64,000 nucleotides of DNA from a virus (IMGVR_UViG_3300028920_000004:31765-95764); one strand, 5' to 3'; positions 1 to 64,000 are shown, counted from the first letter of the stretch. Notes: generated from the letters alone by a model not told the origin. Numbers and translations: made by a program.

Positions 1-1
1 T

Positions 2-901
2 CCTATATATCCTTATTACAGTTGTTGTAGTATAAAAGGATATAGGATTCCTTATATATGGGCTAAAACATGGATAAAACAACCTAACAGATTTTCAGGA
101 TTACAAATAAGATTTGAAGAAAGAACATATATCAAAACTTCATCTTCTCCAGATATTCCTACCTTTGTAACCGATGGCAGAAAAAACTTAGAAACTTGGT
201 ATAAACCTGTCCAAAGATACTATCTCTATTATAATACAGGTCAAAGGTATGGACAATATTATGTAGATTCTCAATTATGTAGAAAATCATGTCCTATTAA
301 TGACCGATATTATTCTCCAGGTTTAGGGGAATATGCTGGAGACCGACCAGATATTTGTAAAATATGGACAAATATAGGAACTGGCACTTGTTCTGATTAT
401 GGACTTCCTAATGATGGATATGAATGTAGAGAAGGATTATATTATGTTTATCAATGTGCAGAATATGGCTATGATTGTAGACCTTATTATGATTGGATAG
501 GTGGAGGAGGAGTTACTTATTATGATGATAGAACTCATCCTGATTTAAGAGGAGCCAATAACCAAATTATAACTCCATATCCTCATGGAGGTTCTTGGTA
601 TCTACAAAATCCTTTAGATGCTGTAGATTTATGTGCTGTATGTTCTTCAGGAAGTCAAAGCGATAAATCAGGAGTAGATAATGAAGACATAGAAGAAATT
701 TGGGTTAGAGCTTATATTGTAGATAGTAAGGGAAATGAAATTACATTTGATAAAACTTTAGGAGCCAGCGAAGGAATTCAAAATGCAGAATTTGCGTATG
801 ACCAAGTAATTAATATTTTAAGAACTATCCATGAAAAAATAGAATCAGATGGAGATTTTACTTATAATCTATATTATTATGGTGGTCGAGGAACTGCTTA
901 A
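2..901 (+). CDS. Tyr/Cys-rich protein, 5' truncated, possible structural protein
   Basis: Frame 2 is open from the window edge to TAA at 899-901, giving 299 residues with no start inside the window. The product is rich in Tyr, Gly, Pro and paired Cys (for example CRKSCPIND and LCAVCSSGS) and has repeated YY steps. It ends in a more ordinary alpha/beta-looking segment followed by YYYGGRGTA. It is the only plus-strand gene in the left 58 kb and its 3' end overlaps the last 44 bp of the converging minus-strand gene. The composition would suit a secreted or virion surface protein (tail fibre or adhesin), but no family is recognised and that role is inference. The coding call is firm because the frame is long and uses phage-like codons. 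Confidence 0.8.
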   Translation, partial: PIYPYYSCCSIKGYRIPYIWAKTWIKQPNRFSGLQIRFEERTYIKTSSSPDIPTFVTDGRKNLETWYKPVQRYYLYYNTGQRYGQYYVDSQLCRKSCPINDRYYSPGLGEYAGDRPDICKIWTNIGTGTCSDYGLPNDGYECREGLYYVYQCAEYGYDCRPYYDWIGGGGVTYYDDRTHPDLRGANNQIITPYPHGGSWYLQNPLDAVDLCAVCSSGSQSDKSGVDNEDIEEIWVRAYIVDSKGNEITFDKTLGASEGIQNAEFAYDQVINILRTIHEKIESDGDFTYNLYYYGGRGTA

Positions 902-1640
902 AATAATCACCTTTTTTTAAAGCTTTACATTTAATAGTTTTTTTTATTATTTCTTTTCTTAATCTTTTTTGATTATATTTAGAATTGGACAATCGTTTAA
1001 AAAATTCTTCATAACTTATATTAGGAAACAAAGTTAAATTACTATCTCCTACCACTATAATCTTACATTTTTCTTCATTCTGAAAATATCCAAAATCTAT
1101 CATTTGTTTATTAGGACTATTATAATAGGCATCTTTGCCTATTCCTCTATGATTAATTTCTCCTTGATAATAATGAGTTAAATTCCTATTAAATTTCTTT
1201 TTATTTTTATTCTTTTTTAATTTGCCATAATCATACCCTAATAAATAAATATTGCCTTTATCTATCAAATAAATAGCTAAAGAAAGTGTAAAAACTCCTG
1301 CCAAATTTTTTCTATATACTCCATCTCTTAAATCTCTATTATAATGACCACTAGCATACAATCTTAAAGTATTTGGATAAGGAACTTCATCTTTACTTCT
1401 ATATGTTCCAATTAATAAAGGCAAAGAATCAATTTTATCATATTCGTGTTCATAAAATCCTTGATTGCTTTGTTTTGTTGGGTTATAATCTACATAAGAA
1501 GTAAAAGTAGAATCAAAATGTTTATAAGCATAATTTATAGTAATAACAAATTTATCTTTAATCTTATCTTTTAATCCTTGGCTTAATCCATCTTTAATAG
1601 AATAACCCCCTCCAATTATAATTACTTCATTGGGTATCAT
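858..1640 (-). CDS. Rossmann-like glycosyltransferase candidate (DUF115/sialyltransferase-like)
   Basis: 260 residues. The N-terminus EVIIIGGGYSIKD, followed by KFVITINYAYKHF and TSYVDYNP, resembles the nucleotide-sugar binding start of DUF115/MptE-like and GT42 sialyltransferase-type proteins. The later LLGYDYG and HRGIGKDAYYNSP also fit that fold. GT42 and related flagellin glycosyltransferases use CMP-activated acidic sugars, which would suit its position next to kdsA; this link is inference. The start overlaps the kdsA stop by 4 bp (ATGA). It is the last gene of the leftward glycan island and converges on the plus-strand gene at the window edge. Confidence 0.6.
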   Translation of the reverse strand: MIPNEVIIIGGGYSIKDGLSQGLKDKIKDKFVITINYAYKHFDSTFTSYVDYNPTKQSNQGFYEHEYDKIDSLPLLIGTYRSKDEVPYPNTLRLYASGHYNRDLRDGVYRKNLAGVFTLSLAIYLIDKGNIYLLGYDYGKLKKNKNKKKFNRNLTHYYQGEINHRGIGKDAYYNSPNKQMIDFGYFQNEEKCKIIVVGDSNLTLFPNISYEEFFKRLSNSKYNQKRLRKEIIKKTIKCKALKKGDYFKQFLDHHNNIDYK

Positions 1641-2419
1641 ATTTTACTCCAAGCTTCACTTATGATTTTTATAATATTTTCCATATCATCTAAAGGTAAT
1701 TGCGTAGCACTATCAGATATTGCTTTATCTGGTTCGGGATGAACTTCAATAAATATTCCGTCAACATATCCAGTAGCTATTGCTCCTTTTATCATAGGAA
1801 TTACAAATTCTCTATTTCCTCCTGATTTTCCTCCTTTAGATGGAATTTGTTGGCTATGTGTAGCATCGAAAATAATAGGATAATTTCCAAATTTTTTCAT
1901 AATCATAAAAGACCTAAAATCTACTATAAGGTTATTATATCCAAAACAAGTACCCCTTTCCGTTATCATAATATTCTTATTTCCAGTAGCTTCTACCTTC
2001 TCTATGACATATTTTATATCCCAAGGAGAAAGAAATTGACCCTTTTTTATGTTGACTTTTCGAGCATATCTTCCAATAGTGTGAATTAAGTCTGTTTGTC
2101 GGCACAAAAAGGCTGGAATTTGGACAATATCAGCTATTAGAGCTACTTTTTTGGCCTCTTCGACTGTATGGGTATCTGTTAAAATCTTAATGCCTTGTGC
2201 CTTGATTCTGCTTAAAATTCCTAATCCAGTTTCTAATCCTACTCCTCTAAGTGAATTATTAGAGGTTCTATTAGCTTTATCATAGGAAGCTTTAAATATG
2301 AACTCTATATTATCATATTTATCGGTAATTTCTTTAAGCTTTTCTGCGGTTTTTCGTGTGGTGGTTTCATCTTCGATGGCACAATTACCAGCAATTAGAA
2401 TAAGTTTTTTATTTTTCAT
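1637..2419 (-). CDS. kdsA: 3-deoxy-8-phosphooctulonate (Kdo-8-phosphate) synthase
   Basis: 260 residues, full length for KdsA. It condenses phosphoenolpyruvate with D-arabinose-5-phosphate to give Kdo-8-phosphate, the first committed step to Kdo for LPS core or capsule. Visible family motifs are IFKASYDKANR (41-51), IPAFLCRQTDL (101-111), NIKKGQFLSPWD (123-134), TERGTCFGYNNL (153-164), FDATHSQQ (184-191) and FIEVHPEP (223-230). Cys13 (AGNCAIE), His188, Glu225 and Asp236 line up with the metal ligands of the metal-dependent class (Aquifex type), unlike the Asn of the E. coli enzyme. A phage copy is unusual. KdsB and KdsC are not recognised in this window. Confidence 0.95.
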   Translation of the reverse strand: MKNKKLILIAGNCAIEDETTTRKTAEKLKEITDKYDNIEFIFKASYDKANRTSNNSLRGVGLETGLGILSRIKAQGIKILTDTHTVEEAKKVALIADIVQIPAFLCRQTDLIHTIGRYARKVNIKKGQFLSPWDIKYVIEKVEATGNKNIMITERGTCFGYNNLIVDFRSFMIMKKFGNYPIIFDATHSQQIPSKGGKSGGNREFVIPMIKGAIATGYVDGIFIEVHPEPDKAISDSATQLPLDDMENIIKIISEAWSKI

Positions 2420-2429
2420 TTGCTATCCT

Positions 2430-2831
2430 TTATAATTCTAACATTCCTTTCTTCTTCATTTCTGGTTCAGTATATTCTTTCCCTTTTATAACTTTCCCTC
2501 CTATAGATTCTCTATTAATATCATTAGGGTCTATTTTACCCTTTTCTACAAAGGCTAGTTCTACCATTATACTATCTTTTACCGCAAAAAATCTATGTTT
2601 GACTGGAGGACGGACTTCAAATATATCTCCTGGTTTTAAAACTTTTGACCCTCTTTCCGTTTCTATTCTTACCGCACCTTTAATAACTGCAAAACGATTT
2701 ATTTTTTTACTATGGGTATGGGTCGAACAAAAATAATTTTTCTTAACATTTAGTAGGTCTATCTCTGAAGTTCTGGTAAGAAGCAATCTTTGTCTAGTTC
2801 CCCAAATTTTGAATACGCTACTATCGTCCAT
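2430..2831 (-). CDS. cupin-fold protein
   Basis: 133 residues. A single cupin barrel is visible: HTHSKKINRFAVIKG (about 38-52) provides the His-rich first motif, then VLKPGDIFEVRPPVKHRFF (about 64-82) gives the second G(X)5P/H motif. Small cupins of this type occur as sugar epimerases, isomerases or ManC-type C-terminal domains. Lying between kdsA and a protease in a glycan island, a role in nucleotide-sugar or sugar-phosphate chemistry is plausible but not shown. It follows a small ORF with a 3-bp gap. Confidence 0.7.
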   Translation of the reverse strand: MDDSSVFKIWGTRQRLLLTRTSEIDLLNVKKNYFCSTHTHSKKINRFAVIKGAVRIETERGSKVLKPGDIFEVRPPVKHRFFAVKDSIMVELAFVEKGKIDPNDINRESIGGKVIKGKEYTEPEMKKKGMLEL

Positions 2832-2834
2832 GAA

Positions 2835-2969
2835 TTATTCCTCCTCTGATAATATCTTAGTTCTGTCCTTAATTACTTTTAGAGAATCTTTACCTCTTTT
2901 TCTAACCACATAATCGTAATCTTCTATCTCATCTTCTAATACCTTTTCTCTTTTATCCAAAACTAACAT
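2835..2969 (-). CDS. small charged protein, 44 aa
   Basis: A short open frame lies between the protease and cupin genes. The product begins MLVLDKREKV, is rich in Lys, Glu and Asp, and ends SEEE. An in-frame upstream ATG at 2993 would add 8 residues and overlap the protease end. Neither start has a strong Shine-Dalgarno site. It fills an otherwise unexplained gap and its composition looks protein-like. Function is unknown. Confidence 0.5.
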   Translation of the reverse strand: MLVLDKREKVLEDEIEDYDYVVRKRGKDSLKVIKDRTKILSEEE

Positions 2970-2979
2970 CTTAACATTT

Positions 2980-3927
2980 TTAAGGATTCTCATGAGTTTC
3001 TAATACCCTTTCTGTTTGGTTAATAAAGTTTTTAATATCTTCTAATTTAATCGCTACTGCAAGAGAAGGATATTTTTCTACATCTTGAAAAATAAATCCT
3101 TCTACATTATATATAATACCTACAACCACTCCTACTATTTGTCCTTGTCTATTTACTACCATTCCTCCAGAATTACCAGGAAAGGTTGGAGCACTTATAA
3201 GCATGTAATAGTTATAACTATCATTATATTTTCTTTTTATATAATTTGATACTATTCCTCGTTGTATGGTATAATGGAAACAATAAGGATGCCCTACAGT
3301 ATATATTTCAGACCCTTTAGCTGGTATTTTTTTAGATATATTAATAGCTGATACCTTTTGAATAGGTTTTTTTAGTCTTATAATAGATAAATCTAAATTA
3401 TCAGCTTTAAAAATATTAGAATTTTCTATTTCAAAAAATTCTTGAATATCGTCATTTAAATTTACCACTACTCTATATTTATCAGAATTTTTAACCACAT
3501 GTTTTGCGGTTAAAATCCATATATAATTTTCATCTATTTGATATATTGTTCCTGTACCTCCTACTTTTCCGCATATAATTTCTACTGTAGCTTTTTGTAA
3601 ATCTATAAAACTTGGAGTTTTTACATACTCATCTATTATGTTGTCATATATTATCTGTTGTATGCTTACTTCATTTAACATCTCTCTATTAGTAGATATT
3701 AAACTATCTACTATCTTTATCTTTTTATTTATTTTTTGAAAATTATTATCAGATTTTTCATCTACATTTTTAATCTTCTTCTTTTCTTTGACTAAATGAT
3801 TTTCCATCATCCTTATCCTATCACCTAAATGCTTATTAATATTTGTTACATTTTCTATAAATATTCCTCCCATAATTAAAACCCCTACCAAAATTCCTAT
3901 AAATCCTACTATTACCAATTTCTTCAT
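2980..3927 (-). CDS. membrane-anchored trypsin-like (DegP/HtrA-type) serine protease
   Basis: The longest frame starts at 3948, but a strong site (GGAAGTGAG) precedes the second Met at 3927, so that start is preferred (315 aa). Layout: N-terminal membrane segment (LVIVGFIGILVGVLIMGGIF), charged coiled coil (about 40-100), then a chymotrypsin-fold domain. Numbering from the longer form, the triad is His150 (LTAKHVV), Asp186 (NLDLSII) and Ser260 (PGNSGG). No PDZ domain is seen. The probable site of action is the periplasmic or outer face of the membrane. Next to a transglutaminase-like protein and the glycan island, it may act on surface proteins; substrate unknown. Confidence 0.85.
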   Translation of the reverse strand: MKKLVIVGFIGILVGVLIMGGIFIENVTNINKHLGDRIRMMENHLVKEKKKIKNVDEKSDNNFQKINKKIKIVDSLISTNREMLNEVSIQQIIYDNIIDEYVKTPSFIDLQKATVEIICGKVGGTGTIYQIDENYIWILTAKHVVKNSDKYRVVVNLNDDIQEFFEIENSNIFKADNLDLSIIRLKKPIQKVSAINISKKIPAKGSEIYTVGHPYCFHYTIQRGIVSNYIKRKYNDSYNYYMLISAPTFPGNSGGMVVNRQGQIVGVVVGIIYNVEGFIFQDVEKYPSLAVAIKLEDIKNFINQTERVLETHENP

Positions 3928-3944
3928 TTTACTCTCACTTCCTT

Positions 3945-4442
3945 TCATATTTTAAGCCAATCCCAATTCCTAAAATATTCTTTAAGAAAAGTATTGACAT
4001 TTTTATGGTAATTATTATCTGAAATCAAAAAATCAGTATCAAAAAAATGCCACTGTTGTTTATACCAAAATACACAAATACAATGCCCTCCTTGATTATC
4101 ATTGTGCATTAAATATAAATCGCTTGGAATATTAAGTTCTTGTAATAATGCTTTAGATAAAATAGCAAAATCTTCACAGTCTCCATATTTAAATTCTATA
4201 GTTTCTAAAGGAGTTTGCCAAAAATCATATTTATAGACTAAACTTTCGGATTTATATGTTATATTGGTTATTAACCATATTTTTATATCTTCAGGTGTTT
4301 TGATATTATTTTCAGATATAATATGTTGTATTTTATATCTATTTCCAGATTCAAAATATTTTATTACTTTGTCATAATGAGGATTATTAGATAATAACAT
4401 AATCATCATATATGCCAAAAGTATTTTATTATAAAATTTCAT
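3945..4442 (-). CDS. transglutaminase-like cysteine protease fold protein, secreted
   Basis: 165 residues. A short hydrophobic N-terminus (about 5-18) looks like a signal or anchor. The catalytic Cys, His, Asp order of the transglutaminase/BTLCP fold is visible: Cys89 in YGDCEDFA, His120 in GGHCICVF and Asp135 in HFFDTD. Such proteins are proteases or amidases in bacteria and phages. It lies directly upstream of the serine protease gene and ends inside its 5' region, so the two are co-transcribed and probably act in the same compartment. Confidence 0.75.
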   Translation of the reverse strand: MKFYNKILLAYMMIMLLSNNPHYDKVIKYFESGNRYKIQHIISENNIKTPEDIKIWLITNITYKSESLVYKYDFWQTPLETIEFKYGDCEDFAILSKALLQELNIPSDLYLMHNDNQGGHCICVFWYKQQWHFFDTDFLISDNNYHKNVNTFLKEYFRNWDWLKI

Positions 4443-4443
4443 A

Positions 4444-5319
4444 CTAATCCCCCATAACTTTCCTTAATCTTTTATTTGTTTTCTTCATTTTACAGTTCCA
4501 ATAATTAGTAAAAACTTTTTTCATATCTCTAGTAGCCACTACTAATTGTTTCAAATTATATTTATCTTTAGCCAATGTTTTAAATTTTTTTAACCCTCTT
4601 TTTCTATATTTTTCATATTCTTTTGGTTTATATTCTATATATTTACCAGAAATATCAATATTATAAAAAGATTTCCAATTTTTATTTTTAACTCTATATG
4701 CCCAATCTATATGTTCAGCCAATTTTAAATTTTCATCCCATTTAATATCTATAAGCATTTTAGTTTTTGCTATAAAAAAATTTCTATGAATGTCTACTGG
4801 TTGGAACATATTTCCTTCAAATATTAGATAAGGTCTTTTTGGACAATCCAATTTAAAATGTTTATTTGGGATTAATTCAATATCTCCTTCCCAAGGTACT
4901 CTTCCATTTATATCGAATCCGATAGTACCATATTTTTCATTACTATCTAAAAATCTTATAATATTATTAATATCATATTTATCAGTAAACAATAAAGAAT
5001 CTGCACTTATCCAACAATATTCATATCCTTTTTCTTTAGCTTTTTTAACTAAAAAGTTTCTAGCATAACTTAATCCACAATCAAAAGGTAAATTATAATA
5101 AGTTATACCATCTCTAAGTTGTCCGTACCCATAATCTGTAATATTCATACCAAAATTAGAAAATCCTTGTAATTTATCATTATCAGTTTTATAACTTTGA
5201 TTTCCTACAAAGATATGATAATTCGGATTCCAATTATCTAATATAGATTGGACAGATTTAATTAATAAGTCTTCTCTCAAAAATGTAGTTATAATTATCG
5301 CTGTTTTATTTTTTGTCAT
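4444..5319 (-). CDS. GT-A glycosyltransferase, paralogue 1 of 3
   Basis: 291 residues. The N-terminal half is a GT-A domain: AIIITTFLRED start, NLPFDCGLSYARNFL (about 98-112), then SADSLLF at the place of the metal-binding DxD. The acceptor part has KWDENLKLAEHIDWAYR. The same block (PF.CGL..ARNFL) occurs in the genes at 7594 and 10871, so the three are paralogues. The motif set recalls galactosyl/GalNAc transferases of the GT2/GT12 type. The C-terminus is basic. The start overlaps the phosphatase gene by 14 bp and has AGAGG upstream. Confidence 0.85.
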   Translation of the reverse strand: MTKNKTAIIITTFLREDLLIKSVQSILDNWNPNYHIFVGNQSYKTDNDKLQGFSNFGMNITDYGYGQLRDGITYYNLPFDCGLSYARNFLVKKAKEKGYEYCWISADSLLFTDKYDINNIIRFLDSNEKYGTIGFDINGRVPWEGDIELIPNKHFKLDCPKRPYLIFEGNMFQPVDIHRNFFIAKTKMLIDIKWDENLKLAEHIDWAYRVKNKNWKSFYNIDISGKYIEYKPKEYEKYRKRGLKKFKTLAKDKYNLKQLVVATRDMKKVFTNYWNCKMKKTNKRLRKVMGD

Positions 5320-5734
5320 AATAAACCTCTAAAATAGTCCTATATACTAACATATTAGGTAAATAATTATTAAAAATTTCAGCATCTTCTCCGTTAAATA
5401 TTTTACTTAATGCTCCTGCTACTCCTGCACTCCTACTTATACCTGCTTCACATTGACAAATAACTAAATTAATATTATTCTTATATTTGTTTATAAAATT
5501 AAGAATATTTTTAGCATCTTCTTGTGTGAATAATTTTACTTTTATGTCAGAATTAGGCATATGTAAACCATCTAAATCATGAAAATCTAACCAAAGTATA
5601 TCTAAACAATTTGCTTGTGAGGCTATCTTTCCTAATTCTATAGGATATTTTGGACTTCTTATAGAAATTATTATATGAGGTTTATTTTCTTGATAATTTT
5701 TTATTTCTCTTTCACTCATTACTAAAAATTTCAT
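5306..5734 (-). CDS. dual-specificity/tyrosine phosphatase-like protein
   Basis: 142 residues. The signature C(X)5R is present as CEAGISRSAG with Cys95 and Arg101, and a candidate general acid Asp lies in WLDFHDLDG (about 49-57). The length fits a minimal DSP domain. Such phosphatases recur in large phages; the substrate may be protein, RNA 5' ends or a sugar phosphate. It sits between a zinc ribbon and a glycosyltransferase in the same transcript. Confidence 0.75.
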   Translation of the reverse strand: MKFLVMSEREIKNYQENKPHIIISIRSPKYPIELGKIASQANCLDILWLDFHDLDGLHMPNSDIKVKLFTQEDAKNILNFINKYKNNINLVICQCEAGISRSAGVAGALSKIFNGEDAEIFNNYLPNMLVYRTILEVYYDKK

Positions 5735-5743
5735 AATATTTCC

Positions 5744-5941
5744 TTAATATTGTATAGGGCTTCGAGCCAATTCTTTTATATCTTTTTTTCTACAATGTGG
5801 ACATCTTACTTTCCCTGTTTTTCCATTAGGTCTTGACCATCTTCCATTTTCTAATAAAATAGTTCCTGTTTTAAAAAGTCTAGTAAATTCTTTATTACAA
5901 TTATTACACCTATACTTAACTAAAAATTTTTTATTTTTCAT
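5744..5941 (-). CDS. small zinc-ribbon protein
   Basis: 65 residues with two CxxC knuckles (YRCNNCNKEF and VRCPHCRKKD) separated by about 32 residues, consistent with one zinc ribbon. It is basic and may bind nucleic acid. One of more than a dozen such small proteins in this window. Function unknown. Confidence 0.75.
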   Translation of the reverse strand: MKNKKFLVKYRCNNCNKEFTRLFKTGTILLENGRWSRPNGKTGKVRCPHCRKKDIKELARSPIQY

Positions 5942-5944
5942 AGT

Positions 5945-6523
5945 TTACTCCTTATATCCATATTTTATTGCCATTCCTCTTATCATATCTGTAAAAACTG
6001 GACTAATTTTATATAAATCTTCCCAAATTAATTTTCTATGGATTCTCATATTAGCCCTACTTACTATTGGTCTTTTTTTATTTTTTATTCCTAATTCTTT
6101 GCACCATTTATTCCATACTTTAGGAAGTTCTTCTATCTTATATCTCCAAGAAGCTTTAGATTCTATAACCAAATTCCAACAATACCATGACCGCATACAA
6201 TTATAAATACTTTGATTTCTATGTTTTAAAGGGTCATCAAAAGGCACATATTTATTTATATATTCAAAACTTTGATTCCAAAGAGTAGTAGAAGAAGCAA
6301 TAACATTTAAAGGATGTCTTACTTGATGAATTATTTTATCAAAATTGCATTTAATAATATTCTCAGGGGAAGGTTTAGGAAACTCTCCATCCACACAATG
6401 CTTCCAAGAAACTGTATATTTATGCCCACTTCTTTCAAACATTGAATCTTCTCCTAAAGCTCTAAGAAGTTTATAAGTATACATAGTGGCTGACCTAGGA
6501 TGTCCTGTAATAAGATATTTCAT
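5945..6523 (-). CDS. sulfotransferase-like protein (P-loop)
   Basis: 192 residues. The N-terminal ITGHPRSATMYTYKLL (5-20) matches the 5'-phosphosulfate binding loop of sulfotransferases, and IIHQVRHPLNVIASS (64-78) matches the 3'-phosphate binding strand and helix with Arg and Ser. PAPS would be the sulfate donor; APS kinase lies about 6 kb upstream in the same transcript. The acceptor is probably a glycan. It could also be a sulfotransferase-fold protein with another activity. Confidence 0.72.
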   Translation of the reverse strand: MKYLITGHPRSATMYTYKLLRALGEDSMFERSGHKYTVSWKHCVDGEFPKPSPENIIKCNFDKIIHQVRHPLNVIASSTTLWNQSFEYINKYVPFDDPLKHRNQSIYNCMRSWYCWNLVIESKASWRYKIEELPKVWNKWCKELGIKNKKRPIVSRANMRIHRKLIWEDLYKISPVFTDMIRGMAIKYGYKE

Positions 6524-6921
6524 TATTTCCCTTCCTTGTTTATTTTCATTATACGTTCCACTTCTTCAATTAATTCTTCTGCACTTCTATAATTATGTTT
6601 ATAATGAAAATTAATAGCTTTATCATCAAATATAATATCAAAATAAGGTTTAAATCTACTATCACATAAATTAGGGTCTCTTGGAGGTTGTCTATTTATA
6701 GCATGATATTTAAAATTATTATCTTTTAACCATTTTTTTAATTTAGGAGTACACATCCTACCAGTAAAAAGACCTATCCAATATCCTTTATCATAATAAT
6801 GCTTCATAACATTTCTTATAGAAGCTACAGGACTTCCTAATTTATCAAACTCCCAAGGTCTAGTATAAGTAGCTATAACAGAATCAAAGTCAAACATTAG
6901 ATAGCCTTTATATTGTAACAT
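6523..6921 (-). CDS. HAD-like phosphatase
   Basis: The frame is open to 6957, but GGAGG lies 8 bases before the ATG at 6921, so the start is placed there (132 aa). HAD motifs are visible: FDFDSVIAT (motif I, two Asp), LFTGR (motif II) and DIIFDDKAINF (motif IV). The short cap-less form resembles phage HAD proteins. A sugar-phosphate substrate such as Kdo-8-phosphate is imaginable from context, but the KdsC signature is not present. The stop and start are coupled with the sulfotransferase genes on both sides. Confidence 0.75.
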   Translation of the reverse strand: MLQYKGYLMFDFDSVIATYTRPWEFDKLGSPVASIRNVMKHYYDKGYWIGLFTGRMCTPKLKKWLKDNNFKYHAINRQPPRDPNLCDSRFKPYFDIIFDDKAINFHYKHNYRSAEELIEEVERIMKINKEGK

Positions 6922-6922
6922 T

Positions 6923-7594
6923 TTATTCCTCCAAATAGGCTTCCCATTTAGTTCCAATTAATTTTTTCTTGATATAATTATAATTAATTATTAGTTTTTC
7001 TAAAGATTCTTTATTTTGTTTTTTAGTTACTGGTTTTAAATTTCTAACTTTAACTCCTAAAAATTTTTGTATCTTTTTTAATTCTTTGCTTAAATCTTTA
7101 CATAAATCTTCGTAATAAACTGTAATTATAGGATTATCTTTGAAATAATTATCTCCCCATTCTTCATTATTCTTTATTCCATTAATACGTTGAGCTAAAT
7201 CTATATAATCTACTTTTATCATTTTTTTGTTAAGAGAGGTTCTTTTTCTACCTCTTATTAATCTCCACCAACCAGTTTTACACGCAATAAGATGAGATAC
7301 TACTGTTCTTAATTTATTTTGTCTTTTAAGATGTATAACTGAAATATTTTTACTTTTGCACCATTTCCAAAAATCTGCATTTGCATGGTTATAAAATATT
7401 TTAACACCTGTTACTTTATAACGTAAATTTCCCCATATTCTTTTTTTCTCAGAAGCTATAGTTCTATTTCGTCTTTTTAATTTTTTATGGTCAAAGGTTT
7501 CATTATAACACCTTATATCAGAATGTTTATTTAAAGCTGATTGTATTATAGTAGAACCTGTTCTTTCTCTTGCTAATATAATAAATTTCTTCAT
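6923..7594 (-). CDS. sulfotransferase (Stf0-like)
   Basis: 223 residues. The start FIILARERTGSTIIQSAL (4-21) is a 5'-PSB loop of the Stf0 and sulfotransferase families, and VIHLKRQNKLRTVVSHLIA gives the 3'-phosphate site. YYEDL and KIQKFLGV near the C-terminus are also usual in this fold. Its likely donor is PAPS and the likely acceptor a carbohydrate, given five or more sugar enzymes around it. It overlaps the glycosyltransferase upstream by one base. Confidence 0.8.
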   Translation of the reverse strand: MKKFIILARERTGSTIIQSALNKHSDIRCYNETFDHKKLKRRNRTIASEKKRIWGNLRYKVTGVKIFYNHANADFWKWCKSKNISVIHLKRQNKLRTVVSHLIACKTGWWRLIRGRKRTSLNKKMIKVDYIDLAQRINGIKNNEEWGDNYFKDNPIITVYYEDLCKDLSKELKKIQKFLGVKVRNLKPVTKKQNKESLEKLIINYNYIKKKLIGTKWEAYLEE

Positions 7595-8769
7595 TATTTA
7601 TCCCTTTTTATTATAGTTAGAACATCTTCATATCCTTGTTTTAATAAATAATCTACTACAGGAAAAGATACTAATACCTCTAAATGGTTCTTATTAAAAA
7701 TTTTAGTATTTTCTGGCATATTTTTATATGAAATATTTTCTCCTATTTTTTCTTTAGAATATTTTGGATTATCAACTGCTACTTCTAAACGAGGGGTTTC
7801 TAAATCTCCATATACCACCCATCTATGACAAGTTTCTCCTAATAAGCAAATATATTTATTATATTTTTGTAACTCTTTAATCAACATTAAATTCTTTTTT
7901 GTGTAAACTGCTTTTTGAATAGTATCATCTTTTGAGGTTTCTATTTCAATTTTAAAATTTTTAGATTTAAGTTCTCTGAATTTATGCTCTGATACTTTAT
8001 GTAAATCTTTTAAAGTTTTTAACCCCATTTTTTCAAGATAAATTTTCCAGCTATCTCTTTTATTATCTGTTCTGGTTTTGGCATATTTACTAGTATCATC
8101 TTTCATTTGATGATTAACTACTACTGAGGGCACATAAGTAACTTTCCATTTAGTTTTCTTTAATCTAAAAAAGAAATCATTATGCTCAACCATTTTTAAC
8201 CTTTCATCCCACATTATATCCTCAAATATTTCTCTTTTGGCTAAAAAGAAATTTAAAGCTAATTGAGAATAATAATATTTAATATATGGATATTCTTTCG
8301 TAGTTTTCCATTCCCGACTTTCTTTATCTATTAAATAAAATTGATGATTAATATTATCTAGGTACATATCATAAGTATGAATATCTCTATTATTAACCCT
8401 ACCTGCTGATATGCCTATATATTTATCTTCATTTAAAACTTGTTTAAGAGTATTCAAATTTGTCTGTTCATAAAAATCAAAATCATTATCTATTATCAAT
8501 ATATAAGGTTCTGTTGATTGTTTGATTAAAAAATTACGAGCAAAAGACAATCCACAATTAAAAGGTAGATTATAAATCTTATGACCTTCTTTTTCTAATT
8601 CTTTAAAAAATCCCATTTCTCTAATATTAAATTTGTCTTGATTACCGACATAAAATCTTATTGTTGTAGGATAATATCTACGAATAGATTTTATTTCTTC
8701 TATGGTTTTATTTATCCTAGTAAAAGAAGGTATTATAACTGCTATATCTGGAATTTTCTTATAATACAT
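7594..8769 (-). CDS. GT-A glycosyltransferase with extra C-terminal domain, paralogue 2 of 3
   Basis: 391 residues. The GT-A domain (1-260) has AVIIPSFTR, NLPFNCGLSFARNFL (about 91-105), the metal motif IIDNDFDF and the acceptor block WDERLKMVEHNDFFFRLK, then VVVNHQ. The layout closely resembles GM2-synthase-type GalNAc transferases (GT12), as recalled from that family. About 110 further residues (280-391) form a second domain not present in the two paralogues and not recognised. It is co-transcribed with the KpsC-like gene. Confidence 0.85.
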   Translation of the reverse strand: MYYKKIPDIAVIIPSFTRINKTIEEIKSIRRYYPTTIRFYVGNQDKFNIREMGFFKELEKEGHKIYNLPFNCGLSFARNFLIKQSTEPYILIIDNDFDFYEQTNLNTLKQVLNEDKYIGISAGRVNNRDIHTYDMYLDNINHQFYLIDKESREWKTTKEYPYIKYYYSQLALNFFLAKREIFEDIMWDERLKMVEHNDFFFRLKKTKWKVTYVPSVVVNHQMKDDTSKYAKTRTDNKRDSWKIYLEKMGLKTLKDLHKVSEHKFRELKSKNFKIEIETSKDDTIQKAVYTKKNLMLIKELQKYNKYICLLGETCHRWVVYGDLETPRLEVAVDNPKYSKEKIGENISYKNMPENTKIFNKNHLEVLVSFPVVDYLLKQGYEDVLTIIKRDK

Positions 8770-9806
8770 TAAATTTCCTTTATTATTATTCTATCTTCAT
8801 AAGGATGTTGTAAAACTATTCTCTTAATATCTGTAAATAAATTCCATTTTTTATGTTTTACATTTTTCAAAATACATTCGCTATAGAAATTATATTTTAA
8901 ATAATATAAAAATCTTTTAACTTTGTTCATATCAGGATATTTAGTAAACATATTTATTATAGCTTCTATATCATATATAGATGATACTTTTTGATTTATA
9001 TCTTTGAAATTATAAAAAGCTTCTCCTACTATTACAACTGGTTTTTTCCACATCATAGCTTGTAAACCAATTCCAGAATTAATGGTCAATATTAAATCAG
9101 AATATTCTATCATTGATTTATAATGAAAATTATCTACAATTCTCAAATTTTTAGTTTCTTTGTTAATATGATATTTATCTTCTTTTTCTATTGGATGATT
9201 CTTTACTAAAAATAACCAAGTAGGATATTCTTGTGCCAATTTCTTAATCAATATATTAAAATTAGTAGTATTTTCAATCCAATTACTCCATAAAAGAGTA
9301 ACAGTATCATCATGAACTTGTAAAGGAACAAAAATAATTCTATTATATTTATTTAGATTTATATTTAACATATCACAAAAAAGCCCAAAAGAAGGTCTAT
9401 TATTTTTTTGAGTTTCTAATGAAGTATTGTCTTTTTTAAAATTATCAATATATTGATTTATTTTTTCTTTTTGAACTTCTGTTAAAAGATGATTCCATCT
9501 ACTTTCATCATAAGAAGAACTATCTACCAAAAATCCATTTTTATCCATAAATACAGTATTAGGCAAAGCCCCTCTTTCTATAATATAGACTGGATGATTA
9601 ATTTTTCTAAGATATTCATAAAGTTCAAATTTCCATTTATTTCTGTCAGTAACTAAATATCCATAAGGATTCCATAGAAGAACAGGATTTTCTGGAGAAA
9701 TATTATCACCTGCTCTAAGACTTTTTTTAGAGATATTTAAATGTTTTCTAAGCAATTTTACACAAGGATGATTAAAATCTGGAGTTAAAAATTTAAAAGT
9801 ATTCAT
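8769..9806 (-). CDS. capsule polysaccharide synthesis protein (KpsC/KpsS, GT-B Kdo transferase-like)
   Basis: 345 residues. The C-terminal Rossmann half carries the capsule-synthesis family pattern: FVPLQVHDDT (159-168), LVKNHPIE (200-207), SDLILTINSGIGLQA (236-250) and KKPVVIVGEAFY (254-265). KpsC and KpsS of group 2 capsules are beta-Kdo transferases that build the Kdo linker using CMP-Kdo. Together with kdsA 6.3 kb downstream this makes a Kdo-related pathway in the phage plausible. The N-terminal half diverges, so the exact acceptor is unknown. Confidence 0.75.
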   Translation of the reverse strand: MNTFKFLTPDFNHPCVKLLRKHLNISKKSLRAGDNISPENPVLLWNPYGYLVTDRNKWKFELYEYLRKINHPVYIIERGALPNTVFMDKNGFLVDSSSYDESRWNHLLTEVQKEKINQYIDNFKKDNTSLETQKNNRPSFGLFCDMLNINLNKYNRIIFVPLQVHDDTVTLLWSNWIENTTNFNILIKKLAQEYPTWLFLVKNHPIEKEDKYHINKETKNLRIVDNFHYKSMIEYSDLILTINSGIGLQAMMWKKPVVIVGEAFYNFKDINQKVSSIYDIEAIINMFTKYPDMNKVKRFLYYLKYNFYSECILKNVKHKKWNLFTDIKRIVLQHPYEDRIIIKEI

Positions 9807-10459
9807 TATATTTCCTTTGGATAATTAAAAGTCTTAAAATCTTCTTTATACCAAGCTATGATAGTTGATTTTTTCATTTCGTTATTATACAATTCTTTAT
9901 AATTTTTGTTTTTAGATTCTCTAATTTTAGGTAATTCTTTTATAATTATATTTGCATTTCTAAACGTCAATCTTAATCCATAATTAAAATCTAATTCAAA
10001 CTTAATAATTTTATTTATTTTAAATTCTTCTACAATATGACTTTGAATATAAGAATGAGCATCTTTATTGTAAATTCCTCTCGGCAAATAAGTATGTAAA
10101 AATTTTAAAAAACTAATACCTTCTTCCCAATCTTTCCTATATATTCCATAATTGGCTATTGTAGGAACTTTTTTTCCTCTAAATTTTTCTATTTTTTCAG
10201 GAGTTGACTGAATTTTATCAAGATATAAAGAAGCAATTCTGGTATAGGGATTTCTCACAACTATAAATTTTTTATAATCTGAAGGAATATCTTTAGCATT
10301 TATTAATAAATGCCTGGTAGAATCATGAATGTTATTTTCTTTTATTTCTAATCCCATACTATTTGCTATAATAAATTTAATAGTAGAACTACCAGCTTTT
10401 CCATTTACAATATATGCTAATTTACTATTAGGTATTAATATTGCTTTTATAGGTAACAT
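9806..10459 (-). CDS. carbohydrate sulfotransferase (Sulfotransfer_2/HNK-1 type)
   Basis: 217 residues. AYIVNGKAGSSTIKFI (15-30) is the PAPS 5'-phosphosulfate loop in the form used by chondroitin/HNK-1-type sulfotransferases, FIVVRNPYTRIASLYLDKI (65-83) is the 3'-phosphate site, KFELDF lies in the middle and the C-terminus WYKEDFKTFNY matches the usual ending (Y..DF..F.Y). This is the most convincing glycan sulfotransferase of the three in the island. It sits between the KpsC-like protein and an unknown basic protein. Confidence 0.85.
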   Translation of the reverse strand: MLPIKAILIPNSKLAYIVNGKAGSSTIKFIIANSMGLEIKENNIHDSTRHLLINAKDIPSDYKKFIVVRNPYTRIASLYLDKIQSTPEKIEKFRGKKVPTIANYGIYRKDWEEGISFLKFLHTYLPRGIYNKDAHSYIQSHIVEEFKINKIIKFELDFNYGLRLTFRNANIIIKELPKIRESKNKNYKELYNNEMKKSTIIAWYKEDFKTFNYPKEI

Positions 10460-10869
10460 TATATGATTTTTCCTTTAAAATAAATAGATTCTAAATTTTT
10501 ATCTGAAGAAATTATTTTTCGTCTTAAAAGTTCTTCCTTTAATTTTAGCATCCCATAATTTTTTCCTATTTTTTTAATTTTCTTTATTTTAGTTGTTTTT
10601 CCTATTTTTGTATTTACATTATCTACTTTAAAAGATAATTGAGTATTTTTATTTATTCTATTTTTAAGTGTTTTAAGCTTATGTTTTAATAATAAAATTC
10701 GAACTTCATAATTATCAAAAGAAGGAATTTCAAAATAATTAACATATAAATTTTTTATTGGCTTTCTAAATATGTCAATACTTTCTACATAACCTATAAC
10801 CTTTCTTCTATAAATCAATTCGCATATTCTTATATCTTCATCTATATCTGCTCTTTTATATCTTCTCAT
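10459..10869 (-). CDS. basic protein of unknown function
   Basis: 136 residues, strongly Lys/Arg/Ile-rich, with a first half that looks alpha/beta (RICELIYRRKVIGYVES) and a Lys-rich linker (KIGKTTKIKKIKKIGKNYG). No family recognised. It overlaps the upstream stop/start signals by one base on its 3' side and is separated from the glycosyltransferase gene by 1 bp, so it belongs to the glycan operon. Confidence 0.65.
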   Translation of the reverse strand: MRRYKRADIDEDIRICELIYRRKVIGYVESIDIFRKPIKNLYVNYFEIPSFDNYEVRILLLKHKLKTLKNRINKNTQLSFKVDNVNTKIGKTTKIKKIKKIGKNYGMLKLKEELLRRKIISSDKNLESIYFKGKII

Positions 10870-10870
10870 T

Positions 10871-11635
10871 TTAATTCCTTTCTTTTAATTGTCCATTATG
10901 ATTTACTATATAAAATTTATTTACTTTCCAATTTATCTTAAAATATTTTAAATGTCTATTTCTTTTTCTTAATTTAGCATATTCAGAAGAAGGTAATTTA
11001 TGATTGTGTAATATTTTCATATCTGGACAATGACATATTCTTTGTTCATGAAGTTTACACTTTAAGAAATAATCAGCATGTTCGCCTCCAGAAATTTTTG
11101 TATCTTCATTCCAAGAATAAAGCAAAGCTTTAGTAGCTATCCAAAAATTAGGAACATAATCACAATAATAAAATTTAGTTTCTGGAGTTTCTTCCCATTT
11201 TTTACCTACATATTCTATGGGTATTCTTATAAATAAATTATATTCTGGTTCATATATAAATATACCTTCCCATTCTTGAACTTTTCCATTAGGTCTTGTA
11301 ATTTTACCACCTACTATATCTGCTACCCCTCTTTTTAATAAAGATTTTCCTATTTTTAAACTATCATCTTGAAATATAAAATCATCTTCCACAATAACAA
11401 TATATTTTTGCTTAACTTTATCCAAAAGAAAATTTCTAGCATATGGAAGACCGCAATCAAAAGGAACTTTATAATAATTTACAAAATTTCTTTCATATAA
11501 TTCAGTATCTATCTCTTTATTTTGGTCAGCGACATATATATGAATATCAGGATAAAATTTACTAATACTTTCTATACATTCCTTTATTGCTTTAGGTCTT
11601 AATATTGTAGTTAAAGTTATTGCAGTATCTTTCAT
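10871..11635 (-). CDS. GT-A glycosyltransferase, paralogue 3 of 3
   Basis: The open frame reaches a TTG at 11650, but AGGAGG lies 7 bases before the ATG at 11635, so the product is 254 aa. It has the GT-A start AITLTTILRPK, KVPFDCGLPYARNFLLDK, metal motif VEDDFIF and, later, the acceptor residues GGEHADYFLKCK and HNHKLPSSEYAK. It is clearly related to the proteins at 4444 and 7594. Probable inverting glycosyltransferase using a UDP-sugar. It overlaps nothing but shares a stop/start junction with the methyltransferase gene. Confidence 0.85.
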   Translation of the reverse strand: MKDTAITLTTILRPKAIKECIESISKFYPDIHIYVADQNKEIDTELYERNFVNYYKVPFDCGLPYARNFLLDKVKQKYIVIVEDDFIFQDDSLKIGKSLLKRGVADIVGGKITRPNGKVQEWEGIFIYEPEYNLFIRIPIEYVGKKWEETPETKFYYCDYVPNFWIATKALLYSWNEDTKISGGEHADYFLKCKLHEQRICHCPDMKILHNHKLPSSEYAKLRKRNRHLKYFKINWKVNKFYIVNHNGQLKERN

Positions 11636-11636
11636 T

Positions 11637-12281
11637 TTAATCCTCCTCAAACCAATTCCAAGATTTCATATCTCCTTTAAAATTAGGTTTAAAATAAGGG
11701 TCATCTGGAAAATAATCTTTAAGGGTTTCTATATCATACCATCCAGTTGTTAATTTAGGTAATTTTTTATTTTTTCTTTTCTTTACAAAACCTACGATAT
11801 TATATCTTATTCTTTTAAATCTGCCATTTCTTACATCAAACCCTGTTAATATTAAATTATACATCAAACTTCCAATATTCCAACCTGTAGAAATATGTCC
11901 TCCTACTATATTGTTTTTATATGGAGGTACTATCACAAAAAATATACCATTATCATTTAAAAGATTATATATTTTATTCAAAAATATTCCAGTATCTTGT
12001 ATATGTTCCATAACATGAGAAGCGAGAATGGCATCAAATTTTTTATTAAATTTGTAAGTCATAAAATCGCCTTTAATAAAATGATAGTTAGGGTGGTTAT
12101 AATTAAAATGCTTAGTAATATCTATAGAATAAAGTTCTTTATTATTTTTTGTAAAAAATTTAGTAATATCTGTATGTTTACCAGTGCCTATATCTAAAAT
12201 ACTGTTAAAATTATAAGTAAGAATTTTATTAAAAATTTCTATCATATCTCTTTTTTTTATATTCTTTATATTTGACATCAT
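11637..12281 (-). CDS. class I SAM-dependent methyltransferase
   Basis: The frame is open to 12293, but GGAAGGAATT directly precedes ATGATG, favouring a start at 12281 or 12278. Motif I is ILDIGTGKH, the acidic end of strand 2 is SIDITKH, and DAILASHVMEHI gives motif II/III of the Methyltransf_11 type. Adjacent FFVIVPPYKNN may be catalytic. In a glycan island, O-methylation of a sugar is likely, but a protein or nucleic acid target cannot be excluded. About 100 bp upstream of it hold only a 23-codon ORF. Confidence 0.8.
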   Translation of the reverse strand: MMSNIKNIKKRDMIEIFNKILTYNFNSILDIGTGKHTDITKFFTKNNKELYSIDITKHFNYNHPNYHFIKGDFMTYKFNKKFDAILASHVMEHIQDTGIFLNKIYNLLNDNGIFFVIVPPYKNNIVGGHISTGWNIGSLMYNLILTGFDVRNGRFKRIRYNIVGFVKKRKNKKLPKLTTGWYDIETLKDYFPDDPYFKPNFKGDMKSWNWFEED

Positions 12282-12391
12282 AATTCCTTCCATATTAATC
12301 CACTTCCATACTTCTGCAAATAATTAAAGAATTCTATTTATATAATTTCCATTTGATAAAGATTTTTTAATACTTACCCAATAATTTTTCA

Positions 12392-12919
12392 TCATATTAT
12401 CTTATTATCCTCTAAATATTTTATTACTTTATTTGTAGATTCTTCTATAGTTTCTGTTTCAGTATCACATATAATTTCAGGATTTTTAGGGGCTTCATAT
12501 GGGTCATCAAATCCAGTAAAGCCTTTAATTTTACCTTTTAATGCTTTTTTCCACATTCCTTTAACATCTCTTTTTATACATTCTTTTACAGAGGCTTTGA
12601 CAAAAACTTCGACAAAATTTGTAACATTATTTCTTATATTCTCTCTTGTTTTTGCATAAGGACTTACAAATGAAGCAATTACTACTACTCCATTTCTTGA
12701 TAAAAGTTTAGATACAAAATTTATTCTATTTATATTTTTATCTCTATCCTCTTTAGAAAATCCCAAATCATTACTTAATTTTCCTTTTCTTACTATATCC
12801 CCATCTAATCGTTCTACTCTTTTTCCTCTGTTATATAGTTCTTTAGCCAATTCATCTGCTATTGAACTTTTTCCTGAACAAGGAATTCCAGTAAACCAAA
12901 CTACACATCCTTTTTTCAT
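12392..12919 (-). CDS. cysC: adenylylsulfate (APS) kinase
   Basis: 175 residues, full length for a single-domain APS kinase. It phosphorylates adenosine-5'-phosphosulfate to PAPS, the donor for sulfotransferases. Walker A is GIPCSGKSS (11-19); ERLDGDIVRK (36-45), LGFSKEDRDKNI (52-63) and the family signature FTGFDDPYEAP (134-144) are all present. It lies between the PiT-type permease gene and the methyltransferase, upstream of three sulfotransferase-like genes. No ATP sulfurylase (CysD/N or Sat) is seen, so APS must come from the host. Confidence 0.95.
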   Translation of the reverse strand: MKKGCVVWFTGIPCSGKSSIADELAKELYNRGKRVERLDGDIVRKGKLSNDLGFSKEDRDKNINRINFVSKLLSRNGVVVIASFVSPYAKTRENIRNNVTNFVEVFVKASVKECIKRDVKGMWKKALKGKIKGFTGFDDPYEAPKNPEIICDTETETIEESTNKVIKYLEDNKII

Positions 12920-12935
12920 AAAAGGTCTCCTTAAA

Positions 12936-13883
12936 TTATATTTTATTTATTATAGTAGCAATTAGATATACAATAGAAAATCCCAAAATTGGAGACATTA
13001 TCCAAGTTAAAAAACATTTTTTAATAGTTTTTATTCCTAATTTCTTTATACCTTTTCCTCTATTAGCTACCCCAAATCCAAAAACTGCAAAAGAATTTAA
13101 TTGTACTAAAGATTGAGGAAGACCTATCAAAGATGCACTAATTAATAAACTACCTGTTACTAAACTTATAATACCTGCCGATATTAAATCTAATTGTGTA
13201 ACTTTTTTTCCTATAGACTGTAAATTTCCTTTGCCTAAAACAAATCCTCCTATTCCAAAAAAAGGAGCAAGTATAAAAGTCGCTAATTTACTTGTCATAA
13301 TTTGTGCTCCTGCAAAAACACCTGAAGCATTAGCTACATTATTAGACCCTATGCTAAAAGCAGTATAACAACTTGTAAGTATATCCCAAAATTTAATAGA
13401 ATTATGTTTAAAGTCTTTTATTTTTGGATAAATAAATTTACCACATAAAAAAGTAATTAAAAAAGCAGAAAAAGGTAACACTATCCATAAAGGAATCATT
13501 CTTTGAAAAATTTCCCATTTAACTGCATTATGATAAGCTCCATACCCTACAATACTAAAAACTGTAATTTGACTTGTAGAGGCTGGTATTTTAAATAAAT
13601 TAGCTAAAAATAAAGCAATAGTAGTTCCAGTAAAAATGATTAATGCACTTTTTATGTTCAATAATTCTGGATTTATTAATCCTTTACTGATTACTTTCAC
13701 TACTCTAAATCCTAATAAATAAGCCCCTAATAATACAAATATTGCAAATAAAATAGAAGCTTTTTTTCTTGATATTATCCCTCCTCCATATTCTGCTGAA
13801 AAAGTAGGAGCAATACCAGACCCTCCCATATTAACTGCAAATAAAATTCCTAAAAATATTAAACCTATTACTAATAAATTCAT
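12936..13883 (-). CDS. PiT-family permease, probably sulfate (CysP-like)
   Basis: 315 residues with about nine or ten hydrophobic segments. The two inverted family repeats are visible: FAVNMGGSGIAPTFSAEYG (about 15-33) and AFSIGSNNVANASGVFAG (about 175-192), plus KIPASTSQITVFSIVGYG and GLPQSLVQLNSFAVFGFGV. PiT proteins carry phosphate, but Bacillus CysP, of the same family, carries sulfate and, as recalled, has NxGxSG in place of the first N-D repeat, as here. Being 16 bp upstream of cysC strengthens sulfate as substrate; this is inference. Confidence 0.85.
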   Translation of the reverse strand: MNLLVIGLIFLGILFAVNMGGSGIAPTFSAEYGGGIISRKKASILFAIFVLLGAYLLGFRVVKVISKGLINPELLNIKSALIIFTGTTIALFLANLFKIPASTSQITVFSIVGYGAYHNAVKWEIFQRMIPLWIVLPFSAFLITFLCGKFIYPKIKDFKHNSIKFWDILTSCYTAFSIGSNNVANASGVFAGAQIMTSKLATFILAPFFGIGGFVLGKGNLQSIGKKVTQLDLISAGIISLVTGSLLISASLIGLPQSLVQLNSFAVFGFGVANRGKGIKKLGIKTIKKCFLTWIMSPILGFSIVYLIATIINKI

Positions 13884-13900
13884 AAATTCTCCATTATAAT

Positions 13901-14539
13901 TTAAAGTTTTTTTATTTTCGGAAAAATTTCTAAAGCCAATTTAAGAATCATATATGGACTATAATGATTCATGTTTAATAAATATTTTTTTATATTTTGC
14001 TTATCCATTAATATAGTAGGATTAAGAAACTCAGTATTTAAATTATTATGACAATATTCATCTAAAGTTTGTATCATTTTTGTTCTTGAAGGTTTATTGT
14101 ATATATTATGATTACTCACAAACAATATAGGTTTATTATCTAACAATTTATGAATTTTTTTTAATTTGGCTACATAATTATCAGAATAAACTTTTTTATA
14201 TTTAGTATGTTTATAAAATTTAGGAAAAGGAGATAAATAATAACCATGTTCGCACAAATAATTAGTAACTCCGCTAATCTCTATTATATATTTATCTATT
14301 TTATTAATAGGAATAGTTATTTTTTTTGTTTTAATACATTCTAAATTTCCACTCCGTTTATTTATAATATCCTTATGATTAGGTCTAATACCTTTTAAAA
14401 TTTCTATAGCTTGAATAATTTGTTCTAACGTATGCAAATGCGGTAAAATCATATATAATTCCATAGAAGTATCTTTACATCGTCTATATACTCTGGTTGG
14501 ATTTTTTACTCTGCAACTTCCAATAGTTAATATTTTCAT
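13901..14539 (-). CDS. SGNH/GSCFA-like hydrolase candidate
   Basis: 212 residues. ILTIGSCRVKNPTRVYRR at the N-terminus resembles block I (GxS) of SGNH or GSCFA/DUF6270-type esterases, YIIEISGVTNYL sits where a Gly/Asn block is expected, and NMNHYSPYM near the end could supply the catalytic His. Such enzymes acetylate or deacetylate glycans. The match is by eye and weak, so the function is provisional. It overlaps the kinase gene by one base. Confidence 0.5.
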   Translation of the reverse strand: MKILTIGSCRVKNPTRVYRRCKDTSMELYMILPHLHTLEQIIQAIEILKGIRPNHKDIINKRSGNLECIKTKKITIPINKIDKYIIEISGVTNYLCEHGYYLSPFPKFYKHTKYKKVYSDNYVAKLKKIHKLLDNKPILFVSNHNIYNKPSRTKMIQTLDEYCHNNLNTEFLNPTILMDKQNIKKYLLNMNHYSPYMILKLALEIFPKIKKL

Positions 14540-15180
14540 TAATTCTTTTCATCCTCTATATTAAAAGGTATTACTAAATTTGCTAAAGATTTGCTCTGGC
14601 ATACACTATTATATTCTCTTTCCACTACATATTTCCTAAATTTATTTTCGGGATTTTCTTTTCCTCTATTAGCTCTAAATTTAAAAGTATCTTCAGGATT
14701 TCCATCTAGATAAACCCCATAATCAAATAAATTACCATATAAAGCATATAACCCTTCTACTATTAAAAGGTCAATATTTTTAGAGTTACAAATAGAAAAT
14801 TCAATACTATCTATATACATATGTATTCTTTGAATATATAATTTCTTTTCATTATTTTTAAAATTCTTTAATACTTTATTAAATTTCTCCCACATTATTT
14901 CTTCTTTACCTATTATATCAGTTTCTTTTCTAACTTTATTTCTTATATGCCAATTAGTCTTATAATAATCATCTAGATGTAATACCTTATTTTTAATATT
15001 ATATTTTTTATATAACTGTTCTTGAATAACATAAGCACATTCTGTTTTTCCAGTTCCGCTTACTCCTGTAATAGCTAATATAAATTTACTGTCTTTTTTA
15101 TATTTTTTAAGAACTTCCGCTAAAATAATTTCTGCTTTTTTTTCATGCAAAGGTAATATATTTACTCTATCTCCAATCAT
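14539..15180 (-). CDS. uridine kinase/phosphoribulokinase-like P-loop kinase
   Basis: 213 residues. Walker A is AITGVSGTGKTECA (about 35-48), followed by VLHLDDYYKTNW, which is characteristic of uridine kinase and PRK-type enzymes, and LLIVEGLYALY. FRANRGKENPENKFRKYVVERE has the Arg-rich lid. It could phosphorylate a nucleoside or sugar; placed beside cysC and glycan genes, supply of nucleotide-sugars is one possibility. The start is ATG with a conventional context. Confidence 0.75.
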   Translation of the reverse strand: MIGDRVNILPLHEKKAEIILAEVLKKYKKDSKFILAITGVSGTGKTECAYVIQEQLYKKYNIKNKVLHLDDYYKTNWHIRNKVRKETDIIGKEEIMWEKFNKVLKNFKNNEKKLYIQRIHMYIDSIEFSICNSKNIDLLIVEGLYALYGNLFDYGVYLDGNPEDTFKFRANRGKENPENKFRKYVVEREYNSVCQSKSLANLVIPFNIEDEKN

Positions 15181-15194
15181 CTTATCCTCACTTT

Positions 15195-15350
15195 TTAGAC
15201 AAATTCATATTTTCCATTACCTACATATTTTCTTTCATATTTTTTTTGACAAAAAGGACAATTAAATTTACCTTCACCTATCATTTTAACCACAAATATA
15301 TGTCCACATTCACAATTTATAGTTATAGTATTATATCTTTTATTTTCCAT
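15195..15350 (-). CDS. small zinc-ribbon protein, 51 aa
   Basis: A short gene whose start overlaps the nucleotidyltransferase end by 11 bp and is preceded by AAGGAG. The product has NCECGHIF and NCPFCQKK knuckles about 17 residues apart, then a basic tail. Minimal zinc ribbon, function unknown. Confidence 0.75.
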   Translation of the reverse strand: MENKRYNTITINCECGHIFVVKMIGEGKFNCPFCQKKYERKYVGNGKYEFV

Positions 15351-15702
15351 TATTTTTTCTCCTTATTTCGGTAGCACTAATTGATTCTGTTTCTTTATCC
15401 AATTTAATTTCATTTATGCCCCAACCAACTTTTCTTCCATGGCAAACTTCTTTAATATCTGGAAGAGTAACATATTTAACCCTTCCGCTTTTAATTTCTT
15501 CCCTAAATTCTTTTCTTATCATTTCAACTCTTTCTCTAACAGTATAAGGATTTTTATCATCTATTTTAGTATCTCTTATTCCTATACAAACTTTTCCATT
15601 TTTATTTAAAACAGTTCTTATTAATTGTATATGTCCAGCGTGAAGCGGTTGCCATCTCCCAATAAATAAACTATATTCTCCTGTAAAATTATTATTAGAC
15701 AT
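15340..15702 (-). CDS. cytidylyltransferase-like nucleotidyltransferase (NMNAT-type fold)
   Basis: 120 residues. SLFIGRWQPLHAGHIQLIR (about 11-29) holds the GxWQPxHxGH nucleotide motif of the HIGH superfamily, and SISATEIRRK near the C-terminus is the second signature (ISxTxIR). NMNAT and pantetheine-phosphate adenylyltransferases have these; bacterial ATP sulfurylase has QxRNPxHxxH instead. The protein is short. Close to cysC, a link to APS formation is tempting but not supported by the motif. SD AAAGGA precedes the ATG. Confidence 0.75.
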   Translation of the reverse strand: MSNNNFTGEYSLFIGRWQPLHAGHIQLIRTVLNKNGKVCIGIRDTKIDDKNPYTVRERVEMIRKEFREEIKSGRVKYVTLPDIKEVCHGRKVGWGINEIKLDKETESISATEIRRKNNGK

Positions 15703-15704
15703 AA

Positions 15705-15920
15705 TTAAAATCCTTTCTTAGTTCCTTTTCTTAAATCTAATATTATAGTTGAAAAATAATAATAGTCTTCTTCAAAATGTTTTTTAGCATGTTCGATTGA
15801 AAAATTTCTTAATTCTTTAAGTGCTAATAATTGTGCTTCTTCTGTAGCCTCATATTTTATGATAAATACTTCTCCACAACCTGTACAAGTTCTAATTACT
15901 AAATTCATATATTTTTCCAT
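15705..15920 (-). CDS. small protein with one CxxC
   Basis: 71 residues. TCTGCGEVF is a single CxxC knuckle near the N-terminus, followed by a helix-rich acidic stretch (TEEAQLLALKELRNFSIEHA) and YYYFSTIILDLRKG. Could be a degenerate zinc ribbon. Separated from the Rad50-like gene by about 20 bp. Function unknown. Confidence 0.6.
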   Translation of the reverse strand: MEKYMNLVIRTCTGCGEVFIIKYEATEEAQLLALKELRNFSIEHAKKHFEEDYYYFSTIILDLRKGTKKGF

Positions 15921-15943
15921 AAGCTCTCACTTTTTTAAAATCA

Positions 15944-17365
15944 CTAATCTAATTCTATAAGTTGTATATCTTCAGGAATATTATCAAATCTATGTAAAAT
16001 GAGTATTAATTGAAATGGAAACTCATTAAAAATTTTAAGAATATAATCCAAATTAGATTTATCTAAACTACCTAAACCTTCATCAGCAATAATTAATCCA
16101 TCTTCTCCTCGTTCCATCAATAACGCTAATTTGAAAGCTATTTGTAATATTAATTTTTCCCCTGTAGACAAATCTTTATAATTAAATTGAACTTCTTCTT
16201 TGGTTAATAATACATTAAATTTTCCTTTTTCATTCACTTCAAAAGATACTTTAAAATTTATTTTATTTAGAATTTTATTTATAATAGGTTCCAATACTTT
16301 AATACTTTCTGTTAAATAATAAGAAGAAAAATTATCGAGTTCTTTAATTGCCCTACTTACTATTTCTACATCTTTAGTTGTATATTTATATTTTTTTTCA
16401 TTAGGATTTCTTTCTAGTTTAGATAATAATCTCTCTAAATTATCTTCTTTGGTTTCCAATTTTTTTACTTTCTTTTCATATTGGACAATAATATCTAACA
16501 TTGTTTCATTGTCTTTTACTTTACTTTCTAATCTTGGTACTATTTCTTTTATTTTCTTTTCAAATTTTTGGATAATATCAGTTTTAAGTTCCTCTGTTAT
16601 TTCTTGTTCGCATACATAACAAACATCTAAAGATTCTAATTTATCTATTCTAGATTCAAAATATTCAATGCTATTTTCTAACTTGCCTATTTTTTTTGTA
16701 TTCTTATTAGATTTATTTTCTAAATTCTCTACTTTATCTTTTAAAGTTTCTATTTTATATTGTATTTTATCATAAGCAGTTTTTAATATACTTTTTCTTT
16801 TTTCTGAATAATAATGTATATTTTTAACCAAATTATCTTTATTAAAGATTTCCCTTTGTCTTTTAATTTCCCTAAGATTATCTCTAATTTTCTTTATTCT
16901 TTTTTCATTAAGAGAAAATATAATATTTTTTAAAGCGGTTTGTCCTTGTTCCAAAAAATTAGATTCTTTACTATAAGCATCTATAACCCTAAATTGTTGA
17001 AATTGTTCTCTATCTCCGAGCAAATCATCTATAAAATATTGAGCTTCTCTATTAGTAATAAATTTTAATAACTCTTCATTCTTATATATTTCTAATTTAG
17101 TAGGGTATTTTCTAATAATTTTATATATATCTTTATCTTTCCTTATAGTATGTTCTGTCATACAAGATTTGGCTATATTTCTTGTAGGAAGGTCTCCTAA
17201 TGAATTTGCCATAGAATATCCCCAAATCCCAAACAAAACTGATGATAGAGCAAGTGTGCTCTTACCAGACCCATTAGAACCTGTTATTAAGACGTTTTTT
17301 TCCCATTTTTGGGCTTTTTTCTCAAATTTCTTGAAATTTTCTAAATAAGTATGTTTTAAATACAT
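15944..17365 (-). CDS. Rad50/SbcC-like recombination ATPase (T4 gp46-like)
   Basis: 473 residues, short for SbcC but near the size of T4 gp46. Walker A is GSNGSGKST (29-37), long coiled coils run about 155-345, a zinc-hook CYVC (248-251) lies at their middle, the ABC signature is LSTGEK (398-403), Walker B is LIIADEGLGSLD (423-434) and the switch His is in ILHRFD. With the Mre11-like phosphoesterase at 19225 it should form the nuclease complex that processes DNA ends for recombination-dependent replication. The two genes are split by ten small genes. Confidence 0.92.
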   Translation of the reverse strand: MYLKHTYLENFKKFEKKAQKWEKNVLITGSNGSGKSTLALSSVLFGIWGYSMANSLGDLPTRNIAKSCMTEHTIRKDKDIYKIIRKYPTKLEIYKNEELLKFITNREAQYFIDDLLGDREQFQQFRVIDAYSKESNFLEQGQTALKNIIFSLNEKRIKKIRDNLREIKRQREIFNKDNLVKNIHYYSEKRKSILKTAYDKIQYKIETLKDKVENLENKSNKNTKKIGKLENSIEYFESRIDKLESLDVCYVCEQEITEELKTDIIQKFEKKIKEIVPRLESKVKDNETMLDIIVQYEKKVKKLETKEDNLERLLSKLERNPNEKKYKYTTKDVEIVSRAIKELDNFSSYYLTESIKVLEPIINKILNKINFKVSFEVNEKGKFNVLLTKEEVQFNYKDLSTGEKLILQIAFKLALLMERGEDGLIIADEGLGSLDKSNLDYILKIFNEFPFQLILILHRFDNIPEDIQLIELD

Positions 17366-17368
17366 ATT

Positions 17369-17533
17369 TTATCCTATAGCTATAATGGACATTACATAAA
17401 AAATTATCACAAATATTATTAAAATAGTTACTAATTTTAAATTAGCAGTAGTATATAATAGCAAAAGAAAAAGAAAACTTCCAATGCCAAAAATAATTTG
17501 TCCTACCAATCCTACTAAATTAAGAGTGGTCAT
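17369..17533 (-). CDS. small membrane protein, 54 aa
   Basis: The frame extends to a TTG at 17614 without a Shine-Dalgarno site; the ATG at 17533 is preferred because a separate gene (17520-17687) in another frame explains the upstream DNA. The product has two hydrophobic helices (LVGLVGQIIFGIGSFLFLLL and LVTILIIFVIIFYVMSIIA) with few charges. Function unknown; it lies directly upstream of the Rad50-like gene. Confidence 0.6.
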   Translation of the reverse strand: MTTLNLVGLVGQIIFGIGSFLFLLLLYTTANLKLVTILIIFVIIFYVMSIIAIG

Positions 17534-17687
17534 TTTTAAGCCTATTCCAAAATAATATCCATTTGGTTTGTATTCTAAAAATAAAAATCCAAAATTTAAT
17601 ATAATATCTTCCAAATATATTTTGTTTTCTATAAAATTTTTTAAAATGGTCGCTAATAGATTCTATTAATTTAATTTTATCTCTCAT
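17520..17687 (-). CDS. small basic aromatic protein, 55 aa
   Basis: The start overlaps the end of the MazG-like gene by 11 bp and the stop overlaps the next start by 14 bp, a typical translationally coupled arrangement; AAAAGGAAATGGAG precedes the ATG. The sequence is rich in Lys, Phe, Trp and Ile (HFKKFYRKQNIFGRYYIKFW). Possibly membrane- or nucleic-acid-associated; no family recognised. Confidence 0.55.
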   Translation of the reverse strand: MRDKIKLIESISDHFKKFYRKQNIFGRYYIKFWIFIFRIQTKWILFWNRLKNDHS

Positions 17688-17997
17688 CTCCATTTCCTTT
17701 TATTTTTCCTCTTACTTTTCTTGAAGCAAGTTTCTTAATATTTTCCTTCATTAATTCTTCATAATCTAATCCTAATGTTTCACATAAAACTGCTAAATAC
17801 CAAGTACAATCCGCTATTTCTCTTCCAATCTGAATGGTAGGAACTGAACCATAATCTCCTCTAAGCCATTTCTTAACTTTTTCTGCAATTTCTCCTGCCT
17901 CTCCACAAACTCCTAAAGTTAATCTAGGAACAAGGTCATAAGTATTATTTGGAAATAAAGTATCTAAAGCTTTCTTCTGATATTCTTTAAATGTCAT
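17677..17997 (-). CDS. MazG-like nucleotide pyrophosphohydrolase
   Basis: 106 residues. The all-alpha NTP-PPase core is visible: LGVCGEAGEIAEKVKKWLRG (about 28-47) gives the ExxE motif, and GREIADCTWYLAVLCETL (about 58-75) gives ExxD. Such enzymes hydrolyse dNTP or NTP to the monophosphate plus pyrophosphate. Phage copies are thought to adjust nucleotide or alarmone pools. The start has ATG with a nearby AAGGAG-like site. Confidence 0.8.
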   Translation of the reverse strand: MTFKEYQKKALDTLFPNNTYDLVPRLTLGVCGEAGEIAEKVKKWLRGDYGSVPTIQIGREIADCTWYLAVLCETLGLDYEELMKENIKKLASRKVRGKIKGNGDER

Positions 17998-17998
17998 A

Positions 17999-18148
17999 TT
18001 AATCTCCTTTACTCCATTCTCCTATTATCCAAATAGGAACTTTAGTTGGAATTTTATTTTGCACTTTAAGAAAATCTATAAATTCATAATAATGGTCTTT
18101 TCCCATATATTGAATTAATATATCTTGAGTTATTAAAAATTGTTTCAT
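17999..18148 (-). CDS. small protein, 49 aa
   Basis: The frame is open to a TTG at 18190, but AAAGGATAACAAA precedes the ATG at 18148, which is taken as the start. The product begins MKQFLITQDILIQYMGK and ends WIIGEWSKGD. No recognisable domain. One gene of a run of very short genes between the MazG-like and Mre11-like genes. Confidence 0.6.
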   Translation of the reverse strand: MKQFLITQDILIQYMGKDHYYEFIDFLKVQNKIPTKVPIWIIGEWSKGD

Positions 18149-18164
18149 TTTGTTATCCTTTTTC

Positions 18165-18284
18165 TTATAATCTTCCAAAAAGCCAAGCAAATTCTTCTTT
18201 TGTATATTCTCTTAAAAATTTATTATTTATATAAATATTTATATTCATATTATAAGGATTTTTCATTATTTTTAATCTTTCCAT
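18165..18284 (-). CDS. small protein, 39-41 aa
   Basis: A short gene with an ATG at 18284 (GAGG 8 bases upstream) or at 18290. The product MERLKIMKNPYNMN continues to EEFAWLFGRL. It occupies the gap between two other small genes with almost no spacing. Function unknown. Confidence 0.5.
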   Translation of the reverse strand: MERLKIMKNPYNMNINIYINNKFLREYTKEEFAWLFGRL

Positions 18285-18286
18285 AC

Positions 18287-18466
18287 TCATAGCCTCAGAC
18301 CCATTCTTTTTATAGAAGTTCTTAAATATGGATTATTAATATTATCAAAATTCAATTTTTGTAACCATCTATGATTACAATTTTTTTCTAAACAATAACA
18401 TTCGTTAGTAATTTCATCATATTGTATAAATGGACTTCCACAATTAGGACACTTTTCAATAGTCAT
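18287..18466 (-). CDS. zinc-ribbon protein, 59 aa
   Basis: The start at 18466 is chosen for the strong GGAGAGG site; the longer form would use a TTG. The product has CPNCGSPF and CYCLEKNCNHRWL knuckles, a canonical four-Cys ribbon of the kind found in small phage and archaeal nucleic-acid-binding proteins. Confidence 0.7.
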   Translation of the reverse strand: MTIEKCPNCGSPFIQYDEITNECYCLEKNCNHRWLQKLNFDNINNPYLRTSIKRMGLRL

Positions 18467-18560
18467 ATTGTACCTCTCCAATTTTTAACCATAAAATAAA
18501 ATTATAAATTTTATCATCACCCACAAATTCTAGCATTGTATCAAAGATTTTATTTCTCAT
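18456..18560 (-). CDS. possible small protein, 34 aa
   Basis: AAGG lies about 9 bases before the ATG at 18560; the ORF overlaps the neighbours by 11 bp at each end, as real genes here often do. Product MRNKIFDTMLEFVGDD followed by a short hydrophobic stretch. Too short to judge by composition. Confidence 0.4.
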   Translation of the reverse strand: MRNKIFDTMLEFVGDDKIYNFILWLKIGEVQYDY

Positions 18561-18939
18561 CGTTCTTTACCTTTGCCTTATTTCTTTTCACAGTAGTAAC
18601 ATAATCAGGATTTAATTTGTAATATCCCTTTCCAGTACGCACTATAAATTCCTCTTCATAAAGCAATTTAAATATTCTATTAATTTGTCCATCTAAAGAT
18701 TCTTTTGACCATTTAAGTCCACAATCTTTATGATGTTGAACAATCCATCTATCATACTCTTTGGTTGGATTTTTTAAGAAAACTTTAAATATTACTTGTG
18801 CATTTATATATAGGCTACATGTTTTACACTTTTTCAAAAATATTTGACTTTGTTTATGTTCTAATTCACTTTCTTTTTCTCTTAGTTTATCTATTTCCCT
18901 TTGAAGCTTAAAATATTTCTGTATTTTATTTTTACTCAT
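18550..18939 (-). CDS. coiled-coil / winged-helix-like protein
   Basis: 129 residues. The N-terminal 30 residues are a charged coiled coil (KLQREIDKLREKESELEHK), the middle has Cys residues CKTC and DCGLKW that may bind zinc, and the C-terminal part (INRIFKLLYEEEFIVRTGKG) looks like a winged helix with wing. Possible regulator or DNA-associated protein; function unknown. Confidence 0.6.
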   Translation of the reverse strand: MSKNKIQKYFKLQREIDKLREKESELEHKQSQIFLKKCKTCSLYINAQVIFKVFLKNPTKEYDRWIVQHHKDCGLKWSKESLDGQINRIFKLLYEEEFIVRTGKGYYKLNPDYVTTVKRNKAKVKNDEK

Positions 18940-19225
18940 TTTCTATCTCCTTACATTTATCACAAATATTTAATTCCTGTTCTATTTCCCATCCTTCAGA
19001 AACATTCTTATTTATAACTTTTCCATTAGTTCTTCCTAATTTATTTTCAGTTTCTAACCAATTTATAAATTCTTGTCTTTCTTTTTGAACTTTAAAAGTT
19101 TTATAATATTTACCTTTCTGCCTATAAAGAGCGTAACAAACAATATAATATTTTCTTTCTCTTTTCTTTATTATTTTTTTATTCATACGTTTGGAAGGTT
19201 TATTACAACTATCACATATAAACAT
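18932..19225 (-). CDS. zinc-binding protein with split CxxC pair
   Basis: 97 residues. CDSC is at the N-terminus (3-9) and CDKC near the C-terminus, with a basic, beta-rich middle (KYYIVCYALYRQKGKYYKTF). The distant knuckles would close a ribbon around the central sheet. It overlaps both neighbours by a few bases, including the start region of the Mre11-like gene. Confidence 0.6.
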   Translation of the reverse strand: MFICDSCNKPSKRMNKKIIKKRERKYYIVCYALYRQKGKYYKTFKVQKERQEFINWLETENKLGRTNGKVINKNVSEGWEIEQELNICDKCKEIENE

Positions 19226-20115
19226 TATATTTCCTCCATCTGACTTTTTAGAAGTTCTCTTACATCCTTATCCTTAATTTTATTTATTTTTTTAATAAAA
19301 AGCTTTTTAAAATTTATATTTTCTTTATTAGCTTTATTAAATTTAGAGATAATATTAAAATCTAATTTTATTTTAAATTCAGCAAATTTATTTTTAAATT
19401 CTTTTACTTTTTTAATTTCATTTTTATAAATACCAAAATCTTGTATAACTACTTTTACTTTACTTTTTTCTTTATTTTTTATTTTCTGTAATTGTTCTTC
19501 CGCATAATTCGGAATTTCACAAGTATTTATTTGATATATAAGATAAGGAGTTTTTAAAGGAACTTCTTTTAATTTATTTTTATTTAGGAGAAAAACTTTT
19601 TTATGAGTACCTTCCAATTCACTAAAAGATATATAACGAACTGACCCTGGATGATACATTTTATCTTTCAATAATTCTTGGTAAATATGTTGATGTCCTA
19701 AGAAAACCTTATTATATTTCCTTAATTCTTTTACTGTTCTTTCATAGGTTCCATATTCTTTTTTAGATTTATTAGTCATAAAATGAGCATACAAATTATT
19801 GTCTTTATCTATATATTCTTTAATTACTTTGATTCCCACGCATTTTAAATATTCAATAGCAGAAAAACCCATACTTTCATCATGATTGCCTACAATAAAA
19901 ATTACATCTTTAAAAACTTTCTTAAATCGCCTTGCCCATTTCAAACCAAAAGAATATTCTTTAGGAGTAGGATTTTTCTTATTAAAATAATCACCAAGCA
20001 TTATCATAGTTTGAGCTTTATTTTTCTTACCTATTTGAACAATTTCTATAAAAATTTGCTCAAGTTCTTTTAATGCTTTTTCTTCTATATGAGGGTCAGT
20101 CCAAATAAATTTCAT
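19225..20115 (-). CDS. Mre11/SbcD-like nuclease (T4 gp47-like)
   Basis: 296 residues. Calcineurin-like phosphoesterase motifs in order: TDPH (7-10), IMLGDYFNK (about 37-46), FIVGNHDE (about 73-80) and LGHQHIYQE with HPGS following. A Lys-rich C-terminal part probably contacts the Rad50-like partner encoded at 15944. The complex resects or trims DNA ends. The order DPH rather than DxHxG at motif I is close to phage gp47 proteins. Confidence 0.88.
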   Translation of the reverse strand: MKFIWTDPHIEEKALKELEQIFIEIVQIGKKNKAQTMIMLGDYFNKKNPTPKEYSFGLKWARRFKKVFKDVIFIVGNHDESMGFSAIEYLKCVGIKVIKEYIDKDNNLYAHFMTNKSKKEYGTYERTVKELRKYNKVFLGHQHIYQELLKDKMYHPGSVRYISFSELEGTHKKVFLLNKNKLKEVPLKTPYLIYQINTCEIPNYAEEQLQKIKNKEKSKVKVVIQDFGIYKNEIKKVKEFKNKFAEFKIKLDFNIISKFNKANKENINFKKLFIKKINKIKDKDVRELLKSQMEEI

Positions 20116-20405
20116 TATTTTTTTTCTTTATTTTTTGTAGTTATTGATATGCCAAGTTTTTTAGCTTCTTCTATTGCTTTATTTACTGCATCTAATTGAA
20201 TCTGTAAAGTTTCTAGTTCTAGGTCAAATTGTTTCTGATTTTCCTCATGTTGTTTTTTAAATCCTGCCATTCTTCTTTCTATGACAGTCCTATTAGTCAA
20301 AAGTAGAGAAATATCTATCTCTTGAGTGCTGGTAGTAATAACTCTTAATTTACCATCTTTGGTTTTACCATAAGTTCTTTTAGTAGTAGGTTTTTTCATG
20401 TTCAC
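20115..20405 (-). CDS. coiled-coil protein
   Basis: About 95 residues. AGGAGG sits 5 bases before a GTG at 20405 and 11 bases before an ATG at 20399, so either start is possible. The second half is a heptad-rich coiled coil (QKQFDLELETLQIQLDAVNK). Function unknown; it lies between two phosphoesterase genes. Confidence 0.6.
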   Translation of the reverse strand: MNMKKPTTKRTYGKTKDGKLRVITTSTQEIDISLLLTNRTVIERRMAGFKKQHEENQKQFDLELETLQIQLDAVNKAIEEAKKLGISITTKNKEKK

Positions 20406-20417
20406 TTCTTCCTCCTT

Positions 20418-21449
20418 TTATTTTTCATTTCCATCATACAAAACTCCATTATATACAAATTTGCCTTTGATAATTCTGATATTATCTACATAAAAATATC
20501 CATTTGGCAAATAATAAACTATCACAAAACCATGTTCCCATCTATTAGGCCTATTCTTACCATATGCAGGTGCTCTGTTACAAAGACATCCTCCATTATA
20601 CCCTACTATAGATATTTCTTTTGCACTTGATAATTCTGTTCTTGATGCTATAGTATGAGTATGGAAGAATAATACATTAGTCATAAAACTTTGTATATGC
20701 CTTCTTACCGCATATATGGTTGCATATATACCATGAGTAACTGACAATCTACCTATTCTTTCTATATAATTAGTATCTTCATAAACCTTATAGCCTCTTT
20801 CTTTAAGATTAAGTTCGGTAGTAGGACTTATTAATCCTTCCAATACTGGCATTTCTTCTATAAGTCCTTTATACCAATCTTCATGATTTCCCCAAAAATA
20901 AGCCTTATCACAATTTTTTGGCAGTCTCTTATCAAATTCATCCAATAAAACATTACCTATAGCGTAATGTTCTTTTAATCTTTGAGTTTCTAAAGTCTTT
21001 TTCTTATTTTTATTCCAATGACTAATCGGAGACATATCCATAAAATCCCCAACAACCCTAAATCCATCAAAATTTACATCTTCCATAAGCTTAAAAATAG
21101 CTTTATGTGCAGGTATATCATGCTCTGGTACATGGTTATCTGCTACATATAAATATTTTTTAAAACCTTTGTTAGTAGGTTTTATTATTTTAGATTTAGG
21201 TATTGTCCATTCCTGTTTAGCAGATTTAATAACTTCTCTAATTTGCTCAGAATCTATATCTCTACTTCCTACTTTATTTCTTAAATTTAAATCCATTCTT
21301 GGTTTTATGGTTCCTTTTTTTCTAAGTCTTTGAGCATATCTTTGAGCAGTTCTTTCGCCTATTTTCATAAGCTCTGCGATTTCATAATCGTTTTTTCCTA
21401 AATTATACAACTCTATAAATAACTTTTTATCTATCCTCATATTACCCAT
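20418..21449 (-). CDS. metallophosphoesterase with N-terminal helix-turn-helix
   Basis: 343 residues. The first 50 form a helix-turn-helix (NDYEIAELMKIGERTAQRYA), then a calcineurin-like domain: YVADNHVPEHD, RVVGDFMD, FWGNHEDW, VTHG and FFHTHTI. Such HTH-phosphoesterase fusions are common in phages and may be nucleases or phosphodiesterases. A strong AGGAGGAAGAAA site fixes the start. Confidence 0.85.
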   Translation of the reverse strand: MGNMRIDKKLFIELYNLGKNDYEIAELMKIGERTAQRYAQRLRKKGTIKPRMDLNLRNKVGSRDIDSEQIREVIKSAKQEWTIPKSKIIKPTNKGFKKYLYVADNHVPEHDIPAHKAIFKLMEDVNFDGFRVVGDFMDMSPISHWNKNKKKTLETQRLKEHYAIGNVLLDEFDKRLPKNCDKAYFWGNHEDWYKGLIEEMPVLEGLISPTTELNLKERGYKVYEDTNYIERIGRLSVTHGIYATIYAVRRHIQSFMTNVLFFHTHTIASRTELSSAKEISIVGYNGGCLCNRAPAYGKNRPNRWEHGFVIVYYLPNGYFYVDNIRIIKGKFVYNGVLYDGNEK

Positions 21450-21558
21450 TTTCTTCCTCCTTTTTAGGCTTCAAATGATTACAACTTTTACAAACATATC
21501 TACCATCTATCTTAATACATTCTTTTTCTTTTTTACAACAAAAACATTTTACATTCAT
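21442..21558 (-). CDS. mini zinc-finger protein, 38 aa
   Basis: Overlaps the phosphoesterase start by 8 bp; AAGGAAG precedes the ATG. The product starts MNVKCFCCKKEKECI and continues with YVCKSCNH, giving up to six Cys and a His, enough for one or two zinc sites in 38 residues. Confidence 0.65.
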   Translation of the reverse strand: MNVKCFCCKKEKECIKIDGRYVCKSCNHLKPKKEEENG

Positions 21559-21857
21559 AGTTTAGGCTTCCTTTCTATATGTATATATCCATTAATTATA
21601 AATAATTCCCTTTCGTTCTTTCTTGGTATGCCTATAACTATTCTTGGTAATTTATTTCTATCTAATGCTTCATTCCAAATTTTTTCCAATACTTTTTGAG
21701 TTAATCTATAGGATTTTTTATCTGTATATTTTACTTCTATTAAAAGGTCTTTGCCTCTTAAATCTCCCTTATCTATTTCAAAAGCTCCTGAATTAATACA
21801 TTTTTGTACCAAATCTTCAAAAGCTTGTCCTTTTTCTCTATTACTTTTTTTACTCAT
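21555..21857 (-). CDS. PD-(D/E)XK nuclease, Holliday-junction-resolvase-like
   Basis: 100 residues. KGQAFEDLVQKCI gives the helix with conserved Glu, KGDLRGKDLLIEVKYTDKK gives the D...EVK catalytic core, and LPRIVIGIPRKN the following strand. This is the size and order of minimal phage resolvases and VRR-NUC-like nucleases. Possible role in resolving recombination or packaging intermediates. Confidence 0.75.
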   Translation of the reverse strand: MSKKSNREKGQAFEDLVQKCINSGAFEIDKGDLRGKDLLIEVKYTDKKSYRLTQKVLEKIWNEALDRNKLPRIVIGIPRKNERELFIINGYIHIERKPKL

Positions 21858-21872
21858 AATTTTTTTGGGTTC

Positions 21873-21899
21873 AGAGAGGGAGAGTTTATCTCCCTCTCT
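21873..21899. other. perfect 11-bp stem-loop between genes
   Basis: AGAGAGGGAGA (21873-21883), loop GTTTA, TCTCCCTCTCT (21889-21899). The arms are perfectly complementary and GC-richer than the surroundings. It lies in the 53-bp gap between the genes starting at 22168 and 21857 of the leftward transcript. No U-tract follows on the minus strand, so an RNA-processing, stabilising or attenuating hairpin is more likely than a simple terminator. Confidence 0.7.
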
Positions 21900-21910
21900 A
21901 TTATTATAGT

Positions 21911-22168
21911 TTATTCGGTCTTAGTCTTATCTTCAGGAATATTTAACTTGGTACTAATTCCTTCACTTTTTCCCTGAGACTTAGACCTAAAGTTCTTTCT
22001 TCTTTTCCTTTGACCTGTATTAGTATTGCTTCTAATATCCACCACCATTTTGCAGAGCAAACATAAAAGTTTAACTACATCTGCTATGGTAACATCTGTC
22101 TTATCATCTTTTAACTTTTTTTCTATCTCCCCTAGGTCATCATACATATGATTTCTTGCTAAAGACAT
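21911..22168 (-). CDS. small protein with basic C-terminal half
   Basis: 85 residues. A helical first half with CLLCK (LLCLLCKMVVDIRSN) is followed by a basic, Ser/Arg/Lys-rich tail (GQRKRRKNFRSKSQGK). May bind nucleic acid through the tail. Not recognised. The hairpin at 21873 follows its stop. Confidence 0.6.
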   Translation of the reverse strand: MSLARNHMYDDLGEIEKKLKDDKTDVTIADVVKLLCLLCKMVVDIRSNTNTGQRKRRKNFRSKSQGKSEGISTKLNIPEDKTKTE

Positions 22169-22193
22169 ATCTATATCCTCCTTTCTTTAAGCA

Positions 22194-22469
22194 TTAAACT
22201 TCTGGTGGGTACATATCATTTCCACCATCAGAATTATCTTTTCCAAAATGTAAATCTTTGGGTTTATTTTCTTGATTTAACGCTTCTATTAATTCTTTAT
22301 AGGTTACGACTTTTTCATCTACTTTTTCAATATTAAATGCTATATCTTCAGATAAATTTAAGATAATATTGCCAACTTCTTTTTTAGTTTCGACATATAT
22401 TACTAAAGGAATATTGAAAAAATCATCACCTAATATTACTCGCTTCCGACTTAAATTTATTTTATACAT
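22194..22469 (-). CDS. hypothetical protein, 91 aa
   Basis: Beta-rich N-terminus (KINLSRKRVILGDDFFNIPL) and an acidic, Gly/Asp-rich end. No known motif. In the same leftward transcript, spaced about 12-25 bp from neighbours. Confidence 0.6.
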   Translation of the reverse strand: MYKINLSRKRVILGDDFFNIPLVIYVETKKEVGNIILNLSEDIAFNIEKVDEKVVTYKELIEALNQENKPKDLHFGKDNSDGGNDMYPPEV

Positions 22470-22481
22470 TTTTTTCTTCCT

Positions 22482-22706
22482 TTATATTTTAGCTATACTG
22501 TTTTTATTAAAAAATTTAATTAAATCTTGTCCTTCTTTATGCCAGTCTAAATGTTTATTTTTACAAGTGCTATTAAGATGAGCAATTTTATATATATTTT
22601 CAAGTATTATTCTAGTTTCTGGATTTTTGGTTTCTGTTCCATGTATTAAACATATAGCTTCTATCAATTTTAATTGTTGAGTTTTGGTTAATTTTTTAGT
22701 TTTCAT
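22482..22706 (-). CDS. hypothetical protein, 74 aa
   Basis: Mostly helical, basic protein starting MKTKKLTKTQQLKLIEAICL, with HLNSTCKNKHLDWH in the middle. Not recognised; composition and tight packing support it as coding. Confidence 0.6.
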   Translation of the reverse strand: MKTKKLTKTQQLKLIEAICLIHGTETKNPETRIILENIYKIAHLNSTCKNKHLDWHKEGQDLIKFFNKNSIAKI

Positions 22707-22710
22707 CTGT

Positions 22711-23025
22711 TTAAATTATCCTTTCTATTCTATATCTTTCTATTGCCATACCATATCTTTTTTTCATATAGTATTCTGCATCTCTTTCTGAAAACCATAC
22801 TTGTCTTTCATTTATTTCCCCTAAACCGCCAGGACTAGATTTATAAGTATATACCCATTCCCATTTATAACATTTATATTCATCTTTAAAAGACTTATAA
22901 TCTTTCTTTACGCAAGGTCTTATTTTTAAATAATAATGTTTACCATCAGATATTATTTGATATTGAAGTTTATATTTTTCTATACATGAAAAAATACGTT
23001 GAAATTTATCATTTTCATAATCCAT
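22711..23025 (-). CDS. hypothetical protein, 104 aa
   Basis: Rich in Tyr and Lys (YKLQYQIISDGKHYYLKIR) with WVYTYKSSPGGLGEINERQV and a final RYGMAIERYRIERII helix. The start overlaps the zinc-ribbon gene by 11 bp. No family recognised. Confidence 0.6.
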   Translation of the reverse strand: MDYENDKFQRIFSCIEKYKLQYQIISDGKHYYLKIRPCVKKDYKSFKDEYKCYKWEWVYTYKSSPGGLGEINERQVWFSERDAEYYMKKRYGMAIERYRIERII

Positions 23026-23227
23026 TGTTTATATCCTTTCTGGTTTTATCTTTCTCTTTGTTTCTATCATATTTGGTTTTGTCTTTATGTACTTGCTCAG
23101 AAGGATTTCTATTCCATTTCTTACGGACTTTAAGAGAATCTATTTTATCGCTTCCGCAAAAAGGGCATTTATTTTTCTTAGGGTTATAAAATTGACCATT
23201 ACAATTTTTACATATATATTTAGACAT
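23015..23227 (-). CDS. zinc-ribbon protein with charged tail
   Basis: 70 residues. CKNCNGQF and CPFCGSDK form an N-terminal ribbon (6-24) followed by a highly charged Lys/Arg/Asp tail (KDKTKYDRNKEKDKTRKD) that is probably disordered. A nucleic-acid role is likely. Confidence 0.7.
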   Translation of the reverse strand: MSKYICKNCNGQFYNPKKNKCPFCGSDKIDSLKVRKKWNRNPSEQVHKDKTKYDRNKEKDKTRKDINNGL

Positions 23228-23531
23228 TTATATAGCACCATCCTCTTGTGGGAGGTTTCTTTGGTTGTTTCTTATTTGTTCTTTTAAGAGGTTCAAAACA
23301 AATAACTTTTTTCTCTCCTCTTTCAGTAGGTTCATAGTCATTACCTATATAATCCCCTTCAGCAAAGATTTTATTGCCATCAGAAAAACAAACTTTATTG
23401 ATTATTTTATTAGATTTTAAACTTGGGTGTACTCCTACTGTCCAATAACAATATATAACTTCATTAGTATTTACATTTTCTATCATCTTATGTTCTACTT
23501 GTTCTGGTTTTGCGTAAATTAGTATATCCAT
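23220..23531 (-). CDS. ASCH/PUA-like domain candidate
   Basis: The frame is open into the polymerase gene, but AAAGGA precedes the ATG at 23531 that abuts the polymerase stop, so the product is 103 aa. DILIYAKPEQV, NKVCFSDGNKIFAEGDYIG, KVICFEPLKR and the final PPTRGWCYI resemble the strand order and end of ASCH/PUA-fold RNA-binding domains. Tentative, by eye. Confidence 0.55.
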   Translation of the reverse strand: MDILIYAKPEQVEHKMIENVNTNEVIYCYWTVGVHPSLKSNKIINKVCFSDGNKIFAEGDYIGNDYEPTERGEKKVICFEPLKRTNKKQPKKPPTRGWCYINV

Positions 23532-25831
23532 TATTTTATTTCCTTTACTTCCCACCCCATCGCAGTAAAGGGAGTTTCCAACTTCATTAAAATATTTCTT
23601 TCTATCATTAATTTCCAATCTATTATATTCTTATCTATATTATCTTGAGTTTCTTCATCAAAAGCAATAACATTTTTAGGCTTTTCTTTTCGATGCAATA
23701 TGCTTATTTTATATTTATCTTCTTCTAATTCTAATTTATTAGTTATATATTCTATACCCTCACTTCTAGATAAATCTTTGTCTAATATTTCTTTATAATC
23801 TTCTCCTTCAAGATAACCTTTAACTATTATTTGGGTTTTTCTTTTAGGTTTTTCTTGTGGTTTAATATATATCCAATAATAAGATTGTCCTATTCTTCTT
23901 TTAAAATTCTCAGTATTTTCTAAAGCCCTGGCAAAGATTGGAACGCTTTTATAGTCTTTAATAGGCTTACTTATCTTACAAGGAAAAGCAATTTCTTTCA
24001 ATGGTTTATTTTTGAGATTTTTAATTTCATTTTTTATCCAATTAAATATTTTATCTTTAGATTCTTTATTCATAATCTTATCTAAAAGAATATCTTGAAA
24101 CTTAGAAAGATACTCTGTACTATCTTTTCTCTTAATTTCTAATCCTTTAATTTTTTCTTCTAATCCAGCAAAAGTTCTTAAATAACCTTTATACCTACAA
24201 CGAGTGGCAATAAATAATTTCTCAAAATTACCTTCATGTTCAAAAACTATATTTACTTTCTTATTAAATCTTTCTTTCGCCCATTTAATTATTACTTCAT
24301 TTAACCATTCCTCTATATTTTTTCCTTTATCATCTATAATAAATCCATCAGTATCAACATATAAAACTTTATATCCCTTCTTTTTTAATTCATCTTCTAC
24401 ATACCAAATTAAATCTCTAACTACTGCTGTAATCATTCCTGCTACTCTATGGTCAAACATTCTGAAATATTTATTTCCAATCACTCCCCATGCCGAAAGT
24501 ACAATAGTTTTTAAAGCTTCATATTTATTTTTAATATCTTCATATTCATCAGAACTTGGGTCAGTTTTTTTCTTTTTCTCTTTAAGTATATTTTTTTCTT
24601 CAATTAGTTTTTTTGCTATTATAGGTAAAATAGCTTCTTTGTCTTGTTTAACATAGTAAGTTTCTTTTATTACTTTAGTTTCTCTATCGGTAATATTAAC
24701 AGGAATAGTATTTGAACTTTTTTTATTTGAAACATTCGCAGGGTCTAAACATAAATCTATAATAGCATACATATAGGCTCCTGAAAGGTCATAGGAGCCA
24801 ACATTAAAAAATCTACCTGTATAATAACTTTTCCTATGTGCACCTTCAAATTCTCCTGATTCTGCATCTCTTTTCTTCATAGGCAATACTATACCTTTTT
24901 TCTTAGCTTCTTTTAATAAAAGCATATCTATAACTCTACTATTAAATACTCCAAGGTCTTCCCAATTTGCCATAGAAAATCTACGAATTTCATCATAATG
25001 ATTAATAAGTTGATATTTCTTTTCCAATCTCACCAATTTTTTAACGTCTTTTATATTCTTGTCTTTAACTTCATCCGAAATTTTATTAAAATCAGTATCA
25101 GGATTTGGCTTATCTTCAAGATATTTTTGAGCAATATAATTTAAAGAGTATCTTTTTTCTTGGTTTCTTGTGAAATTTTTAAACCAAGTCATATAGTCAA
25201 TAATAGAAATTCCAGATGGAAACCAAATTTCTCCATCTCCATATCTAGTCTTACCTATAGGGCTTATATTTTCCGCAAATTCTTCATTCATTCTATAGTA
25301 TAAATATTTATAATCAAACATTACATTCCATCCCAAAATTAAATCTGGAGATTCTTTCTTAATATATTTACAAAAATTTTCCAACATCTCAAATTCACTT
25401 TCATATTCTCTAATATCAAAAGTAATAGTTTTATCTTTAAAAGAATCATAAACAGTAATAAATGAAACTGGATATTTCGCTTGTTCTGGAACAGGAAATT
25501 CATCCGATTTTACTTCTATATCTATAAAGAAATATTTAATAGAGGTTTTTTCTATACTATCTATCCTATCAATCAAATATCTATTCGTAAATAATACATC
25601 AGATTCAAATGAATCTTCAGTTCTCATTTGTCTTACATTTTTAGGTTCCGAGACCATAATTTTCTTTAGTGGAGTTCCATTATATGCTCTATATTTACCT
25701 TCTATTTCATCAGAAATTTCATAAAAATAAGGAAAGAAATTAGTAACTGTTCTAATTTCTTGTTTACCCTTATCATCTCTAAGAAATAGATAAATAGTCC
25801 TTCTATGATTTGCTATATTTAATAATTTCAT
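23531..25831 (-). CDS. family B DNA polymerase
   Basis: 766 residues. The 3'-5' exonuclease has ExoI FFIDIE (101-106; Asp104, Glu106) and ExoII LGWNVMFDYKYLYYR (166-180). Polymerase motif A is DLSGAYMYAIIDL (348-360), motif B lies in the segment 437-457, where the usual KxxxNSxYG is changed to TIVLSAWGVIGNK, and motif C is YVDTDGF (491-497; Asp493, Asp495). It is the replicative polymerase of this phage. Divergent motifs A and B place it among phage rather than bacterial PolII enzymes. Confidence 0.93.
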   Translation of the reverse strand: MKLLNIANHRRTIYLFLRDDKGKQEIRTVTNFFPYFYEISDEIEGKYRAYNGTPLKKIMVSEPKNVRQMRTEDSFESDVLFTNRYLIDRIDSIEKTSIKYFFIDIEVKSDEFPVPEQAKYPVSFITVYDSFKDKTITFDIREYESEFEMLENFCKYIKKESPDLILGWNVMFDYKYLYYRMNEEFAENISPIGKTRYGDGEIWFPSGISIIDYMTWFKNFTRNQEKRYSLNYIAQKYLEDKPNPDTDFNKISDEVKDKNIKDVKKLVRLEKKYQLINHYDEIRRFSMANWEDLGVFNSRVIDMLLLKEAKKKGIVLPMKKRDAESGEFEGAHRKSYYTGRFFNVGSYDLSGAYMYAIIDLCLDPANVSNKKSSNTIPVNITDRETKVIKETYYVKQDKEAILPIIAKKLIEEKNILKEKKKKTDPSSDEYEDIKNKYEALKTIVLSAWGVIGNKYFRMFDHRVAGMITAVVRDLIWYVEDELKKKGYKVLYVDTDGFIIDDKGKNIEEWLNEVIIKWAKERFNKKVNIVFEHEGNFEKLFIATRCRYKGYLRTFAGLEEKIKGLEIKRKDSTEYLSKFQDILLDKIMNKESKDKIFNWIKNEIKNLKNKPLKEIAFPCKISKPIKDYKSVPIFARALENTENFKRRIGQSYYWIYIKPQEKPKRKTQIIVKGYLEGEDYKEILDKDLSRSEGIEYITNKLELEEDKYKISILHRKEKPKNVIAFDEETQDNIDKNIIDWKLMIERNILMKLETPFTAMGWEVKEIK

Positions 25832-25872
25832 TATAAAAATTTCTCCAAATAATCTATTATGTCATTACCATA

Positions 25873-26340
25873 TTATCTTTCAATAATATCTATACCTTCA
25901 TCATGTACAGGTTTTTCATACATATTATTAAATTTTGTCCAAACTTGTTCCCATAATTTTCTATCGGGTTGTCCATGAGGGTCATTCATTCTTCTATTTA
26001 CTGCTTCATTCATAGTTAGTTTTGGCATTTCTATAACAATAATGGTATATCCAAAACTTTTAGCATATTTGATATATCTAGCTCTCAGTTCTCTGTTAAT
26101 ACCTACTTCGTCTATTATAATATTAACTCCCAATTTAACAAAATTTCTAAACATAAATAATTCAGTATTCCATATTGTAGGTTCATATTCTAAATCAAAA
26201 ATATATTTCCCTGCACCAATTCCATATCTTAAACTATCTCTGGATATAACTACATATCCTTTTTTAGAATATTCTTTAGTTAAAGTAGATTTCCCTGTTC
26301 CTATATTGCCTACCATCAAAATTAAATTTTTATTTTTCAT
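25873..26340 (-). CDS. polynucleotide-kinase-like P-loop kinase
   Basis: AAGGAATG precedes the ATG at 26340, chosen over an upstream in-frame start (155 aa). Walker A is LMVGNIGTGKSTL, then YVVISRDSLRYG, VNIIIDEVG and a lid region with RRMNDPHGQPDRKLW. This pattern matches the AAA_33/T4 PNK 5'-kinase group that phosphorylates nucleic acid ends or nucleosides. With the RtcB ligase and the phosphatase it could take part in RNA repair. Confidence 0.78.
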   Translation of the reverse strand: MKNKNLILMVGNIGTGKSTLTKEYSKKGYVVISRDSLRYGIGAGKYIFDLEYEPTIWNTELFMFRNFVKLGVNIIIDEVGINRELRARYIKYAKSFGYTIIVIEMPKLTMNEAVNRRMNDPHGQPDRKLWEQVWTKFNNMYEKPVHDEGIDIIER

Positions 26341-26356
26341 TATCACATTCCTTATT

Positions 26357-26572
26357 TTAAAATATAAAATTTCTAATAGCAATAAAACTTGCTACTATAT
26401 TCATGATAGCTTGTCCATATAATCTTTTTTTCCAATTTATTATAATATAGATTCCACACGCTAAAGCATAAAAAAGCCAACAAATATTAAAAGTATTTAT
26501 AAAATATAAAGAAATTAAAACTATAGAAGCAGATATAAAATCTAAGATATTTATTGGCATTAATTTTTTCAT
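26357..26572 (-). CDS. small membrane protein (PnuC-like fragment?)
   Basis: 71 residues with two or three hydrophobic helices. The start LDFISASIVLISLYF and the end YGQAIMNIVASFIAIRNFIF recall short PnuC-like phage membrane proteins, but the key nicotinamide-riboside motifs cannot be assigned. Overlaps the methyltransferase stop by 4 bp. Confidence 0.6.
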   Translation of the reverse strand: MKKLMPINILDFISASIVLISLYFINTFNICWLFYALACGIYIIINWKKRLYGQAIMNIVASFIAIRNFIF

Positions 26573-27183
26573 ATCTTCCTTGCAACTGTTATCAAAGTAG
26601 GTGCTATTTTATTAATAACTATTTGTTTATATACTTTAAATCCTTGATTTTGTAATTCTTCTTTTAAAACTTCCGCAGGAACATGATGTACATTCTTCTC
26701 TATAAATGTTATTATTTTCCCAAATAGAATATTGCCCCAAAAATTATCAACACATCCATCAGCTATTATTAATATGCCATTCTTAGTCAATACTCTATGA
26801 AATTCTTTAATAGCATCGTATTGATTATCAAAATGATGAAAAGCATGAGAACACGCTATTATATGAAATTTATTATCATAGTAAGGAAGTTGTTCTGCTG
26901 GAGCTATAGAATATTTTATATTTCCTTTATTTTCTTTTTTTGCTTGTATTATCATTTTTTTAGAATAATCTACTCCATATAAATATAGATATTCCGACCT
27001 ATTTTCTAATTTTCTTAAAAACTTACCAGTTCCACAAGCAATATCTAAAACATTATAACTATCTTCTAATTTCATAAGTTGTATCATTTTATCGTGAGTT
27101 CTATTAAATAATAGATACTGTAATATTGACTTATCATATTTTTTTGCCCATTTATTAAATCTTTCTTTATGGTCTGTCATCAT
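26569..27183 (-). CDS. class I SAM methyltransferase (UbiE/Methyltransf_11-like)
   Basis: 204 residues. Motif I VLDIACGTGKFL, post-I YGVDYSKKM, IAPAEQLPYYDNKFHIIACSHAFHHF for motifs II-III and LTKNGILIIADG for motif post-III. Small-molecule or nucleoside methylation is typical for this group. A strong AAGGAG precedes ATGATG. It overlaps the Arg-rich gene by 17 bp. Confidence 0.82.
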   Translation of the reverse strand: MMTDHKERFNKWAKKYDKSILQYLLFNRTHDKMIQLMKLEDSYNVLDIACGTGKFLRKLENRSEYLYLYGVDYSKKMIIQAKKENKGNIKYSIAPAEQLPYYDNKFHIIACSHAFHHFDNQYDAIKEFHRVLTKNGILIIADGCVDNFWGNILFGKIITFIEKNVHHVPAEVLKEELQNQGFKVYKQIVINKIAPTLITVARKI

Positions 27184-27526
27184 AATAACTCCTTGGTTGT
27201 GGTGTTGGTCTTGGTCGAGGTTGAGGATTTTTAGGAGGAGGATTATATCCTTTATTTCTTCTTCTTAATCTCCGTCTTAAAAACCTTCTACATCTACAAA
27301 AAATATTTGACCTTCTCTTGCAAGGTCTACATCTACAATATCTTTCTTCTGTATTAACAGTTAAATTATAAAAGAGGTCTTTATATTTTTCCAATATTCC
27401 CATCTTTTTTTTAATATCTTCTTCATTATCATGCTCTTTCAAAATAAAAATTGACATCTTATCACCCATTTTTTTAGAATATCTTAATATGCCCAAATAG
27501 AAAAAATACTCTTTAAACTTTATCAT
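27167..27526 (-). CDS. Arg/Cys/Pro-rich protein
   Basis: 119 residues. The first 60 are ordinary and charged; then comes a dense Arg/Cys block (CRCRPCKRR, FCRCRRFLRRRLRRR) and a Pro-rich end (PPPKNPQPRPRPTPQP). Four or more Cys in the block could bind zinc. Probably nucleic-acid-binding or virion-associated. AGGAGATAAAGACA before the first ATG fixes the start. Confidence 0.65.
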   Translation of the reverse strand: MIKFKEYFFYLGILRYSKKMGDKMSIFILKEHDNEEDIKKKMGILEKYKDLFYNLTVNTEERYCRCRPCKRRSNIFCRCRRFLRRRLRRRNKGYNPPPKNPQPRPRPTPQPRSYYDDRP

Positions 27527-27668
27527 TGTCTTTATCTCCTATTTTTATACCTGCACTTTTAAGTATAGTTTTAATCCTTTCTATTTCTCCAGGCATACCT
27601 AACATTTTTGCTATTTTATCTAAAGATTTTCCTTTTCTATATTGTTTTATTGCTCTTTGTTCTAACAT
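27513..27668 (-). CDS. helix-turn-helix mini protein, 51 aa
   Basis: Overlaps the nucleotidyltransferase stop and the next start. The product MLEQRAIKQYRKGKSLDKIA KMLG... has the spacing of a resolvase/homeodomain-like helix-turn-helix (GKSLDKIAKMLGMPGEIERI). Possible DNA-binding regulator. Shine-Dalgarno site is weak (TGGAA), so translation may be coupled. Confidence 0.6.
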   Translation of the reverse strand: MLEQRAIKQYRKGKSLDKIAKMLGMPGEIERIKTILKSAGIKIGDKDNDKV

Positions 27669-28339
27669 TTCCAGTATCTTTTTCTAATTTCTAATAAAAA
27701 TTCATTTACTTTGTTTATATTAGGTATATGTCTACAATTTTTTAATTTTATAGTTGCCATTTTTTGTAATTCTTCAGCATAATTTATAATTTCTCCCATA
27801 CCATAATAACCTTCTTTTTTATATCTCATAAGAATTTTAGCTAAATCTTTTTTTACTTTTATATCAAAATCTTTGTGTTCTAACAAATCCAATAAATAAT
27901 TTAAGGTTCTAATATATGCAACTGCAAATTTTCCTGGTTTTTTATCTTTTTTATTTAAGAATTTTTTTCTTTGATTTAACCCATAACCAATAAACGCATT
28001 AAAAGCATCTTGAGGATTCCATATATAAGGAAATAAATTTTGCAATTTTAAACCCTCTCCTGTAGCTTCTATTGCAGGAGCCTTAAATACTTCTAATATC
28101 GAAGGATTACATTTTACCGCTAAATATAAAAAATGTCCTATTTCATAAGAAGTATTATCTTTATTTGTATCTTCTATCCAATGGCTTCCTTTATATTTAT
28201 AATTTAAAGATAACAATTTTTGGGTTGGAATTACATAAACACTTCTATAATCATAATCACTATTTTTAGTGGCTAATCCATGTGCTCTACTACCTACTAA
28301 AACTTTCAATATCGTTATTTTATCTGTTATTTTCTTCAT
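27662..28339 (-). CDS. RlaP/YcgL-like nucleotidyltransferase (DNA polymerase beta superfamily)
   Basis: 225 residues. ILKVLVGSRAHGLATKNSDYDYRSVYV (10-36) carries the GS...DxD nucleotidyltransferase motif in the arrangement of RNA-repair-associated RlaP. HFLYLAVKCNPSILEVF and the helical C-terminal half fit the same family. In bacteria RlaP is linked to RNA ligase systems, which suits the RtcB gene in this genome; an actual partnership is inference. Confidence 0.78.
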   Translation of the reverse strand: MKKITDKITILKVLVGSRAHGLATKNSDYDYRSVYVIPTQKLLSLNYKYKGSHWIEDTNKDNTSYEIGHFLYLAVKCNPSILEVFKAPAIEATGEGLKLQNLFPYIWNPQDAFNAFIGYGLNQRKKFLNKKDKKPGKFAVAYIRTLNYLLDLLEHKDFDIKVKKDLAKILMRYKKEGYYGMGEIINYAEELQKMATIKLKNCRHIPNINKVNEFLLEIRKRYWKC

Positions 28340-28844
28340 AATTAAATAAATCTCCTTTTCTACTTGCTAAATAATCAGCCAATATAATTAAATGTTCGTA
28401 TAATCCTTTAGGTTTAGGCACAAAAGGATTTTTATACCAATGCCCCATATGCACACTTATTAACCTTTGTATTTCTGTTCTTCTTCCAATTCTAAATTCT
28501 TCTAATAATATATATCCTATTTGTGGATGTAATTTCATCATCCAATCCATTCTAGACCAACCTGTAGGATGATTTCTCCATAATTTTTTATTTACTTCTC
28601 CTTTTACTGCTAAAATTAATTTACCAATATCATGTAACCATGCACTTGCTACTAGCATATCTCTATCTGAATCCTTAATATCAAAGGCATCACATAGATG
28701 TTCCATAATATTTGCACATCTTGTAAGATGTTCTCTCATAGTTTCGCTTCTATGATATTTGCCACTTAAAGAAGCAGGTTGTTCTAATAAATCTTCAAAA
28801 TTTTCTTCTAATATTTTTAAAGCTTTATCTGTTATTATTCCCAT
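28320..28844 (-). CDS. HD-domain phosphohydrolase
   Basis: 174 residues. Metal ligands in HD-domain order: REHLTRC (His), SAWLHDIGK (HD, about 72-80), HPQIGYILL and SVHMGHW. Comparable small HD proteins act on nucleotides or phosphodiesters. Overlaps the RlaP-like gene by 20 bp, suggesting joint translation and perhaps shared nucleotide chemistry. Confidence 0.78.
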   Translation of the reverse strand: MGIITDKALKILEENFEDLLEQPASLSGKYHRSETMREHLTRCANIMEHLCDAFDIKDSDRDMLVASAWLHDIGKLILAVKGEVNKKLWRNHPTGWSRMDWMMKLHPQIGYILLEEFRIGRRTEIQRLISVHMGHWYKNPFVPKPKGLYEHLIILADYLASRKGDLFNYEENNR

Positions 28845-29029
28845 TTTTTTGTTTTGCCTATCCTTTTTAATTTATCTAAAAGTTTCTTATATTTTTTAAT
28901 ATCTTTCTCGGCATCTTTTATATAAAATATAAAAGGACAATTTTGACATATTTTAGCGTGTCTTTTTCTCTGTCTTTTACAGTTACTATACCACCAAGTA
29001 TTTTCTTGTATATGGTCTTTAAGATTCAC
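28835..29029 (-). CDS. small Cys-containing basic protein
   Basis: 64 residues. WWYSNCKRQRKRHAKICQNC contains three Cys and a His that could form a zinc site; the rest is a Lys-rich helix. Overlaps both neighbours by about 10 bp. Function unknown. Confidence 0.6.
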   Translation of the reverse strand: MNLKDHIQENTWWYSNCKRQRKRHAKICQNCPFIFYIKDAEKDIKKYKKLLDKLKRIGKTKKWE

Positions 29030-29480
29030 AATTATATTCCTTTATTTTTTTCCAAGCTCTTCTATATCTAGTTTTATTTTTATACCATTGTAGATTTTTT
29101 AAATTTTTTTGTTGTCGGCTGATATGTAAGTTATAAAAATGTTTTGACAAATATTTTTTCATCCATTTTAAACATTGGATTTCTGCAATATATTCAGCAT
29201 TTATGCTTCCCATTTCAGAACTAAAAGCTTTATTTTTTAAGTGTCCTAATTCATGAAATATTAAACGCATCAAATCATTTTTAGTTAAATTTTTATCTTT
29301 TGACATATTTTTAGCATTATATTGTAAATAAAATCTACTATTATCCCATGCATATCTTCCAACACTTCCCCAAGCCCACATAGTATTATCTTGACTTACA
29401 TCAATAGGTTTAATATGAAATCTTTTTCGCCAATATTCTACTTCTTTTTCCATAAATTTTCTTATAAAAGTTCTCTTCAT
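29019..29480 (-). CDS. zincin-type metalloprotease-like protein
   Basis: GGAGAGGATA lies before the ATG at 29480; the longer frame would need a TTG. About 153 aa. LIFHELGHLKNKAF carries the HExxH metalloprotease motif, followed by NAEYIAEIQCLKW whose Glu residues could be the third ligand. A small gluzincin-like protein; substrate unknown. The C-terminus is basic. Confidence 0.68.
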   Translation of the reverse strand: MKRTFIRKFMEKEVEYWRKRFHIKPIDVSQDNTMWAWGSVGRYAWDNSRFYLQYNAKNMSKDKNLTKNDLMRLIFHELGHLKNKAFSSEMGSINAEYIAEIQCLKWMKKYLSKHFYNLHISRQQKNLKNLQWYKNKTRYRRAWKKIKEYNCES

Positions 29481-29614
29481 TATCCTCTCCAAAATATTAA
29501 AGCATTAACCATTACCAAAAGAATACCTATAGTTTTGATTTTTAATCCAGGAACTAAAAGAGATACCCCCAAATAACCTATTAACATCATTATATAAAAT
29601 ATCCAATATAACAT
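29480..29614 (-). CDS. small membrane protein, 44 aa
   Basis: CAGGAG precedes the ATG at 29614. Two hydrophobic segments (WIFYIMMLIGYLGVSLLV and TIGILLVMVNALIFW) with a short basic linker. The stop overlaps the start of the metalloprotease gene by one base. Function unknown. Confidence 0.7.
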   Translation of the reverse strand: MLYWIFYIMMLIGYLGVSLLVPGLKIKTIGILLVMVNALIFWRG

Positions 29615-29615
29615 T

Positions 29616-30065
29616 TTATTCTCCTGAAGTTTGAAATTCTTGTTCTGTCTTTTTCTTCAAACTTTGTAAAGTAGAAATATCTTGGCTTGCAGATTCTACA
29701 TAGGCTTGCAGATAATTTCGTATTCTCCTATAATTTTGAACCAATGCTCTAGCTTCTTCTTTAGTAGCTGTAGAATTAAACTTACCATCTTTCTTAGTGT
29801 CATGTGTATTTTTTACTTTAAAATAATAATCCAACTGAGTATTAGTTTTAGCAGTGTCTACTACTCCCCAAGCAGTTTTAAGGTCAGAATGAGCACCTGT
29901 AACTTTACTTAAAAGGGTTCTAATAGTTTGAGGATTATCTGATATATCTCTTTTTAATTTCTTTGCTGTTTCATCTACTATTTTTATACTATCTCTAACT
30001 TCTGATAATATCATTTCTACTGTTTCTTCTGATTTGGCTAATTTTTCTATTTTTTTAACTCTCAT
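29616..30065 (-). CDS. helical/coiled-coil protein
   Basis: 149 residues, mostly helical with heptad stretches (ETVEMILSEVRDSIKIVDET, QDISTLQSLKKKTEQEF). No catalytic motif. Shares the transcript with recA and overlaps the GC-richer gene by 11 bp. Function unknown. Confidence 0.65.
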   Translation of the reverse strand: MRVKKIEKLAKSEETVEMILSEVRDSIKIVDETAKKLKRDISDNPQTIRTLLSKVTGAHSDLKTAWGVVDTAKTNTQLDYYFKVKNTHDTKKDGKFNSTATKEEARALVQNYRRIRNYLQAYVESASQDISTLQSLKKKTEQEFQTSGE

Positions 30066-30273
30066 TAGTGCTCTCCTTCTTTATCTCCGCTTGGAGTTCG
30101 GTTATAAGGTCGTTAACAGCTAACGTTCCTTTGCCCCATATATCTCGCCTTGCCTCAAGCCACTCGTGAATGGCGAAGAGGAGTTGGTCAACTCGTTCTT
30201 CCTTAAATGGAGACATATGTTTTCCTTGAACATATGCTCTGCGTAAGTATAACCTAACCTGTTCCCGTATCAT
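30055..30273 (-). CDS. small helical protein of higher GC content
   Basis: 72 residues (MIREQVRLYLRRAYVQGK, LLFAIHEWLEARRDIWG). The gene is visibly richer in G and C (about half) than the surrounding DNA, and uses CGC, CTC and GCC codons that neighbours avoid, suggesting recent acquisition. Inserted exactly between recA and a coiled-coil gene. Function unknown. Confidence 0.65.
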   Translation of the reverse strand: MIREQVRLYLRRAYVQGKHMSPFKEERVDQLLFAIHEWLEARRDIWGKGTLAVNDLITELQAEIKKESTNES

Positions 30274-31254
30274 CTATGACCTCCCTTTAGGATTTAATTT
30301 ATTCCAAATCCCTTCTTCTATTTCTTTCCAATCTTTAGGAGTTAATTTTTCAAGAAATTTATTTTTAGTTCCTTTCTTATTTTTAAATATATAGGTATTT
30401 TTCCTTATATCTACAACTCCAAATTGAATACCCTTAAACAATATAGATTCTTTTTGATTTATCTTTCCAGTATCATAAAACTTAATACAAGTTTTCCTAT
30501 GAGGCTTCCCTCTTTTATTTTTTATACAATTCAATATAATTTCATTCCCTATTCTTTCTTTTTCCCTTCCAGTTCCTTTATCTATACCTTTACTTCTTTT
30601 AAATTTTATACGAGTGTTATATAAATGTCTAAGGGCATGTCCACCACTGGTAGTCTCAGGATTTCCAAACATAACCCCTACTTTTTCTCTAACCTGATTT
30701 ACAAAAATAATAGTAGTTTTTTTATCCTCTATAGCTTCATAAACTTTTCCACATATAATAGAATTAACTCTTGCCTGTAAAGCCATAGTAGGTTCATCTG
30801 TTCCTCTATCTATTTGTTCTTTGGCTAATTGAGCAACTATACTATCAATAATTATCAAATCTACTTCAGGTATCAGTTTAGGTAAAATATCTCCTATTTC
30901 CTCTAAATTTCGTGGAGTAAGTATTAACAATTTTTCATTATCTACTCCTAAATGTTTAGCCCAAGATTTATCATAGGAATGTTCGGTATCTATATAAACC
31001 ACGCTTTTTCCAAGTTTTTGATATTTCTTTATAATAAACAAACAAAACGTAGATTTTCCAGATGATTCATCTCCGAAAAATTCGATTTTATGTCCACCTT
31101 CACAAAGTCTTATACCACCATCCAAAACATAATCCAACCCAAAAACTTCAGTTCTAACTATCTCACTTTCAGATATTTCAGAAGCTTTTTTTAATACATA
31201 ATCCTTACCTAAAACTTTATATAATCTTTCTAATTTTTTATTATTTTCTAACAT
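30274..31254 (-). CDS. recA: RecA/UvsX-like recombinase
   Basis: 326 residues. Walker A GDESSGKST (61-69), the strand VVYIDTEHS with catalytic Glu91, Walker B DLIIIDSI (132-139), and NQVREKVG and TSGGHALRHL for the loop regions. It forms filaments on ssDNA and drives strand exchange, probably together with the Mre11/Rad50-like, RuvC-like and RuvB-like proteins. It is the first gene after a consensus promoter at 31274-31330, with AGGAG before the ATG. Confidence 0.93.
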   Translation of the reverse strand: MLENNKKLERLYKVLGKDYVLKKASEISESEIVRTEVFGLDYVLDGGIRLCEGGHKIEFFGDESSGKSTFCLFIIKKYQKLGKSVVYIDTEHSYDKSWAKHLGVDNEKLLILTPRNLEEIGDILPKLIPEVDLIIIDSIVAQLAKEQIDRGTDEPTMALQARVNSIICGKVYEAIEDKKTTIIFVNQVREKVGVMFGNPETTSGGHALRHLYNTRIKFKRSKGIDKGTGREKERIGNEIILNCIKNKRGKPHRKTCIKFYDTGKINQKESILFKGIQFGVVDIRKNTYIFKNKKGTKNKFLEKLTPKDWKEIEEGIWNKLNPKGRS

Positions 31255-31273
31255 TAAAATCTCCTATATTATT

Positions 31274-31330
31274 ATTATACCATAAGATATATAAGGTTGT
31301 CAAGCATTAATATCTACCTATTTTATTACT
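31274..31330 (-). promoter_or_regulatory. sigma70-type promoter with upstream element, driving recA
   Basis: On the minus strand: upstream element AGTAATAAAATAG (31318-31330), 14 bp, -35 TTGACA (31298-31303), 18-bp spacer, -10 TATAAT (31274-31279). The start of recA is about 20 bp downstream. The upstream 13-mer recurs at the same distance in several promoters of this window. Confidence 0.85.
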
Positions 31331-31922
31331 AACTTTGTACTAATCCTGATAATGAAAGCACTATAGCATCTGCGGTATCATTTTCAGAAATCTTTAATTC
31401 AAGACTTAATGCTTTATTTACATATTCCACAATTTCTTTTTTCAGTTGATGAGATTTCAGTTTCTTTTTAGATTTTTTAAACTTTACTTTTGCCCTCGCA
31501 GATGTAGGATTTATTAATGTAGCATTATTGGCTATCCTTTTTAATCTATCATAAGTTAATATGCCATTGTAAGATAATAATTTAGTAGTAAATACAGAAA
31601 AACCATAAAAACAATCCTCTATTTTAACAAAATCAAATTTATATTCTTGAGATAATTCGTCTTTAAATCTATCTAATTGCTCGGTAAAAAGGTCAACATT
31701 ATCTAAAGCTTTTTTAGTTTTGCTTTTTGATTTACGAGGAATATTAGGAACTGTTATTTTATGGGTTTTTTCTAATATTACATAAGAAGAAGTAGTTTTT
31801 ATTATAGCAAAAGCAGTATGATAAGTAGCGGTATCTGCCCCTATACTTGTTTTATTAGAATGTAACTTTACCCCAAGAAATTTCTCAACCGATTTTTTAC
31901 TTACTTTTTTTATATATTTCAT
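31329..31922 (-). CDS. RuvC-like / RNase H-fold Holliday junction resolvase
   Basis: 197 residues. IGADTATYHTAFAII (about 27-41) is strand 1 with the first catalytic Asp, FVKIEDCFYGF gives the Glu of strand 4, and ENDTADAIVLSLSGL near the end gives the final Asp pair. This resembles phage and pox-type RuvC-like resolvases. Located between recA and the primase-helicase. Ends inside the recA promoter region. Confidence 0.78.
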   Translation of the reverse strand: MKYIKKVSKKSVEKFLGVKLHSNKTSIGADTATYHTAFAIIKTTSSYVILEKTHKITVPNIPRKSKSKTKKALDNVDLFTEQLDRFKDELSQEYKFDFVKIEDCFYGFSVFTTKLLSYNGILTYDRLKRIANNATLINPTSARAKVKFKKSKKKLKSHQLKKEIVEYVNKALSLELKISENDTADAIVLSLSGLVQS

Positions 31923-33931
31923 TTCTTTTTATTTCCTTTTTTAGGTTTTTCATCTTCATCCAATTCATCAACTCGTACAAACTCTTTGGTTTCCCATATA
32001 TATTTACAAGGAATTTCAAAATTTTTAATTCTTCTTTTAGCATCTCTAATTTTATCTATCACAAATTTCCCATATTCTCCTTTACTATCTTCTTCATAAA
32101 TATATCTTACAGCAAAAGAAGGAAATTGAGTTATCAAATCTTTAGCTAACCATTGACCATTATCTCTTAATTGTACAAAGACTATTAATATGGATTGTTT
32201 ATCTCTTGCTTTATCATTCAAATGTTTAAGAATTTTATCAAATTCCGCATAACTATGAGGACATACCCAATCTAGAATAGTAATAGAATTTTTTTCTATT
32301 TCTACGTCATAAGGGTCAGAAGTTTCGTGATAGAAAAAATCTCCTTCCTTCAATCCTAACTGTAAGCTTGTCTTAGCCCATCTAGACCCTCCCTCAAGTG
32401 AAAGATAATAAGGTTTTATTTTTTGATTAACTAATCTTTTTATAATATTAATACTAATAGAAGTCTTACCTACTCCTGGTGAGGCTCCTATTAATATTAA
32501 ATCTCCTTTGTGAAAATTCATCAAATCATTAAAATATGGCATTTTAAAATCTATAGGAATACCTACATCAATAAGTTTTTCTTTCCATTCTATTTTATTT
32601 CTTAATTTATAAGTTCTTCCTTTTTTTAATACTTTCTGTTCCTTTATAAGATATTTTAAAGTCTTAACTACTCTTTTATTATCTTCTCCTCTATCAGTTC
32701 CTACCACAGAATTAGAAATTTCTCTCCTTCCTGCTTCATCTACATCTCTTAAATAACTCAAAACCTCGTCAGCTAAAGCTTCTTCATCGAATTCTATATA
32801 CTTATCTATCTCTCTAATCATAGCATTAATATCTTTACTTGGCATAGGGTCTTCAAGAAGATGTTTATTTAATACATGCAAAGCATAAGAAGTTTGGTTA
32901 AGATTTAATTGTTTCCTTAAAATCCCTCCTAATTTAATAAAAGAATTATTACAAATACCTTCAAGATTATTATTTTTCAATTTTAGAGGTTCAGAAAAAT
33001 TCTCAGTTTTAATTTCTTCTTTTAAAGTCTCATCTACAGATTTTTTATTTTTTCTTCCAGTTTTTTTAATTATAAAATCTTTTAATTTGGTAGGCATATT
33101 TACTGGAGGAATTAAAGAAGTAAACTTTCTTTCACTATTTGGTAATTTAGAAGGTGGAATTAAACAATAACCGCCATCATTTTCTATATCTATATGAATA
33201 TTTTCTATATCAAAATATGTTTTTGGAATATCTTTTTCATATTTAAAAAATAACTGATACCCTCCCAAATTCTCCATTTTTAAAGTTTTTTTATTTCCTA
33301 TAAAAGGTTTTAAAATGTCATCTACTTTTTTCTCAAGTGCTTCTTTTCTTTTTAAAATTTCTTCCTTTCTTTTTTCATCCGCAAGCCCTTCCCTTATTTC
33401 TTTTTTCTCCTGTTTGGTAAGTATATCTACATCTATTACAGTAATATTACTTATTTTTCCAGATTTAACTCCAATATTCAAATCATTATTTATCCATTCT
33501 TTCCATTCTGATAGTTTTTTATGTGAAGCTTTAGTCCAATTTTTTTCTACTGGAACCTTAGATTCTTTAGCAATAGGAACCAAATCAAATTTATTCATAT
33601 TATAAAAATCTAATAATTTATCTAAAACTTTATCATCTTGTTTGGTATTAATTTTTATTTTAAGTTTTTCCTTAATATCTTGGTAAACTTCCTCGTCAGA
33701 AACTTTTTTATAATTCTCTAATTTCCTAGCTACTTGTAAAAGATTATATTTCTTTTTACAATTCCAACATTGAAAGAAATGTCTATTTGGAAGAAGTATA
33801 GATGCAGAAGGTTTTTCTTCCTTACAAAATGGACATACAAACATATAAGTTTTGCCCATTTTCTTAACTTTTATATCTTGATATTTTAAATATTCTAACA
33901 AATGTTTAGAAATTACTGTTCTATAATTCAC
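31919..33931 (-). CDS. primase-helicase: zinc-binding AEP primase fused to DnaB-like helicase
   Basis: The frame runs into the tRNA gene, but AAAGGAG five bases before a GTG at 33931 marks a likely start (670 aa; numbering from there). Domains: zinc finger CPFC...CWNC (about 34-62), archaeo-eukaryotic primase (Prim-Pol) with NIGVKSGKISNITVIDVDI and GGYQLFFKY, a PriCT-like helical part, then a RecA-fold helicase with Walker A LIGASPGVGKTSI and YYLSLEGGSRW. It should prime and unwind DNA for the PolB. It overlaps the RuvC-like gene by 4 bp. Confidence 0.85.
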   Translation of the reverse strand: MNYRTVISKHLLEYLKYQDIKVKKMGKTYMFVCPFCKEEKPSASILLPNRHFFQCWNCKKKYNLLQVARKLENYKKVSDEEVYQDIKEKLKIKINTKQDDKVLDKLLDFYNMNKFDLVPIAKESKVPVEKNWTKASHKKLSEWKEWINNDLNIGVKSGKISNITVIDVDILTKQEKKEIREGLADEKRKEEILKRKEALEKKVDDILKPFIGNKKTLKMENLGGYQLFFKYEKDIPKTYFDIENIHIDIENDGGYCLIPPSKLPNSERKFTSLIPPVNMPTKLKDFIIKKTGRKNKKSVDETLKEEIKTENFSEPLKLKNNNLEGICNNSFIKLGGILRKQLNLNQTSYALHVLNKHLLEDPMPSKDINAMIREIDKYIEFDEEALADEVLSYLRDVDEAGRREISNSVVGTDRGEDNKRVVKTLKYLIKEQKVLKKGRTYKLRNKIEWKEKLIDVGIPIDFKMPYFNDLMNFHKGDLILIGASPGVGKTSISINIIKRLVNQKIKPYYLSLEGGSRWAKTSLQLGLKEGDFFYHETSDPYDVEIEKNSITILDWVCPHSYAEFDKILKHLNDKARDKQSILIVFVQLRDNGQWLAKDLITQFPSFAVRYIYEEDSKGEYGKFVIDKIRDAKRRIKNFEIPCKYIWETKEFVRVDELDEDEKPKKGNKKK

Positions 33932-33951
33932 TAATGCTCCTTTGCTATATA

Positions 33952-34025
33952 TGGATGCCAAGGTAGGAATCAAACCTACAATGCCAGGCTCAAAACCTGA
34001 AGTGTTATCATTACACTACTTGGCA
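33952..34025 (-). tRNA. tRNA-Gln (anticodon UUG)
   Basis: Read on the minus strand: acceptor TGCCAAG pairs with CTTGGCA, D stem GTGT/ACAC, anticodon stem TCAGG/CCTGG with loop TTTTGAG (anticodon TTG), T stem GTAGG/CCTAC, discriminator T and an encoded CCA. The U1-A72 end is usual for tRNA-Gln. Odd points: the D loop (AATGATA) has no GG and the T loop is TTTGATT, so the normal G19-C56 contact is lost. It lies immediately upstream of the primase-helicase start. Confidence 0.9.
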
Positions 34026-34029
34026 ATAA

Positions 34030-34137
34030 TTATACTTTTCTCTTCTTATGTCTATGTTTTCTTCTTCTCTTCCTAAATTTATGCCTTTTTACTTTTCGTC
34101 TATGGGCATTTCTATTTCCTACACTGCCTTTAGCCAT
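34030..34137 (-). CDS. highly basic mini protein, 35 aa
   Basis: AAGGATTAATT precedes the ATG at 34137. MAKGSVGNRNAHRRKVKR is followed by an almost uninterrupted run of Lys, Arg and His. The stop is 5 bp before the tRNA. It is likely to bind nucleic acid; composition is like ribosomal L34 or phage histone-like peptides, but no homology is claimed. Confidence 0.65.
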   Translation of the reverse strand: MAKGSVGNRNAHRRKVKRHKFRKRRRKHRHKKRKV

Positions 34138-34224
34138 AATTAATCCTTATTTTATGTTTCTTGCTTCCTTAGTAACAGAACCATTCCATCCTATTCTAAC
34201 TTTGTAAACTTTTCTATCTTCATC

Positions 34225-34416
34225 TTATTTCCCTGCTAAGGTTTTACCATATTCACTACCTACCTCAAATCCTTTTTGGAATTCTTTAGTTCCCTTTTCA
34301 ATCATTTCTATTCGGTGTTGAAATTTAACATTGTCTACAAATTGGATGCAAATTCCAGATGCTAATATCATTCCAACAAATACTCCAGATAACATACCTA
34401 TCATAAATTTGTGCAC
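34225..34416 (-). CDS. single-pass membrane protein, 63 aa
   Basis: One membrane helix at the N-terminus (FMIGMLSGVFVGMILASGI), then a charged helix. After its TAA the same frame stays open for 25 codons (34147-34224) with protein-like content but no start codon, so the gene may once have been longer or may be read through. Function unknown. Confidence 0.65.
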   Translation of the reverse strand: MHKFMIGMLSGVFVGMILASGICIQFVDNVKFQHRIEMIEKGTKEFQKGFEVGSEYGKTLAGK

Positions 34417-34428
34417 TTCTTTTCTCCT

Positions 34429-34638
34429 TTATTTTATGGTGTCCACAAAAAATCCATATTTCTGACCATCTTCATTTGTAATCACCATTTCATATCCATT
34501 AAGAAATTTACCAGTTCCTTCACATGCTTTACAAGTGTAAGTACCTTCTGAAGAAGATAACCATCCTTCTCCATAACAATTTCTACATTTAATATAGTTA
34601 GGGATAATATTTACTGTTTTAATTTTCTTTTTTTCCAT
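34429..34638 (-). CDS. DnaJ-type zinc-knuckle protein
   Basis: About 69 residues (start at 34638 or 34647). CRNCYGEGWL and CKACEGTGKF are CxxCxGxG repeats as in DnaJ and tryptophan-RNA-binding anti-TRAP proteins. The rest is a small beta domain. It overlaps the end of the MgtC-like gene. Role unknown. Confidence 0.72.
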   Translation of the reverse strand: MEKKKIKTVNIIPNYIKCRNCYGEGWLSSSEGTYTCKACEGTGKFLNGYEMVITNEDGQKYGFFVDTIK

Positions 34639-35080
34639 GATTTTCATCCCACCAATTATTTACATATTTAATTTTTAAAATTAAATATAAAACTAAAGTT
34701 GCTATTATAGCTACCCAATAACTTCCTATACCTACTAACAATCCTGTAGAAACCATAACCCAAAGTAAACTGGCTGTAGTTATACCTTCTACTTTATTTT
34801 TTTTACTTATAATCACTCCCGAACCAAGAAAACCTATAGAGGCTATAACATAGGCAAATATTCTACCAATATCAAATCTAATTATATTTTTATCAACTCC
34901 CAATTCTGAAATTATTCTAAGAATTTCAAAAACTAAAACCGAAAATAAAGTTGCTCCTACTGTAACCAAAATTATATCCCTAAGTCCAGCAGGTTTGTCT
35001 TGATGCTCTCTTTCAAATCCTACTATTGCTCCTAAAACCACAGATAACAAAATTCTTAAAATATATATCATTAACATCAT
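34619..35080 (-). CDS. MgtC/SapB-family membrane protein
   Basis: 153 residues, four hydrophobic helices. The family pattern is clear: GAIVGFEREHQDKPAGLRD (17-35), IGFLGSGVIIS and GITTASLLWVMVSTGLLVGIG. In bacteria MgtC modulates F-type ATPase and magnesium stress survival; phage or island copies might alter host membrane energetics. Only the N-terminal membrane domain is present. Confidence 0.88.
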   Translation of the reverse strand: MMLMIYILRILLSVVLGAIVGFEREHQDKPAGLRDIILVTVGATLFSVLVFEILRIISELGVDKNIIRFDIGRIFAYVIASIGFLGSGVIISKKNKVEGITTASLLWVMVSTGLLVGIGSYWVAIIATLVLYLILKIKYVNNWWDENHGKKEN

Positions 35081-35089
35081 ATCACTTCC

Positions 35090-36157
35090 TTAGAGTTTAG
35101 ATTTGAGCCTTTTATCTATAAGTAATTGAGTAATCAAATCTACCGCAGATTCTACATCCTTTTCATTTATTATCTCTACTGGAGAGTGCATATTTCTTAA
35201 AGGTATTCCTATATCTAAAACTCTTACCCCATCATTAGTATGAGAAACCATACCTGCATTTGTGCCATAACTATTAGTAGCTATTATTTGATAAGGAATT
35301 TTCTTCTTATCGGCTATAGAAAGTAATAAATTATTTACTGGTCTATATATATTTATACCTTTCATTATAGCACTTCCTTCTCCTAATATACATCTTCCAG
35401 AATCTCTTTCGTCCACATTAGGATAATCTGTAGCATGAATAACATCTACTCCTATAAATAAATCGGGGGTTTCTCTTCTAACCACTTCTCTTGAACCGAA
35501 ACATCCAATTTCTTCTTGTGCTGAAAATATAAATTTTATAGTAGGTAGATTTCTATGTCTGGACGCTATTAATTTTTGTATAACTTTTATCAATGTAAAA
35601 CAACCAATCTTATCATCAAATCCAGAACCTACAAAATTTCCTTCATAAAGTTCTTCAAAACTAGGTTTTAGAATTATAGGGTCTCCTATAGATAACATTT
35701 CTAAAACTTGTTTTCTATTTCTAATTCCTATATCTAAGACTAAATCTGAAGTCTTGCTTGGAAAATCTTCATCTCCTTCCATAAGGTGAATAGGTTTAGC
35801 GTCTACTACACCATTAATTATCCCATTTTCAGTCAATACTAAAGCATTTCTAGCCCTTATTAATTGAATATCATGCCCTCCAATTTGATTAACCGATATA
35901 AATCCGTATTTATTTACATTGGTTACTAAAAATCCTAATTGGTCAGCATGAGCATCTACTATTACAGTTTTTGAAGGTTTTTTTAAGGCTGGAATAGAAA
36001 TTACCAAATTGTTATGGTAATCTATTTCCAAAGTAACAGTAGAAGGTAATATTTTTACTAATTTGTCTCTAATATGATATACCAAAGTTTGCTCAAATCC
36101 ACTCGGAGAAGGTATCTCTATCAAAGATTTTAATAGCTTGGTATCTACTTTATTCAT
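35090..36157 (-). CDS. M42-family metallo-aminopeptidase (glutamyl aminopeptidase-like)
   Basis: 355 residues, full length. Co-catalytic zinc ligands are visible in VDAHADQLGFLV (about 67-78), GSGFDDKIGC, SAQEEIGCFGS and GVDVIHATDYP, and the C-terminal MHSPVEIIN carries the last His. M42 enzymes are cytosolic dodecameric (tetrahedral) aminopeptidases common in archaea and bacteria. A copy in a phage is unusual; it may recycle peptides during infection. Confidence 0.88.
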   Translation of the reverse strand: MNKVDTKLLKSLIEIPSPSGFEQTLVYHIRDKLVKILPSTVTLEIDYHNNLVISIPALKKPSKTVIVDAHADQLGFLVTNVNKYGFISVNQIGGHDIQLIRARNALVLTENGIINGVVDAKPIHLMEGDEDFPSKTSDLVLDIGIRNRKQVLEMLSIGDPIILKPSFEELYEGNFVGSGFDDKIGCFTLIKVIQKLIASRHRNLPTIKFIFSAQEEIGCFGSREVVRRETPDLFIGVDVIHATDYPNVDERDSGRCILGEGSAIMKGINIYRPVNNLLLSIADKKKIPYQIIATNSYGTNAGMVSHTNDGVRVLDIGIPLRNMHSPVEIINEKDVESAVDLITQLLIDKRLKSKL

Positions 36158-36178
36158 AGCAATATCTCCTTATAAATT

Positions 36179-36703
36179 TTATTTTTTTATTGTATCATAT
36201 AAGGCTTCATAAATCTCTACAACGCTGGTTATTAAAGTGTCCACACCTTCTAGTTGTCCTTGTAAAACTTTTACAGCTTCAACAGCACTATTCATACAAG
36301 TTTGTTTCATACTTAAATTTTTATCAAATCCTTTACTGTATGAACCACTATTAGTAGAACCAGTCTTATTATATTTTTTAGAACTTTTGTAATTTTTATT
36401 TGAATATCGCTTTGAAGATTTACCAGAATATTTCTTTTTAGCAGAACCTCCCCTAAAAGATTTCTTACTCTTTCCACCTGTTTTACTTATTCTGGTTACT
36501 ATCTCTTCGTCCTCATCTTCTTCCATAGTAACATCTACTCTATCATCTTCCTCTATCCTATTACCAGCAAAATTATATACTGCTTCTGTACAGTCATACC
36601 ATTCACCATCATCTTCTTTTTCCTCAGCTATTTTAGCTTTATATATTACTTCTCCAGTATCTTCATCATCCGTTTTCCATACTGTTTTAAAATATCCCTT
36701 CAT
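36179..36703 (-). CDS. protein with OB-like N-terminus and basic Ser/Gly/Lys linker
   Basis: 174 residues. The N-terminal 75 look beta-rich and acidic, residues about 75-125 are low-complexity Ser/Lys/Gly/Tyr (KKKYSGKSSKRYSNKNYKSS), and the last 45 are helical (VEAVKVLQGQLEGVDTLIT). Location among replication genes is compatible with a single-stranded DNA-binding role, but this is a guess. Strong AAGGAGG site. Confidence 0.6.
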   Translation of the reverse strand: MKGYFKTVWKTDDEDTGEVIYKAKIAEEKEDDGEWYDCTEAVYNFAGNRIEEDDRVDVTMEEDEDEEIVTRISKTGGKSKKSFRGGSAKKKYSGKSSKRYSNKNYKSSKKYNKTGSTNSGSYSKGFDKNLSMKQTCMNSAVEAVKVLQGQLEGVDTLITSVVEIYEALYDTIKK

Positions 36704-36736
36704 AATTTCCTCCTTGATATAGGTTTAAATACCTGT

Positions 36737-37105
36737 TTATTGCTTATTAGGGTTTATATTTTCGTCCTTTTTAATTTTTTTGGGTATAGGTACTCCAATA
36801 AAATGCCCTGCACCATCATAGTGCCATCTATGCCCTTTATCCTTATCTAATTTAAACTTTTTAAATGTTTTTTGTAGTAATGTATTAATTTTATCAAAAA
36901 GATTTTTATCTCTCTTTTGATAATCCATAACTTTAGCTTTAGCTTCATCTAACTTATTTAAAAGATTAGTAACTTGTAAAGAAAACCTAGCAACATTCTG
37001 AGCATATTCATTTCTTTGTTTTATCATTTCCTGAATCTTTTTATTATATTTCTCAGGAATCTCTTTAACTCTTTGCTGTTCTTCTTTTCTTTTTTCTTCT
37101 GCCAT
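36737..37105 (-). CDS. coiled-coil protein
   Basis: 122 residues, Lys/Glu/Gln-rich and helical for about 90 residues, ending with GHRWHYDGAGHFIGVPIPKK. Its start lies 40 bp inside the upstream 5' nuclease gene in a different frame. Function unknown. Confidence 0.65.
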   Translation of the reverse strand: MAEEKRKEEQQRVKEIPEKYNKKIQEMIKQRNEYAQNVARFSLQVTNLLNKLDEAKAKVMDYQKRDKNLFDKINTLLQKTFKKFKLDKDKGHRWHYDGAGHFIGVPIPKKIKKDENINPNKQ

Positions 37106-37946
37106 TTTCTTTCCTCCTTTTATTTTTTTTATATTCTACATATTTATTATAATCTATAGTTTTATCTCTATCAGTATATATCTTTCTAAGTTTTTCTTTT
37201 AGTCCTTTATAAGGTATAAATATTAAATCTCCTTTCTTAGTTTTATTTTTAAGCTTGTCAAAAGTTTTTGTTAAAGTTCCTTCTACCCATTCTGGTAACT
37301 CTATCAAAGATACTATCATTTTTCTCTTTTCAAAATCTCCTGATGAAAGTATTGGACTTTCTAATCCATCCGACGCTTCTTTTTCTACTTTTTTTGCCAA
37401 TATCTTATAAGGATTATCTATTATTTTATAACCGCCCTTACCGCCTTTATATTTTATAAGCGGAGAATATAATTTAACATTTGGGTATATAGCTAATTGT
37501 TCCATATCAGCATCAGAGGTAACTAATATTACTTCACTATCTTTAAAAACTCTACTACCAACCGCCATCCAATCATCCGCTTCTATATGATTTTTCCTTA
37601 ATGTTTGCCATCCAGTTCCATCTGATACTGCTATCAGCAAACTATTAAATTTTTTCCACATTTCTTGCCAAGGAATATCTTCAAAACTTTCTCTAAATTG
37701 TTTTCTTCCTTTTTTATATTCTTCTGGAGCAATATCTTTTCGCCAACTATGTCTACCATCACAAGCAAGGAAAATCTTATCTTCTTTATTAATACCTATT
37801 CTTCTTAGAGAAGCTATTATCATATTTAAACAAGTATACTCTGGAGGAATAGCTTTATTATTCCTCCAAGAAAAAATTGCTCGATGAACAAATACCGACC
37901 AATCTATAAAAATAACTTTAAAATTATTATTCTGTATAGTTTCCAT
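37065..37946 (-). CDS. 5'-3' exonuclease / FEN-like nuclease (T4 RNase H-like)
   Basis: The longest frame starts with TTG; the ATG at 37946 gives 293 aa. Acid residues in FEN order: FIDWSVFVHRAIFSW, FLACDGRHSWRK, HIEADDWMAVG and VTSDADMEQL. Such enzymes remove RNA primers and 5' flaps. The Lys/Arg-rich C-terminus (RRKENGRRKKKRRTAK) could contact DNA. No helix-three-turn... C-domain call is certain. Confidence 0.8.
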   Translation of the reverse strand: METIQNNNFKVIFIDWSVFVHRAIFSWRNNKAIPPEYTCLNMIIASLRRIGINKEDKIFLACDGRHSWRKDIAPEEYKKGRKQFRESFEDIPWQEMWKKFNSLLIAVSDGTGWQTLRKNHIEADDWMAVGSRVFKDSEVILVTSDADMEQLAIYPNVKLYSPLIKYKGGKGGYKIIDNPYKILAKKVEKEASDGLESPILSSGDFEKRKMIVSLIELPEWVEGTLTKTFDKLKNKTKKGDLIFIPYKGLKEKLRKIYTDRDKTIDYNKYVEYKKNKRRKENGRRKKKRRTAKS

Positions 37947-38103
37947 AATCAAAATAATCCGTATCTTCTTTTATAAGTTTATAACAATTTTTATGGTAAA
38001 AATCCCCATTCAATACCTTATATTTATCATAAATTGTAATTGGCTCTTTACAATACAAACAAAATCCTAAAATTTCATCTGAACTGTATTCCTTTGTGTC
38101 CAT
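37927..38103 (-). CDS. LIM-like zinc-finger protein, 58 aa
   Basis: AAGGAGCAAAAC precedes the ATG at 38103. FCLYCKEPI and NGDFYHKNCYKLI have the CxxC...HxxC arrangement of LIM or LIM-like knuckles. It overlaps the nuclease start by 20 bp. Probable nucleic-acid- or protein-binding adapter. Confidence 0.7.
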   Translation of the reverse strand: MDTKEYSSDEILGFCLYCKEPITIYDKYKVLNGDFYHKNCYKLIKEDTDYFDYGNYTE

Positions 38104-38124
38104 GTTTTGCTCCTTTGCTACTTG

Positions 38125-38712
38125 TTATTTTTTATCAAATACTTCTTCTACAATAAATGGATAATCATCCAACTTTTTAGGCAATAAACCTTTCTCTATA
38201 TCTATCTTGGTTTGAACTATTCCTATTAAATTCCATAGAATTGCAGAAGCGTGGTCTTCATCTTCTTTTCCATCCATTTCTGCCCATAAATGCCTCATAG
38301 TAGAATCAAAATATCTACTTACAGGTTGTCCTTTTCTCCAATTATTTTTATCATATTTTTTTGCTCCATTTTCATAATGAATAGCCAATCTTTTCATTAC
38401 CGCAGAATAAGAACCATTTTCTATTTCTTGTATATATTCCATAATACTATTTATACAATCATAAACAATAGATAATTCAATATCTATATTTCTTTTTTGT
38501 TGTATTGTTGTAAAATTTAGTAATAGTTGTTCTAAATGATATAAAAAAACATTCTTATAAATTCCTTTCTTATTATAAAAAAAAGCCCTCTTCAGAACTT
38601 CTCCTGCAATAAGATGGGGCATACCTTTACCCTCGGAAGTATCTCTTACACTTCCAGTATCAAAAGATTGTCTTTTTCCAGAATCTTGTACTTTGTTAAA
38701 TTTCTTTTTCAT
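38125..38712 (-). CDS. DUF5664-type dATP/dGTP diphosphohydrolase (MazZ-like)
   Basis: 195 residues. Family blocks: FDTGSVRDTSEGKGMPHLI (18-36), MKRLAIHYENGAKKYDKNNW and SRYFDSTMRHLWAEMDGKEDEDH with the acidic metal-binding helices, then AILWNLIGI. Relatives of this family in some phages (MazZ) hydrolyse purine dNTPs and support base-modified genomes. PurZ is not visible in the window, so a general nucleotide-pool role is equally possible. Confidence 0.8.
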   Translation of the reverse strand: MKKKFNKVQDSGKRQSFDTGSVRDTSEGKGMPHLIAGEVLKRAFFYNKKGIYKNVFLYHLEQLLLNFTTIQQKRNIDIELSIVYDCINSIMEYIQEIENGSYSAVMKRLAIHYENGAKKYDKNNWRKGQPVSRYFDSTMRHLWAEMDGKEDEDHASAILWNLIGIVQTKIDIEKGLLPKKLDDYPFIVEEVFDKK

Positions 38713-38715
38713 ATC

Positions 38716-39324
38716 TTAATCCCTTTCTACTAATTTTTTGTTACATATTCCACAAATCAAATTTACTGGTTTATAATGAGAAATTTTTAAACCACAAGTT
38801 TCACACATATATTTATATATTTTTTTCTTAGGATTTTTACTAAGATTTGTGATACTTTTTCTATAATATTCAAAAGCTTTGTCATTAATTTTAAATTTTT
38901 TTATTAAATTTTTTGTTTCTGGTTTTAAAGTAGTTACTGACCATCCTATAGTTTTTTCTTTTTTTATAATTAACCCTCTTTCTTCACCTTCTTGTTTGAA
39001 TTTTTTGTTATGATATACCCCATTATTAGAAGTATCTTTAATATTATTTAACGAGCAATATAAATGTACCATTTCATGTAATATAGTAGTTACAATTTCG
39101 TCTATGGTTCTGTTAAGATATTCTCCACTTAAAGTTATCTCATATCGTTTATCTTTATCTTTTGTTTTATTATTCCAAATAGGATGATTAGAACAAGTAC
39201 CTAAAATATATTTTTTAGTTTTGGATTGAATTAAAATTATAGGAGTTACTAATTTATTATTATAAAAATTTCTATTAAATTCATCAAAAATTTTATAACT
39301 TTCTTTAATAGCTTTTTGTATCAT
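38716..39324 (-). CDS. SprT-like metalloprotease with zinc ribbon
   Basis: 202 residues. TTILHEMVHLYC (about 82-93) has HExxH, a third His lies in HNKKF further on, and the C-terminus carries a zinc ribbon (CETCGLKI...CGICNKKL). SprT/Spartan proteins cleave DNA-protein crosslinks; phage versions are frequent but rarely studied. It shares one base with the next gene. Confidence 0.85.
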   Translation of the reverse strand: MIQKAIKESYKIFDEFNRNFYNNKLVTPIILIQSKTKKYILGTCSNHPIWNNKTKDKDKRYEITLSGEYLNRTIDEIVTTILHEMVHLYCSLNNIKDTSNNGVYHNKKFKQEGEERGLIIKKEKTIGWSVTTLKPETKNLIKKFKINDKAFEYYRKSITNLSKNPKKKIYKYMCETCGLKISHYKPVNLICGICNKKLVERD

Positions 39325-39917
39325 TACTTTCTCCCCTGTTCTATTGATACTCCATATTTATTTTCTATAAAATTAAGATAATCCCCTATACTTCTAAAAA
39401 TATATCCACCGCTTCCATGAATACACTGTAAAAGACTTTTTTTCATATTTTTAACAATTTCTTCTTCAGTATAATCTGTTATCATATATACTGGAGTTTC
39501 TCTATCAAAAGATTTAAAAGCCTCACCAAAAGAACCGCAACATTTATCGTTTTTATTATAAGCAAAAGTAACCCAATCTGACATTTTAACATAATCAAAA
39601 TCTCCAGGAATATGTATTAATCCATATTTTTTATCTATAAGGTATTTACCTTTCCAAATCAATCTACTAAAATCTTTAAATTCAGAAACTTTATTTTCTT
39701 TTATCAATTGATTCATTTGCTGTTTAGCTTTATCTGTAGAAATATTTATTTTATATTTTTCCAATTGAACAGGATTAATAGGATATACTAATCTAGATTT
39801 AAGCTCTTTTTCTAAAGTTTCTCTTTTACTGCTCCCATCATCTCCTTCGGCAGGAGCTTCCATAGCCCCTATAAGATAAGTAATATATTTATAATCTTCT
39901 AATTTTATTTTTCCCAT
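39324..39917 (-). CDS. nucleoside 2-deoxyribosyltransferase-like protein
   Basis: 197 residues. YLIGAMEAPAEGDDGSSKR resembles the first strand and loop of NDT-fold enzymes, SDWVTFAYNKNDKCCGSFGEAF carries the D...GxxxE pattern, and TPVYMITDY the following strand. NDT proteins cleave or exchange nucleobases on deoxyribose. Placed near the DUF5664 and RtcB genes. Assignment by motif order only. Confidence 0.65.
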   Translation of the reverse strand: MGKIKLEDYKYITYLIGAMEAPAEGDDGSSKRETLEKELKSRLVYPINPVQLEKYKINISTDKAKQQMNQLIKENKVSEFKDFSRLIWKGKYLIDKKYGLIHIPGDFDYVKMSDWVTFAYNKNDKCCGSFGEAFKSFDRETPVYMITDYTEEEIVKNMKKSLLQCIHGSGGYIFRSIGDYLNFIENKYGVSIEQGRK

Positions 39918-39927
39918 TTTATTTCAC

Positions 39928-42087
39928 CTATCCTTTTATTACTCCAAGAGGTTCAAGCTCTACTAAAATTTTTACTAAATCTTTTTGATTTTCCATTACT
40001 ATGTCTATATCTTTATACGCAGAAGACGCTTCATCGAGGTCTTTCTTATTTCTTATAGAATGTATAATTCCTTTATTATCTAATCTTTTCTTTTCCTCTT
40101 CAAGATTTAAATTTTCTCTTGCTTTTGTTCTACTCATAGTTCTCCCTGCTCCATGAGAACAAGACATAAAACTTTCAGGATTTCCCAATCCTTCAATTAT
40201 ATAACTTTTAGTTCCTTGAGAACCTGGAATTATTCCTATCTGTCCTTTTCTGGCAGAAGTAGCACCTTTTCTATGTACCATTACATTATGTCCGAAGTGA
40301 TTTTCCATAGTTGCATAATTATGTGCTATGTTTATCATTTCATCAAAACTATCTATAAATTCATTATAACAAAGTCCATTTACATTATTTTTTGTAATTA
40401 TCTCCAAAAAAGAGCCTTTTATTCTCTCCATCATCAACTTCCTATTAGCTAAAGCAAAATCTACACAATAATTCATTTCTCTCAAATAGTCTTGTCCTTC
40501 TTTACTATCTAAAGGAAGAAAAGCCAAATCCCATTTAGGGTCTATTTTTGTATGCCATTTCTTATTAAGTTCTTTCGCTATTTCGTTGTAATGTCTTGCT
40601 ACTTTATATCCTAAATTTCTACTTCCGCTATGAAGCATTATCCAAATATGTCCATCAGAACCTTTCTGTATCTCTATGAAATGATTTCCTCCTCCAAGAG
40701 TGCCTAATTGTTTACGAGCAGAATCAAATTCTTTGCCTACAATAGAATTTCTAAAATTTAAATTAACAGTTGGCATAAGTATACCATCTTGTTTTCTCTT
40801 GTGATGACTAAATCCTACTGGAACTACGCTTCTAATTCCACCTTTATATTCTTTCGAACCTCCGAAAATTTTCTTTATTTGTTCTGGTGTAATATCTGTT
40901 AAGGACGTTTTTACAGCACACATACCACAATTTCCTGTAACAAATATTTTTCCATTTCTTCTTGCAATAAAATATCCAGTTTCAACAACAAAACAATATT
41001 TTTTAGCATTAGGGATTTTTATTTCTTTTGGTTTAGTAAATCCAACATATTTATTGTTAGTTTGATATACATTATACCAATCCTTCCAATTTTCGTTTTT
41101 GCTTGAATATTGATGTATATTTGCACGAATACCATTTATTGCACAAATATATTGAATAACATCTGCATTTGTTTTATTTGTTGTAGAATATACTTTATGA
41201 TTTCTTTTTTCATCAATACAACCATCCCAATGTAAATATTCATCAAAAACTATTTTTGCTTGATGTTGATTACATTTATATAAATTAATTAAACTTTTTT
41301 CACACTTCCAATCTAATGTAAAAATTATAGATACTATTCCATCCGAATTTTTATATTCAACAAAATCAACATTAGCATTTTTTAATAAAAATTTACTTCG
41401 ATTTATTTTTCTTTGTTTTTTCAAATGTAATTCAACAGAAGAACTATCTTTATTAGATTGTCTTATACAACCATCTGCTGAAACCATAATCATAATAGCT
41501 AATTGATTATCAGTCAAATCAATTCCCTTTTCATTAGTTGGAAAAGTAGTTCTAACAGAATAATAATCTCGTTTTTTTATTTTTAATAATTTTTCTTTAA
41601 AATCTCTACAAAAATAAGTATTATTTTTTTTGTTTTTACCATATCCTTCATATACTAACATCCTGTGTTCATCGCTTAAAACTTGGTCTAATCCATATTT
41701 ACTTTTATATTCTGTAAATTGTTCACAAGGTTTTACAATATACAACAAAGGGTTACTAAAAAAAGAAGTTTGATTATAATTATCCCACACCAACACCTTT
41801 TGGTTATTATATTTATCTATTGTAATCCATCCAACTTCAGTTAATATTTCTGTATCTTTATCAACAGCTCCAATATCTACCCCTACTGCATTTGGTATTA
41901 CAACTCCTTTAGTAGCTAAAACTCCACCAATAGGCATACCATAACCTTGATGGCTATCGGGCATTATTGCTATATGCTTAAAAGTAAAAGGAAGATTAGC
42001 TAAATTTTTAGCCTGTTCTAATGCTCCTTCTTCAATATTATTGAGCCATAATTTTATAGGTTTATTTTCACTATTTATTACTTTCAT
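39928..42087 (-). CDS. rtcB: RtcB RNA ligase interrupted by an intein
   Basis: 719 codons; about 406 remain after removing the intein. RtcB joins 2',3'-cyclic phosphate and 5'-OH RNA ends with GTP and Mn. Extein motifs: IAIMPDSHQGYGMPIGG (39-55), VGVDIG (68-73), CGMCAVKT (387-394), LGTLGGGNHFIEI, MLHSGSRNLG and MSCSHGAGR. The intein sits just before the metal-binding Cys387, so ligase activity needs splicing. Likely use: repair of tRNAs or other RNAs cut by host defence nucleases. Confidence 0.95.
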   Translation of the reverse strand: MKVINSENKPIKLWLNNIEEGALEQAKNLANLPFTFKHIAIMPDSHQGYGMPIGGVLATKGVVIPNAVGVDIGAVDKDTEILTEVGWITIDKYNNQKVLVWDNYNQTSFFSNPLLYIVKPCEQFTEYKSKYGLDQVLSDEHRMLVYEGYGKNKKNNTYFCRDFKEKLLKIKKRDYYSVRTTFPTNEKGIDLTDNQLAIMIMVSADGCIRQSNKDSSSVELHLKKQRKINRSKFLLKNANVDFVEYKNSDGIVSIIFTLDWKCEKSLINLYKCNQHQAKIVFDEYLHWDGCIDEKRNHKVYSTTNKTNADVIQYICAINGIRANIHQYSSKNENWKDWYNVYQTNNKYVGFTKPKEIKIPNAKKYCFVVETGYFIARRNGKIFVTGNCGMCAVKTSLTDITPEQIKKIFGGSKEYKGGIRSVVPVGFSHHKRKQDGILMPTVNLNFRNSIVGKEFDSARKQLGTLGGGNHFIEIQKGSDGHIWIMLHSGSRNLGYKVARHYNEIAKELNKKWHTKIDPKWDLAFLPLDSKEGQDYLREMNYCVDFALANRKLMMERIKGSFLEIITKNNVNGLCYNEFIDSFDEMINIAHNYATMENHFGHNVMVHRKGATSARKGQIGIIPGSQGTKSYIIEGLGNPESFMSCSHGAGRTMSRTKARENLNLEEEKKRLDNKGIIHSIRNKKDLDEASSAYKDIDIVMENQKDLVKILVELEPLGVIKG
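40930..41868 (-). mobile_element. intein with LAGLIDADG-type homing endonuclease in rtcB
   Basis: Residues 74-386 (313 aa) of the rtcB product. The first residue is Ala (AVDKDTEIL), block B is LSDEHRMLVY (Ser in place of the usual Thr), two LAGLIDADG-like helices are LAIMIMVSADG (196-206) and IVFDEYLHWDG (279-289), and the end is IFVTGN followed by Cys+1. Ala1 and the absence of a penultimate His differ from class 1 inteins. The insertion point is the one known for archaeal RtcB inteins. Confidence 0.9.
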
Positions 42088-42287
42088 TTGTGGCTCTCCC
42101 CATAATATAATACCTTATGCGATAATGCTTTTTCAGCCATATCCTTAATATCAATTAAAAGATTTCTCATATTACTTGCCTTCTTAGTATTCATACCATC
42201 GTAATCAATTAACACCATACGGATATTATCTATTTGGTCTTTATAATATTTAGCAGTTCCAATTTTATGTATTTTAACTCTTTTCAT
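42084..42287 (-). CDS. hypothetical protein, 67 aa
   Basis: Basic, helical (GMNTKKASNMRNLLIDIKDMAEKAL). ATGA overlaps on both sides (42084 with rtcB start, 42284 with the zinc-finger stop) show translational coupling with rtcB. Could be an accessory of the ligase; nothing recognised. Confidence 0.65.
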   Translation of the reverse strand: MKRVKIHKIGTAKYYKDQIDNIRMVLIDYDGMNTKKASNMRNLLIDIKDMAEKALSHKVLYYGESHK

Positions 42288-42442
42288 CCCATCATCCCTC
42301 TTTTTCGGGTGTAGCTTCCCTCATACTCTTTTTCCCAATTATGCTGGCAGGCGGGGGAACACCAAAGTTTTTGTATGTATATTTTCTTTCCACAATAAGC
42401 ACATAGGCCTGGCAACAATTTAATCTTCTTCCTCTTACTCAT
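42284..42442 (-). CDS. small zinc-finger protein, 52 aa
   Basis: AAGGAG precedes the ATG at 42442. LCAYCGKKI and WCSPACQHNW give a CxxC...CxxxC..H arrangement close to small phage zinc fingers. The DNA is GC-richer than the rtcB region, marking the edge of the 42.3-44.0 kb cassette. Confidence 0.7.
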   Translation of the reverse strand: MSKRKKIKLLPGLCAYCGKKIYIQKLWCSPACQHNWEKEYEGSYTRKRGMMG

Positions 42443-42977
42443 GGGGAGTTCTCCTTAATAAATTGAAATTGTCTGGTTGCATTAACATTTTTCTCATTAT
42501 TTTATCTATGGATATGGGGGTGAAATTGTTACAATCAACGCCTACATCCATTTGTTTTCCTTGCGGTTTCAATAATCCATGTGAATGTCCATAAAGTTGA
42601 TACGAGTTAAAATGACTTTTACTCCATACTCGCATAGCGTAATGACAAAGTATTATCGGTTTTTCCTCATATTTAATTTCTTTTATGTCTGATATAGAGG
42701 AAAATAATCCTGAAATATTCTTGATTCTATTTTTGTAATCATGGTTTCCAAGTATAAGATGTATTTGTCCATTTAATCTTGCACGTATTTTCCGTACTAT
42801 ATCATGTCCGCCAAAGGCAAAATCCCCAAGATGATATACTGTATCTTTTCGAGTAATAACTTTGTTCCAATTAGTGATAATGGTTTCATCCATTTCCTCG
42901 CAAGTTTCAAAAGGTCGTTGGCAGTATCTTCGTATGGCATCATGATTAAAGTGCGTATCTGCGGTAAACCAAATCAC
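42435..42977 (-). CDS. metallophosphoesterase
   Basis: 180 residues. WFTADTHFNHDAIRRYC is motif I, YHLGDFAFGG motif II, LILGNHDY motif III, ILCHYAMRVW and LYGHSHGLL the later His motifs. This is the common phage/plasmid calcineurin-like phosphoesterase that usually begins with ADTHF.H..... Possible 2',3'-cyclic or other phosphodiester substrate. Part of the GC-richer cassette. Confidence 0.88.
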   Translation of the reverse strand: MIWFTADTHFNHDAIRRYCQRPFETCEEMDETIITNWNKVITRKDTVYHLGDFAFGGHDIVRKIRARLNGQIHLILGNHDYKNRIKNISGLFSSISDIKEIKYEEKPIILCHYAMRVWSKSHFNSYQLYGHSHGLLKPQGKQMDVGVDCNNFTPISIDKIMRKMLMQPDNFNLLRRTPHE

Positions 42978-43246
42978 CTAATCATCTCCTTCACTATTTC
43001 CTCTACTCTTGTGAGGGCAGAGTTGTAATCAGAAGCTCCGCAAGTACATTCTCCGCATTTGTATGTTACATGGGAACAGGTACAAACTTTTTTCTCTCCC
43101 TTTATCCTCTCAAGTGATAGGGTACGGAATTCGGAAAGAGATTGGTCAACAGGATGCGTTCCCCCCAATAAATCACCCCTCTTGTATGCTTCATGATGAG
43201 ATATAAGATTCTCTAATATCTCCCTAACAGTCTTTGCCTTAGTCAT
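42974..43246 (-). CDS. small Cys-rich protein, 90 aa
   Basis: The frame is open far into the YopX-like gene, but GAGGAGGAGAGGGAAG precedes the ATG at 43246. VCTCSHVTYKCGECTCG contains a tight Cys cluster likely to bind zinc. Helical remainder. ATGA overlap with the phosphoesterase start. Confidence 0.65.
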   Translation of the reverse strand: MTKAKTVREILENLISHHEAYKRGDLLGGTHPVDQSLSEFRTLSLERIKGEKKVCTCSHVTYKCGECTCGASDYNSALTRVEEIVKEMIR

Positions 43247-43730
43247 CTTCCCTCTCCTCCTCCAATAAATGTGGATATTCGTAGATATTGCCGATGACTT
43301 TAATATAACCAGCACACATTGTATTAGTAAGTACCTCACTATACTCGCCCGATTTTTGGCTCCCAGAGCAAGCCACAAATGAGCCATATTTTAATTTCAC
43401 TTCTCCTATGCGAGGTTTAGAAAATTTATAATCTGTTGAGATTATATCCCCTTCGTATATTTCCACCCCATTCTTGGCCTTGAGGCCGGTGTATTGTTTC
43501 CAATCAGCATTTATGTAAAAACTATTTTTGTCCTTTTTAAGGAAACTATCTTTAGTATAAACACCATCATTGAAGGCTATTTTGGGAGTCGGTTTATAAA
43601 AAGTCGGGTCGTCTTTGTTCCAAAGATGCCCCTCTGCACAATGCCATCCGTTTACCCAAAAATCTTGTAATGTGGCATAGACAAAATTTTTATTTATTTT
43701 ATTCCACGCCCGAAACTTAATCTCCCTCAT
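43239..43730 (-). CDS. YopX-family phage protein
   Basis: 163 residues. The start MREIKFRAWNKINKNFVY and the central QYTGLKAKNGVEIYEGDII are the defining blocks of YopX proteins, which are common in phage early regions with unknown function. The end VIGNIYEYPHLL is also typical. Confidence 0.88.
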   Translation of the reverse strand: MREIKFRAWNKINKNFVYATLQDFWVNGWHCAEGHLWNKDDPTFYKPTPKIAFNDGVYTKDSFLKKDKNSFYINADWKQYTGLKAKNGVEIYEGDIISTDYKFSKPRIGEVKLKYGSFVACSGSQKSGEYSEVLTNTMCAGYIKVIGNIYEYPHLLEEEREDD

Positions 43731-44026
43731 ATCGCCCTCCCCGTCTCTTCCAAATACAACTCAAGCGAGTAGAGGAAGGAGGCCATGTCGAGGGGGGTAG
43801 CGGTGCGATGATAGCCATCGGGGTATCTTGCGAGAATAATACACCCTATAAAATAATCATCCAGGCGCCCGATTGGACAATCCTGACAACCTACCCCATC
43901 ATAAAACTTCCTACAAAGCGGACACTTCCACATATTCCAATCATGTCCCACCCCCTTCAAATCCTCCTCCATACACTTCTCCCTCGTCTCTCTCACCGCC
44001 TTAAGCTGTCTTTGGTATAGTGTCAT
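43727..44026 (-). CDS. zinc-binding protein of higher GC content
   Basis: AAAGGTAATATA precedes the ATG at 44026 (99 aa). KCPLCRKFYDG and GCQDCPIG form a knuckle pair, a form often seen in phage-encoded small proteins. The gene is over 50 % GC in places, far from the local 25-30 %, so acquisition from another replicon is likely. Confidence 0.68.
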   Translation of the reverse strand: MTLYQRQLKAVRETREKCMEEDLKGVGHDWNMWKCPLCRKFYDGVGCQDCPIGRLDDYFIGCIILARYPDGYHRTATPLDMASFLYSLELYLEETGRAI

Positions 44027-44093
44027 TATATTACCTTTCCTTTCATTTTCTTCTTTCCGCACCTGACTAGCCTACCCCCTGTATAATTAATTT

Positions 44094-44513
44094 TTAATAA
44101 ACATCTCTATTTTCTTCAATTTTTTTATCTTCATAAGGAGCAATTATTCTACGATAAATTTCTCTTTTACAACAATCTAATTCACCATAAAAATTTTCTT
44201 TCTTAACATTATTATTAGCATAAACACAATAAAATCTATTTAGAAGAAGTGGCAAATCTCCTTCATTCAATAAATTTAATTTTGTAAGATATTTTTTGTA
44301 GTTATTGTAAGAAGGTTTAACATATCTTTTACAAACCGCATACAAAATATAGTTCAAATCTCCATTTACATCAACTCCAGAATTATCCATTAGTTTAACA
44401 ATGGATTCTATCTCTTCATAATGATTACTAGCATCTCCCAAAATATCTAATCGCCCTATATATTCAACTATAATATTCATAGGTTCCCTATATGACATTT
44501 TTATATATGGCAT
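44094..44513 (-). CDS. conserved phage hypothetical protein (DUF6899-like)
   Basis: 139 residues. MPYIKMSYREPMN, GDLNYILYAVCKRYV and the end CKREIYRRIIAPYEDKKI with ENRDVY match, as remembered, a conserved protein family beginning MPYI and ending APYEDxKIxENGDVF that is frequent in phages. Function unknown. Confidence 0.68.
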   Translation of the reverse strand: MPYIKMSYREPMNIIVEYIGRLDILGDASNHYEEIESIVKLMDNSGVDVNGDLNYILYAVCKRYVKPSYNNYKKYLTKLNLLNEGDLPLLLNRFYCVYANNNVKKENFYGELDCCKREIYRRIIAPYEDKKIEENRDVY

Positions 44514-44515
44514 TA

Positions 44516-44797
44516 TTATTTCTCCTCTTCTTCTTTATCTTTAACATCTTTTTCATCTGTTAATTTTTGTATAACCTCTATTAAATTTTTAACAGTTTTT
44601 CCGTTATCTATCAAATCGTCCATAGTTTCATCTTCAACTACAATATTAAAGGCTTCTTCAATATCTAAAATTACAGAAATCCATCCTCCTGCTTCAATAT
44701 TTAAATTTTGAAGTTTATCTTCTAACCCTACATCAAGAGCAGAGCCTAAATCTGTTACTTCATTTAAAACTTGTAATATTTTTTCTTTAACTGTCAT
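44516..44797 (-). CDS. acyl-carrier-protein-like protein lacking the attachment Ser
   Basis: 93 residues. The four-helix ACP layout is visible: an initial helix KILQVLNEVTDL, loop, ISVILDIEEAFNIVVEDETM (helices II-III) and TVKNLIEVIQKL (helix IV). Where ACP has DSL the sequence reads EAG, so the phosphopantetheine Ser is absent. It may be a degenerate carrier or an ACP-mimic that binds host enzymes. An acidic tail ends the protein. Confidence 0.6.
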   Translation of the reverse strand: MTVKEKILQVLNEVTDLGSALDVGLEDKLQNLNIEAGGWISVILDIEEAFNIVVEDETMDDLIDNGKTVKNLIEVIQKLTDEKDVKDKEEEEK

Positions 44798-44811
44798 AAA
44801 AAATTCCTCCT

Positions 44812-45045
44812 CTAATATCTCTCACTAAAATTAACATCTAATCTTTTCTTTTCTCCTGTTATTAGATAATTTTTTATAAGGTCTTCGGCAAAAAACCATT
44901 CTACTAAAGTATAATTAGTTTTATATTGTGTATTAAAAACATTTCTATTTATATTAATTTTAATTATACCTATTCCAGTTATAACCATTATTGCCGTTAA
45001 TACCATTAAAAGAAATATTAACACTTCAGAAAGGTCATTATTCAT
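44812..45045 (-). CDS. single-pass membrane protein, 77 aa
   Basis: AAGGAGGATAAA sits before the ATG at 45045, which is preferred to the longer frame. One membrane helix (LIFLLMVLTAIMVITGIGII) then a basic-acidic cytosolic or external part with YTLVEWFFAEDL. Function unknown. Confidence 0.65.
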   Translation of the reverse strand: MNNDLSEVLIFLLMVLTAIMVITGIGIIKININRNVFNTQYKTNYTLVEWFFAEDLIKNYLITGEKKRLDVNFSERY

Positions 45046-45058
45046 TTTATCCTCCTTG

Positions 45059-45550
45059 TTATTGCACTTCAAATCTTTGGATAATTGTTCCCTTTGGCAC
45101 TATTAATTCACAGGTTTTCTGAATTGGATTAATTTTATAATCACCCACTAATATTTTTTTCCATTTCCTATTTGATACTATATATACTCGTCTTATTTTA
45201 GGTTTGACATTATCATTCTCTATTAATATAGTAGATAGTGTTTTTATTTGTCCTCTTTTGTATTTGTTTTTTCCTATTTTTTCAAAGTAAAAATAGTATT
45301 CTTCTCCTTTAACACTTCCACTTCCCAAAACAAAATTACCAGATACTATCTTGCTATCTCTTACCGAAATTATAGGAATTTCATTAATTATTGTTTCATT
45401 AGGTAAAGCTATTATAATCAATGTAATAATATATACACTAATAGCAAATAAAATAGATACTGATATAACCGCCCTATCAATGCCATCCTCAACATCTATA
45501 ATCAACAATGAAATAAAAACTATCAAGGCTCCAAAAATCCATAATAACAT
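45059..45550 (-). CDS. two-helix membrane protein with beta-rich domain
   Basis: 163 residues: WIFGALIVFISLLIIDV and VSILFAISVYIITLIIIAL are membrane segments, then a beta-rich domain of about 105 residues (GEEYYFYFEKIGKNKYKRGQ). The shape recalls small phage membrane proteins with a soluble domain. Function unknown. Strong AGGAGGATAAA site. Confidence 0.65.
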   Translation of the reverse strand: MLLWIFGALIVFISLLIIDVEDGIDRAVISVSILFAISVYIITLIIIALPNETIINEIPIISVRDSKIVSGNFVLGSGSVKGEEYYFYFEKIGKNKYKRGQIKTLSTILIENDNVKPKIRRVYIVSNRKWKKILVGDYKINPIQKTCELIVPKGTIIQRFEVQ

Positions 45551-45563
45551 TTTATCCTCCTAT

Positions 45564-45716
45564 TTAAATAATGTTATGGTCTTCATCTTCTAGTATCTCT
45601 ATATTACATTTAGGGCATTTCCATACTAAGTTAACTTGGTGTTTCATCCCGTATTCGTCTATTTCCCAATCATCGTGTATAACTTCCATTTGTGTATTAC
45701 AATCAGGACATATCAT
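45564..45716 (-). CDS. zinc-ribbon protein, 50 aa
   Basis: ATAGGAGCTTAAA precedes the ATG at 45716. MICPDCNTQME and VWKCPKCNIEI give the two CxxC knuckles of a rubredoxin-like ribbon, followed by an acidic end. Confidence 0.75.
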   Translation of the reverse strand: MICPDCNTQMEVIHDDWEIDEYGMKHQVNLVWKCPKCNIEILEDEDHNII

Positions 45717-45725
45717 TTTAAGCTC

Positions 45726-46049
45726 CTATTTAGAAATGATTATTCCACCTAATTGTTTTCTAGGAACTCCTCTTTTACTAGTTCCTGCATCTCCTCTTTT
45801 TCCACTTCTTAATTCTCCTCCAAATCTCGACTTCTTAGTTAAAACCCTTATTCCACCATTAGGGTCTAAAAATTCCCTATTACCTATTTGCTTATAACCT
45901 TCAATTTCCACAAGATATTTAGCATAACATTTAAAAGCTTCTTTATGATTAGCATGGACTTTATTTCCCATCAAAGCTTTTGTAGCCTGAATAGTATTTC
46001 CATTACAATATTTAGCAGGTGTTCCGCATACTATTCCAACTATAGCCAT
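45726..46049 (-). CDS. hypothetical protein, 107 aa
   Basis: Begins MAIVGIVCGTPAKYCNGN and ends in a Gly/Arg/Lys-rich segment (SRFGGELRSGKRGDAGTSKR). No domain recognised. Probably nucleic-acid-binding judged only by its basic tail. Confidence 0.58.
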   Translation of the reverse strand: MAIVGIVCGTPAKYCNGNTIQATKALMGNKVHANHKEAFKCYAKYLVEIEGYKQIGNREFLDPNGGIRVLTKKSRFGGELRSGKRGDAGTSKRGVPRKQLGGIIISK

Positions 46050-46070
46050 TATTTTCTTCTCCTATAATTT

Positions 46071-46256
46071 TTATAATATCTCATCATCATTATCTTTATA
46101 ATTATATGTAATTTGTATATTGTACAATCTATCTTTCAGACATTCTGATAATATATTTTCTAAGAAAAAATCATCCTCTAAATTAGCAGAAATATAACTT
46201 AACAAATATTCTTTCGCTTTTAATTTAGTTATTCTTAATGTGGTATATTCACTCAT
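46071..46256 (-). CDS. hypothetical protein, 61 aa
   Basis: GGAGGATTAT precedes the ATG at 46256, so the start is placed there rather than at 46295. Acidic, helical (KAKEYLLSYISANLEDDFF). Function unknown. Overlaps the next small gene by 8 bp. Confidence 0.6.
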   Translation of the reverse strand: MSEYTTLRITKLKAKEYLLSYISANLEDDFFLENILSECLKDRLYNIQITYNYKDNDDEIL

Positions 46257-46380
46257 ATAATCCTCCAAACAAAAAATCCCTACAAGGACTGCCAAAAAAA
46301 GTATGTATAAAAATAGACAATCCTGTAGGGATTTCCTCTGCTTTATATCTGATTCCGAAAAGTTTTAAATGTCTTACCAT
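46249..46380 (-). CDS. small protein, 43 aa, containing an inverted repeat
   Basis: AAAGGTATAAAA precedes the ATG at 46380. The product MVRHLKLFGIRYKAEE ends LFGGLYE and is ATGA-type coupled to the gene at 46256. Its coding DNA holds the arms of a 14-bp inverted repeat (46274-46288 and 46321-46334), so the mRNA may also fold. Confidence 0.5.
   Translation of the reverse strand: MVRHLKLFGIRYKAEEIPTGLSIFIHTFFGSPCRDFLFGGLYE
46274..46334. repeat. inverted repeat in leftward transcript
   Basis: AAATCCCTACAAGGA (46274-46288) and TCCTGTAGGGATTT (46321-46334) are complementary apart from one extra A, with 32 nt between. It lies about 20 bp upstream of a gene start. A terminator is unlikely because no U-run follows; control of the downstream start by RNA structure is possible. 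Confidence 0.55.
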
Positions 46381-46382
46381 TT

Positions 46383-46556
46383 TTATACCTTTAGGTAATT
46401 ATCTTTCTTCAAAATGGGATATTGATTTCGGTTCTTATTTCTTTCTATAAATTCTACACAATCTAAAATTTTATCCGTTTCTGGATAAACTGTAACTTTC
46501 TTATTCAAGAAATTTCTCTTATACCATCGGTAATAATACTCAATTTCATATCTCAT
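46383..46556 (-). CDS. small basic/aromatic protein, 57 aa
   Basis: The longest frame runs through the promoter at 46590; the ATG at 46556 with CAGGAG before it lies downstream of the -10 box and is the credible start. Product MRYEIEYYYRWYKRNFL continues with TDKILDCVEFIERNKN. First gene after the promoter. Function unknown. Confidence 0.6.
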   Translation of the reverse strand: MRYEIEYYYRWYKRNFLNKKVTVYPETDKILDCVEFIERNKNRNQYPILKKDNYLKV

Positions 46557-46589
46557 ATCTAAAATCTCCTGTATTTCATCGTCAATTAT

Positions 46590-46646
46590 ATTATAACACA
46601 CATACCCTAGGGTTGTCAAGAGGTAAAAAGTTACTATTTTATTCTT
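46590..46646 (-). promoter_or_regulatory. sigma70-type promoter with upstream element
   Basis: Minus strand: upstream element AAGAATAAAATAG (46634-46646), 14 bp, -35 TTGACA (46614-46619), 18-bp spacer, -10 TATAAT (46590-46595). It would drive the leftward genes from 46556 on. The upstream element is identical to those at 55633 and 61235. Confidence 0.88.
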
Positions 46647-46659
46647 AACATTCGGGCTT

Positions 46660-46744
46660 ATTAGCTCTCATCTTTTCCGATGTTATAGAGCTAAAGCAAT
46701 TTGGTTCTAAGTTACGTTAGTAACTTAATAGTTACGTTAGTATC
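46660..46744. promoter_or_regulatory. repeat cluster upstream of promoter (operator-like)
   Basis: Contains an inverted repeat TTAGCTCT (46661-46668) / AGAGCTAA (46687-46694), and a 13-bp direct repeat AGTTACGTTAGTA at 46710-46722 and 46730-46742, 20 bp apart (two helical turns). It lies between the zinc-finger gene ending at 46745 and the promoter element at 46634. The helical phasing suggests cooperative protein binding. Confidence 0.6.
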
Positions 46745-46987
46745 TTATTTAATATTTAATATATATTGTTCGTGTTGATTTAAATTTTTTAGAGTTTTAG
46801 CACAAGTAATATGCCATCTTTTGTAAATTTTATGTTTATATTTTTCTCCATATTGATTTATTTTTTCTTCTCCGTATTCTTTAACCCTGCAAAAATATTT
46901 ATGACCTATTGGAATTGTTTTATTACAAGATTGACATTTCCAATTTTTTCTACTACTAATTATGTAACTACCAGTTTTATAATTCAT
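46745..46987 (-). CDS. zinc-finger protein, 80 aa
   Basis: SSRKNWKCQSCNKTIPIGHKY and KRWHITCAKTL form a CxxC...H..C finger of the PARP/LIM-like kind, with a Lys/Tyr-rich loop between them. Possibly binds DNA or RNA ends. It is followed by the operator-like repeats at 46660-46744. Confidence 0.68.
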   Translation of the reverse strand: MNYKTGSYIISSRKNWKCQSCNKTIPIGHKYFCRVKEYGEEKINQYGEKYKHKIYKRWHITCAKTLKNLNQHEQYILNIK

Positions 46988-46998
46988 TATTTAACCTT

Positions 46999-47179
46999 TC
47001 ATTTAATGTTTTTATATAAATTTAAAACAGTTTTTAAAGTATTTTTTATTTGTGATTTATGTCCACATACTAAAATAGGAATTTTAAATAAATTTTTATA
47101 TTTTTTTAATTGATTCGTCTTGAATTTCAAATTCTGATACTCTTTTATTTGGATTAGGATATTTAATAAAATTTTTCAT
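46999..47179 (-). pseudogene. possible frameshifted small gene
   Basis: An ATG at 47179 opens 27 codons (MKNFIKYPNPNKRVSEFE...) ending at a TAA in 47096. A second frame, offset by one and open from before 47130 to TGA at 46999, encodes protein-like sequence (FKIPILVCGHKSQIKNTLKT). The two meet at a run of seven A. One gene broken by an indel, a programmed shift, or a sequencing error would all explain this. The DNA between 47180 and 47248 holds no convincing ORF. Confidence 0.35.
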
Positions 47180-47248
47180 TTTCTTTCTTCTTTTAAAATT
47201 CTGACAATTAATTCATAACGAAAGTTAAATTTTCTTATATAAATCTCC

Positions 47249-48052
47249 TTATATTTTTTTATGATAAATTTCCGCAATATCATCTACAGTTGCTTTTAAA
47301 TATTTTACAGTAGTTTCAATATTAGAATGTCCTAATAATCGTCTTATCATTTCAATATTAAATCCTTTTTTCAACAAATGAATAGCAAAACTATGTCTAA
47401 AAGTATGAGGGCTAAATTTTTTGTTATACATTTTGCTTAATCTTTCTATAGAACATTTTAGTGCAGGGTAAGAAATATTGAAAGCATTATGTTTTTCTGG
47501 TTCTATTGAAAAATATTTTTCTAAAAGATTTTTAGTTTCTTTGTTAAATAATACTTTTCTTTCTTTATCTCCCTTGCCTTTAATAAGAGCTTCTTTTTTT
47601 TCTAAATTTATATCTTCTCTTTTTAGGTTTATCAATTCTTGTATTCTTACTCCTGTATAAAATAAAAAATACATAATAGTTTTATACTTTAAAACATTCC
47701 TAGTTTTAGTAATTTCTAAATCAGGTATTAGTTCTTCTAATAGAAATTTTTCAGAAAAATAATTTGGTAATTTATTCTCTGTTTTTAATATTTTTGGAGT
47801 TTCTATATCTTTTTCTAAGAAATTTACAAAAGAATTTAAAGCATTTATATAAGTATTTATTGTAGAATTTTTATGATATTTTTTTAATTCTAAAATGAAA
47901 TTATTTATGGAATTTTTGTTGATTTTTTTAGGATTTTTTTGTAAAAATCTTTTAATATTTCCTGTATATTTTATGATGGTTTTCTCAGATTTTCCTTTAA
48001 TTATTAACCAATTTTTGAAATTTTTTATCAAAGTTTTTCTTATTTTTTTCAT
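47249..48052 (-). CDS. tyrosine recombinase (Xer/phage integrase family)
   Basis: 267 residues. N-terminal SAM-like core-binding domain (1-95), then the catalytic domain with Arg136 (TGVRIQEL), Lys160 (KGKGDKERK), His216 and Arg219 (HTFRHSF), His242 (LGHSN) and Tyr251 (TVKYLKA). All active-site residues are present, so it should be functional. It may integrate the genome, resolve dimers or invert DNA; no att-like site was identified next to it. Length resembles archaeal XerA. Confidence 0.9.
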   Translation of the reverse strand: MKKIRKTLIKNFKNWLIIKGKSEKTIIKYTGNIKRFLQKNPKKINKNSINNFILELKKYHKNSTINTYINALNSFVNFLEKDIETPKILKTENKLPNYFSEKFLLEELIPDLEITKTRNVLKYKTIMYFLFYTGVRIQELINLKREDINLEKKEALIKGKGDKERKVLFNKETKNLLEKYFSIEPEKHNAFNISYPALKCSIERLSKMYNKKFSPHTFRHSFAIHLLKKGFNIEMIRRLLGHSNIETTVKYLKATVDDIAEIYHKKI

Positions 48053-48459
48053 TATTTTTTCCTATATTTTTGTAAAAAATCTCGTAATATATGTATTTTA
48101 TTATTATTATCAGTTTCCTCTAATATTAGCCACATGGTATAGATATATATCTCGGCAGGTATAAGCCCTTCCTTCATAAATTGGTTTAACTCTTTATCAT
48201 TAAACAAGTTAGATATATTTAATTTGGTATTAATTTCTTTAATGGTTTTATATGGTTTTTTTAATTTCTCTATTGCTATCTTGCCTAATAAGGAATTTAT
48301 CCATAATTCTGCTTCTTTTTTGTTAGATTTTTCTCGATTTTTTATTAATTTTTCTAAGAATTTTTTGTCTTTTTTTGATAAATTTTTGACATTTTTTTGA
48401 TAGTTTTTTAAGAAATTTAAGCTTTCATTTTCTAATTTTATTTTAAATTTTTTATTCAT
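48052..48459 (-). CDS. helical Lys-rich protein
   Basis: AAGGAG precedes the ATG at 48459, so 135 aa. Very Lys/Asn-rich, with LNFLKNYQKNVKNLSKKDKK then IPAEIYIYTMWLILEETDNN. Co-transcribed with the recombinase (its stop overlaps the recombinase start by a base), so it could be a recombinase accessory. Not recognised. Confidence 0.6.
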   Translation of the reverse strand: MNKKFKIKLENESLNFLKNYQKNVKNLSKKDKKFLEKLIKNREKSNKKEAELWINSLLGKIAIEKLKKPYKTIKEINTKLNISNLFNDKELNQFMKEGLIPAEIYIYTMWLILEETDNNNKIHILRDFLQKYRKK

Positions 48460-48662
48460 TTTTTGCTCCTTAAATTTACCCATTGTGTTGTAATATTAAT
48501 AGCTTCTTTCCAATTAGATGCTTGTCTTATTGCATTTGTAAAACCCCTTCTTGCAGGTTTTGAAGGAAATAATTTTCTTTTCATTTGACCATGTACTTTT
48601 CCTTCTATATCAATAGTATCTTCGCATTTTGATATATCAACAAAAAGATTGGGATATTTCAT
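48456..48662 (-). CDS. hypothetical protein, 68 aa
   Basis: FVDISKCEDTIDIEGKVHG followed by a basic helix-rich end (RRGFTNAIRQASNWKEAINI). No motif recognised. Spaced by 4 bp overlap from the next gene. Confidence 0.6.
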   Translation of the reverse strand: MKYPNLFVDISKCEDTIDIEGKVHGQMKRKLFPSKPARRGFTNAIRQASNWKEAINITTQWVNLRSKK

Positions 48663-48674
48663 TTTAACTCCTAT

Positions 48675-48767
48675 TTATTTTAATAATTCTTTACCTTTAT
48701 TTTTAATGTTATACATAAGGTCTGCAAAAATTATTGATAATACTATGGTAGCTAATATATAATTCAT
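48675..48767 (-). CDS. membrane micro-protein, 30 aa
   Basis: AGGAGGATAAAA precedes the ATG. One membrane helix (YILATIVLSIIFADLM) then a basic end. Excellent translation signal for so short a gene; one of two such peptides preceding the membrane-anchored RuvB-like gene's downstream region. Confidence 0.6.
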   Translation of the reverse strand: MNYILATIVLSIIFADLMYNIKNKGKELLK

Positions 48768-48789
48768 TTTTATCCTCCTATTTTTTACT

Positions 48790-48924
48790 TTAATTTAATA
48801 TAGTACCTGTAAATAAAATCATAATTACAATAGACAGAAAACATAGCCAATATTTTTTTAGAATTATCCCCAAACTAAAAAGTTGTCCTAATATCATCCC
48901 TATTCCTAGCCACATCAGTATCAT
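48790..48924 (-). CDS. membrane micro-protein, 44 aa
   Basis: AGGAGGATAAA precedes the ATG at 48924, one base after the RuvB-like stop. Two hydrophobic helices (MWLGIGMILGQLFSLGIIL and WLCFLSIVIMILFTGTI). Could associate with the membrane-anchored ATPase by co-translation; unproven. Confidence 0.62.
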   Translation of the reverse strand: MILMWLGIGMILGQLFSLGIILKKYWLCFLSIVIMILFTGTILN

Positions 48925-48925
48925 T

Positions 48926-50044
48926 TTATCCTCCTATTTCTTTAAGTAATTTTTTTCCTTTATTTGTAATAATACGAGAAGGCACTCTTTCTAAATAATT
49001 AAATTCTGCCAAAAATGGTTCATATTCTCTTAAATAATGAGACTGTCCTATACCAACTTTTTGAGAAAGGGCGTTAGCACCTATAGGTCTTTTTTGTTCA
49101 TTTAAAACTTTCAAGATTTTAATATCCAGATTAGTTAATCCATTCTTTATTATATGTCTATTTTGTAATACTCTTTTTAAATTTTGTTCTACTATATAAT
49201 CTTCTAATAAAGATATAGCGGTTCTTGGATTAAATTTAGCATTTTTGGATAGTTTTAATAAGGTTTCTTCTGATATATTTTCATTAGGATAGAGTTGTTG
49301 TTTATATTGTCGGATTATTTTAGCAATTTCTTCAGAAGAATATCTAACAAATTGGATATGATGTGGAATTCTATCAAGAGTATCTGGATTGTTTTTAATA
49401 AGAAGGTGTTTATTAATAGTAGCAGAAGCAAATATAAAAGGTTTTATTTTCTTACCATTAATTTTATACTGTTCAATTATAGGATTTAATATCTTAATAA
49501 CTTTCCAGTCCATAGTATCAAATTCATCTATAAACAATATTACAAATTTTTCTTTGGAGGTATTTATTTCATTAATAATATCTACCAAACTATCTTCATC
49601 TATCTGTTTACCTATCCTTGATATTAATTTTGCTCCGAGAGTTTTAGCAAATAATTCTACCCAAGTAGTTTTGCCATGGCCTTTAATAGCCGATAAAAGA
49701 AAATGACTTCTTATACCTCTTTTGGCTTTTTTCATAATAGTTTGGGCTTGTTCTTTGGCGAATTCTTGGCCTATAAATTGTTCCCAAGTTTGAGGTCTAA
49801 ATTCAAATTTCTTTATTTCTTTTCCTTTATATTCAATAATTCTATTAACATCTACACTATTATTTTTTATTTTAACATTTATAGGTTTATCTTCTTGTGG
49901 TATTGTTTTTATCTCTTTCCTATTCCAAGTAATTTCTTCACCATCAAAATTATCACCAGATGCTTCAAAAGTATAATCTATCAAACCTCCCCCTGCTCTA
50001 TATAGTATAAAAAATATTAAAAACAATGCTAAAATAATTCCCAT
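48926..50044 (-). CDS. membrane-anchored RuvB-like AAA+ ATPase
   Basis: 372 residues. After an N-terminal membrane helix (IILALFLIFFILYRAGGG) and a 60-residue linker comes a RuvB-type ATPase: EFRPQTWEQFIGQE (81-94), Walker A KGHGKTT (121-127), Walker B VILFIDEFD (168-176), sensor FIFASAT, arginine finger region NPRTAISLLEDY, and the RuvB C-terminal winged helix (GLTNLDIKILKVLNEQ...). RuvB is a cytosolic branch-migration motor; the membrane anchor is unusual and suggests a DNA translocation or membrane-tethered role. Confidence 0.85.
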   Translation of the reverse strand: MGIILALFLIFFILYRAGGGLIDYTFEASGDNFDGEEITWNRKEIKTIPQEDKPINVKIKNNSVDVNRIIEYKGKEIKKFEFRPQTWEQFIGQEFAKEQAQTIMKKAKRGIRSHFLLSAIKGHGKTTWVELFAKTLGAKLISRIGKQIDEDSLVDIINEINTSKEKFVILFIDEFDTMDWKVIKILNPIIEQYKINGKKIKPFIFASATINKHLLIKNNPDTLDRIPHHIQFVRYSSEEIAKIIRQYKQQLYPNENISEETLLKLSKNAKFNPRTAISLLEDYIVEQNLKRVLQNRHIIKNGLTNLDIKILKVLNEQKRPIGANALSQKVGIGQSHYLREYEPFLAEFNYLERVPSRIITNKGKKLLKEIGG

Positions 50045-50059
50045 AGATAATCACTTCCT

Positions 50060-50293
50060 TTATATTATATCTAATATTATTAATTTTTCCTTATTATAAG
50101 GCTTCCCACAATGCGTACAAAACTTATAATCATTAGTTTTTGGTAAATATCCTTTACAATAAGGACAACCATAAATTATATGTTTTTTATTAGGATTAGC
50201 AGGGCAAATATTATCTTCTCCATATTTACAAGAGGTTTTATATTCGCCTTGATAACAATGTCTTAAATGCCGAGATATTTCTTTTTTAGTCAT
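50060..50293 (-). CDS. zinc-ribbon protein, 77 aa
   Basis: YGCPYCKGYL and FCTHCGKPYN form a ribbon near the C-terminus; upstream Cys/His (RHCYQGEYKTSCKYGEDNIC) may make a second site. Function unknown. Precedes the RuvB-like gene. Confidence 0.7.
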   Translation of the reverse strand: MTKKEISRHLRHCYQGEYKTSCKYGEDNICPANPNKKHIIYGCPYCKGYLPKTNDYKFCTHCGKPYNKEKLIILDII

Positions 50294-50460
50294 ATGGTTC
50301 TTTCTGGAGACAAATCTCCAATTAATTTTATATTTCTTTTAAATAATTTTCTTAATTGATTTTTTATTTTCCATATTTGTTTAGGAGTTCTATTGTACCC
50401 TATATGAATATCAGATATACAAATTATTTTTTTTCTTTTTCTCTTTTTTCTTTTTCCCAT
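50290..50460 (-). CDS. truncated phosphoesterase-like protein, 56 aa
   Basis: AAGGAGATATAGAAA precedes the ATG at 50460, inside the glycosylase gene end. After a basic start (MGKRKKRKRKK) comes IICISDIHIGYN and, 28 residues on, KLIGDLSPERTI, the spacing of motifs I (DxH) and II (GD) of calcineurin-like phosphoesterases, but the protein stops there. A decayed gene or a novel short protein. Confidence 0.5.
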   Translation of the reverse strand: MGKRKKRKRKKIICISDIHIGYNRTPKQIWKIKNQLRKLFKRNIKLIGDLSPERTI

Positions 50461-51026
50461 TTTTCTATATCTCCTTCTACTACTGTAAATAAAGGGTGAG
50501 GTTTTATATTTTCATATTTATTTCTAATGCTGACCATATTTTTCCACCACATTTCTTTGTCTCTTTTGTGTAATTTTTCAGTTAAATGATTAAACTCATA
50601 TTCTAATTGTCCTTTTGTTACTGTTAAAAATTTTGGACAAGAATATGTTTTATTTATTTTATTAAAATCAAATTTATATCCTCTCTTATCGGCTTCATGC
50701 CAGATAATATTAAGATAATAACCAATTGCTCTGATAGGGTCTTTGCTTTCTTTGAAGCGAGTTAATTGAGGGTGATTATAATAAGGAGTTTTTATTTTGC
50801 CTTTTCCTTTACATTTAGGACAAATTTTATTGATTTTAATATAATTTCCATAATTAAGAGTATAAAATATTTTACCATTCTTACATTTCCTACCTGTTTC
50901 ATCTATTCTATCGCAATTTGTATATTCTCCTTTTAACAATACAGATTGAGCTAATAAACCTTCAGACCAACAAGCTACTAAACCTTTTCTATCCAAATAG
51001 GAAGGAGATAATGACCATAAACGCAT
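50424..51026 (-). CDS. denV: pyrimidine dimer DNA glycosylase (T4 endonuclease V-like) with inserted zinc ribbon
   Basis: 200 residues. The N-terminus MRLWSLSPSYLDRKGLVACW and later NHPQLTRFKESKDPIRAIGY and WHEADKRGYKFDFNKI are the DenV/Pyr_excise family blocks. Between them (about 38-77) lies a four-Cys ribbon (NCDRIDETGRKCKNGK ... ICPKCKGKGK) not found in T4 DenV, which is about 138 aa. The enzyme removes UV dimers by glycosylase/AP-lyase action. The function of the ribbon is unknown, perhaps DNA binding. Confidence 0.85.
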   Translation of the reverse strand: MRLWSLSPSYLDRKGLVACWSEGLLAQSVLLKGEYTNCDRIDETGRKCKNGKIFYTLNYGNYIKINKICPKCKGKGKIKTPYYNHPQLTRFKESKDPIRAIGYYLNIIWHEADKRGYKFDFNKINKTYSCPKFLTVTKGQLEYEFNHLTEKLHKRDKEMWWKNMVSIRNKYENIKPHPLFTVVEGDIEKWEKEKREKEKK

Positions 51027-51035
51027 AAATGCTCC

Positions 51036-51206
51036 TTATGTTACATGTTTCCAAGTTTTTTTAGTTTTTATTCTATAAATAGTGCTGTGAGCAACATTAA
51101 ATATTTTAGATAATTGTAATCCATTTAGGGTGAAAAGTCGTGTTTTATTCTTTTTTAATATTCGTAAACAGTTTTTACAATCTACTAAATATTCCGATAC
51201 ATAATC
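51036..51206 (-). pseudogene. open frame after a TGA, helix-turn-helix-like
   Basis: In frame with and directly following the stop of the gene at 51207. The 56 codons encode DYVSEYLVDCKNCLRILKK and a helix-turn-helix-like end (GLQLSKIFNVAHSTIYRIK). No ATG, GTG or TTG begins it. An ATG in another frame (SD AAAGGAAAG) gives only 11 codons. Either the upstream gene lost its C-terminal domain by a nonsense change, the TGA is read through, or this gene lost its start. Confidence 0.4.
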
Positions 51207-51482
51207 TCATATTAACTTTCCTTTCGTGATATTAAATTTCCATAAATCTATTTTTAAATCTGCTTTATCTCCTTTATTAAGTTTAGGTATATTTTTAAAA
51301 TTTTTTTGTCTTTCGGATATTTCTAATATGCTTTTATCTTTTACTTCTTGAAATTCACGACTGCCACAATCACATACTAGATGTACAGTTCCTGATACAT
51401 GGGCTTGATAATATAATAATCCTAATGTATAAATTTCGCCACATTTGCTACATTTTATTTTTACCATAGGTTCATCATACAT
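51207..51482 (-). CDS. zinc-ribbon protein, 91 aa
   Basis: IKCSKCGEIYTL and LVCDCGSREF knuckles form a ribbon in the first half, then a Lys-rich helical part. The frame stays open for 56 codons after its TGA (see 51036-51206), so the natural protein may have carried a DNA-binding domain. Confidence 0.68.
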   Translation of the reverse strand: MYDEPMVKIKCSKCGEIYTLGLLYYQAHVSGTVHLVCDCGSREFQEVKDKSILEISERQKNFKNIPKLNKGDKADLKIDLWKFNITKGKLI

Positions 51483-51486
51483 AATA

Positions 51487-51693
51487 TTATTTCTCCCTAT
51501 GAGTAAGTTTATAATGTTTTTCTGCTTGTTTTAATTCATATTTTTGTTGTGTAGTTCCTTTCTCTTTAAATTTGTTATATTGATTAGGATTTTTTATAAC
51601 CCATAACCAAAAATAATAATTATGAGGAATACCTACAAACTTTTTTTTACTGCCTTTAGGTCTACCACGTCCACGTTTTTTCTTTTTGGGCAT
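51487..51693 (-). CDS. AT-hook protein, 68 aa
   Basis: The N-terminus PKKKKRGRGRPKGSKKKF (2-19) is an AT-hook (RGRPKG core) that binds the minor groove of AT-rich DNA. The rest is helical and basic (HNYYFWLWVIKNPNQYNK). A nearly identical hook forms the whole of the 16-residue peptide at 58541. Likely DNA-organising or regulatory protein. Confidence 0.72.
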   Translation of the reverse strand: MPKKKKRGRGRPKGSKKKFVGIPHNYYFWLWVIKNPNQYNKFKEKGTTQQKYELKQAEKHYKLTHREK

Positions 51694-51695
51694 TG

Positions 51696-51827
51696 TTACT
51701 CCTTTATTTTATTTATACTTTCTAAATAGGAAAGTTTCTGTTCATACCTTTGTTTTTTGGAAGGTGATATATTTTTCTTGAGGATATTTTTTACTTGTCT
51801 AATTTTTTTATCAATAGGAGTTTTCAT
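51696..51827 (-). CDS. small helical protein, 43 aa
   Basis: AAAGGATAACTT precedes the ATG at 51827, and the promoter at 51849 lies just upstream. Product MKTPIDKKIRQVKNILKK with a second basic helix. First gene of that transcript. Function unknown. Confidence 0.62.
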   Translation of the reverse strand: MKTPIDKKIRQVKNILKKNISPSKKQRYEQKLSYLESINKIKE

Positions 51828-51848
51828 AAGTTATCCTTTCCTATATTA

Positions 51849-51877
51849 AGTATACCATATTTTCTAAACTTTGTCAA
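51849..51877 (-). promoter_or_regulatory. sigma70-type promoter
   Basis: Minus strand -35 TTGACA (51872-51877), 17-bp spacer, -10 TATACT (51849-51854). The upstream 13-mer seen at other promoters is only weakly matched here (AAGTAAGAAATTT at 51892-51904). Drives the gene at 51827. Confidence 0.82.
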
Positions 51878-51921
51878 CTTTTTATCCTAACAAATTTCTT
51901 ACTTTTGTATTTTTAACCTAT

Positions 51922-52122
51922 TTAAAATGTATTCACTTCTGATACTTTTTTTGGATTATCAATGTTTTCCCACATATCTATAAATACATTTTCTTTCTTA
52001 TATTTTCCACTATCTATTAAATAATCTCTATATGCTTTAGCTTCTTGAACAGTATCAAAAGTTTCAAGTGTTCGTGTTCCTGTATCTTCAAAACTTTCAA
52101 ATACTTCATACCATTTAGCCAT
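51922..52122 (-). CDS. hypothetical protein, 66 aa
   Basis: GAGAGGATAAAGAAA precedes the ATG at 52122. Product MAKWYEVFESFEDTGTRT with RTLETFDTVQEAKAYRDYLI, a small alpha/beta protein of the type seen in many phages. Function unknown. Confidence 0.62.
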   Translation of the reverse strand: MAKWYEVFESFEDTGTRTLETFDTVQEAKAYRDYLIDSGKYKKENVFIDMWENIDNPKKVSEVNTF

Positions 52123-52144
52123 TTTCTTTATCCTCTCTTTCTTT

Positions 52145-52267
52145 TTATTCTCCTTGTTCAACTTCTTTAATCGCTTCCAATACTGTATTTTGTTCTTCTT
52201 CTGTTCCACATCTATATAATGCTTGCAAATAATCTTGTAATACTGATATAACGAAATTTTTGTTCAT
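52145..52267 (-). CDS. small acidic helical protein, 40 aa
   Basis: AAGGAGGAAATT precedes the ATG at 52267. MNKNFVISVLQDYLQALY then an acidic helix with TEEEQNTVLEAIKEVEQGE. Not recognised. Confidence 0.6.
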   Translation of the reverse strand: MNKNFVISVLQDYLQALYRCGTEEEQNTVLEAIKEVEQGE

Positions 52268-52277
52268 AATTTCCTCC

Positions 52278-53051
52278 TTATCCTTTCTTAATTATTTCTT
52301 TTAATATATTATGAGTAGTTTTATCATATATATTTTCTTTTTGGGCATATCTTACCGCTATATCTAAAGACTTAAAATCTTTACATCCTATATTTAATAC
52401 ATATTTATCTTCATTTTTATATACTATAATAGGATATTGATATATCCCATATAAACATATTACTTTCCTAAATACAAATTTTCCATATTTACATCCTTTA
52501 CCAAAACTACACCTTTCACCAAAACTACACTCTACACCAAAACTACACCTTTCACCAAAACTACACCTTTCACCAAAACTACACTCTACACCAAAACTAC
52601 ACTCTACACCAAAACTACACCTTTCACCAAAACTACAATATTTACCAAAACTACACCTTTCACCAAAACTACAATATTTACCAAAACTACACCTTTCACC
52701 AAAACTACACTCTACACCAAAACTACACTCTACACCAAAACTACACCTTTCACCAAAACTACACTCTACACCAAAACTACACTCTACACCAAAACTACAA
52801 TATTTACCAAAACTACACCTTTTACCAAAACTACTCCACTCACCAAAACTACACTCTACACCAAAACTACAATATTTACCAAAACTACACCTTTCACCAA
52901 AACTACAATATTTACCAAAACTACACCTTTCACCAAAACTACACCTTTCAGGAAATACTTTTATATCAGTATAATCTCCAGTAGGACAATTTTTTATACC
53001 ATATTCGTCTCTTGGTATATTATCAAATTCTTTTTGAGTATATTTTTTCAT
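52278..53051 (-). CDS. hexapeptide-repeat (CSFGxx) protein
   Basis: AAGGAAGAAATT precedes the ATG at 53051 (257 aa). A short N-terminal part (with CPTGDYTDIKVFPE) is followed by 25 consecutive CSFGxx units, where xx is ER, KY or VE, with single EW, KR and KG variants, then a 70-residue C-terminal domain (ICLYGIYQYPIIVYKNEDKY). A six-residue period with aligned Cys, Phe and Gly suggests a solenoid such as a left-handed beta helix with stacked Cys. Role unknown; not a standard pentapeptide-repeat protein, though perhaps similar in shape. Confidence 0.8.
   Translation of the reverse strand: MKKYTQKEFDNIPRDEYGIKNCPTGDYTDIKVFPERCSFGERCSFGKYCSFGERCSFGKYCSFGVECSFGEWSSFGKRCSFGKYCSFGVECSFGVECSFGERCSFGVECSFGVECSFGERCSFGKYCSFGERCSFGKYCSFGERCSFGVECSFGVECSFGERCSFGERCSFGVECSFGERCSFGKGCKYGKFVFRKVICLYGIYQYPIIVYKNEDKYVLNIGCKDFKSLDIAVRYAQKENIYDKTTHNILKEIIKKG
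52491..52940 (-). repeat. 25 tandem 18-bp coding repeats
   Basis: On the plus strand the unit reads as variants of CCAAAACTACACCTTTCA; the Ser-Phe-Gly core codons are nearly invariant and only the two variable positions change between three main versions. This indicates growth by unequal crossing-over or slippage, so copy number probably varies between related phages. Confidence 0.92.
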
Positions 53052-53156
53052 AATTTCTTCCTTATCTAATTTAATTGAGGACAAAATTCTTTTGTTTTCA
53101 TTTTTTTTTTATTCCTTTTTTTAAAGTTATCTTCATCTCACCATTTGCTTTTGAGG

Positions 53157-53285
53157 TTAGCCAAAAAACCATATCATTAAAAGAATAAATACTATCCAAT
53201 TTAGAGTGCCATGTATTTTCCACAACCATTCATTTGTAGTCTTGTGAGGTCTAATTCCTCTTATTTGATGTTTCCATATTGCCAT
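53157..53285 (-). CDS. single-pass membrane protein, 42 aa
   Basis: AAAGGAAATTTAATT precedes the ATG at 53285. Basic N-terminus (MAIWKHQIRGIRPHKTTNEW) and one C-terminal membrane helix (NWIVFILLMIWFFG). The 100 bp between its stop and the next gene hold only 10-11 codon ORFs. Confidence 0.62.
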   Translation of the reverse strand: MAIWKHQIRGIRPHKTTNEWLWKIHGTLNWIVFILLMIWFFG

Positions 53286-53287
53286 AA

Positions 53288-53425
53288 TTAAATTTCCTTT
53301 CCCCATTTTTCTTCCATTTTAGATTTTTTATTTGTAGAATATATTGCCCAAGTAATAGAAAATATTGCCACGTTTACTATAAAAATTTCAAGCCCATATA
53401 TAATTATTAATTGTAGATTATTCAT
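53288..53425 (-). CDS. single-pass membrane protein, 45 aa
   Basis: AAAGGCTAAAG precedes the ATG at 53425. N-terminal membrane helix (LIIIYGLEIFIVNVAIFSIT) and charged C-terminus (NKKSKMEEKWGKE). Function unknown. Confidence 0.65.
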   Translation of the reverse strand: MNNLQLIIIYGLEIFIVNVAIFSITWAIYSTNKKSKMEEKWGKEI

Positions 53426-53436
53426 CTTTAGCCTTT

Positions 53437-53619
53437 CTATATTATTCCGTTTTCCTTAAATTCATCTGTTAAATTAAATTTTTTTGCAAGTCTTATAAAA
53501 TACTTTTGCCATTGTGATAATTCCATATAACTTATTGATTGTTTACTTTGTTTATGTTGCCAATCAATAGCAATTTGTCTTGCTTCTTCTTTTGTTTTAA
53601 CTGTATTAGGATTAAGCAT
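53437..53619 (-). CDS. hypothetical protein, 60 aa
   Basis: TKEEARQIAIDWQHKQSKQS then MELSQWQKYFIRLAKKFNLT: a small helical phage protein with the pattern seen in many phages (EEARQxAIDWQ). Function unknown. Confidence 0.65.
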   Translation of the reverse strand: MLNPNTVKTKEEARQIAIDWQHKQSKQSISYMELSQWQKYFIRLAKKFNLTDEFKENGII

Positions 53620-53634
53620 TATATTTTCCTTTCT

Positions 53635-54006
53635 TTAACAAAAAGGTTCTCCAGATTTTAAATATCTATCTAATGCTTCTCTAAATTCTTCTCTTTCATC
53701 TTCTTTAGAAGTAAAATATATAATAAAATTATCTATTATATCTCTTATTTTATCATAATATTCTACTTCTTCAAGTTCCCATTGTCCATAATCTAAAATC
53801 CATTGTAATTTTGCTTCTTCATCTTCTTTATAGGTATTAAGAAATTCCCATATATTCTCATAATATTCTCCATTATCTTTTTGTCCTTCATAATCAATAC
53901 TGTGATATTCTGCTAACTGCACTACTACATCTGCTTTTGTTTTAAATACTGCTCCGTCAGAAAAATATCTTACATCAAATTGTAAATCTCTTATTCTATA
54001 TGCCAT
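53635..54006 (-). CDS. hypothetical acidic protein, 123 aa
   Basis: Acidic, Tyr-rich (YHSIDYEGQKDNGEYYENI) with helical C-terminus (EEFREALDRYLKSGEPFC). Overlaps the next gene by 11 bp. Not recognised. Confidence 0.65.
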   Translation of the reverse strand: MAYRIRDLQFDVRYFSDGAVFKTKADVVVQLAEYHSIDYEGQKDNGEYYENIWEFLNTYKEDEEAKLQWILDYGQWELEEVEYYDKIRDIIDNFIIYFTSKEDEREEFREALDRYLKSGEPFC

Positions 54007-54187
54007 TATTTTCTTCTCCTATAATATTTCCATTTTCATCTTCTATTACTATTTTTACTATTTCAAAACTATCTTCTACATATTCTTTTGGTAATTCTAC
54101 ATTTTGTAAATATTCTTCGCTATCTTCATTATTAGGTATTTCATATTCCAAATTAACATTAACTATTCCTAACCTTCTTATTTTCAT
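53996..54187 (-). CDS. hypothetical acidic protein, 63 aa
   Basis: Beta-rich and acidic (RLGIVNVNLEYEIPNNEDSE, EIVKIVIEDENGNIIG). Not recognised. Ends within the start of the preceding gene in the transcript order. Confidence 0.6.
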   Translation of the reverse strand: MKIRRLGIVNVNLEYEIPNNEDSEEYLQNVELPKEYVEDSFEIVKIVIEDENGNIIGEENNGI

Positions 54188-54199
54188 TTTTATTTCTCC

Positions 54200-54865
54200 T
54201 TAAATTGTTAAAGGTTCTCTTTTATCTAAATTAACTTTATGTTTAATTTGTGCTTTTACTTTCTTATTATGTTTCTTTATAGCTTCCTTTATATAATAGT
54301 CTATACTTCTTTGTGCTTTTTTTATCATATCGTCTGTATCTCCAAAAAATCCCCAACAACTATCTATATGTTCTCCTTCTTTATTTTCTGCTACAAATCC
54401 GTAAACTTGTCCACTTAAATAATCATCATAAGTATTTACTTCTCCTTCTAAAACTTTCATAGCCCTTTCTTTTATTCTCTTCGTGATATTCTTTACTCCA
54501 AAATTTCTTTGTATGTCTTCTTTAGTTAGATAAATAAACCCTACTTGTCCACTATCAAACCTTGCATGACCCTGCGGAAGACCACAACCATAAAAACTTC
54601 CTATTTTAAGTCTCAATCCGCTATGGTCGTAAAGATAAAGAGGAGCAATTATAATTGCACCTTCCTTATTTATAAGGTGTTCTCTCAATTCTTCCCAACC
54701 TTCAAACATATCAGACGTTAAATCTGTTTTATCTCCTAAATCATATCTACCATGAAAACATACCATATGCCCGAAATTATCCCATTCTCTAGGATTTTCA
54801 GGATTTTCGTCTAAATGGATTTTTATAACCTGTCCTTTGTATTCTTCTTCTTGTATAGTATACAT
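54200..54865 (-). CDS. conserved phage/plasmid accessory protein
   Basis: 221 residues. Blocks such as NPREWDNFGHMVCFHGRYDLG, IIAPLYLYDHSGLRLKIG, DSGQVGFIYLTKEDI and YDDYLSGQVYGF with SCWGFFGD are, as remembered, shared with a protein found in many mobile elements and phages of unknown function. GC content is a little above its neighbours. No catalytic residues can be named. Confidence 0.75.
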   Translation of the reverse strand: MYTIQEEEYKGQVIKIHLDENPENPREWDNFGHMVCFHGRYDLGDKTDLTSDMFEGWEELREHLINKEGAIIIAPLYLYDHSGLRLKIGSFYGCGLPQGHARFDSGQVGFIYLTKEDIQRNFGVKNITKRIKERAMKVLEGEVNTYDDYLSGQVYGFVAENKEGEHIDSCWGFFGDTDDMIKKAQRSIDYYIKEAIKKHNKKVKAQIKHKVNLDKREPLTI

Positions 54866-54866
54866 A

Positions 54867-55064
54867 TTATTTTATCCTTTCTAATTCCCTTTCATTATAT
54901 TCTAGTTGTAATTCGTTATCATTATAGTTTTTATATCCTTTAAACCCATTTTCCAATATTTGTCCTAAATACCACACATCATTAATATTTATGTTGTCTT
55001 TGATATTTACAATATCATCTTCTACTAAACTTAATATTATGCTTTGTCTTTTCAATTCATTCAT
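54867..55064 (-). CDS. hypothetical protein, 65 aa
   Basis: Begins MNELKRQSIILSLVEDDIVN and contains NDVWYLGQILENGFKGYKNY. Small alpha/beta protein, unknown. Overlaps the next gene's stop by 8 bp. Confidence 0.6.
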   Translation of the reverse strand: MNELKRQSIILSLVEDDIVNIKDNININDVWYLGQILENGFKGYKNYNDNELQLEYNERELERIK

Positions 55065-55182
55065 TTCTTCCTCCTATTATAGTTATATATTGTTGATAAT
55101 CGGGATTATTTTCTTCTTCGACTTCCTTAATAAGAAGGTTTTGTATTTCGTTTTCTTCTTGTTCTCTTTCAAGCCAATTCAT
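55057..55182 (-). CDS. small acidic protein, 41 aa
   Basis: AAGGATAAATT precedes the ATG at 55182. MNWLEREQEENEIQNLL continues to YITIIGGRNE. Helical and acidic. Unknown function. Confidence 0.58.
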   Translation of the reverse strand: MNWLEREQEENEIQNLLIKEVEEENNPDYQQYITIIGGRNE

Positions 55183-55214
55183 AATTTATCCTTATTTTAA
55201 ATTTGTTAATTTTT

Positions 55215-55391
55215 TTATTTTATATATGTTAAACAAATCCAAATCCATAACATAATTATACAAATGTAATTTACTTTTACCCATGAAGGAAAATTAAGTT
55301 CTATTTTAAAATCGTTTTCTATAAAATTAACCAAAGGAGGTATTGTTTTAATAAATAATATTCCACCAAAAATATAAAATATCCAATTCAT
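55215..55391 (-). CDS. small membrane protein, 58 aa
   Basis: AAAGGATAAAATAAA precedes the ATG at 55391. Two hydrophobic segments (WIFYIFGGILFIKTI and YICIIMLWIWICLTYI) flank a polar loop. Function unknown. Confidence 0.65.
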   Translation of the reverse strand: MNWIFYIFGGILFIKTIPPLVNFIENDFKIELNFPSWVKVNYICIIMLWIWICLTYIK

Positions 55392-55397
55392 TTTATT

Positions 55398-55562
55398 TTA
55401 TCCTTTCCATACATTTACATTTAATTCCCAATAAATTTTATATTCTCCATTATACAAATGTCCAGAAGTATATCCTTCTGCTATTTGTTTTGTTATTTCT
55501 TCTCTATCTAATTCTGTTAATTTATGATAATTATTTTCAAATTCAATTTTCTTTTTAGGCAT
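55398..55562 (-). CDS. small protein, 54 aa
   Basis: AGAAAGGAATAAAAA precedes the ATG at 55562; the promoter at 55590 lies just upstream, so it is the first gene of its transcript. KLTELDREEITKQIAEGYTS and GHLYNGEYKIYWELNV: an alpha/beta mini protein known in form from other phages (Y.SG...G.....W.L). Unknown function. Confidence 0.65.
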   Translation of the reverse strand: MPKKKIEFENNYHKLTELDREEITKQIAEGYTSGHLYNGEYKIYWELNVNVWKG

Positions 55563-55589
55563 TTTTTATTCCTTTCTATTTTCAAAATA

Positions 55590-55645
55590 AGTATATCATA
55601 TTATATTGTATTTGTCAAGAGGAAATTTCTTACTATTTTATTCTT
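55590..55645 (-). promoter_or_regulatory. sigma70-type promoter with upstream element
   Basis: Minus strand: AAGAATAAAATAG (55633-55645), 14 bp, TTGACA (55613-55618), 17-bp spacer, TATACT (55590-55595). Identical upstream element to the promoters at 46590 and 61235. Confidence 0.88.
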
Positions 55646-55647
55646 AA

Positions 55648-55704
55648 TCATTTTTCTAATATATTTCCAAGTATTGTTTCTTTTTTTAATAGTTTATGTA
55701 TCAT
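55648..55704 (-). CDS. possible 18-aa peptide
   Basis: AAGGAATAAAAG precedes an ATG opening 18 codons (MIHKLLKKETILGNILEK). It ends just upstream of the promoter element at 55645. Good translation signal, otherwise no support. Confidence 0.35.
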   Translation of the reverse strand: MIHKLLKKETILGNILEK

Positions 55705-55725
55705 CTTTTATTCCTTTCTTATATA

Positions 55726-55896
55726 TTATTTTATATTAATTTTTTCAATAAATTTAACACAAGAAAAATCTTTTTCTTCCACTTTCCATGCTTTTGATAA
55801 TAGAGTATTACAATTATCACATTTTTCTCCATATTTATTGAGTACATCTGTATATTCTTTTCCGCAATTTTCACAATACATTATTCTATATTTCAT
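55726..55896 (-). CDS. zinc-ribbon protein, 56 aa
   Basis: AAAGGAAAATAAAAA precedes the ATG at 55896. MYCENCGKEYTD and KCDNCNTLLSK form a ribbon; a final Cys (DFSCVKF) may be extra. Overlaps the previous gene by 11 bp. Confidence 0.72.
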   Translation of the reverse strand: MKYRIMYCENCGKEYTDVLNKYGEKCDNCNTLLSKAWKVEEKDFSCVKFIEKINIK

Positions 55897-56275
55897 TTTT
55901 TATTTTCCTTTCTCTGTTATATATACTTTCATTTAGAGTATAATGCCTATCTTCTTTTAAATTCAAATATATAGTTATTATTGACTTGACATTATTTATT
56001 ACAAGAATAATATCAAAAATTTCATTATAAGCTAACCTAAAACAAGCCTTAATTATTATATTATTTTCTTCATAATACTCAAAAATATTTCCAACTCTTA
56101 ATTGCCTTTCCTTAATATATAGTAATAGACCTGTTTTATCTATATTCCTATATTTCAAATTGTCAAGAGTATGTTTAGTAAACTGCCATTGTTTATTATT
56201 AAGATTATCACAAAAAGCGGATAATCTTTCTTGGTTATTTATAGGAAAGTATATTTTTTTATGGTATCGTTTCAT
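55886..56275 (-). CDS. RelE/DUF4258-like protein
   Basis: 129 residues. QWQFTKHTLDNLKYRNID, VGNIFEYYEENNIIIKACFR and IFDIILVINNVKSIITIYLN have the helix-then-sheet order of RelE/BrnT/DUF4258 toxins (H..er...R.i ... v.vvy). No antitoxin is obvious nearby. Could be an RNase-fold protein without toxin role. Tentative. Confidence 0.5.
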   Translation of the reverse strand: MKRYHKKIYFPINNQERLSAFCDNLNNKQWQFTKHTLDNLKYRNIDKTGLLLYIKERQLRVGNIFEYYEENNIIIKACFRLAYNEIFDIILVINNVKSIITIYLNLKEDRHYTLNESIYNRERKIKNEI

Positions 56276-56338
56276 AATATTTTAACCCTCATAATCTGGA
56301 TAATCATATTCATATATCTGTTCAATTATCCCTTTCTC

Positions 56339-57202
56339 TTAATTTTGTCTATAAATATAATAAGTCTCTCCGTTTACTTCTTCCTCATCTTCGCTACTGT
56401 CATATCTATTGAGACAATTACCCCTTCCATTAATTCTTGCGTCTTCTTTCCATGCTTCCCTATCGAAATATTTTTCGACGTGTTCGGGTATCTCTAAACA
56501 TTCGTCAATATAACTTTCAAGCTGTTCATCTTCTTTTTCGTCGGCTTCATCATCAGTACAGACAAGATATTCCTGTCCTGCGTATTCGTAAAGGCAATCT
56601 CCATAATCACTTTCTTTTATATCTTCCTGTGCTTCATAAGGAGATATTTGTAAATGTTTTCCCAATGCGATAATTTTTTCATCTTCAATATCTTCCCAAG
56701 ATATATCGTTATCTTGGTTTATTTCTCTTTCTGCGTTTTCTATATTTTCAATAGCATTACATATATTGTTTATTTCTTCCTCTATATTGTCGGGCAAAGG
56801 TCTATATAGCCAAGATGTTCCGTATTTATACCCACAAATCGGACAAGCCTTGCCTAAAAATCCTTTTTCATGGTCTTTTGGATATACCCAAGAAGCCAAT
56901 ATACCTTTTTCGTCTCTATTTGCATGAGAATTTGGCAATTCTTCGGGATTTATTCTTATATCTTGCCATTTATCTTGATGAATACAACCTGCGTTCATAT
57001 CGTTTAAATGATATTTTTTCCAAAGGTCTATCAATGCGTTTTGAGGTTCATTTTTAGGTTCGATACTATCTAAACATTGCCCCATACTTCCTTTATATTC
57101 ACCGCTTGCAGAAAATACTAGTCCTTTTTCCTGCTGTTCAAGATTAACTTCTACAACTGCTAAATTACCTTTTTTGTCTTTAAATTTTACTATTCTTTTC
57201 AT
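56339..57202 (-). CDS. conserved phage/plasmid accessory protein
   Basis: 287 residues. NALIDLWKKYHLNDMNAGCIHQDKW, LGKACPICGYKYGTSWLYRPLP and the ending DARINGRGNCLNRYD with EEEVNGETYYIYRQN belong, as remembered, to a large family of mobile-element proteins of unknown function. The CPIC...CGY part may bind zinc. GC is higher than nearby genes. After its TAA the frame continues open for 18 codons (EKGIIEQIYEYDYPDYEG). AGGAGATTTTAAAA precedes the ATG. Confidence 0.8.
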   Translation of the reverse strand: MKRIVKFKDKKGNLAVVEVNLEQQEKGLVFSASGEYKGSMGQCLDSIEPKNEPQNALIDLWKKYHLNDMNAGCIHQDKWQDIRINPEELPNSHANRDEKGILASWVYPKDHEKGFLGKACPICGYKYGTSWLYRPLPDNIEEEINNICNAIENIENAEREINQDNDISWEDIEDEKIIALGKHLQISPYEAQEDIKESDYGDCLYEYAGQEYLVCTDDEADEKEDEQLESYIDECLEIPEHVEKYFDREAWKEDARINGRGNCLNRYDSSEDEEEVNGETYYIYRQN

Positions 57203-57222
57203 TTTTAAAATCTCCTTTACTT

Positions 57223-57240
57223 CTTCCTATATATAGGAAG
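57223..57240. repeat. 18-bp perfect palindrome
   Basis: CTTCCTATATATAGGAAG, 20 bp upstream of the gene starting at 57202. It could be an operator or fold in the leader RNA. The half TATATATAGGAAGG also occurs at 58101-58114 and 58722-58735. Confidence 0.6.
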
Positions 57241-57245
57241 GTCTA

Positions 57246-57431
57246 TTATAAAGAATTGTTATATAAATCATTTCCTCTTGCTATTGCTTCTTGTTCTCCT
57301 GTTAGTTCTATAATCCTGGTGCTTATATGTTCTTTACTTGCAAGATTATACTTTTTAATAACTTCAAGAGCATTTTTACCTTTAACTATTGTTTGAGTTC
57401 CGTCTTTAAATTTTAATCTAAAATATTTCAT
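57246..57431 (-). CDS. hypothetical protein, 61 aa
   Basis: The start is placed at 57431, where AAAGGTTGGAATTA precedes the ATG; the longer frame overlaps the upstream gene. YFRLKFKDGTQTIVKGKNAL then EHISTRIIELTGEQEAIARG: a small alpha/beta protein of the type common in phage accessory regions. Unknown. Confidence 0.62.
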   Translation of the reverse strand: MKYFRLKFKDGTQTIVKGKNALEVIKKYNLASKEHISTRIIELTGEQEAIARGNDLYNNSL

Positions 57432-57994
57432 TAATTCCAACCTTTCTTTATACTTCCTTCTTTTCCATATTCTAAATGCCAACCTTTAGTTTTACTTCTA
57501 TATTTTCTTATAGTAACTTTTTTATCATCTTTTGCGTAAACTGTACCTTTAGAGGCAGATGTACCTCCTATAAAATTCGGAGCATTTATTATAACTTTTT
57601 CTCCTACATTTATATTTTCAACTTCTTTGCTTCCTAGTATATGCCTTTTTAAGTCAAGTCTTACTTTATCATTAAATTTTTCTTTGATTTTTATTGCGTG
57701 TTCCTCTATTATATAAGGAAGGCAAAAATTACCATGATAAGTTGCTTTACTTATATTATGGTCTTTATATTGTTTTAGGTTATTTTCTTTTATAAATTCC
57801 TGTAATTCTTTTTCTGTTTCTTTATCATAATAATTTACTCTAACAAGGTTTATACCTTCTTTCTTAATTTTTTGTGTTAAAATTTCATTTTCGTATATTC
57901 TGTTTATCTCTTCTTCTGATTTTTCTTTTAGAATGTTTTGCATATATTCACCTTGATATTTTTTTAAACTTAAAAGATATTGTCTTTTATTCAT
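57431..57994 (-). CDS. hypothetical protein, 187 aa
   Basis: Helical N-terminal two thirds (SEEEINRIYENEILTQKIKK) and a beta-rich C-terminal part (VGEKVIINAPNFIGGTSASK, KVTIRKYRSKTKGWHLEYG). First leftward gene after the promoter at 58029. No family recognised. Confidence 0.68.
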   Translation of the reverse strand: MNKRQYLLSLKKYQGEYMQNILKEKSEEEINRIYENEILTQKIKKEGINLVRVNYYDKETEKELQEFIKENNLKQYKDHNISKATYHGNFCLPYIIEEHAIKIKEKFNDKVRLDLKRHILGSKEVENINVGEKVIINAPNFIGGTSASKGTVYAKDDKKVTIRKYRSKTKGWHLEYGKEGSIKKGWN

Positions 57995-58028
57995 AATTTA
58001 TTTTCCTTTCTTTTGTATATTCAAGTAT

Positions 58029-58057
58029 ATTATACCATACTTTTTTAATTTTGTCAA
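58029..58057 (-). promoter_or_regulatory. sigma70-type promoter, leftward
   Basis: Minus strand -35 TTGACA (58052-58057), 17-bp spacer, -10 TATAAT (58029-58034). Drives the gene starting at 57994. No clear copy of the upstream 13-mer. Confidence 0.85.
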
Positions 58058-58261
58058 GAGCATATTGAAAAAATTTTTAAAATTTTTTTCTTCTCTATAT
58101 TATATATAGGAAGGTACGACCATTTTTATATTCGTATATTGCAGTTTAAAAAGTGCTGACGTTTTTCATATTGCCATATTGCCGAAAATATACTCTTAAC
58201 ATACTTTTTAAACCACTTTTCAAAGAGCTTTTTAAAGGTTTTTTAAAACTTTTTCCGTCCA

Positions 58262-58317
58262 AGTATAACACAAAAATATAAATTTGTCAAGAGATAAAAT
58301 CTTGCTTTTTTATAGCT
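58262..58317 (-). promoter_or_regulatory. second leftward sigma70-type promoter
   Basis: Minus strand: AGCTATAAAAAAG (58305-58317, partial match to the 13-mer), 14 bp, TTGACA (58285-58290), 17-bp spacer, TATACT (58262-58267). Located 230 bp upstream of the first leftward promoter. Confidence 0.78.
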
Positions 58318-58331
58318 AACTTTTTAAAATT

Positions 58332-58386
58332 AAGAATTAAAAAGTTAGATGTTAAGACTTGATTTTTTTTATATATATGGTATACT
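58332..58386 (+). promoter_or_regulatory. rightward promoter with upstream element
   Basis: AAGAATTAAAAAG (58332-58344), 14 bp, -35 TTGATT (58359-58364), 16-bp spacer, -10 TATACT (58381-58386). Drives 58408 and following genes up to the terminator at 60495. Confidence 0.72.
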
Positions 58387-58407
58387 TGTAGTGAATAGGA
58401 GAGTAAA

Positions 58408-58563
58408 ATGAGATATAAAAGACGCTGTAATTGGTGTGGCAAAAAGACAGAAGATTATATTTCTACCCCTTTAGGAGTATGTTGTGACAAATGTCATAGT
58501 AAAATAATTAATAAAGCAATAAAGAATAGAAAGGACACTAATGAAAAAGCGAAAACGTGGTAG
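58408..58563 (+). CDS. small zinc-finger protein, 51 aa
   Basis: ATAGGAGAGTAAA precedes the ATG. RRCNWCGKKTED and GVCCDKCHSKI give a CxxC...CxxC finger similar to HNH-adjacent knuckles. First rightward gene after the divergent region, so perhaps an early regulator. Confidence 0.72.
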   Translation: MRYKRRCNWCGKKTEDYISTPLGVCCDKCHSKIINKAIKNRKDTNEKAKTW

Positions 58564-58591
58564 ACCTAAAGGAAGTAAAAAGAAGGAGTAA
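58541..58591 (+). CDS. AT-hook micro-peptide, 16 aa
   Basis: AAAGGACACTA precedes an ATG opening MKKRKRGRPKGSKKKE and a stop. It is essentially a bare AT-hook (RGRP core flanked by Lys/Arg) and matches the N-terminus of the protein at 51487. It overlaps the zinc-finger gene end by 23 bp in another frame. Confidence 0.6.
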   Translation: MKKRKRGRPKGSKKKE

Positions 58592-58597
58592 AAAATC

Positions 58598-58849
58598 ATG
58601 AATAACTTATTATTAAATATAATGATGATAATATATAGAATAATAGAATATACAGACGGAGAGAAAGGATTACATATAATAAGCTATCGAACCGCCGAAA
58701 AAGTGAAGCTATCTATACTCTTATATATAGGAAGGCAAGAGGACGTCCAAAGTCTAAAAGATAGAATTTTAAATGATATAAATGAAATAACCTCTTGTAA
58801 TAAAATAAGCAAAAGTCAAGCAAATTATAAAAAAGATACATTACTATAA
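58598..58849 (+). CDS. hypothetical protein, 83 aa
   Basis: AAGGAG precedes the ATG. Hydrophobic N-terminus (NNLLLNIMMIIYRIIEYTD) then polar helix (QSLKDRILNDINEITSCNK). Contains one copy of TATATATAGGAAGG in its coding DNA. Unknown. Confidence 0.6.
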   Translation: MNNLLLNIMMIIYRIIEYTDGEKGLHIISYRTAEKVKLSILLYIGRQEDVQSLKDRILNDINEITSCNKISKSQANYKKDTLL

Positions 58850-58869
58850 TATAGGAAGGAGCAAAAAAA

Positions 58870-59127
58870 ATGTTACTTGATTGGGCGAAAACAGAAAACG
58901 GACAAAAAGAAGCGAGTAATTTAATTTGTAATTTGCAAAAATATAGTATAAAAAAATATGCAGGTGAAAAAATAACTTCTGATAATTTTTTAAAATATGA
59001 GTTATCTTTTTGTAAATATAAATTGAATGGTAAAATATACAAAGGCTTTTTTACTAAAAAAGATATAAATGATATTTTTAAAATCCTTGATTATTACCCT
59101 GGACATATAATATCTTTAACTGGATAA
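58870..59127 (+). CDS. hypothetical protein, 85 aa
   Basis: Starts MLLDWAKTENGQKEASNLIC and has YELSFCKYKLNGKIYKGFF with a final helix. AGGAAGGAGC about 10 bases upstream. No family recognised. Confidence 0.62.
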   Translation: MLLDWAKTENGQKEASNLICNLQKYSIKKYAGEKITSDNFLKYELSFCKYKLNGKIYKGFFTKKDINDIFKILDYYPGHIISLTG

Positions 59128-59133
59128 TAAAAA

Positions 59134-59289
59134 ATGAATACTAATAATTCAAACCATGCTAGAGGCTATAAAATAAGACGTAAAAATCATTATATAGATA
59201 CACCTTGGATTATTACATCTTGCAAAAGTATATATAAAAAAAGTATAAATAGAGGACATAAAACCGTATTAATTAAAAAGAAGGGATAA
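59134..59289 (+). CDS. small basic protein, 51 aa
   Basis: GGATAATAAAAA precedes the ATG. NHARGYKIRRKNHYIDTPWI, then INRGHKTVLIKKK. Strongly basic and probably nucleic-acid-binding; unknown. Confidence 0.6.
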   Translation: MNTNNSNHARGYKIRRKNHYIDTPWIITSCKSIYKKSINRGHKTVLIKKKG

Positions 59290-59295
59290 AAGACT

Positions 59296-60000
59296 ATGAA
59301 AAAAAATAAAAGTCAGATTTTGGAAGGTATAACGGAGGATATAAAATCTTCAAAATTTATTGCCAATAATACATTAATGATACATTACAAAAATGGTATA
59401 ACCGCTTATAGATTACACAATACGGATATAATCCGTATAAATACCAGTAATGGCAATATAACTTTAAATAATGGAGGATATAAAACATCTACCACAAAAA
59501 ACCGTATAAATCAGTTTACACCTTCAAATTTTTATTTATACCAAAAAAATCATATATGGTATATAAACACTCTAAAAGAAAAGTTTAGTTTTTATAATGG
59601 TATTACTTTTGATTTACAAGGCAATTTATTATCAGAAAATAAAACGGTAAACATTAAAGAAGTAAACAAAATCAAAAAAAGTATAAAAAAATATGTAAAT
59701 TTAATTGATAAATGCGAAAAAATCCCTGTACCTTCTAATGGTGATTGCTGGTATTGTTCAATGAAAGTTCAAAATACAGGTAAAAATTTAGGGGATAAAA
59801 TCCAAAATATCGACCATTTAAAATCCCATATAAAAGAAAATTATTTACATGGCAGTATTTTATATAATGCCATGATAGAATACGGTTATAACACTTATCA
59901 AATAGGAATACATTATAATATAAATTCAAGAGATACCTTTAAACGTGCATTAAAAAAATACTTATATAAAAGATTATTAAAGGATAATTTCAATGTATAG
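59296..60000 (+). CDS. conserved phage protein, 234 aa
   Basis: TLMIHYKNGITAYRLHNTDII, NGNITLNNGGYKTSTTKNRIN and a second half with GDCWYCSMK and DHLKSHIKENYLHGSILYNAM. The first blocks (LHxTxI ... GGxxTxTTKxRIN) are, as remembered, a recurrent phage domain of unknown function. The CWYC and distal His could bind zinc. AAGGGATAAAAGACT precedes the ATG. Confidence 0.72.
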   Translation: MKKNKSQILEGITEDIKSSKFIANNTLMIHYKNGITAYRLHNTDIIRINTSNGNITLNNGGYKTSTTKNRINQFTPSNFYLYQKNHIWYINTLKEKFSFYNGITFDLQGNLLSENKTVNIKEVNKIKKSIKKYVNLIDKCEKIPVPSNGDCWYCSMKVQNTGKNLGDKIQNIDHLKSHIKENYLHGSILYNAMIEYGYNTYQIGIHYNINSRDTFKRALKKYLYKRLLKDNFNV

Positions 60001-60241
60001 AATATATACAGAAAATACAAAAATAAAAACTATAAAAAGACTATGTAATAATAACTTAAATGGATATACTTTAATAAAAAGTCAAGGTATATGGCAAGGA
60101 AAAGAAGAAAAAAGCATAATAATTGAAGTTGAAGGAGCAAGGAAAAAACAAATGATACATTTATCAAAGTTATTAAAAAAAGCACTAAAACAGGAAGTAA
60201 TCTTACTGCAAGAATTAAAAACAAAAAATCAACTAATATAA
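59993..60241 (+). CDS. conserved small phage protein, 82 aa
   Basis: MYRIYTENTKIKTIKRLC, FTLxx-like YTLIKSQGIWQGKEEKSIII and a helical end. The core (G.W.GK.E.S..IEV) is common in phage accessory regions; ferredoxin-like fold is likely. Overlaps the previous gene by 8 bp, so translationally coupled. Confidence 0.7.
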   Translation: MYRIYTENTKIKTIKRLCNNNLNGYTLIKSQGIWQGKEEKSIIIEVEGARKKQMIHLSKLLKKALKQEVILLQELKTKNQLI

Positions 60242-60273
60242 CCATATAAAAGAAGGGATAAAGGTGATATAAT

Positions 60274-60381
60274 ATGTTAAGTCTAGGGGCTATTATCGCA
60301 AGAAATAATGTTACAAAGGCCAAGAGAAGGGAAACCGCAAAGCATATACAGAGGCAACAAAAAGAAAACAAAAAAAAATAA
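60274..60381 (+). CDS. small basic protein, 35 aa
   Basis: AAAGGTGATATAAT precedes the ATG at 60274. MLSLGAIIARNNVTKAKRRE followed by a Lys/Gln-rich end. Unknown function. Confidence 0.55.
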   Translation: MLSLGAIIARNNVTKAKRRETAKHIQRQQKENKKK

Positions 60382-60417
60382 AAAAATTAATAAAGTAGGT
60401 AATAAAGGAGAATAATA

Positions 60418-60462
60418 ATGAGTAGAAGAGAGAGAGAAGGGAGATTAAAGAAAAAGAAGTAA
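60418..60462 (+). CDS. basic micro-peptide, 14 aa
   Basis: AAAGGAGAATAATA, a strong ribosome site, precedes the ATG of MSRREREGRLKKKK. It is the last ORF before the terminator. Too short to judge, but the translation signal is among the best in the region. Confidence 0.45.
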   Translation: MSRREREGRLKKKK

Positions 60463-60494
60463 AAAACATTCATATATAATATCATAAGAAACAT

Positions 60495-60534
60495 AAAAAG
60501 AAGTCAAGACCTAAAAATCTTGACTTCTTTTTTT
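60495..60534 (+). terminator. strong intrinsic terminator
   Basis: A 15-bp perfect stem, AAAAAGAAGTCAAGA (60495-60509) with TCTTGACTTCTTTTT (60518-60532), loop CCTAAAAA, run of T on the 3' side (from 60528 onward). It ends the rightward transcript that starts at 58386. The A-rich 5' flank makes it partly bidirectional. Confidence 0.92.
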
Positions 60535-60538
60535 TTAT

Positions 60539-61234
60539 ACTTGAATAAATAACCATAAAATTTATAAATATATCTAGAAAAAAATATCCCTAAATATATG
60601 CTTAAACTATATCATAGAAGCAATAAAGGAAGAATGTATTACTAATAATAAGTATATAATTATGGAGTAATTAAAGATAAGGGAAAAAGAAAAAAACGAT
60701 TTTCACTTAATAGATATTGAAAAATCCTACTTTGTATATGGCTTTTTGATATAATAGGGTATTATAGTAGCATAGACTTTCAATCATAGCAACCACTTAC
60801 GATAGAATAGGCCAGGGGTTTATTTTAGCGTAAAGTATATATAAGTATAAATATACTACTACTATCTCCTATTAACACCCCTATAAAAAGCCTTGAACCC
60901 TATGCGAAATGCCTTGTAGCGGAACTTTTTTACTCTTTTTAGGGTATTTTAAGCATATTTAAGCCTTTTTTAAGATTAATGGGGGATTTATAGATATTAC
61001 CATAAAAATGTCCTATAGGGGTTACTATTAGCAAATATAGGGTATATAAGAAAGGGTTTAAGGCTTATTTTTTAAGGGTAAGAGATAAGAGGTAAATTAT
61101 AGTTTATTACTATTATAGTAGTAATTAATAATTGGGAGATTTATCAGAATTAGTGATAATATTATCACTGTAAGTGATATGAGGTTCGACCCGATATTTT
61201 CGGTGTCGTAAGGCGGTAAATTGGTGGTAAAGTT
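60539..61234. other. about 700 bp noncoding, repeat-rich region (origin candidate)
   Basis: No ORF above about 20 codons with a ribosome site. It contains TAGGGTAT at 60755-60762, 60940-60947 and 61038-61045, several AAGGCTTATTTTTTAA / AAGCCTTTTTTAA-like inverted segments, TACTATTATAGTAG, a palindrome at 61152 and a GC-richer hairpin CGACCCGA...TCGGTGTCG (about 61185-61206). It lies between a terminator and a promoter. A replication origin or a noncoding RNA locus is possible. Confidence 0.6.
61152..61169. repeat. 18-bp perfect palindrome AGTGATAATATTATCACT
   Basis: Perfect dyad centred at 61160/61161, followed by a further half site AAGTGAT (about 61171-61178). Typical of a dimeric repressor operator. 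It lies about 95 bp upstream of the -35 box of the rightward promoter at 61262. Confidence 0.75.
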
Positions 61235-61291
61235 AAGAATAAAATAGGGTGATTTTTACTATTGACAACTTCTATAGGTATGTGGTATAAT
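61235..61291 (+). promoter_or_regulatory. rightward sigma70-type promoter with upstream element
   Basis: AAGAATAAAATAG (61235-61247), 14 bp, TTGACA (61262-61267), 18-bp spacer, TATAAT (61286-61291). Drives the genes from 61340 on. Confidence 0.9.
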
Positions 61292-61339
61292 ATACTTGAG
61301 GTTTAAAAAGAATAAAAGTATAAATGAAAGGATAGTAGA

Positions 61340-61414
61340 ATGAGAAGATGGATGTGGATGATAATAATAAGTTGTTTTTATGTTATTTTCCTATATATAT
61401 TATATACCTTTTAA
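61340..61414 (+). CDS. membrane micro-protein, 24 aa
   Basis: AAAGGATAGTAGA precedes the ATG at 61340. MRRWMWMIIISCFYVIFL is one membrane helix with a basic start. A competing frame (61348-61542, 64 aa) has a weaker start and overlaps the next gene by 68 bp; it is considered less likely but cannot be excluded. Confidence 0.45.
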   Translation: MRRWMWMIIISCFYVIFLYILYTF

Positions 61415-61474
61415 TTTCATATGTTGTGAAAAAAAATATAAGTAGAGATTATAAAAATTATTTAGGAGGGATAA

Positions 61475-61861
61475 ATGAATATTTTATTGTTTGTGGTTCT
61501 TTGGTTAATATCTGGAATATTAGGAACATATATAGTATATAATGTAGGCGAAGATGTAAAAGAAGTAACTTTAGGAGAGTTAGTTATTGGAATATTATTA
61601 GGATTTGGTATTTTATTTGTGGGGTTAGGTATGTGTTTTTTTAAATTGGGAAAATTAGTAATGTTTAAAAAGGATAATTCAAATCAAAAAATAACAATAT
61701 TGGAACATACTATTAAAACTTTAAAAGAAGTGTTTAATTCTAAACCAGAAGAAGTAATTCCTAAAGATTGGAAAAGTCATTTATATATTGCTATCAAAAT
61801 ACTAGAAACCATCCAAAAAAATAAAATATTAAAATTTATGTTATATTTTATGATTAAATAA
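61475..61861 (+). CDS. membrane protein, 128 aa
   Basis: AGGAGGGATAA precedes the ATG. Two membrane helices (ILLFVVLWLISGILGTYIVY and LVIGILLGFGILFVGLGMCF), then a cytoplasmic helical part with KTLKEVFNSKPEEVIPKDW. Function unknown. Confidence 0.7.
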   Translation: MNILLFVVLWLISGILGTYIVYNVGEDVKEVTLGELVIGILLGFGILFVGLGMCFFKLGKLVMFKKDNSNQKITILEHTIKTLKEVFNSKPEEVIPKDWKSHLYIAIKILETIQKNKILKFMLYFMIK

Positions 61862-61880
61862 TAAGAGGAGGATAAAATAT

Positions 61881-62204
61881 ATGAGTTGGAATAAAAATAC
61901 ATTAAATAATTCTAAATTAGACCATATTAAGATAATATTGGATGAGTTATCTATACCTTATAAATTAACTACTTTAGGAAAAGTGATGGGTATAGGATTG
62001 AATGATGATATTAGAGAAGATTGTGATTATCCTATTAGAAAGTTGGAAGTAGGTAATAAAGTAGTTTTAGAACGAATGGAAAGAAATACTGATTGTGATT
62101 TTGATGATTATATAACAAGCTATATATTCGATAAAGAAAAAGTTCCTAAAAATTGGGAATTAGAGAGAACTTTTAATAATGATACAGGAGAATGGGAGAA
62201 TTAA
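61881..62204 (+). CDS. hypothetical protein, 107 aa
   Basis: AAGAGGAGGATAAAATAT precedes the ATG. Acidic; DHIKIILDELSIPYKLTTLG and a Cys/Asp-rich middle (REDCDYPIRK, NTDCDFDDY). The end GEWEN is typical of small soluble phage proteins. Unknown. Confidence 0.65.
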   Translation: MSWNKNTLNNSKLDHIKIILDELSIPYKLTTLGKVMGIGLNDDIREDCDYPIRKLEVGNKVVLERMERNTDCDFDDYITSYIFDKEKVPKNWELERTFNNDTGEWEN

Positions 62205-62212
62205 TATAATAT

Positions 62213-62401
62213 ATGGAAGCTATTAGAATGGCATGGGAATTATGTTGTTTGATTCAATGTAGAGATAAATACTTGAAACCTCTTCCAAATACAAAAAAAG
62301 TGGGGAGTATATTTATAATAATATTAGATTTTATTTTAACTATAATTCAAAATATTTTACAGCGTATAATATATGATTTAGAACATAGGTCATATAAATA
62401 A
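62213..62401 (+). CDS. small membrane-associated protein, 62 aa
   Basis: MEAIRMAWELCCLIQCRD then a hydrophobic helix (GSIFIIILDFILTIIQNIL). The ribosome site (GGAGAATTAA) is about 13 bases away, so the start is less certain. Unknown. Confidence 0.5.
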   Translation: MEAIRMAWELCCLIQCRDKYLKPLPNTKKVGSIFIIILDFILTIIQNILQRIIYDLEHRSYK

Positions 62402-62411
62402 AGGAGTAATA

Positions 62412-62543
62412 ATGCCTAAATATCGCAATATAAGTAGAGAGAAAAATAAGTTTTATAAATTACTTAATTTAGATAAGAAAATGAGAAAGTTAATTTCTTT
62501 TTTTAATGTTTGGAAAAAAGAAGCAAGTAAAGAACAAGATTAA
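62412..62543 (+). CDS. small basic protein, 43 aa
   Basis: AAAGGAGTAATA precedes the ATG at 62412. MPKYRNISREKNKFYKLL and a helix with RKLISFFNVWKKEASK. Unknown. Confidence 0.62.
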   Translation: MPKYRNISREKNKFYKLLNLDKKMRKLISFFNVWKKEASKEQD

Positions 62544-62554
62544 GGGGGAGTGAG

Positions 62555-62740
62555 ATGAAAACACCAGAATATCAAAAAGGATATTATGATGGGTTCATGG
62601 AAGGGCAAAGTCGAGCATTTCAAATTATGGAAAAGCAACTTACTCTGGCATATCTTTCTCGTCCAATAGTAATACAAGTGTCAAAAGAAGGTCTAACCTC
62701 AAAAGGAGATGAGATATGGAAACAAATAAAAAAGAAGTAA
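62555..62740 (+). CDS. small protein, 61 aa, of higher GC content
   Basis: GGGGGAGTGAG precedes the ATG. MKTPEYQKGYYDGFMEGQ is a frequent N-terminus of short phage proteins; the end overlaps the next gene by 25 bp. Marks the start of a GC-richer cassette that reaches the window edge. Confidence 0.65.
   Translation: MKTPEYQKGYYDGFMEGQSRAFQIMEKQLTLAYLSRPIVIQVSKEGLTSKGDEIWKQIKKK
62695..62714 (+). repeat. 20-bp duplicated translation-start leader, copy 1
   Basis: AACCTCAAAAGGAGATGAGA, identical to 63012-63031. Each copy contains the Shine-Dalgarno site of the following gene (62716 and 63033). Confidence 0.9.
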
Positions 62741-63012
62741 ATAAAATGATAAACCGCCTTAAGAAGGGCGAGAAACTTTCTTACGAAAACACATTAGGAA
62801 CAGCCTGTTCGTATATTTATGATAAGAAAACTGCTAAAAGATATTGGGATGCTCTTATTAAATGGCATACGAAAAGAACGGGGCATACCCGAAAGAAGGC
62901 TATTAAAATAGAAGCAAGCAATTTAGGATATTACAAGGGTTATTATGATATCGAAACCATTGATAGGGTTACTAAATTATTTAGGTGCATCCATCCTATT
63001 TTTGGTTGGTAA
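62716..63012 (+). CDS. hypothetical protein, 98 aa
   Basis: AAAAGGAGATGAGAT precedes the ATG. GEKLSYENTLGTACSYIYDKK, RYWDALIKWHTKRTGHTR and EASNLGYYKGYYDIETIDRV look like a conserved phage helical protein. Unknown. Confidence 0.65.
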   Translation: METNKKEVNKMINRLKKGEKLSYENTLGTACSYIYDKKTAKRYWDALIKWHTKRTGHTRKKAIKIEASNLGYYKGYYDIETIDRVTKLFRCIHPIFGW

Positions 63013-63031
63013 ACCTCAAAAGGAGATGAGA
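63012..63031 (+). repeat. 20-bp duplicated translation-start leader, copy 2
   Basis: Same 20 bases as at 62695-62714, 317 bp apart; precedes the gene starting at 63033 by 1 bp. Confidence 0.9.
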
Positions 63032-63032
63032 G

Positions 63033-63197
63033 ATGAAGATACTAGATATATGTCTTTATTTATTTCTAATTTTTATTTTTCTTCCGTTTGTCTTTGCTAT
63101 AACTCCCGAAATGTTTATTGTTATAAATGTAACTAGAAAAAGAATCGCCCATTGGATTAAAAGACATATATATGATGGATTAAAAATACCAAAGTAA
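63033..63197 (+). CDS. membrane protein, 54 aa
   Basis: AAAAGGAGATGAGAG precedes the ATG at 63033. One strong membrane helix (CLYLFLIFIFLPFVFAITPE) and a basic C-terminal tail (RKRIAHWIKRHIYDG). Unknown function. Confidence 0.7.
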   Translation: MKILDICLYLFLIFIFLPFVFAITPEMFIVINVTRKRIAHWIKRHIYDGLKIPK

Positions 63198-63210
63198 CCT
63201 CGGAGGCACT

Positions 63211-63528
63211 ATGAGTATAAATCCAGTTGATGGTGAAATGTATTCTAAGAAAGAAAGGACTACTATGAACCCCAAAACTAAAGAGTGTGTGGAGGTGTTG
63301 GGGGAATTGTTGGCACTTGAGAAATTGACTAAGGATTTACCTAAAAATATCCAATATCCAAGATATGGGTCAGCCCCCACCTATGCCCTCACTACCCTAC
63401 CGAAGTACGAGGAGGCGTTGAGGAAGATAGCGGTGTATAAAAAATGGGCATTAAAAGAAGGTATCAGTTATTATTTACAATTAGAAAAAGTAATAGACAT
63501 CGCAAAGAACGCATTGGAGGAGACCTAA
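63211..63528 (+). CDS. hypothetical protein, 105 aa
   Basis: CTCGGAGGCACT precedes the ATG at 63211; a second ATG 18 codons on also has AAAGGA. TKECVEVLGELLALEKLTKD and a Gly/Ala/Leu-rich middle. High GC (near 45-50 %). Unknown. Confidence 0.65.
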   Translation: MSINPVDGEMYSKKERTTMNPKTKECVEVLGELLALEKLTKDLPKNIQYPRYGSAPTYALTTLPKYEEALRKIAVYKKWALKEGISYYLQLEKVIDIAKNALEET

Positions 63529-63529
63529 C

Positions 63530-63919
63530 ATGGATAAGATAAGGGAGAAAGAGTTGAAAGAGGCGATGAACATGTTGAAGGAAATACGTAATGCGTTTGC
63601 CCAGAAAGCAAATAAATCACATGATTTAGATTATCTTTATGAAAAAGAACAGGACGCCCTATCCTACGCCATCTCCACCCTCACCGAAGTTATAGAAGGG
63701 CGGTTAGTGAGGCCGATGGGAAGTAGTGAAATAGATAAAATCGCTGATAGCTGTATGTATGATTTTCCAAAGAGTTATACTAATGCTCAAATTATTGCCT
63801 TCCAGAAAGGCATAGATAAGATGTGGGCACAAATTAAGAAAAAACTTCTCAACAAAGTAGGTAAGCCCCACAACCACAGAAAGGCGGGAGAGGATGTTCA
63901 GAACCGACTACATAGATAA
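63530..63919 (+). CDS. hypothetical helical protein, 129 aa
   Basis: GGAGGAGACCTAAC precedes the ATG. Long helices (REKELKEAMNMLKEIRNAF, YEKEQDALSYAISTLTEVIE) and a Met/Phe-rich middle. High GC. Unknown. Confidence 0.65.
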   Translation: MDKIREKELKEAMNMLKEIRNAFAQKANKSHDLDYLYEKEQDALSYAISTLTEVIEGRLVRPMGSSEIDKIADSCMYDFPKSYTNAQIIAFQKGIDKMWAQIKKKLLNKVGKPHNHRKAGEDVQNRLHR

Positions 63920-64000
63920 GCTACATTTACATTATCCAGAAGCAACATTTATTACTGTGAGAGCAAATAAAGACGGGCTTCAGTTTTGCGTTTTTACTGA
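63894..64000 (+). CDS. hypothetical protein, 3' truncated by window
   Basis: GGCGGGAGAGG precedes an ATG at 63894 in a frame open to the window end: MFRTDYIDKLHLHYPEAT, then VRANKDGLQFCVF. It overlaps the preceding gene by 26 bp. Confidence 0.6.
   Translation, partial: MFRTDYIDKLHLHYPEATFITVRANKDGLQFCVFT

Follow-up and report, generated by a model that had tools for sequence, protein, structure and literature searches.

The gene island at positions 858 to 15702 of the DNA analysed here (64,000 nucleotides, hereafter the window) was read, with moderate confidence, as a phage-encoded module for sulfate activation and sulfotransfer, which would include a small nucleotidyltransferase making APS and would have a glycan as its target; this reading is not backed by biochemistry. 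In its widest form, the proposal is that this small enzyme represents an ATP sulfurylase class of its own, the third and so far unrecognised, which serves phages as well as bacteria that have neither Sat nor CysDN and is often fused to CysC as a compact PAPS synthase, and that phages run their own glycan sulfation with it during infection; this is rated only a little better than even. The original prediction of a sulfated-glycan island was supported overall by two clear sulfotransferases, a third probable one and the clustering of such genes around cysC, and the glycan target is still an inference. Its inventory of the island missed the nucleotidyltransferase at 15340-15702, the possible completer of the pathway.

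Layout and gene content of the island

The window corresponds to bases 31765-95764 of a linear IMG/VR contig of 95,764 bases. Baseplate-wedge-like and tape-measure-like proteins are encoded on the contig outside the window, and family B DNA polymerase, RecA, primase-helicase, RuvB-like and RtcB proteins are encoded within it. Based on these tail-related proteins and this replication-type set, the contig was assigned to a tailed phage. The coordinates and open reading frames predicted for the island were correct. Every annotated gene from 17365 down to 858 lies on the minus strand; no intergenic gap exceeds 159 nt, many genes overlap, and the island comprises about 20 leftward genes. Its G+C content is 25% compared with 27% for the window, so it is not marked as foreign by composition. 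The features were assigned as follows.

858..1640, minus: DUF115/GT42-like protein, motif-based only (no Pfam match)
1637..2419, minus: KdsA, Kdo-8-phosphate synthase (TIGR01362, 341 bits, cut-off 314)
2430..2831, minus: cupin (PF07883, 27.5 bits, cut-off 27.2)
2980-3948: trypsin-like protease, not named in the original prediction
3945-4442: transglutaminase-like protein, likewise not named
4444..5319, minus: GT2 glycosyltransferase (PF00535, 3.5e-6)
5306..5734, minus: DSP-type phosphatase, weak (PF00782, 7.9e-5, below cut-off)
5945..6523, minus: probable sulfotransferase (PF13469, E=0.0027, below cut-off; GHPRSAT and VRHPLNVIASS motifs)
6523..6957, minus: HAD-like hydrolase (tblastn 43-54%; no curated Pfam match)
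6923..7594, minus: sulfotransferase, Sulfotransfer_3/1, Stf0-like (PF13469, 5.1e-12; PF00685, 1e-9; PF09037, 3e-9)
7594..8769, minus: GT2 glycosyltransferase (PF00535, 3.6e-6)
8769..9806, minus: KpsC/KpsS-like glycosyltransferase, candidate Kdo or related transferase (Capsule_synth PF05159, 1e-15)
9806..10459, minus: sulfotransferase, Sulfotransfer_2, HNK-1 type (PF03567, 3.5e-11; NGKAGSST and VRNPYTRIAS motifs)
10871..11650, minus: GT2 glycosyltransferase (PF00535, 5e-11)
11637..12293, minus: SAM methyltransferase (PF13489, 9e-12)
12392..12919, minus: APS kinase CysC, PAPS-forming (TIGR00455, 212.7 bits, cut-off 138.7)
12936..13883, minus: PiT/CysP-family permease, probable sulfate importer (PF01384, PHO4, 1e-36)
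14539..15180, minus: PRK/uridine-kinase-like P-loop kinase (PF00485, 6e-7)
15340..15702, minus: small HXGH nucleotidyltransferase (120 aa), proposed APS-forming enzyme (CTP_transf_like PF01467, 8.6e-10)

The CysC named in the original prediction was confirmed by TIGR00455 and met the APS kinase membership test, with the P-loop, DGDxxR, DLGFSxxDR, RDxKG and FTGxDxPYE motifs retained, the APS-kinase lid present and APS kinases as its nearest solved structures. It very probably acts as an APS kinase. For the PiT/CysP-like permease, the PHO4 match stood and the CysP sulfate permease model NF053884 was the top NCBIfam model (1.2e-63), but the score of 215 bits did not reach the cut-off of 400 and CysP membership was not met. 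Three sulfotransferases had been predicted. The requirements for a PAPS-dependent sulfotransferase (a curated Pfam match over cut-off, and the 5'-PSB and 3'-PB motifs) were met by the proteins at 6923 and 9806, whereas the protein at 5945, with a sub-threshold match and motifs only, can just be called probable. Both of its PAPS-binding motifs were seen directly, GHPRSAT lying near the N-terminus, and a homologue is present in another cysC phage; its AF2 model was uninformative (pLDDT 34, two-sequence alignment). That the island sulfotransferases use PAPS is highly probable.

Among the glycan-related genes, the KdsA call held, since TIGR01362 scored over its cut-off and above the DAHP-synthase models, which met the membership test; this gene suggests a Gram-negative host. 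The three predicted glycosyltransferases are all of the GT2 family, and the methyltransferase and the cupin (just above its cut-off) were likewise borne out. Other calls survived in part. The predicted KpsC/KpsS-like Kdo transferase has a Capsule_synth domain, matches KpsS and BFO_1060 models and has a 44% homologue in the close relative L007, but its KpsS score is far below the cut-off and Kdo transfer activity is inferred. The DUF115/sialyltransferase-like protein at 858 is supported by its motifs and by 39-43% homologues in three cysC phages, L007 included, but not by Pfam; the DSP-type phosphatase has only its sub-threshold match; and the HAD call relies on the tblastn relatives alone. The HAD-like hydrolase is joined to the nucleotidyltransferase in two phage loci and adjoins it in L007.

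The small nucleotidyltransferase and the source of APS

APS is the substrate required by CysC, and the candidate for its synthesis is the nucleotidyltransferase at 15340-15702. The motifs GRWQPLHAGH, IRDTKIDDKNPY, PDIKEVCHGRKVGW and ISATEIR were found in it, and the 34 members of the family that were compared all share R43 and R90 (window numbering) together with residues of the HXGH and ISAT motifs. The enzyme does not meet membership of the ATP sulfurylase families (Sat PF01747; CysDN) and is not one of them, although it may have the function of one, which is an inference. No ATP sulfurylase (PF01747) was found over the cut-off in the 61 cysC phage records, and when positions were compared, all seven sub-threshold PF01747 matches (12-14 bits, cut-off 24.3) coincided with the nucleotidyltransferase.

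The nearest families are the NMN adenylyltransferases (NMNATs), and it is unlikely, though it cannot be ignored, that the glycan is sulfated with APS made by the host ATP sulfurylase and that the small enzyme is an NMNAT or a nucleotide-sugar maker only loosely tied to CysC. NAD salvage genes are often carried by phages, NadR is itself a fusion of an NMNAT and a P-loop kinase, and in phage Bhz60 a NADAR-annotated gene neighbours a short-kinase fusion of the enzyme. Moreover, when the AF2 model (pLDDT 91) was used as Foldseek query, the top 50 matches included NMNAT and PPAT but no ATP sulfurylase, so the claim of APS function cannot rest on fold. However, the score of 56 bits is far under the NMN adenylyltransferase cut-off of 127, only the first half of these proteins was aligned, and membership (equivalog over cut-off, full-length NMN-binding region) was not met. 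In addition, the partner of the enzyme is a true APS kinase, with TIGR00455 over its cut-off in the fusions of L017 and L103, and not a ribosylnicotinamide kinase.

This partnership is widespread in phages. In 57 of the 90 cysC phage loci, no more than 10 kb separates the nucleotidyltransferase from CysC, and in 18 the two form a single polypeptide, in both domain orders; the fused forms branch at several distinct points of the CysC tree, in part next to unfused relatives. With the nucleotidyltransferase as the sole query, CysC was present in 77/80 phage loci, nearly always as the next gene, and the enzyme was not found in 401 kb of random contig fragments.

The bacterial genome scan with the window enzyme as sole query found nothing, and bacterial matches were obtained with a tighter nucleotidyltransferase alignment. 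In bacteria and archaea, a CysC-like gene lay within 10 kb in 48 of 80 loci (fused in 15). The enzyme had no nearby CysC in 32 of the 80, mostly in Dadabacteria and Nitrospirales, which counts against an APS role; three Nitrospirales genomes with the enzyme also have Sat. Neither Sat nor CysD was detected in 41 of 50 bacterial genomes carrying the nucleotidyltransferase, many of the genomes compared being incomplete; Sat was found in six and CysD in four (three passing the curated cut-off and a fourth partial), with one genome counted under both, and two further genomes with only weak CysD-family matches were scored as CysD-absent. The baseline was a set of 148 genomes from the order to which a Flavobacteriales-type genome (G127) belongs. 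The apsK gene was present in 64 of them and CysD in 58 of these 64, and all six apsK genomes without CysD carry the nucleotidyltransferase beside CysC, while it was near CysC in none of 22 sampled loci of CysD-containing Flavobacteriales (Fisher p = 2.7e-6). Because four of the six, G127 among them, were known beforehand to carry the enzyme, the cleaner evidence comes from G283 and G302, which were fetched as blind checks and both have it directly beside CysC. The G302 operon consists of CysC, the nucleotidyltransferase, DeoC, CysQ, a flippase and three sulfotransferases (CysQ and the sulfotransferases over cut-off, the flippase by eye), and it is a whole sulfation pathway in which only ATP sulfurylase is missing. 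The G283 operon is the same by eye, and similar CysQ/sulfotransferase sets were found in four other loci. The position of the enzyme in such operons of bacteria without CysD also argues against an NMNAT. One genome, G119, has CysD as well as the nucleotidyltransferase next to CysC.

It is thus quite likely, as an inference from strong comparative genomics without biochemistry, that the nucleotidyltransferase makes APS, in which case this phage family would encode its own PAPS synthesis. The family is perhaps not uniform and its substrates may differ, since phages of Stenotrophomonas, Xanthomonas and Clavibacter (those of the first two cultured) encode the enzyme as part of a longer protein; in the three such proteins read, its fusion partner is a shorter kinase without the APS-kinase lid, and no sulfotransferase is annotated next to these fusions. 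Such lid-less partners leave some room for another chemistry, in which the product of the nucleotidyltransferase is another activated anion (ADP-X or CDP-X), the CysC-like kinase phosphorylates its 3' position and the sulfotransferase-fold enzymes move X. A parallel exists in Campylobacter capsule synthesis, where the CysC homologue Cj1415 serves the CDP-phosphoramidate pathway as cytidine diphosphoramidate kinase. This was considered improbable for the island: its CysC still has the lid and reaches 212 bits against apsK, a CysP-like permease and members of several sulfotransferase families are encoded along with it, and the partner enzymes of the Campylobacter pathway belong to other families.

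Linkage of cysC with sulfotransferases and related islands

The co-occurrence of cysC and sulfotransferase genes had been set beforehand as a test of the sulfation reading. The sample comprised 90 phage loci with CysC, which formed 60 clusters at 85% identity, and sulfotransferase families were searched over the cluster representatives, with PF03567 restricted to the first 20 records. The two kinds of genes were clustered in unrelated phages: on 32 non-redundant contigs, 32 of 45 sulfotransferase-family matches lay less than 6 kb from cysC where 8.2 would be expected if they were evenly spread, a count that takes in sub-threshold matches. A sulfotransferase-family match was also present in 32/60 cysC clusters against 3/46 random contigs. 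This second figure is inflated by longer contigs, so the distance to cysC is preferred as evidence. In published work, phage cysC has been interpreted as an auxiliary metabolic gene of assimilatory sulfate reduction, which leads from PAPS through sulfite to cysteine (PMC10914622, PMC8190135). This interpretation, under which nearby sulfotransferases would be incidental, is very improbable for this set, because sulfotransferases are four times commoner at cysC than expected, the PAPS reductase family PF01507 (CysH/CysD) is over cut-off in only 5/61 cysC phage records and absent from the window phage, and none of the scanned island proteins was recognised as a sulfite reductase.

The sulfation theme is conserved in related islands, and single genes turn over. 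In L007, a HAD gene, the nucleotidyltransferase, CysC and three sulfotransferases are followed by an 884-aa glycosyltransferase/KpsS-like fusion, a further gene, an NlpC-like gene and a DUF115-like gene, with tail-like or structural-looking genes next to them on the opposite strand (the roles of unlabelled genes were read by eye). The L006 island contains CysC, one sulfotransferase, DUF115-like, GT2-like and KpsS-like genes, a second sulfotransferase, and methyltransferase, radical-SAM-like and pyruvyl-transferase-like genes, in part identified by eye. No matches were obtained in close-relative scans with the window sulfotransferases as queries, which indicates that island genes diverge fast.

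Proposed pathway and comparison with known systems

In the proposed pathway, sulfate would be imported by the CysP-like permease (inferred), the nucleotidyltransferase would join it to the adenylyl group of ATP to give APS, CysC would phosphorylate the 3'-OH of APS to give PAPS, and two or three sulfotransferases would transfer the sulfate of PAPS to a glycan. As enzyme families, the kinase and sulfotransferase steps are well supported, on sequence evidence. The glycan would be built or extended by the phage GT2 and KpsC/KpsS-like enzymes, with Kdo supplied by KdsA. A surface glycan is inferred to be the likely target, and the expected outcome is an altered glycan on the infected cell, the virion being less likely; that the island serves masking or exclusion, and not the decoration of the virion, is an inference given even odds.

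Phage cysC, phage sulfotransferases (each alone) and bacterial sulfated capsule clusters are already known. Both phage gene families have been reported as auxiliary metabolic genes (PMC10914622, PMC10580990), in which they were described singly, the function of the sulfotransferases was called unclear and cysC was assigned to assimilation; here they form one linked module. In the literature searched (subscription papers and preprints excluded), no description was found of phage sulfation or of an APS-forming nucleotidyltransferase, nor of the linked module with its candidate non-homologous sulfate-activating enzyme. If the proposal is true, many phage cysC genes would be reassigned from sulfur assimilation to surface chemistry, the gap in the sulfate pathway of bacteria with APS kinase and without known ATP sulfurylase would be filled, and the production of sulfated sugars could benefit from a PAPS synthase that is small and in one piece.

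Several known systems resemble parts of the island. PAPS synthetases (PAPSS1/2; Aquifex Sat-CysC) also have a sulfate-activating domain fused to APS kinase, in either order, and such a fusion is listed in PMC4921024. Here, however, the activating domain would be a 120-aa HXGH protein resembling NMN adenylyltransferase and not of the Sat/CysDN class. COASY (PPAT-DPCK) likewise pairs an HXGH adenylyltransferase with a P-loop kinase, which adds phosphate to the product at its 3'-OH, but the adenylyltransferase substrate is phosphopantetheine whereas sulfate is proposed here. Bacterial sulfated capsule gene clusters, exemplified by Vibrio sp. KMM 8419 (PMC11641403), combine PAPS supply, sulfotransferases and glycosyltransferases in one locus as the island does. 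The island differs in lying on a tailed-phage genome, in lacking CysDN or Sat and in the quick change of its genes between related phages. Rhizobial NodPQ-NodH is a further example of PAPS supply with a sulfotransferase. In phage serotype conversion, O-antigen glucosyl- or acetyltransferases alter the host surface glycan, so that phage enzymes act on the same kind of target. The chemistry proposed here is instead sulfation with dedicated donor synthesis, and if this is true, sulfation would join glucosylation and acetylation among the routes by which phages rewrite cell surfaces.

CysC and HAD variants in related phages

An N-terminal membrane segment is carried by CysC, the APS kinase, in two close phage relatives (L006 9776-10522 and L007 945-1655), whereas the CysC of the window is without this segment. 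In another relative (L004 6460-7182), the nucleotidyltransferase proposed to form APS and a HAD domain are joined as one fusion, and this HAD is the same as that at window 6523-6957. A by-product, for example pyrophosphate or PAP, may be the substrate of the HAD.

Other genes of the window

Two genes within the island, at window 2980-4442, were absent from the gene list of the original prediction: one encodes a trypsin-like protease with a membrane anchor (PF13365, 3e-20), the other a protein resembling transglutaminases (DUF553). The phage genome also carries a full-length M42 aminopeptidase (window 35090-36157, 8e-70) and an RtcB ligase split by a LAGLIDADG-type insert (window 39928-42087), which is probably an intein.

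The nucleotidyltransferase in bacteria and cultured phages

Flavobacteriales genomes (L312 1667-8424; L322) have an operon in the order CysC, nucleotidyltransferase, DeoC, CysQ, flippase and sulfotransferases, and are without CysD. In Marinimicrobia (L209 9577-10336 and similar loci), the nucleotidyltransferase gene is overlapped by a short APS-kinase-like protein, with a Sulfotransfer_5 gene nearby. Dadabacteria and Nitrospirales (L192 9944-10408 and other loci) have a solo copy among unrelated genes, with no CysC found within 10 kb.

Cultured Stenotrophomonas/Xanthomonas phages carry a short CysC-like kinase without the lid, fused with the nucleotidyltransferase:

Bhz60 (L337), 4584-5324, kinase-nucleotidyltransferase fusion
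DLP6 (L338), 5590-6321, kinase-nucleotidyltransferase fusion
AhaSv (L339), 4578-5324, kinase-nucleotidyltransferase fusion

In Bhz60 the fusion is adjoined by NADAR and MazG genes. Existing annotations of these fusions read kinase or hypothetical.
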